Below, one piece after another: positions 1 to 21,245 of a stretch of 21,245 bases of DNA; positions within the stretch are counted from its first letter, which is position 1; each line of letters opens with the position of its first letter. The notes beneath the pieces were generated by a model. That model saw nothing but the letters and a program-made list of their open reading frames with translations. It searched no databases and was not told the origin of the DNA. The stretch spans positions 1 to 21,245 of the forward strand of contig JAIQCW010000246.1 in the NCBI GenBank assembly GCA_020283715.1, written 5' to 3'. A program made the translations under genes and the position numbers. The stretch comes from Cytauxzoon felis (lineage: Eukaryota; Apicomplexa; Aconoidasida; Piroplasmida; Theileriidae).

Positions 1-399
1 GGCCCTGGCAGAACTTGGAAAGCTAAAGTAGATGAATGTGAAAAATATGATTTGTATGCAATCTATCACGCTACATGGTTATTTTTCATTCCATATATAA
101 TATGTATATATATCTTCTTCTCAATGATGCATTTTCCCAATGGACGCATTGGTAAATACTTCAGGGCAAGTGTATTTAGGACTGGAGCTCTATGTGTAGT
201 ATTCGCCTGGGTACAGGAATTTATGGAAGCTGTTGGATTTGGTGGTGGTATGGGTGCGCAAGTGAGTGGTAAATGTGGAGATACTTTTAATGATGACGCC
301 GGAACGATATTTGGTTTTATGTTTCTTGTATTTATGGTATTTTTCATGTTTACCGAAGATTTTTATTTGAAATTATTAATCAATTGCATGTCTCCATAA
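1..399 (+). CDS. Multi-membrane-spanning protein, Tpr-like family, C-terminal fragment (5' cut by window)
   Basis: The frame is open from the first base, so the gene starts outside the window; 132 residues are visible up to a TAA. They contain three hydrophobic stretches (about residues 24-45, 56-75 and 95-112). The protein is a clear paralogue of the complete gene at 17005-18432: both have GP..KWK, then CIYIFF, then a His/Pro-Asp-or-Asn segment, then QE..(K/E)AVG(V/F)GG. In the complete paralogue about 45 mostly polar residues follow the last membrane segment; here the protein stops about a dozen residues after it, and a dispersed repeat begins about 20 bases downstream. Such polytopic families are expanded in piroplasms (Tpr-like, mtm) and are thought to be transporters or surface proteins. 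That assignment rests on architecture only. Homology to the neighbour is secure; function is unknown. Confidence 0.8.
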   Translation, partial: GPGRTWKAKVDECEKYDLYAIYHATWLFFIPYIICIYIFFSMMHFPNGRIGKYFRASVFRTGALCVVFAWVQEFMEAVGFGGGMGAQVSGKCGDTFNDDAGTIFGFMFLVFMVFFMFTEDFYLKLLINCMSP

Positions 400-420
400 C
401 AATTTATATTTACCCATCAT

Positions 421-885
421 CCACTCGATGTCCAATCGATGTCCAATCCCACTCTTCTTCCCACTCGCCGTGGAGGCTCATTTATTTATTTCCCCCTCCG
501 GCTCCCGTATATCGCTTACAGGTGTTACAATTTAGATATAATAATTACACTCACCTAAACCACACATACCCCATAATAATGGGGTTAATGCACTATAATT
601 TTCCACTTTTTAACCGTCTACTGAAGATTCGTCTTTTACAATAACATATACTATTATAATAATACAATTGAAGGATGATGTATAGTTGTATGAAGGTATA
701 TATGTTACAATCATCATTAGATTGTTAAAATGTAGTGTAAATGGTGTTTATTATCCCGACATTTCTGGGGTAAATATGAAGATATTGAATGGACCTCAAG
801 TGGACTACCGAGGATGATCTACGGGAAGCGGAGGGGGAAGTAATTGGGAGAACTGTCTGCAAGGCCTACGGTGGAGGAGAGTGGA
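421..885. repeat. Dispersed palindromic element, copy 1 (two B arms in inverted orientation)
   Basis: The left arm (about 421-522) has CCACTCGCCGTGGAGGC, then TTTATTTCCCCCTCCGG, i.e. reverse-complemented B. The right arm (about 791-885) has GGACCTCAAGTGG, GGGAAGCGGAGGGGGAAG and CTGTCTGCAAGGCC, i.e. forward B. No A arm is seen. The arms enclose about 270 bases of AT-rich sequence in which I recognise no gene. Together they fill most of the gap 400-984 between the first two genes. The arms could pair into a long hairpin. Confidence 0.85.
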
Positions 886-984
886 GAATACAGTACACAT
901 AAACATAAAATTCGTGGATTATACTTCAAATTATGTGTAATTATACTTCATTAGATTAGTAATGTTTTCCGGATTTTTTCGAAA

Positions 985-2497
985 TCAGTTGTTGATATTA
1001 ACTTTCTTATTTATATGGTTGAGTATCCAATCTCTTGTGGTGTTATTTTTCTGCCTCTTTTCTCTCTTCAATTCTTCTTCTTGTTTGCGTTTGGCTTCTT
1101 CTTCGACGGTGATGAATGGATTGGAATAGATTATTGTCTGTAATATTTTTGGAGGGTTCTTTGGTCTTTCATCATCATCTACTTTCATGGCTGACCATTT
1201 CTTTAAAATATCTACACCGCCAACAACTTTACCGAATACAGTATGTTTGTTATCCAGGTGTTGACATGTACTAAATGTAATGAAAAATTGTGAACCATTT
1301 GTATGTTTCCCTTTATTAGCCATTGATACTACACCTAATCCGACATGACATAATGTATTATCAAATTCGTCTCTAATAAATTGTGGTACAGATTCGAGTC
1401 CATCACGTTTAGCTCTGGTATAAAATGAACTTTCGCCACCACGTCCTGTACCTGTAGGGTCACCACCCTGGATCATAAAATTGGGAACACATCTATGGAA
1501 TATTGTATCATTATAATAACCATCTTCACAATGTTGAAGGAAGTTATCACAAGTTAATGGTACTCTATCAGTATGTAATACTATATTTAAATCACCATCA
1601 CTTGTTACCAACTTGACATAAGCCTTGAGTTTGCCTTTTTTAACTGCATCATATAATGGTTCCCTAACTTCAAATACTGTTTTATTGCGATACTCTACAT
1701 TATAAGATACATCCATCGCAGTTGATGTAAAACTGCTGGCCTGAGAACCTGTGGTATACAATTCATGTTTAGGGCGATTATTCACTGGTTTTGGTGTTTC
1801 CTTGAAAATTTTGCTGTGATTCTTAACCAATTCACCTGATTTATCCATATTCTTCATAATATTATTGTACATTTCATCTCCAGATATCGTCTGGACACTA
1901 GTCTTTTCATCAACTGAAAACAGAGTACTTAAATGTTTAAATGAGATTATTTTGCGATGTTCTAAATCATGAGGATTTTGTAGTGTAATAATATCTGATT
2001 TAGTAAAATTTTCACCTGAATATACAATGTTAGATGAAGATTGAGGTATTCTCACCTGTATGAGGGTCGTGCATAAATCCATCAGCTTCTTTCTTTGCAA
2101 CTTCCTTCAGTGTAGCATAACTGTAGACATAACCGCTTTGTTTTACTGCAACAACATGCGAACTTGTTGTGAATCTTTTGAGAGACAGTGGACAATAGAA
2201 CTCGCCATCATCATCTTTGGTAAAAATGAGTGGATACAGATCATCAAGTGACAATGGTTCATCATTTACTGGATTTTTTCCATGTAATGTAATATATTCT
2301 TTAATTGCATCATGATCAAATACATGACCCTTAATGGTAGATACTGGTTTTTTGAATGGTTGTAGCGTCAAGAAACATGAATTGAGAGGTACTTGTTCAG
2401 ATGGTCGTTTATTTATGGTTGGTCCTTGTGTTAATGCTAATTCAGAGGGTAATAAATATAATTTATCTTTACTATGCCTATGTTTACTACCACCCAT
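985..2497 (-). CDS. U-box cyclophilin-type peptidyl-prolyl isomerase (PPIL2/CYC4 type)
   Basis: Two exons, complement(2056..2497) and complement(985..2015), joined over a 40-nt GT-AG intron, give 490 residues (human PPIL2 is of similar size). Joining restores DPHTGENFTKSDIITLQNP, which matches the family at the junction. Residues about 38-150 form the modified U-box region (CFLTLQPFKKPV, then FYCPLSLKRF and VVAVKQSGYVYSY). Residues about 278-445 are a cyclophilin domain: TIFHRCVPNFMIQGGDPTG carries the catalytic Arg, and SQFFIT and KHTVFGKVVGG follow. At the cyclophilin A Trp121 position there is His (CQHLDNKH), as expected for a member insensitive or weakly sensitive to cyclosporin. The tail is charged (EEEAKRKQEEELKREKR). 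PPIL2 relatives act in the nucleus with the spliceosome and can have ubiquitin-ligase activity. The start is the first ATG (MGGSKHRHSKDK), 101 bases from the divergent neighbour. Confidence 0.95.
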
Positions 2498-2598
2498 TGT
2501 TTTAGGTAATATTTATACTGAGTCCACATATACAATACTATATTACTACAATATCATTATAAATTTTATATATATTAAATTTATTATATAGATTATGA
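2498..2598. promoter_or_regulatory. Short divergent intergenic region, presumed shared promoter
   Basis: These 101 very AT-rich bases separate the starts of the U-box cyclophilin (-) and the helical-repeat gene (+). Both promoters and 5' untranslated regions must lie here or inside the neighbouring genes. I see no defined motif. This is inferred from position only. Confidence 0.35.
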
Positions 2599-5500
2599 AT
2601 GATAATTATTTATTATTATAGATTAATATGGTTTATTTATATTCAAAGATTTCTATTTACACATTCATTGTCTTTTATTTTAAAGACTTCTGGGAATGGT
2701 TCATTGTTAAAAATTACTAATCAACTTAGGAATCCTATTAGAGATTATTCTTATGATGATAAACCTCTTTTATTGGCTCAGAATAAAGATCCTGGTAAAG
2801 AGAATGAGGTGATATTATCTACAAGTGAGACACATGGTATAAATAAGATTCTTCATGATTATACAAGACAATCGCATATAAATGAACCTTTATTTAAAAA
2901 AGGTTCTATTGCTTATATTAATAATGGATTGTATGTTTTTATACATGTATATATAATGATTTATTTTATAGTTTTCGTTCTACAAGATGTACAGTATTAG
3001 ATATTAAACCTTCTCATATAGGTGATCCTTATATGGTAATACAACTCTCTCTATATATAATAATAAAAAAATAGGTATTAGTTTCATTAGATTGTAGAAA
3101 TTCTGATGGTATTATAAGAGATGGTTTATCTAAATATCATGGTACATCAATATGGTTAATGGAAACAGATTTAGTTGATAATAAAATATTTAATCCATTA
3201 ACAGCACCAGATTTAAGTAGAAGAAAAATAATAAATAATAATAATAATAATAATAAATCATCAAATATTCTATCAATATATTTATCTAGGATAATAAATA
3301 CAATAATAATATCAGAAATAGAAGATTTATATTATAATATTATATCTAAAGATATGAATTATATGTTAACACCATTTACATGTATAATTCAAGTAGCTAG
3401 AGGATTTTTAAATAATAAAAATATAAATTTATTTTTAAGTAAATTTTATAATGATTTATTAAATCATATAAAAATTTTTATAAAAAATTATATAAATAAA
3501 TTAGATTATAAAACAATAGCATGGACTATATGGTCATTTGGTGTATTATATAATAATAGTTTATCTAATCATAAAAATATAATAAAATTATGTATAAATA
3601 ATATTGATAAATTATATTTAAAATATAATAATATAAAATTATATGAATTAAATAATTTATGTTTATTAATTTGGTCATATGGTATATTACCATTTGTTAA
3701 TAAACGTTTTTTATATGATGTAGCACATTATTTAACTGATTTATCAATAGAAGATATACCATTAAATGTATGTTGAAATTAGAACAATTTTTTCCCTCAT
3801 TTTATATTATAGAATTTAAGTACATTATCATATAGTCTTTATAAAAAAAAAATTATTAATAAAAAATTTATGGATAAATTAAATGATTTTATACTCGATT
3901 ATTCATTTAAAATATCATTAACAACAGCACCATCTTTTATAGCATTATTTTCTTTATTATATAATGATTATACAAAAGTTATTGATAAACTTGCATCTAT
4001 TATTTTCTCAAATGAAGGAAATAATTATCAATTAAATCGATTTACAAAAGATGTATGTTGTATATTAAATATAATTTATATATACCCCATATTTCAGAAT
4101 TTATCATTATTATTAGCTGGTATTATAAATAATCCAGATTATCTCAATATATTTCAATCATATATATATGCTGAATCACCAAAAATTTTCCCAAGACAAT
4201 TAGTAGATTGCCTAGATTTATTCTTGAAGCATAATTTAAATAAACACCCACTACAACAATGGCTACTCAAATATGTATGTATCAAAATGTTCAACCTCTT
4301 CTTCAATACATTTAATATTAATTTTTCATTAGGTTATAGATAATAAAGAAAAATTCAATGACTTTCTCATATTCAAAATAATGCATTATGTAAGCTTTAT
4401 GAATAAATACCCAATCGGATTCGATGAAATGATTTATAATCGCCTAAAACAATCAAAGTATGATAAATCAATACACCCACATAATCATACAGACCCAATA
4501 TCAAAAGAATCCCATACATTGTCAAAACACTATTATCAATGACCAGAAACTTCCCAAACTTCAAACATGATATCTATAACGGTACGTTCGAGATATACCA
4601 ACTATAATTTGTCATACCTTCATTCTTTACCTGAAGTCCAATCCACGTCTGATCCCACTCGCCTCCACCGTAGGTCCTGCCGTCAGCTCTTCTATTTAGT
4701 TGTCCCTCCGCTTCCCTGAGATCAGCTACGGGTTCCACTTGAGGTCTCCACTCGAGGTCAAAATCACTAACATCTTTTTACCTCTAAAATTTGAAGGAAT
4801 TTCATCATTTCTGGGGAAACTACTGGAAATATCTCAATGAATAATGGATGTATTCCTGATCTCAATACTTCATTGAAGAGAATTTGATGATTCTTTGAAT
4901 TTACTCATCCTCATTTCATTCCAATTGATATTCATTGAGATATCCTCACAAACATAGATTCCATCACTTTAGTCATATCTCGCTGAAATAAGGTTTATAA
5001 CCTCAAGTGGAAGTGGAATACCTGGAAGCGATCTACGGGAGCTGGAAGGGGAAGTAAATAGAGAAGGCCACCACGGCGAGTGGACGACTTCAGGTGGAAC
5101 TTCGAGTGGAATAAGAGTATGAATGGATATCAGTTGATTTTTAATCTTAAGTCAATTCATATATAATCTACAGTGATTTTCAAGTATTTTGAAGATTCTG
5201 TTTACAGTATTGGGTCATTTAGAAATGGTTTTTTGAATACGTTCTTGCCATCGTTATCACAATTATGGTTATTTAATGACATTGTTAATGATTTTAGTAC
5301 TAAATTCCCGAAAATTACAAGATCATTTATATCATTTCTACATAATAAATTTGATAAAATACAGAAATATACTATTGGAATTAATATGATTCATATCGCT
5401 AACATCTTTAAAGATATATTCAACAAAGCATCTTTAAACATTAAAGAAGGAAGAAATATACAAGTTAACAAATCAAATGAAACATCCACAGAAGGTTATA

Positions 5501-6021
5501 CAACCTCTGTTCCCACTGCCGTGGAGGCTTCTTACAATTCACTCCCCGTAAACGGTGAAGCCACTCCCGGAGATCGTGGTGAAGATGAAGATGTAGATGA
5601 TTTGGAATCAAGTGAAAGTGAAGATACAATAGATGAATTATTAGCGAATATAGTTACCAATGATGAATTGGATTTACTGGTTTCTGGGATATTATTAAAA
5701 ATGAAACATGACATGATGAATTTATCACATGTAAACGACTATAAATTTATTTATCCATACCTTCTTGTATTGGTACGTTTTATAAAGTGCTAAATTTACA
5801 CACCATAGACAATGGCTAATATGCATAATGATTTAAATTATAACGACATATACAACATTACCAAATTACATCTCGGAGATTTAAACAATTCCGATATTAC
5901 AATGCTACACGATGCACTCCGTCAATCTTCCAAATTCGATGGCAAATGGAAAAAATTAATCATCGATAAACCCAAAGGAATAAATCAAATCACCAATGAA
6001 CCCGGAAACATACATGAATGA
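2599..6021 (+). CDS. Helical-repeat protein, OPR/RAP-like, probably organellar RNA binding; nine exons
   Basis: My splice model joins 2599..2930, 2972..3035, 3075..3767, 3813..4052, 4098..4274, 4333..4457, 4493..4581, 5174..5772 and 5809..6021. Every junction is GT-AG and in phase, giving 843 residues. Eight introns range from 35 to 592 nt; the 592-nt one contains a dispersed repeat. Helical motifs such as TIAWTIWSFGVL and LNNLCLLIWSYGIL, spaced about 40 residues apart, resemble the octatricopeptide-type repeats of apicomplexan RAP and FASTK-like proteins that act on mitochondrial or apicoplast RNA. No RAP domain is seen. A run of seven Asn codons lies near 3235-3256, and one repeat arm is translated in exon 8 (residues about 684-710). 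The N-terminus is hydrophobic and basic; the start at 2599 is tentative. Reading exon 6 to the TGA at 4540-4542 without splicing would lose the in-phase continuation NIKRIPYIVKTLLSMTRN. The family assignment is inferred from pattern only. Confidence 0.75.
3229..3256 (+). repeat. AAT trinucleotide run coding for polyasparagine
   Basis: A near-perfect AAT run within exon 3 of the helical-repeat gene encodes seven consecutive Asn after RRKII. Asn runs of this kind are typical low-complexity inserts in AT-rich apicomplexan genomes and are probably length-variable. Confidence 0.8.
4629..5110. repeat. Dispersed palindromic element, copy 2, inside intron 7
   Basis: The left arm (4629-4759) is reverse-complemented B with the alternative end cassette GTCCTGCCGTCAGCTC. 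The right arm (5001-5110) is forward B, ending in CCACGGCGAGTGG and CAGGTGG. About 240 bases of AT-rich sequence lie between them. Like copy 1 it has two B arms and no A arm, so it has no orientation. It accounts for nearly all of the 592-nt intron (4582-5173) in a gene whose other introns are 35-58 nt. Confidence 0.85.
5503..5583 (+). repeat. Dispersed element, copy 3, single A arm translated in exon 8
   Basis: CCACTGCCGTGGAGGC is followed by GCCACTCCCGGAGATCGTGG. Only the A arm is present. It is read in frame in the sense orientation and gives a diverged ASYNSLPVNGEATPGDRG, followed by an acidic stretch (EDEDVDDLESSESEDTIDE). This is the most degenerate exonic copy, which suggests an older insertion. 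Confidence 0.8.
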
Positions 6022-6034
6022 AAATAACAGAAGC

Positions 6035-6314
6035 CCACCTGAGGTCCAATCCACCTCTCGTTGCCACTAGCCGTGGAGGCTCCTCTATTTACCTTCCTCT
6101 AAAGAGTATAGCCACTCCCAGAGATCGTGGTGAGGGTAGTGATGAAGTTAGTGATGGATCATCCATCATGGGAATGATGGAAGATGGTGCTAAGGATGTA
6201 GTGAATTGGACCTCAAGTGGACTACCCGTAGCTGATCTCAGGGAAGCGGAGGGACAAGTAAATAGAGGAGGCTCCACGCCTAGTGGAAGGAGAGGTGGAC
6301 TGGACCTCAAGTGG
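6035..6314 (+). repeat. Dispersed palindromic element, copy 4, complete (A arm then B arm), intergenic
   Basis: This is the cleanest full copy, about 280 bp. It has the terminus CCACCTGAGGTC at 6035, the cassette CCACTAGCCGTGGAGGC, arm A ending GAGATCGTGG near 6130, an 80-base spacer, arm B from GGACCTCAAGTGG at 6208, the cassette GGCTCCACGCCTAGTGG and the terminus GGACCTCAAGTGG ending at 6314. It lies between two convergent genes. Arms A and B share one open frame (SSIYLPLKSIATPRDRG ... LPVADLREAEGQVNR), although no gene is established here. Confidence 0.9.
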
Positions 6315-6371
6315 AACACGACTTCTACTAGATGTATATTCCTTCCTCCCTCCCTTGTGTTACACAATCCT

Positions 6372-7871
6372 TCATTCAATTTTCATGCTGTTTAGTCCAT
6401 GTATGGAGTCTTGTTGAATAATATTGTCAAAAACCCGTGTACTGGGAAGTAAATCGCATGTTAATCTTGCTTCTTGTTCTTGTTCTTGTTCTTCTAATTT
6501 ATTTCTTGCATCATCAATGAATTTATGTGCTTGTAGATATTTCAATTCATCTTCAGTTAGATTAACATCTCTAATACGTCTAGTTAAATCTAATTTACCA
6601 TTGATTAACAATAAATCAAATAAATCATCAGTTTGATAATCATCACCAGTTAATTGTAGAGATGATGGATCATTACATGTATTTGATGGAAAGGTCAAAT
6701 TCTTAGATTCGAAATTACTCATCAACTTCTTGAAACCCTTTTCAATATTCGACAAGATGTTACCTGAAGGGACACCTGTATCAGAAGGTTGAAACATGTT
6801 GATACAATCTGAATTAATATTATAATTTACATTCTCATCCTCCTCATTACATGAAACCTGTTTTGTTATGAATTTATCAGAAGTGAAGTTTACCAGAGTT
6901 TCCATCGCGCCTCCACCTAGGTTGATCATTCCGTTGCCACTTGAGGTCCTGCCGTCAGCTCCTCTAATTACTTCCCCCTTCGCTTCACGTAGATCAGCTG
7001 CGGGTTCCACTCGAGGTCCAGTACTATTCTTCATTCCACTTGAGGTTACAGTCACTACCTTCTCACCGCCACGATCTCTGGGAGTGGCATCACCCTTTAG
7101 GGATAGGTAATTAAAAGAGCTGTCTGCAAGACGGGCCCCGAGTGGAGAAGAGTTGGATTGAATCTCGGTGGAAGTGAAAGGATTAGTTGTTGTAGGACCA
7201 AGTTTGGAGATGAGAATAGAGGTATTTACAACATCAGGTGAGTTGTTGGATTTATCATCATCTGGACTTCTTTCAATTTCTTCTGCATTATTTTCGTTAA
7301 TTTTCATCCCTTTGACATCATTACTTGTATTATTTAAATTCAAATGTGATAGTAATTTGATGATAATTTCTTCATTAGCTTCACAGATTTTCATGATATT
7401 CAAGAGTTTTCCATCGATACCGTATAGAATAGATTCAATAGTTGGTCGTTTATGATCTTTAGGTTCCATCATTCTTGGTGGATTTGGATTTTTGGCATGT
7501 GAAGTTTGACGTTTAAGTTGAGTAATAAATGACATTGATGGTGTAATAAGTCTTCTATTATACATTGCAAATCCATCATCATCATTAACATCATAAGATG
7601 TACCATTTGGTATAGTAGAATATTCATAATGTTGATGATGTATAGGATTATTATCCCATCTCATTGGTGGATATCTTGTATCATTATTATAATAATTAGT
7701 ATTATTAATATAATGCATTGGTGATTTAGGCATTGTCATTTTAATTTTACCACTATCATTAATATATTGTTGTTTGAATACAGGATTTAATATAGTCCTA
7801 TCATCTTTAGGTATACAACAACCTAAAGGTGATGTATTATTCATATTCTTAATATGAGTTTGTTGTATCAT
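6372..7871 (-). CDS. Unrecognised 499-residue protein with an in-frame repeat insert
   Basis: A single open frame runs from ATG at 7871 to a stop at 6372. I recognise no family. The N-terminal part (residues 1-115) is rich in Asn, Tyr, Met and Pro (SPMHYINNTNYYNND). Residues about 150-185 look helical (TIESILYGIDGKLLNIMKI). Residues about 238-325 are an in-frame copy of the dispersed element. After it the protein is acidic and Asn-rich, then has a short helical segment (LTRRIRDVNLTEDELKYLQ), and an EQEQEQEAR coding run. There is no signal peptide or membrane segment. It shares direction with the 1391-residue gene upstream, 110 bases away. A cytoplasmic or nuclear low-complexity protein is the most that can be inferred. 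Confidence 0.7.
   Translation of the reverse strand: MIQQTHIKNMNNTSPLGCCIPKDDRTILNPVFKQQYINDSGKIKMTMPKSPMHYINNTNYYNNDTRYPPMRWDNNPIHHQHYEYSTIPNGTSYDVNDDDGFAMYNRRLITPSMSFITQLKRQTSHAKNPNPPRMMEPKDHKRPTIESILYGIDGKLLNIMKICEANEEIIIKLLSHLNLNNTSNDVKGMKINENNAEEIERSPDDDKSNNSPDVVNTSILISKLGPTTTNPFTSTEIQSNSSPLGARLADSSFNYLSLKGDATPRDRGGEKVVTVTSSGMKNSTGPRVEPAADLREAKGEVIRGADGRTSSGNGMINLGGGAMETLVNFTSDKFITKQVSCNEEDENVNYNINSDCINMFQPSDTGVPSGNILSNIEKGFKKLMSNFESKNLTFPSNTCNDPSSLQLTGDDYQTDDLFDLLLINGKLDLTRRIRDVNLTEDELKYLQAHKFIDDARNKLEEQEQEQEARLTCDLLPSTRVFDNIIQQDSIHGLNSMKIE
6912..7160 (-). repeat. Dispersed palindromic element, copy 5, translated in the 499-residue protein
   Basis: This is a full copy in the orientation of the gene. 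Arm A reads SSFNYLSLKGDATPRDRGG and arm B reads EPAADLREAKGEVIRG. The end cassettes are of the CTGTCTGCAAGAC and CTGACGGCAGGAC type. Both arms are in the host frame. The opposite strand is closed at the A arm by a stop, as in other copies. Confidence 0.88.
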
Positions 7872-7981
7872 TAGAAATAATATTTATATTTAATATTTAT
7901 ATTAATAATAAATTAACATCTTGAACCATTATGGTTCTCAAGTTCACTGTTGAACAATATTATTATGTAATTTTAGTGATA

Positions 7982-10900
7982 TTAGCATGCATTATTTAAC
8001 TTTATATCATGTAATAAAAATTCTTTAGCTCTACTATCATAAAAATCTATACATTCAAATCTATTAATAATAATATTAATAGATATATCAATCAATTGTA
8101 ATATATATTCTATCATCTCATCATTCTCTAAATCTAATTGTCTATAATGATTCTTTAAATATATAAGAGGGCCCACAATTGAAATTAATCTTTCTATAGA
8201 ATAATATTGTAATTTGTCATATATAAACTTTAAAGCCTTATAAATTACATCATGACATGATAATTCACATAAAACATTCAAAAGAACAGATGGATAATTC
8301 TCATATAATTGAATTATATCGTCATCCATTACTTCCATAGATGAATGCTTAAATAATCTACTAAGCATCTCAATTGAAATGTCATCCACTCCACCTGAGG
8401 TCCAATCCACTTCTATCCCATCTGAGGCTACAATCCAACTATCCTTCCCATTGCATGGAGCTCCACCTGAGGTCGTCCTGCCGTCAGCTCTCCACTTGAT
8501 GTCTAATGCACCTTGTCTTCCACTAGCCGTGGAGGCTCCTCCAATTACATCCCCCTCAAACTCCCGTAGATCGTTTTCGGGTAATCCACCTGAGGTTACA
8601 TCCACTAGGTTAGAGGTATGTTCTTCCGGGTTAACATATTTTGTTCTTAGGGGTTGATATTTTACGTTATTCCGGGTTAACATTCTCTGTTCCTCCGAGT
8701 AGAATTCTCTGTTTTTAGTGGTAGACATTTTTTTTATTCTTCCGGGTAATTCCTGTTCTTCCGGGTTAACTTCGCCACGATCTCCGGGAGTGGCTATACT
8801 CTTTAGAGATAGGTAATTAAAAGAGCTCTCTGCAGGAGAACGAAAGGTGGATTGGATTTCAGGTGTTGATATTATTAGATTATTGAGTATTATTTTACAA
8901 TAATTGAGCATGATTTTGGTTTCGGTAATTTGGAATAGGTTGTATATGGGTAGTTGTAATTGTTTTATATGTGATGATAGGATATTGAAGAATATTTTAA
9001 GTACATTGATGAATGATATGAATGTATGACGCCATTGTATATTATTGAATGCTTTAGTTAATAAATTTGAATTATTATATTTGATATCATTTAATAAATT
9101 AAAATTTGTAAAAAAATCTAAACGTTTATTTAATAATCCATTGAAATATATTAAATCCCATATAAAATCTGATCTATTATTGATCCTAGATAATGTATAG
9201 AATGGATATAATAAATGTCTAATATTAATTATAATATTTATAATTTGTTGTTCATTTAATTTATATATTAATGGTATTATAGAATATTGTATATGATTAG
9301 ATACAGTATATAAAAACATTCCATTTAAATCTAATTTTAATATAAATAATGATATTAATGATAAATTTGGTTTATAATATATAAAATTATTATTAGTACT
9401 ATTATAAAATTCATTATCTTCATTTAAATATGGTAAATGTTTATTATCCAGGAGTAAACATTTAGGTACAATAAAATTTAATATTGATATTATATTATCA
9501 ATATTATAATAAGATGATGTATGTAATAAACGATTATATAAAGATGATAAAATATTATAATCTAATTCATTATAATCTATAAATCTACTATAATCATTAA
9601 TTATATATATACAATTAGCAATATCTATACATCTAAAACCATTAACATTTAAAAAATCCATAACCTTATTATAATCTATACTTTTCTCATCCAAATTTTT
9701 ATAATTATCAACAACTAAACCATTCATATATTCATCCAACCAACCATCCATATTAATAGCCTCTTTCAAATTAATCTCATGCGATTTATTAAAACATCTA
9801 TATATATTCTCAATATGATATAATATCACCAATTCATCAAAATCCATATTAATAACATCATTTATTGTACCAGTAACTCCACCTCTTCCACTAGGCGTTT
9901 CACCTGAAGTCTTTCCACTAGGCGTGGAGCCTTCTTTATTTACCTCCCCTTCCAGCTCCCGTAGATCAGCTACGGGTTGTCCACTTGGGGTCTCCACTTG
10001 AGGTCTATTAACAAGATTACGTTCTTCCAGGTTGATAAATTTCGTTTCTCCGGGTAGAATTCCTGTTCTTAGGGGTTGATATTCTTCGTTCTTCCGGGTT
10101 GATTTTTTCTGTTCCTCCGGGTATAATTCTCTGTTCTTAGGGGTAGACATATTTCCTGTTCTTCCGGTTTGACCACTTGATGTCTGTTCTTCCGAGTAGA
10201 TATTGCCAGGATCTCTAGGAGTGGCTTTACTCTTTAGAGATAGGTAATTGGAAGAGCTGACGGCAGGATGGACCTCGGTGAAGGAGCTGTCTGCAGGACC
10301 TCGAGTGGAACGCCTAGTGGGATCAGAGGTGGTATAAGATGAGGTGGTATAAGATGAGGTGGATTGAACCTCAGGTTGGGAATTATCATCTGTTTGTAAT
10401 GTTAATCTTCTGAGTGAATTTATAAAGGGATAATAAGTTTGATGTTTCAGTGTAATATAATCTTGAGGGTATAAATCATTATAGCGTTTTATGACGACAT
10501 TATTGCAATTGACGATAAAATTTAAAATTTTATTACATGGAAGTATAGGAGCAAATTTATTTTCAATTAAATTTAATAAACTGTTATAAATCAATGGGAT
10601 CTGATCCTTGTACGTTATAAAAATATCATTTTTCTTAAGTGATTCCTCATCAAAATTCAATTTACCAGGTAATCTCCATGGCATATTACCGATTTTTATA
10701 TTGCGATTCCATAAACGCTTAAATTCAATCCTATAATGTACCGTAGATATCAAAAACTCCGAATTACATAACGCGAAGGCACTCAACAAATCAAAGGCAG
10801 AATCATAATCAAGATCATTACATACACTCGATGTTCTACCTGAGGTCGTCTTGCAGACAGCTTCTCCACCTGAGGTCTTTCCACTAGGCGTGGAGCCCCT

Positions 10901-12157
10901 TCTATTTACTTTCCCCTTCGCTTCCAAGAGATCAGCTACGGGTTCCACTTGAGGTCCAGTACTAATTCCACCTTCTCTTCCGCCACGATCTCCGGGAGTG
11001 ACTTTACTCTTTAGAGATAGGTAATTGGAAGAGGGCTCCACGCCGAGTGGGAAAGGAGAGGTAACCTCAGGTGGAGAGTTATCTATAGAGCTGCTATTTT
11101 CATTTAATATTTTCATTGTGTATGTTTCAAAATTTGTTAAGCATACGAGTGGTTCATTTAATGCGATAGAAATGGCTTTGGTATAGAATTCTACAAAATT
11201 TGGATCTTTGGACAATTTGAAAAATGATTTTAGACAGAAGACTATTTCTGTTAGGGTTAATTCATTTATTCGTTCATATAATGTACCGAATATGACATCA
11301 TTGATCTTCTTAATTGGATATTTAATATTTGTGAATGATTTGAGTACTATAATAATATCCTGAGTATTAACACCATCTGGATATCTTGATGTCTTACCAC
11401 CTAACATCAAATCATAAAATACAAGACCCAATATATTAATAAATGGTCCATATCGTGATTTAATCTTACCATATACATCTATAGCAGCAGCGATATCACA
11501 TGGATTGAATTCATGAAGTTGAGATTGTAATGATAATAATAATTTATTACGAACATCATGTACTAATAATCCAGCATTATCTAATACTAACAAGACAGTT
11601 AATGCCTGCTTCAATGTAAATCTGTGATAATTTAATAACGTCTGGATACGATTTTGTATGGAAATTAATGCTTCTCTATCCACTAAATTATGCTTCAAAT
11701 TATAACTCTTCAAGTATAAATACAGGTCTTTTACAGTAAAATCATACGAAAAATTCGGTAAATTATATATTAGACCAAATATAACCTCATCCACAGATAA
11801 TTTATCAACCTCCATCTCTACTTTAACCAAATCACCAGTCACCTTACACTTTTTAAATAGAAATACACTGTTATTCAATGGTTTCTGGATAACACAATCC
11901 TCCCTAAAGTCCAAATCAATGTAATCCTGAGTAGAATCATCTCTACCAATCCAATCCCGTCTAGGATCATCCAAAGGTAATCCTTTATCCCTAACCGATT
12001 CCTTCGAGCGATTAATATCGTAATAGTTAAATTTTACATCATCCTTTTGAGCAGAAGTATCAACAGCGGTGCTATATCCGAATCGACGGTTGAATTTGTA
12101 AAGTCTCAATTGGTTAATATAGCGATAAATTCTAGTAATATTGAAAGATTCCTTCAT
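7982..12157 (-). CDS. Large helical-repeat protein, OPR/FASTK-like, probable mitochondrial RNA-binding protein
   Basis: A single uninterrupted frame of 1391 residues starts at ATG 12157. The N-terminus (MKESFNITRIYRYINQL, then RLYKFNRRFGYSTA) is basic, aromatic and nearly free of acids, like a mitochondrial presequence with a possible cleavage after RRFGYS. Residues about 95-350 are successive amphipathic helix pairs (VDEVIFGLIYNLPNFSYDF, FTLKQALTVLLVLDNAGLL, TEIVFCLKSFFKL), the pattern of OPR/RAP-type proteins; helices resume at about 800-1090 and 1275-1391. No RAP domain is visible. Three dispersed-repeat copies interrupt it at residues about 361-442, 594-760 and 1099-1256, together about a quarter or more of the length, so the ancestral protein was perhaps 950-1000 residues. 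Alternatively the inserts are spliced out; transcripts would decide. It is divergent from CK2 beta. Confidence 0.78.
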   Translation of the reverse strand: MKESFNITRIYRYINQLRLYKFNRRFGYSTAVDTSAQKDDVKFNYYDINRSKESVRDKGLPLDDPRRDWIGRDDSTQDYIDLDFREDCVIQKPLNNSVFLFKKCKVTGDLVKVEMEVDKLSVDEVIFGLIYNLPNFSYDFTVKDLYLYLKSYNLKHNLVDREALISIQNRIQTLLNYHRFTLKQALTVLLVLDNAGLLVHDVRNKLLLSLQSQLHEFNPCDIAAAIDVYGKIKSRYGPFINILGLVFYDLMLGGKTSRYPDGVNTQDIIIVLKSFTNIKYPIKKINDVIFGTLYERINELTLTEIVFCLKSFFKLSKDPNFVEFYTKAISIALNEPLVCLTNFETYTMKILNENSSSIDNSPPEVTSPFPLGVEPSSNYLSLKSKVTPGDRGGREGGISTGPQVEPVADLLEAKGKVNRRGSTPSGKTSGGEAVCKTTSGRTSSVCNDLDYDSAFDLLSAFALCNSEFLISTVHYRIEFKRLWNRNIKIGNMPWRLPGKLNFDEESLKKNDIFITYKDQIPLIYNSLLNLIENKFAPILPCNKILNFIVNCNNVVIKRYNDLYPQDYITLKHQTYYPFINSLRRLTLQTDDNSQPEVQSTSSYTTSSYTTSDPTRRSTRGPADSSFTEVHPAVSSSNYLSLKSKATPRDPGNIYSEEQTSSGQTGRTGNMSTPKNRELYPEEQKKSTRKNEEYQPLRTGILPGETKFINLEERNLVNRPQVETPSGQPVADLRELEGEVNKEGSTPSGKTSGETPSGRGGVTGTINDVINMDFDELVILYHIENIYRCFNKSHEINLKEAINMDGWLDEYMNGLVVDNYKNLDEKSIDYNKVMDFLNVNGFRCIDIANCIYIINDYSRFIDYNELDYNILSSLYNRLLHTSSYYNIDNIISILNFIVPKCLLLDNKHLPYLNEDNEFYNSTNNNFIYYKPNLSLISLFILKLDLNGMFLYTVSNHIQYSIIPLIYKLNEQQIINIIINIRHLLYPFYTLSRINNRSDFIWDLIYFNGLLNKRLDFFTNFNLLNDIKYNNSNLLTKAFNNIQWRHTFISFINVLKIFFNILSSHIKQLQLPIYNLFQITETKIMLNYCKIILNNLIISTPEIQSTFRSPAESSFNYLSLKSIATPGDRGEVNPEEQELPGRIKKMSTTKNREFYSEEQRMLTRNNVKYQPLRTKYVNPEEHTSNLVDVTSGGLPENDLREFEGDVIGGASTASGRQGALDIKWRADGRTTSGGAPCNGKDSWIVASDGIEVDWTSGGVDDISIEMLSRLFKHSSMEVMDDDIIQLYENYPSVLLNVLCELSCHDVIYKALKFIYDKLQYYSIERLISIVGPLIYLKNHYRQLDLENDEMIEYILQLIDISINIIINRFECIDFYDSRAKEFLLHDIKLNNAC
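8391..8864 (-). repeat. Dispersed palindromic element, copy 6, translated, with a nested module
   Basis: Sense orientation in the 1391-residue gene. Arm A (about 8765-8864) reads SSFNYLSLKSIATPGDRG and arm B (about 8520-8600) reads LPENDLREFEGDVIGG. Between them lies a separate module of about 170 bases made of GTTCTTCCGGGTT-like units. Beyond arm B the left end carries extra end cassettes (CGTCCTGCCGTCAGCTC and CCACCTGAGGTC repeated). The whole block is open in the host frame. Confidence 0.85.
8605..8775 (-). repeat. Nested TTCTTCCGGGTT short-repeat module, copy a
   Basis: On the + strand there are repeated units such as GTTCTTCCGGGTTAAC, GTTCTTAGGGGTTGATA and GTTCCTCCGAGTAGAATTC. On the gene strand these read as NPEEQ, STTKNREFYSEEQ and YQPLRTK. 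The same set in the same order occurs in copy 7 at about 10018-10205, so the two inserts share an internal sequence not found in other copies. Confidence 0.8.
9879..10379 (-). repeat. Dispersed palindromic element, copy 7, translated, with a nested module
   Basis: Sense orientation in the 1391-residue gene. Arm A reads SSSNYLSLKSKATPRDPG and arm B reads QPVADLRELEGEVNKEGS. The end near 10320-10370 has a small tandem duplication of GAGGTGGTATAAGAT. It is the longest copy because of the nested TTCTTCCGGGTT module between the arms. Confidence 0.87.
10018..10205 (-). repeat. Nested TTCTTCCGGGTT short-repeat module, copy b
   Basis: Units such as GTTCTTCCAGGTTGATA, GTTCTTAGGGGTTGATATT, GTTCCTCCGGGTATAATTC and GTTCTTAGGGGTAGACAT. 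On the gene strand they read STPKNRELYPEEQ, YQPLRTG and NLEERN. This is homologous to the module at 8605-8775, with the same unit order. Confidence 0.8.
10836..11075 (-). repeat. Dispersed palindromic element, copy 8, translated
   Basis: A compact full copy in sense orientation in the 1391-residue gene. Arm A reads SSNYLSLKSKVTPGDRGG and arm B reads EPVADLLEAKGKVNRRGS, followed by STPSGKTSGG from the cassette CCACTAGGCGTGG. Termini are CCACCTGAGGTTACC-like. Both arms are in the host frame. Confidence 0.88.
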
Positions 12158-12460
12158 TTTAACATCTTTTTAACAATGTAAAACTCAATGTGTCGATATA
12201 ATAGTATCTTAATCCGTAATTATGTCTTGTTAGCACCCATACAAAATTGGCGCTAGAAATTCAGGAAATCTAACTATCATCGATGTCTTGTCATAAATTA
12301 ATCAATATATAAATATATACAACATTTTGCATGACCTAAAGTCAGAGACCAAAAATCAGGGAAGGGTATAGAAGCCTCAGTAATACCTTCCCCATTGGAT
12401 CTCCATCATTCAATAGTATAATTGTATGGATATTCATATCTAGTTTAAGAAACCTATTCA
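12158..12460. promoter_or_regulatory. Divergent intergenic region between the 1391-residue gene and CK2 beta
   Basis: These 303 bases lie between two divergent start codons and contain neither a gene nor the dispersed repeat. They must hold both 5' ends. I see no recognisable motif. This is inferred from position only. Confidence 0.35.
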
Positions 12461-13675
12461 ATGGAGGAGGAGTATACAGAGTGGCAAGAATTTAGCTCTG
12501 ATTCGTGCGAATCTCTCAAATGGATTCCATGGTTTACATCACTGGAAGGGCATGAATTCTTGGTTGAAGTATATTTTAAATTTTATATAAATTTCATCAT
12601 ATTTATAGGTATCAGAAAGTTTTATAAGGGATCAGTTCAATTTGAGCGGTCTAAAGTCACTTAAAAATTACAATGGTGCAATGAGTATGATACTAGGCCC
12701 CGCTCCTACAGAAGAGGTCTTCATGGATAGTAAATTCTTAGAACTATATATGAATGCAACCGATCTATATGGTCTCTTACATTCACGATTCATCACTACG
12801 CCAGCTGGCCTTTCCATCATGGTTAGTTCTAAACGAACACAGTTAATGAACTCTTGTCTACCGAATCTTCACATCCTTCTACCTTCAAATCATACTCTCT
12901 GTTCCACTCCACCTGAGGTCCAATCACTACCTTCCTTTTCCACTCGCCATGGAGGCCTTCTTTATTTACATCCCCCTCCGCTTCCCTGAGATCAGCTACG
13001 GGTTCCACTTGAGGTACAATCACTAACCTCTCACCGCCACGATCTCCGGGAGTGGCTTTACTCTTTAGAGATAGGTAATTAGAAGAGCTCCATGCAATGG
13101 AAAAGATGGACCTCAGGTGGAACGGCGAGTGGATGACAAGGATTGGACCTCTGGTGGAGTCTTGTCTATATGACAATTATATGTATAAAAACATGTTACA
13201 CAATCTATGTTTGGCATTGTATTAAATTTCATTTCATTAATTTTAATTTTATAGAAGGAGAAATATCAACAGGGTGTATTTGGTCAATGTCCTAGGGTAC
13301 AATGTCAGAGACATAATGTATTACCGGTTGGATTTAGTGATAATTTGCATAATCATCGTATAAAGATTTATTGTCCTAGATGTCAAGAGGCTTATGTAAT
13401 AAGATCTGGTGAAGTTCATGCTGATATTGATGGTGCATTTTTTGGAAGATCATTTCCACATTTATTTTTATTGACATTTCCACAACTTATACCAGATGAG
13501 GCACCTGTACCATTTATACCTAAGATTTTTGGGTTTAAAGTTCATAATATTAATTCATTGATCAAGGTGAAGTTAGAAAATGTAAGTTTATAGGTTGATA
13601 TTTATTAATAATAAATATTATAATTTTCAGGGTGAATTTGGTGAATTAAATAAAGATACATCGCAAATAAGATGA
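12461..13675 (+). CDS. CK2B: Casein kinase 2 regulatory subunit beta
   Basis: Four exons (12461..12568, 12609..12821, 13255..13581, 13631..13675), all GT-AG and in phase, give 230 residues (human CK2 beta has 215). Family landmarks: WIPWFTSLEGHEFLVEV, IRDQFNLSGL, the helix DLYGLLHSRFI, KYQQGVFGQCPR, and the zinc finger with Cys119, Cys124, Cys147 and Cys150, whose spacing (5, 23, 3) equals that of human Cys109/114/137/140. DGAFFGRSFPHL and PKIFGFKVH complete the C-terminal fold. The beta subunit dimerises through the zinc finger and docks the CK2 catalytic subunits, choosing substrates. The acidic loop of the human protein is reduced here (PAPTEEVFMD). Intron 2 (433 nt) is enlarged by a dispersed repeat in antisense; introns 1 and 3 are 40 and 49 nt. 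Confidence 0.97.
12904..13158 (-). repeat. Dispersed palindromic element, copy 9, antisense in CK2 beta intron 2
   Basis: A full copy whose A-to-B direction is opposite to the host gene. On the - strand it keeps one open frame through both arms (SSNYLSLKSKATPGDRGG ... EPVADLREAEGDVNKEG) although it is intronic. On the + strand the A arm gives stops in all three frames (TTTAGAGATAGGTAATTAG). Termini are CCACCTGAGGTC and GGACCTCAGGTGG. Confidence 0.9.
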
Positions 13676-13850
13676 TAATTTGTAATTGATATAATGTAAT
13701 TTAATTTATTGTTTATAATTATTTTTCTTTACATGTCTATTAATTTCCCCCATTGGTCATCTATATTGTAGTTGTTTTATTTTGTGGTGTCATTTATCTT
13801 TCTGGATTTTCATCACTTTATATTTTTTACATTTTAATTCATATAAAAAA

Positions 13851-14882
13851 ATGGTTAACTTGACTATACCTAGATTTAAACAAAAGGTCTGTGATGCCTT
13901 GGTTATGTTTGGTCTACATGTAAATAGAATTCCATTTGTATCGCATCCAGGTACATAAATTATCATATCAAATATAATATTTTTAAAAAATTATTATATA
14001 GGTGTAATGGCATTAGCACAATTACTTGAAATGAAATCTTTAGTTGAGCATCGCGCTCATTTCACACAAGAAGACGTTAATAGAATGTATGAACATGATG
14101 CAACACTAGCAGAGGTAAAAAAAATCATTTCATCCTCAATATATCATTCATATAGAAAGCACAAGTAGCTCTAGATCATGATCTACCAATCTCTCATTAT
14201 AATCTAGAATATCTCAACAAACCAGGTATTTAACACATACAAACATTCCACTCGAGGTTACATCTACCTCCTTTCCACTCGCCGTGGTGGCCTCTTCTAT
14301 TTACTTCCCCCTCAAGTTCCCGTAGATCACTTTCGGGTTCCACTCGAGGTCTCCACCTGAGGTCCAATCACTAACCTCTACACCGCCACGACCTCTGGGA
14401 GTGGCAATACTCTTTATAGATAGGTAATTAGAAGAGCTGACGGCAGGACGAAGAGAGTTCGATTGGACCTCAGGTGGAAGGCCTAGTGGGATGACCTCGA
14501 GTAGAGTTGGAAAAGATGTATTGATATTATTTGTGGATATTTATTGTTATTTTAATTATATATAAATTTAATTTAGGTTTTTTAGAGAGGTTATTAGAGG
14601 AGAAGAGATTGAATGAGCAAATTGCTAAGGAGGTTTTATCATCACCACCTGGTGATTATACACCTCCAGCTTCATTAAAGCATTATGTAGCACCAACTGT
14701 AAGTATCTTATTAATAATTATATATATATATATATAAATAGGTACCTATTGAATGGAGACAACATGAATTAGCAGTTACAAAATTAATGGTAGATGTTCA
14801 ACCATCTTTATTGCGTGAAATGGAGACGCAGGCGAAAATGAGAGAATTTATAGAGAAGCATAAAGAAAAATTAAAAGTTTAA
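13851..14882 (+). CDS. Conserved-looking 181-residue protein of unknown function, five exons
   Basis: Exons 13851..13950, 14002..14114, 14156..14225, 14577..14698 and 14742..14882 join in phase at GT-AG sites to give 181 residues. The start ATG follows a run of A and opens MVNLTIPRFKQKVCDALVM. The protein is hydrophilic and helix-rich (MALAQLLEMKSLVEHRAHF, FLERLLEEKRLNEQIAKEV), with a Pro-rich middle (SSPPGDYTPPASLKHYV) and a basic tail (IEKHKEKLKV). I do not recognise the family; no signal peptide or membrane segment is seen. A small organellar complex subunit is conceivable but unsupported. Introns 1, 2 and 4 are 41-51 nt; intron 3 (351 nt) carries a dispersed repeat. Its stop lies five bases from the stop of the convergent neighbour. 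Confidence 0.82.
14248..14503 (-). repeat. Dispersed palindromic element, copy 10, antisense in an intron
   Basis: A full copy in intron 3 of the 181-residue gene, opposite to the gene direction. On the - strand arm A reads SSNYLSIKSIATPRGRGG, but arm B falls in another frame, so the A-to-B reading frame is lost here. Cassettes are GTGGCGAG/CCACTCGCCGTGG at one end and CTGACGGCAGGAC at the other. Confidence 0.88.
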
Positions 14883-14887
14883 AAATA

Positions 14888-15781
14888 TTAATATAAATTA
14901 CTACAATTTTTTAAAAAATTTATCCAATTTATTGGTAATTGTTGTGATTCTGCTATTATTATATTATCTTTATGTATAGGATGTTGTATTTCAATCTTAC
15001 TTAGATGTATTGTACATATCTCTTCAATTTCAGGTCTTAAATACTTATCAATCAATAAAGATTTAATATTACATTTAAATCCTAAACAATTTAAGATATC
15101 AGTTAGATATCTATCGACTTTATTATCATCAATATATATTTCTACTAATATAAAGTCTTTTAATATTTTCTTTATCTCATCTGAGATTTCAAGATTATAA
15201 GACATCTCTAGAGTATTCATATGATCTTCAAGGCTTAATATATTAAATTTAATGTTATGATCATGTCGACCATTGAAATTTAAAAAAAATTTATTTCTAT
15301 TTGATATAAATTGAGATTTGGTATTATTAACATTTAAAAGTTTATAATTACCAATTTTATCATTATCTATACTCCTAAGTGATAGAGTAGGTGGATATTT
15401 ACATAGACTAAATGATATACTCTTGGTTCTATCTAATTTATTAAATTTGAATCTATTAAATTTAATTTTATTATGAAATATACATTTATATGTCTTTATA
15501 CATTTCTTTTCATTTATATACCTCTTGATTATATTGTACATACTATCATCTCTACAGCCTATAATAAGACCACTATGATTTACAGGTAATTTAGATGGAA
15601 ATTTAATACAAGATTCAGAATCTATATCTAATTTAATCTTTAATATAGATTTTAATCCTATATTTCCATCTATATCTACCTTCCATCCATATGGTTTGTT
15701 TATTATAAACAGACGATCACCTATACCCCTAAAGACAATTCTAAGATCCTCCGATATCATTCGACATTTCCTGAAATACAA
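14888..15781 (-). CDS. RluA-like pseudouridine synthase homologue lacking the catalytic Asp
   Basis: A single frame of 297 residues. The family framework is seen as DRLFIINKPYGW (the NKPxG entry motif), KLPVNHSGLIIGCR (position of the RLDxxTSGL catalytic motif), KTYKCIFHNK (the Y.A.V strand) and the C-terminal HPIHKDNIIIAESQQLPINW. In RluA-type enzymes the Asp of RLDxxTSGL is essential for the nucleophilic step; here that position is Pro and the Arg is Lys, while SGL is kept. The protein is therefore probably catalytically dead, perhaps an RNA-binding relic, unless another residue substitutes. The middle (residues about 105-200) is Asn/Lys-rich and poorly conserved. The start is the first ATG; an internal Met at residue 8 is an alternative. 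It is convergent with the 181-residue gene and divergent from RNase H2C (76 bases). Confidence 0.75.
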   Translation of the reverse strand: MYFRKCRMISEDLRIVFRGIGDRLFIINKPYGWKVDIDGNIGLKSILKIKLDIDSESCIKFPSKLPVNHSGLIIGCRDDSMYNIIKRYINEKKCIKTYKCIFHNKIKFNRFKFNKLDRTKSISFSLCKYPPTLSLRSIDNDKIGNYKLLNVNNTKSQFISNRNKFFLNFNGRHDHNIKFNILSLEDHMNTLEMSYNLEISDEIKKILKDFILVEIYIDDNKVDRYLTDILNCLGFKCNIKSLLIDKYLRPEIEEICTIHLSKIEIQHPIHKDNIIIAESQQLPINWINFLKNCSNLY

Positions 15782-15857
15782 TTCTAAATATGACTTATAT
15801 CATTTTATATATCTAATTATTAGAGGAATTATGGTAATATTGTCATGAGAAGAGTAT

Positions 15858-16520
15858 ATGGAATCCAAAGTACCACATAATGTGTAGACACTTGAAACAT
15901 TTGTAGATTCCTCCCTCAATGAATGAATTAAAGGTACATATACTACCATGTCTTATAAATTTCACTGGAAAGACAAATGTTGAGGATTTTTTCAGTAAAA
16001 AAATCGTAGATGGTAATGATGAAGATACTCCAAGAGCTAAAGGTATGTGTAGCCTAGATGATGACCATAATGAAACAATATATACCCTCAACATATAAAT
16101 CTTATAGCTGAAAAGGTCTGTAATGATATACGCAACGTAGATGACTACAATCTTAAAGTCATAGAAAAATACATTAGAGATGTCTATACCTGTAGTAATG
16201 GCATCAATAATCTATTGGGAACTGTACAGTATTGTACATTCCTACGTGGAAGACAACTACGCGGCAGCGTAATAAATTTAAATTCTATCGGTTATCATAT
16301 GTCTATTTCAACAATATCAGAGAATACCAAGAGTAAAGAATCAAATCTGGAAAAAAAGACAATTAAAATCATAGGTAATACAAAATCATTTTAGTAAGTT
16401 GAATAGAGGACCATAAGTCATCATTATTATAGCATATGGTCACTTGAGGATAACATATCACCATTGGATTATAATATCTCCAGCTATAAATACCTATTCC
16501 TTTCATCTTGTGTGAGTTGA
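15858..16520 (+). CDS. RNASEH2C: Ribonuclease H2 subunit C
   Basis: Four exons (15858..15869, 15907..16042, 16108..16393, 16433..16520), each GT-AG and in phase, give 173 residues (human subunit 164). Landmarks are KVHILPCLINFTGK (the family's HFLPC strand), YCTFLRGRQLRGS (the FRGR.L.G signature), then the strand NSIGYHMSI, and after the last splice FYIWSLEDN, matching the F..WGLE motif. Subunit C pairs with subunit B in the triple-barrel scaffold that holds the catalytic A subunit; the nuclear complex removes ribonucleotides from DNA and RNA:DNA hybrids. The 12-nt first exon (MESK) is the least certain part: translation could begin at the ATG at 15919, inside exon 2 (MNELKVHIL). No single frame in this region is long, so the gene is easily missed. 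Confidence 0.88.
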
Positions 16521-16643
16521 GTTTACAATCTCACATATCCATATAGATCGCCGACCATACAAATGAAGAAGATTACATCAAGGGGAGGTTGTAGACGGAT
16601 ATGGCCTATTAACAAGCTAATGTATTACTGAGGTGTTGTCTAC

Positions 16644-16858
16644 TCCACCTGAGGTTACCTCCACCATAGGTCGTCCTGCCGTCAGCTCTTCTATTTACTT
16701 CCCCCTCCGCTTCCCTGAGATCAGCTACGGGTAATCCACTCGAGGTCTTATCCTCAACACTACACTTCAGCCACGATCTCAGGGAGTGGCTTCACTCTTT
16801 AGAGATAGGTAAATAGAGGAGCTGTCTGCAAGACGACGTCAGATGGAATGGCGAGGTG
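16644..16858 (-). repeat. Dispersed palindromic element, copy 11, intergenic
   Basis: A full copy in the 484-base gap between the convergent RNase H2C and membrane-protein genes. On the - strand arm A begins SSIYLSLKSEATP and then meets a TGA where other copies have CGGAGA, so the conserved frame is broken. Cassettes are CGTCCTGCCGTCAGCTC and CTGTCTGCAAGACG. The rest of the gap is AT-rich with nothing recognised. Confidence 0.88.
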
Positions 16859-17004
16859 GAGTGTATAACATATAATGAATATTTTTAATTAGATTAAAAT
16901 TATAATGCCTAAGGGCATTAAAAGACTGCATTAAGATAGGATTTAAAATTTAAAACTACATTTTATAACATCTCAGGAGTATTATTCGTGTATTTTACTC
17001 CACT

Positions 17005-18432
17005 TCATTTTAACATTTCTCTTCTAACGTCTACGTTAAATGCGTTTAGTATTGTTTTCTTAGCCACCTTAGACGCGGCGATGAACCAAAATTTGAAGCC
17101 CCTATATCTCGTATAACCTTCAGTTGGCCAATGATCCCATTCAGCTTTTCTATAAATTTGTAGGTACGCGTCACCCAAGAAACCTGTATAACTCAGAATG
17201 GCAAGTGATATAATAAATACAAATGTTATAACATCACCGTTAGGTGTACCGGTCTGCATACCAACTCCACCTACACCAACAGCTTTAAGACCTTCTTGTG
17301 CAGTTACAAATGATACCGTCAGGAATCCAGCCCAGAATGTATTACCCTGCACATGTCTATGGAAGAATGAATCTGGGTAATGGAGTACTGTAAAGAAGAT
17401 GTAAATACAAAAGAGGGCATAGGCTTCAATTATCCATGAGAAGTTCCACCACCACTTGTCTTTCCACTTATTACTTGGCCCATGACAATTTGCGTCTAAA
17501 ATACATACGATTATAGATGGAATAGGTTGTACAAACAAATTTACAAGTTCAATCTTATAACCAGTATAAGGATCTACTAATTGAAAAGGAGCTATACCGG
17601 GATATACACAGTAGAAAGCACTTAGAGAGAATGCTACAATCATGAAAGGAGACCAGGTCCATGGTTCCTGTAAAACTTGCCATAAAGTATCTCCAGTTCC
17701 ATCACCACCTTTTCCATCTTGGTCAGAACTGCCATTACACTTTTTTCCACCGCTAGTTTCTTGTTTTTCACCGGTTTCTCCATTAAAATAACAGAGTCCA
17801 CAATGCATGGTCCAACAACAGGCTGTTAAATACGTAAAAACAGAATTTGCTACAATTTGTCCATAAACAAGCCAGTAGTCAACGTCATCCATAAGATACT
17901 TATCTGCAAAATATAAAAATACTTTATGATATACTGTTACAAAAACAGCAGAGAGAGGTGCTCCAGCACTTGTGTAACTGATAGACCCAGGTTCAACACC
18001 AACTGTAAAACTATAATTCAGAGTAAAGACGAATTGATGTGCTATAAGAGTCCACATGTAAAGGTTAGGATCACCCAATTCACCTCCATAAGAATAAACG
18101 TAAAGAGTCAATAATGAGAATAAGTACATTAACCAATTGGTGATAGTAGATAATATAGCCTTAGCCAACATAGATTTTTGTGCAGGTATACCAATTATAT
18201 ACCCCAAAGTGATACCTACAAGACCAATTAATTCCATAGGATTGTGGCATAAATTGATAAATAAACCGATCTTATCCAATGGTAGATGGAATCTAATAAC
18301 GGCATATTTAGCACAAGCTATAGCTAATCTCAATTGTACCACCATAGTAAATCCCATTAAAAACATTGAAGTTTCCTTCAGTCCTGCTGGACTTTTATTA
18401 TTGGTAGCAGTTCCAGTAGCTGAAGCATCCAT
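17005..18432 (-). CDS. Multi-membrane-spanning protein, Tpr-like family, complete
   Basis: A single frame of 475 residues with no intron. About eleven hydrophobic segments can be counted, for example around residues 25-45, 55-80, 88-112, 125-147, 158-176, 185-215, 262-285, 305-322, 338-360, 378-400 and 408-428, with a polar Gly/Lys/Asp-rich loop at about 225-250 (SGGKKCNGSSDQDGKGGDG) between segments 6 and 7. An eleven-segment plan with a large loop after segment 6 is that of equilibrative nucleoside transporters, but I see no specific ENT signature. The better-supported statement is membership of a piroplasm-type expanded polytopic family, since the fragment at 1-399 is a paralogue. There is no cleavable signal peptide. 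The charged C-terminal tail (about 45 residues) is presumably cytosolic. Start: the first ATG, MDASATGTATNNKSP. Confidence 0.85.
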   Translation of the reverse strand: MDASATGTATNNKSPAGLKETSMFLMGFTMVVQLRLAIACAKYAVIRFHLPLDKIGLFINLCHNPMELIGLVGITLGYIIGIPAQKSMLAKAILSTITNWLMYLFSLLTLYVYSYGGELGDPNLYMWTLIAHQFVFTLNYSFTVGVEPGSISYTSAGAPLSAVFVTVYHKVFLYFADKYLMDDVDYWLVYGQIVANSVFTYLTACCWTMHCGLCYFNGETGEKQETSGGKKCNGSSDQDGKGGDGTGDTLWQVLQEPWTWSPFMIVAFSLSAFYCVYPGIAPFQLVDPYTGYKIELVNLFVQPIPSIIVCILDANCHGPSNKWKDKWWWNFSWIIEAYALFCIYIFFTVLHYPDSFFHRHVQGNTFWAGFLTVSFVTAQEGLKAVGVGGVGMQTGTPNGDVITFVFIISLAILSYTGFLGDAYLQIYRKAEWDHWPTEGYTRYRGFKFWFIAASKVAKKTILNAFNVDVRREMLK

Positions 18433-19170
18433 TTTGGAAGTATGTGTATGTCAACCGTATCTTCAAATATTTAAAGCCTATTTAAAATTACATAAAACAA
18501 ACGTTGCGATAAATAAGACTATAGTACATTAAACATTGCGATATTTTTGCGATTATGCTACATTCTTGCTCAAATGTGCATTTACAATCCTACATTTCTA
18601 CATCATCCCTTGTGTCATTTTTACACATTCCATAAAATTAGGGATGATGTATCATGATGTGTTGAGTAGAATTAACCTTAATATACTACAAATTCATATT
18701 GGATATTGATATTACTTTACATTTCGTTATTATGGTCCTTCCACCCTGTATCCCAGATGTGGCCTTGGTGATTCCTCCATACTATTATACCCCAATTTGA
18801 TGAAAGCCATTTTATTCTTCAGTTAAATTAATAATCTATAGACAATCTACCTGATGTAAATAATTGAGGAAACATGTATATGGTAGAGGATTTAATGATA
18901 TAATTGTATAAATATTCATTTCATAATGAACAGGTATTCCAGTAACATAATCTCTAGTATGATAAAAATTTCCAACACATATGGAAGATTGTGGATTATT
19001 ATGGACTTTTTACGACTTGTAGTAATTTATAAAGTCATAGTTCCTATATTAATATCGAGTTACTTTATATTCATAATCTTCATATGTGACAACCATATCC
19101 CTAAATCAGTACCACCTTTTTGCTCCATTATTATCACTTCACTAAAGTATCCATAGTCTTTTAGTGTAGA
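18433..19170. other. AT-rich intergenic region upstream of the membrane-protein gene
   Basis: This holds the presumed promoter of the membrane-protein gene on the - strand. I see no RNA gene and no convincing coding frame: the 76-codon frame at 18926-19156 has no recognisable family and sits in simple AT-rich sequence. No dispersed-repeat arm is found here. Confidence 0.4.
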
Positions 19171-19240
19171 TCCACCGAAGGATCTTTCATTATTTTCACC
19201 ATTAGCCATGGAGGCTTCTTATATTTCCCTCCCCCTACCA
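19171..19240 (-). repeat. Degenerate fragment of the dispersed element, copy 12
   Basis: CCACCGAAGGATC, then CACCATTAGCCATGGAGGC and TTCTTATATTTCCCTCCCC resemble the end cassette and the start of a reverse-complemented B arm. The rest is lost. It appears to be an old decayed copy. Confidence 0.6.
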
Positions 19241-19463
19241 TTTTAACCACATAGTTCATGGCACATGGTAAATTACTATGTATGATCACCACCATTATCA
19301 GGTAAACAACTTTTACCACCATCCTTTCCTAGTAACTATACATATATAGTGAATTTAAAAAACACCATTAACCTTGGGTTATAGGGCGAATACACGATAA
19401 TTTTTCACACTACTAATGTCAATTGAAGATATATACATGAATATAATATACACTCACATATTA

Positions 19464-19511
19464 ATACAATTGAAGGAAGATGTATACTTGTATGATGATA
19501 TATTGATGTAT
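19464..19511 (+). repeat. Second copy of an intergenic sequence found at 661-708
   Basis: AATACAATTGAAGGA, then GATGTATA, TTGTATGA and TATAT occur here and at 661-708 with the same spacing and few differences. Both sites lie in AT-rich intergenic DNA near a member of the Tpr-like family. They are not part of the palindromic element. The rest of 19241-19714 is simple AT-rich sequence in which I see nothing else. Confidence 0.55.
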
Positions 19512-19714
19512 TAATATATATAATTATTACAATATATATAGTATATAACTACTAACATGAATTGGATATTATATAGTAACTATATTATACTAATAATAAT
19601 ACTAATTATATATACTTTAATAAAATTATTATAATATTATAAGAAGATTGTAAATGATTGAAAGAAGATATTTATTGTATTTAAATTAAGTAATTTACTT
19701 ATTATTAGAGTACT

Positions 19715-19805
19715 GGACCTCAGGTGGAACCCGTAGCTGATCTCAGGGAAGCGGAGGGGGAAGTAAATAGAGAAGGCCTCCACGCCGAGTGGAATGATTA
19801 GGTGG
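19715..19805 (+). repeat. Dispersed element, copy 13, single B arm
   Basis: GGACCTCAGGTGG, GGAACCCGTAGCTGATCTC, GGGAAGCGGAGGGGGAAG and GGCCTCCACGCCGAGTGG form one well-preserved B arm with its cassette and no partner arm. It lies 80 bases beyond the stop codon of the helical-repeat gene at 19885-20986. Copy 3 is the reciprocal case with only an A arm. Confidence 0.88.
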
Positions 19806-19884
19806 AGCTGAATACAGCGATTGAATCTAAGGTGATATAGTCTCCGGTTCCTTCGATCACTTTGTTCTTTGAAGAGAGTAAATT

Positions 19885-20986
19885 TCATTTATATTTATCA
19901 ATTAGGTGTTTGATCATATTGTATGATTTATGATTGATATTTGATGTTTGTGGTTCATTGTTTGTTAATTTATATATAGCATTGATAATGTATTCATCTA
20001 ATGATGTTTCATTTAATTCTTTTAATCCGTATGCGATTAGACCTAATTCTCTAAGATTGAATTGATCTTTTAATTTAATGAAATTATTATTGATATAATT
20101 TAAATCTAATGATAATTTCCATTTACCGATTATATATATAAGCTATAATGATATTAATATTAATATTTATATAACATACATTAGCGAATTGTATACAATT
20201 TATATTATCATATGATGTTAATTTACCCAACATTAATTCTACAATTGAATAATCTGGGGTATAATTAATAAATTTTTTTAAAAAAATAGGGGGAGAATAT
20301 TAATTTACCTTTTAATTTTAATTTTAATAATGAAGATAAGATGAATAATAATTGTTGTGTATCGGCTAAATGATATTTTGATTCTATTAATTTTATAATT
20401 TTATTTAATAATTGGGCATTAATAAATGATAATGTCATACCATTTAATATAATAGATAATTGATGTATTGATGCCTATAAAAAAGTATATAATATGTAAT
20501 GATAAGATATGAATATACCCATTCAATACATATAATAATATGTTGTGATAATGATGAAATATAATCATTTTTTAATTTATATGATGATTTACTAATTGAA
20601 TTAAATAATGAAATCATTGATCTTAAATCCATAATATTGAATTTATTTAATGAATCTAATATAAATGGTGATAAAATATCATATATATTATTATCATTAT
20701 TAAAATTATTTAATACATCTACTAATATCATAGAATAACCTTGAGGTGTTATACTGTCTCTATACTTTAATAATTCATCCAATAATTTTATAATCATATC
20801 CCTATCCTTAAATTTACAATAAATACCAATCAACTAAATATTAAATAAAATTTTTATAACAATAACATACCAATATCAAAGGATATGAATACTTTACAGT
20901 CGTCAATTGATCCAATACACGAATCCTAAATTTCATCACTATATCCTCATCACATACACCCATTCTGTCCAATGCATACAATATAC
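19885..20986 (-). CDS. Helical-repeat protein, OPR/RAP-like, 3' part (5' end beyond window)
   Basis: On the - strand the exons are 20986..20871, 20833..20519, 20474..20309, 20253..20180 and 20142..19885. All junctions are GT-AG and in phase over introns of 37, 44, 55 and 37 nt. About 309 residues are visible, all short helices rich in Leu, Ile and Asn (MIIKLLDELLKYRDSI, YSMILVDVLNNFN, LRSMISLFNSISKS, ELGLIAYGLKEL), the same type as the protein at 2599-6021. No RAP domain is seen before the stop (LIDKYK). An acceptor at 20987 (GATTATATATAG) shows that at least one exon lies further upstream, so the element from 21016 on is probably intronic. The family is assigned by repeat pattern only. Confidence 0.78.
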
Positions 20987-21015
20987 CTATATATAATCAA
21001 ATATACAACTACATT

Positions 21016-21245
21016 CCACTTGATGTCCAATCTACTCTACTTGAGGTCCAATCCATCTCTCTTCGTCCTGCAGACAGCTCTCCACCTGAGGTCTTCCCAC
21101 TCGCCGTGGAGGCCTCTTCTAATTACCTATCTCTAAAGAGTAGAGCCACTCCCGGAGATCGTGGCGAATGTAAGAATGTATTAGATTGGACCTCAAGTGG
21201 AGAACCCGAGAACGATCTCAGGGAGTTTGAGGGGGAAGTAAATAG
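21016..21245 (+). repeat. Dispersed palindromic element, copy 14, cut by the window end
   Basis: Arm A then arm B on the + strand, opposite to the host gene, in what appears to be an intron. It has both cassette types in tandem (CGTCCTGCAGACAGCTC, then CCACTCGCCGTGG). The frame is intact through both arms on the + strand: SSNYLSLKSRATPGDRGE ... EPENDLREFEGEVN. The right end lies beyond the window. Confidence 0.88.

Follow-up and report, generated by a model that had tools for sequence, protein, structure and literature searches.

Likeness to Rickettsia palindromic elements in a high-copy, modular hairpin element from the nuclear genome of Cytauxzoon felis

Short palindromic repeats that lie in frame in unrelated genes, where they encode a conserved peptide, are described from Rickettsia as Rickettsia palindromic elements (RPE), which are reported to be about 150 bp long and to fall into ten families, with 44 insertions in R. 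conorii (PMC10969869). In Amoebophrya, an alveolate parasite, hairpin-forming repeats in genes (introners) are reported to have spread in the manner of transposable elements, and their authors ruled out transposase-mediated mobilization as the general cause (PMC7789003). Inverted repeats within eukaryotic protein-coding genes are also described from the mitochondria of Nematomorpha, where the coding palindromes are perfect, and of Magnusiomyces, where the palindromic elements are reported to be bypassed in translation (PMC6649704). MITE and foldback DNA transposons combine inverted arms and an internal core with high copy number and the absence of mobility coding.

The C. felis element analyzed here has features of each of these systems. 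It shares with RPE the short palindromic form, the in-frame position in unrelated genes and the encoding of a recurrent peptide but, unlike the bacterial elements, it is nuclear and eukaryotic, forms about 3,700-5,000 clusters, has modular ends and several architectures, and occurs in introns too. Because the host is eukaryotic and the comparison is one of description, the element is not filed as a member of RPE. Amoebophrya introners are spliced introns, whereas coding copies in C. felis are in frame and, for the antigen cf76, present in cDNA. In contrast to the mitochondrial repeats, the element is nuclear, imperfect and dispersed. It appears to differ from MITE and foldback transposons in its modular, ragged ends, and neither a target-site duplication nor a transposase was seen. 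It is very probably a high-copy, non-autonomous, modular hairpin element that works in the way of RPE.

The repeat is real and genome-wide in C. felis. Profile HMMs of its two arms (A and B) identified 153 arm clusters in a sample of 261,245 bases drawn from seven stretches, among them the window (the whole 21,245-nt stretch of DNA that was first analyzed), at densities of 0.30-0.80 clusters per kb. Neither model matched five Markov-shuffled copies of the sample at E <= 1e-3. A 15-mer from arm B occurs 1,544 times in the genome, which implies about 3,700-5,000 clusters, and the reversed control 15-mer does not occur at all. Repeated 11-mers, counted as those that occur at least 8 times and contain 4 or more G/C, account for 10.6% of the sample, compared with 0% of one shuffled copy. 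As the first-pass annotation had stated, the element is richer in GC than its surroundings (52% inside repeated-11-mer sequence, 31% outside). That annotation had described a modular, palindromic, non-autonomous-looking repeat in a compact piroplasm genome, and the data support this description. By its own account, the description would fail if the copies arose only by local duplication or belonged to a known repeat family. The sampled clusters and genome-wide 15-mers show that the element is not a local duplication, no Rfam family reached the gathering score in the window, and the literature searches turned up no description of it. When the element peptide was sought among about 5.8 billion proteins with 111 residues of the 503-aa window protein, 426 candidates of 0.55-1.75 times the query length were returned, none at E <= 10.

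The element is GC-rich and is built of short palindromic modules, whose stems covary, in an inverted arrangement. The shared modules reported at first pass are present, and the orientation of the four module types is inverted about the element center in 282 of 283 occurrences. At least two architectures, a diversity that had escaped the first-pass annotation, are built on the common arms: class I, the most frequent form, consists of arm A, a linker and arm B, and class II/III of two B arms around an AT-rich core. In 18 elements with B- and B+ arms and a core of over 150 nt, the arms form terminal inverted repeats around the core. Ten of these 18 elements share a conserved AT-rich core of ∼275 nt, which thus has ten copies in the 261 kb, each flanked by a B- and a B+ arm; an HMM built from these ten cores recovered the ten and no further copies. 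Element ends are ragged, and module number is variable.

Hairpin-forming palindromic character was evident from both covariation and predicted folding. The arm A stem yielded 36 double-compensatory cells, compared with 0-12 in slid registers, and the arm B stem 123, compared with 1-22; for a third module, no register that was run gave more than 2 compensatory cells. The stems are short, with good pairing in 3/6 tested columns for arm A and 5/11 for arm B. The mean folding z was -3.18 for 74 elements and -0.06 for 60 controls. Pairing of arm A with arm B as a conserved long-range foldback was not supported: the complementarity of arm A to arm B of the same element (12.54) was not above that to arm B of other elements (12.33; p = 0.2), both exceeding the value for shuffled arm A (7.64). 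Only local hairpins are thus maintained.

Within the window, 16 arm clusters (0.75 per kb) make up 13 elements, three of which are two-armed foldbacks. The first-pass annotation had listed about 14 copies. Each of its starts lies 14-128 nt from an HMM-detected arm, but the number is 13, because two clusters it did not list (808-860 and 5019-5084) are the right arms of the foldbacks beginning at 421 and 4629, and those at 19199-19238 and 19729-19793 belong to a single foldback. The foldbacks, to which no strand is assigned, lie at 421..890 (HMM-matched arms B- 461-523 and B+ 808-860 around an AT-rich core), between an ORF at 1-399 (+) and a cyclophilin-RING gene (-); at 4629..5112, with a plus-strand reading frame on each side (class II; B- 4679-4733, ∼275-nt AT-rich core 4735-5011, B+ 5019-5084); and at 19171..19812, where there is no long ORF (arms B- 19199-19238 and B+ 19729-19793 around an AT-rich core of 491 nt). 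The core segment 579-701 of the first is 72% identical to 19381-19503, and the 491-nt core of the third (19171-19812) is 78-82% similar over 327-359 nt to cores on C158 and C162.

The other ten window elements are of class I. On the plus strand, a partial copy at 5503..5590 (arm A only, 5521-5579) is in frame in a 208-aa ORF (5167-5793), and the element at 6035..6320 (A 6076-6130, B 6223-6287) is open in frame 0 within an ORF at 6018-6395 whose gene assignment is uncertain. Those on the minus strand at 6912..7165, inside the 503-aa ORF 6372-7883 (-), and at 8386..8870, 9879..10380 (both with long linkers) and 10836..11085, inside the 1395-aa ORF 7982-12169 (-), are all in frame and sense. The casein kinase II (CK2) beta gene (+) has the element at 12899..13160 (-), antisense to it, in one of its introns, between exons at 12609-12824 and 13255-13593 that match CK2-beta residues 25-97 and 99-196, respectively. 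That at 14244..14520 (-) is antisense to a COX30-like gene (+) and probably intronic; the first two exons of this gene match COX30, and those further on, which surround the element, were assigned by eye. The element at 16641..16862 (-) lies outside any long ORF, and that at 21012..21245 (+; A 21106-21165, B 21204-21245) is cut by the contig end, the contig terminating within a copy. The intergenic, intronic and exonic placement noted at first pass was thus borne out by in-frame exonic and by intronic copies, with others outside any long ORF. NCBIfam likened one ORF to TruA and another to Mre11, both below cut-off, as expected of fragments; a PDB search with the TruA-like ORF gave no match.

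The exonic copies proved to be both in frame and sense, which the first-pass annotation had not seen. Of the six frames, a single one is open through arm A of class I: stops occur in 6/94 copies in the coding frame and in 63-92 of 94 in each other frame. Arm B is less clean, with stops in 31/83 copies in the sense frame and 29/83 in one antisense frame, and in none of the 18 class II/III elements is any frame free of stops. Openness of the flanks was judged separately from the element, and the test left out four or five loci close to the ends of the stretches. Where flanks were open for 300 nt or more, all 16 arm-A copies, in 9 distinct ORFs, were sense and read through; at 200 nt or more, 22/23 were sense and 18/23 both sense and read through. 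In-frame insertion in unrelated genes with one preferred frame, by which RPE are recognized, was therefore found here. Sense copies with open flanks that did not read through (4/22 at 200 nt, 6/26 at 150 nt) may be intronic. By the long-ORF rule of the codon-position analysis, 26/153 clusters lie inside long ORFs; the contrast between class I (16/93 in ORFs) and class II/III (0/18) is weak (Fisher p = 0.07). Apparent in-frame stops in arm B of coding copies (6/15 HMM-aligned rows) are read as indel-shifted columns, since no stop interrupts these ORFs in the actual sequence. Besides introns and positions outside genes, class I occupies unrelated genes, where it is in frame and in sense orientation. 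Pfam assigned a named domain to 6/12 element-bearing ORFs submitted, the domains being coatomer gamma, DHHC, helicase C-terminal, metallophosphatase, Nop52 and PSME4-like.

Coatomer gamma carries three element stretches, all missing from the 11 orthologues aligned out of 54 coatomer-type matches. The underlying search scored the 8000 candidates sharing most words and gave 55 matches, of which 54 have adaptin/coatomer domains and the remaining one is cf76, matched through the element. The first stretch falls between residues that are adjacent in the solved chain 5a1u_E, and the element regions have pLDDT values of about 26-42, with confidently modeled segments on either side.

The published antigen cf76 is 100% identical in this genome and has two pairs of arms, both in phase, over residues 211-262 and 584-639. 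An uninterrupted cf76 ORF of 2172 bp is reported to have been amplified from cDNA (PMC3748084), which is also its genomic length; these published data show that both copies stay in the mRNA. Infected-cat serum is reported to react strongly with the C-terminal fragment and more weakly with the N-terminal and central fragments (PMC3748084); the former contains the second copy and the latter two hold the halves of the first. Translation is supported for cf76 only, by serology of fragments and not of the element itself. The C-terminal region is also reported to bear a 30-bp tandem unit, doubled in 10/11 samples (PMC3748084). The sole tandem of that size in this region of the present assembly is a 33-nt unit of element modules, which is probably the published one.

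That copies might be spliced out as introns, their open frames being incidental, is suggested by the copies in introns of CK2 beta and, probably, of the COX30-like gene, and by the hairpin-bearing introners of Amoebophrya, also a parasitic alveolate (PMC7789003). Spliced copies need neither orientation nor frame, however, so the finding that 16/16 copies with 300-nt open flanks are sense and in frame counts against it, as does the full-length cf76 cDNA, a result that concerns cf76 alone. This explanation is very improbable, and for coding copies it is largely refuted. A peptide domain selected for its amino-acid sequence, for example as an immune decoy or linker, and spread by duplication would account for the same peptide in unrelated proteins and in cf76, for the strong serum reaction of the C-terminal cf76 fragment (PMC3748084) and for arm A of coding copies, where the third codon position is the most variable (0.228 vs 0.189 and 0.167). 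In arm B of the same copies, by contrast, the third position is the least variable (0.205), and coding and non-coding copies have similar proportions of synonymous changes among their codon differences (arm A, 0.220 and 0.191; arm B, 0.252 and 0.283; intervals overlapping in both). Codon-position variation and synonymous share thus gave no consistent evidence of selection on the peptide. Long ORFs hold only the 26 clusters noted above, one clear antisense arm-B copy in a long ORF (C37:61898) reads as a different peptide, and the cf76 fragments with halves of the first copy are the less reactive (PMC3748084); an adaptive domain is accordingly improbable. A separate lineage of coding copies was likewise rejected: among the 45 elements in which both arms could be aligned adequately, of which 13 are coding, the nearest neighbor was coding in 23% of cases against 27% by permutation (p = 0.68), and coding and non-coding copies are intermingled.

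Mobilization in trans of a classical MITE or foldback DNA transposon, by a transposase encoded elsewhere or lost, fits the class II/III layout of inverted arms around conserved AT-rich cores, both the ten ∼275-nt copies and the longer ones. The ragged ends and variable module number speak against it, and visual inspection of the flanks of 17/18 B-core-B elements showed no target-site duplication. According to a 2022 survey of 64 genomes, Apicomplexa lack DNA transposon genes and C. felis lacks transposable elements altogether (PMC9141347), and a Merlin survey of 290 apicomplexan genomes reports only possible contaminants (PMC8101967). DDE_1, one transposase family, had no match in the genome, but the search control was equally silent, so this result is little informative. 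Overall, mobilization of this kind is possible but rather doubtful. Retroposition of a SINE-like element, suggested by short length, high number and lack of coding capacity for mobility, is hardly credible given that telomerase was the only gene found by an RVT_1 search of the genome, that no Rfam family matched in the window and that no poly-A tail was seen.

For the RPE-like element favored here, we infer mobility itself, having seen neither a transposition nor an empty allele nor a target-site duplication. Insertion would be roughly indifferent to compartment, and the exonic survivors would be only those copies that landed in sense orientation and in phase, with a length divisible by three, since the added loop would be disordered and tolerated. 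More tentatively, the hairpins might drive propagation through replication, or break repair with template switching, without a dedicated transposase, as the ragged ends, the variable module number and the lack of a visible target-site duplication or transposase suggest. A bolder version, which we regard as unlikely, is that a transposase-free hairpin module invaded the nuclear genome by way of replication or repair events at the palindromes it carries and entered exons as a one-orientation open frame, so that, by extrapolation, hundreds of proteins, including a leading vaccine antigen, would be lengthened by a common disordered peptide and host antibodies may see one shared epitope across many proteins of the parasite. 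We give this version less weight because the two cf76 fragments with first-copy halves were less reactive with serum than the C-terminal one.

Mobile elements are considered scarce in apicomplexan genomes, and none is reported from C. felis (PMC9141347), yet a single modular hairpin family makes up about a tenth of the sampled sequence. Gene prediction in C. felis may be affected through false domains and false paralogy, as are contig breaks, the window contig itself ending inside a copy, and also serology and vaccine work, because cf76 has two copies of a peptide common to other parasite proteins. The element is a eukaryotic nuclear counterpart, in far greater number, of the protein-inserting palindromes of Rickettsia, and its scale, as extrapolated, would open insertion, frame selection and loop tolerance to study over hundreds of natural insertions.

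Models of arm A (61 nt) and arm B (66 nt) were derived from copies in the window and then refined on three stretches: the window itself, C162:1-130000 and C37:1-70000. Search of a 261,245-base sample, consisting of these three stretches and four 10-kb stretches, yielded 258 arms in 153 clusters, and none in five Markov-shuffled copies of the sample. Across the whole genome (8.62 Mb in 181 contigs, the window being contig C143), an exact arm B 15-mer occurred 1,544 times (769 + 775) and the reversed 15-mer control 0 times. The element, which the first-pass annotation had described within the window, is therefore real and genome-wide. The sample is non-random because its contigs were picked from a list of element matches. 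Its 63 occurrences of the 15-mer predict 2,079 genome-wide versus the 1,544 counted, and extrapolation gives ∼3,700 clusters genome-wide when corrected (5,050 uncorrected). Repeated words covered 10.6% of the sample. Contig C143 appears to stop inside an element copy at window 21245, where locus L001 terminates, which suggests that the element broke the assembly at this position.

The 153 clusters comprised 74 simple A+B+ arrangements, 43 solo B, 16 B-B+, 11 solo A and 9 mixed. Eighteen foldbacks of class II/III (B, AT-rich core, B) had a core of >150 nt, and ten elements of this class had in common a core of ∼275 nt (listed pairs 71-84% identical), which in every case lay between a B- and a B+ arm. 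The element is built up as an array of short palindromic modules. Around simple A-B elements, modules of four types stood in one orientation to the left of the element center and in the opposite orientation to the right in 282 of 283 occurrences. In two class I (A, linker, B) copies, the long linker (window 8617-8770 and 10018-10173) is a run of repeated units of ∼23 nt built around GTTCTTCCGGGTTAAC. The peptides include NPEEQ and STPKN, and linkers of a similar kind occur in further copies.

Covariation was present in arm A at columns 28-35 (TA 71, CG 21) and 29-34 (CG 78, GC 13) and in arm B at columns 10-24 (CG 41, GC 27, AT 12) and neighboring columns. Double-compensatory cells numbered 36 in arm A and 123 in arm B in the right register, versus at most 12 and 22, respectively, in slid registers. 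The stems are short, with pairing in at least 93% of rows at 3 of 6 tested columns in arm A and 5 of 11 in arm B. The mean RNA folding z was -3.18 for 74 elements (59% below -2) compared with -0.06 for 60 element-free control stretches (3% below -2), and folding was weaker in coding copies (-2.11) than in non-coding copies (-3.64).

The arm A consensus has a single open frame out of six, encoding ADSSSNYLSLKSKATPGDRG; stops interrupted this frame in 6 of 94 copies and the other five frames in 63-92 of 94. The matching frame of arm B encodes PVADLREAEGEVNR, and 31 of 83 copies contain a stop in it; two antisense frames of the arm B consensus are also open. To avoid circularity, coding flanks were scored from sequence at least 60 nt beyond the arms, with 4-5 of the 153 clusters near stretch ends excluded. 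At flank lengths of 150, 200 and 300 nt, 35, 28 and 19 loci were open on both sides, and arm A was present in 28, 23 and 16 of these. Arm A loci were in sense orientation in 26/28, 22/23 and 16/16 cases and both sense and read-through in 20/28, 18/23 and 16/16 (p = 2e-10, 1e-10 and 4e-13), the chance level being 1/6 for random orientation and frame. As several copies within one ORF are non-independent, a recount per distinct ORF was made and gave 13/21, 11/16 and 9/9 (p = 4e-6, 5e-6 and 1e-7). Open-flank loci without arm A were read through in 4/7, 4/5 and 3/3 cases. All 18 class II/III elements carried stops in all frames, and 17 lacked open flanks on both sides; the formal contrast between class I and class II/III in ORFs was weak (p = 0.07).

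A named Pfam domain was found in 6 of the 12 element-bearing ORFs submitted: coatomer gamma, DHHC palmitoyltransferase, helicase C-terminal, metallophosphatase (Mre11 by NCBIfam, below its cut-off), Nop52 and PSME4-like. In coatomer gamma, three element stretches had no counterpart in 11 aligned orthologues (of 54 coatomer-type matches), the length of the insertion sites being somewhat variable among orthologues, most at the second site, a linker. Query residues 2-185 aligned with residues 89-277 of the solved chain 5a1u_E and residues 346-603 with 276-535; thus, ∼160 residues are inserted between neighboring chain residues. In an AlphaFold2 model from 12 sequences (mean pLDDT 61.1, pTM 0.41), the element regions 193-344, 609-842 and 946-1030 had pLDDT values of ∼26-42, and flanking helices and strands mostly 75-92. 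The third region starts before the Pfam platform domain is complete, the match reaching position 124 of 152. Such values are consistent with disordered inserts but are not proof, because low pLDDT is expected without homologues; insert composition was disorder-like (60% versus 38% disorder-promoting residues).

Within the window, an element lies in one intron of the casein kinase II beta gene (12463-13670) and probably in one intron of a COX30-like gene (13851-14880; PDB 9fq7_4H, E 2.5e-6). The cyclophilin-RING gene showed 56-66% identity to its equivalents in Theileria and Babesia; for B. microti the value was 52%. Two membrane-protein-like ORFs, at 1-399 (+) and 17005-18450 (-, no Pfam match), might conceivably be related to the Tpr/cf63 family, although this is a guess; the latter resembles, by eye, C162 ORFs at about 12.1-13.9 and 47.3-50.5 kb.

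The published C. felis surface antigen cf76 and G000:C114:6540-8708 shared 100% identity across 723 aa. These coordinates match those published for cf76 on its contig, 6540-8711, when the stop codon is counted, and the genome is accordingly taken to be the C. felis assembly. In cf76 (transcription and ANTIGENICITY), element arm pairs lie in phase at residues 211-262 and 584-639. According to the accessible text of PMC3748084, the 2172-bp ORF was amplified from cDNA, and pooled serum from surviving cats recognized the C-terminal fragment strongly and the N-terminal and central ones less so. The second copy lies within the C-terminal fragment, and the halves of the first are split over the other two; because these reacted less, the epitope responsible may lie outside the element. 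The same text describes a C-terminal tandem unit of 30 bp that varies among isolates; the tandem of comparable size in the assembly has a 33-nt unit composed of element modules. In a subsequent vaccine study, cf76 proved less immunogenic (PMC10058880). The portions of the cf76 literature consulted make no mention of a genome-wide repeat. Element arms are also present downstream of cf76, at 4547-5153 of locus L033.

In the accessible part of a survey of 64 apicomplexan genomes (PMC9141347), no transposable elements were reported in C. felis, and MITE candidates were dropped as likely false positives. An RVT_1 search of the genome returned only telomerase reverse transcriptase (G000:C56:73693-74436; Telomerase_RBD E 1.1e-25). 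The literature searched, which excluded most subscription journals, Repbase and Dfam, held no account of the element. In function, the closest counterpart is the Rickettsia palindromic element (PMC10969869); among alveolates, the introners of Amoebophrya come closest (PMC7789003).

An arm B copy at C37:61898 lies clearly antisense within a 1055-aa ORF and encodes a different peptide, which favors tolerance over a selected peptide; a second copy, at C162:12846, is ambiguous (34.5 bits as antisense B versus 14.2 as sense A). Coding copies were no different from non-coding ones in the synonymous share of codon differences, the third codon position in coding copies was the most variable in arm A but the least variable in arm B, and coding copies formed no lineage of their own. 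The data thus fit a single element family with insertion at any location, whose exonic copies persist if the reading frame is kept.
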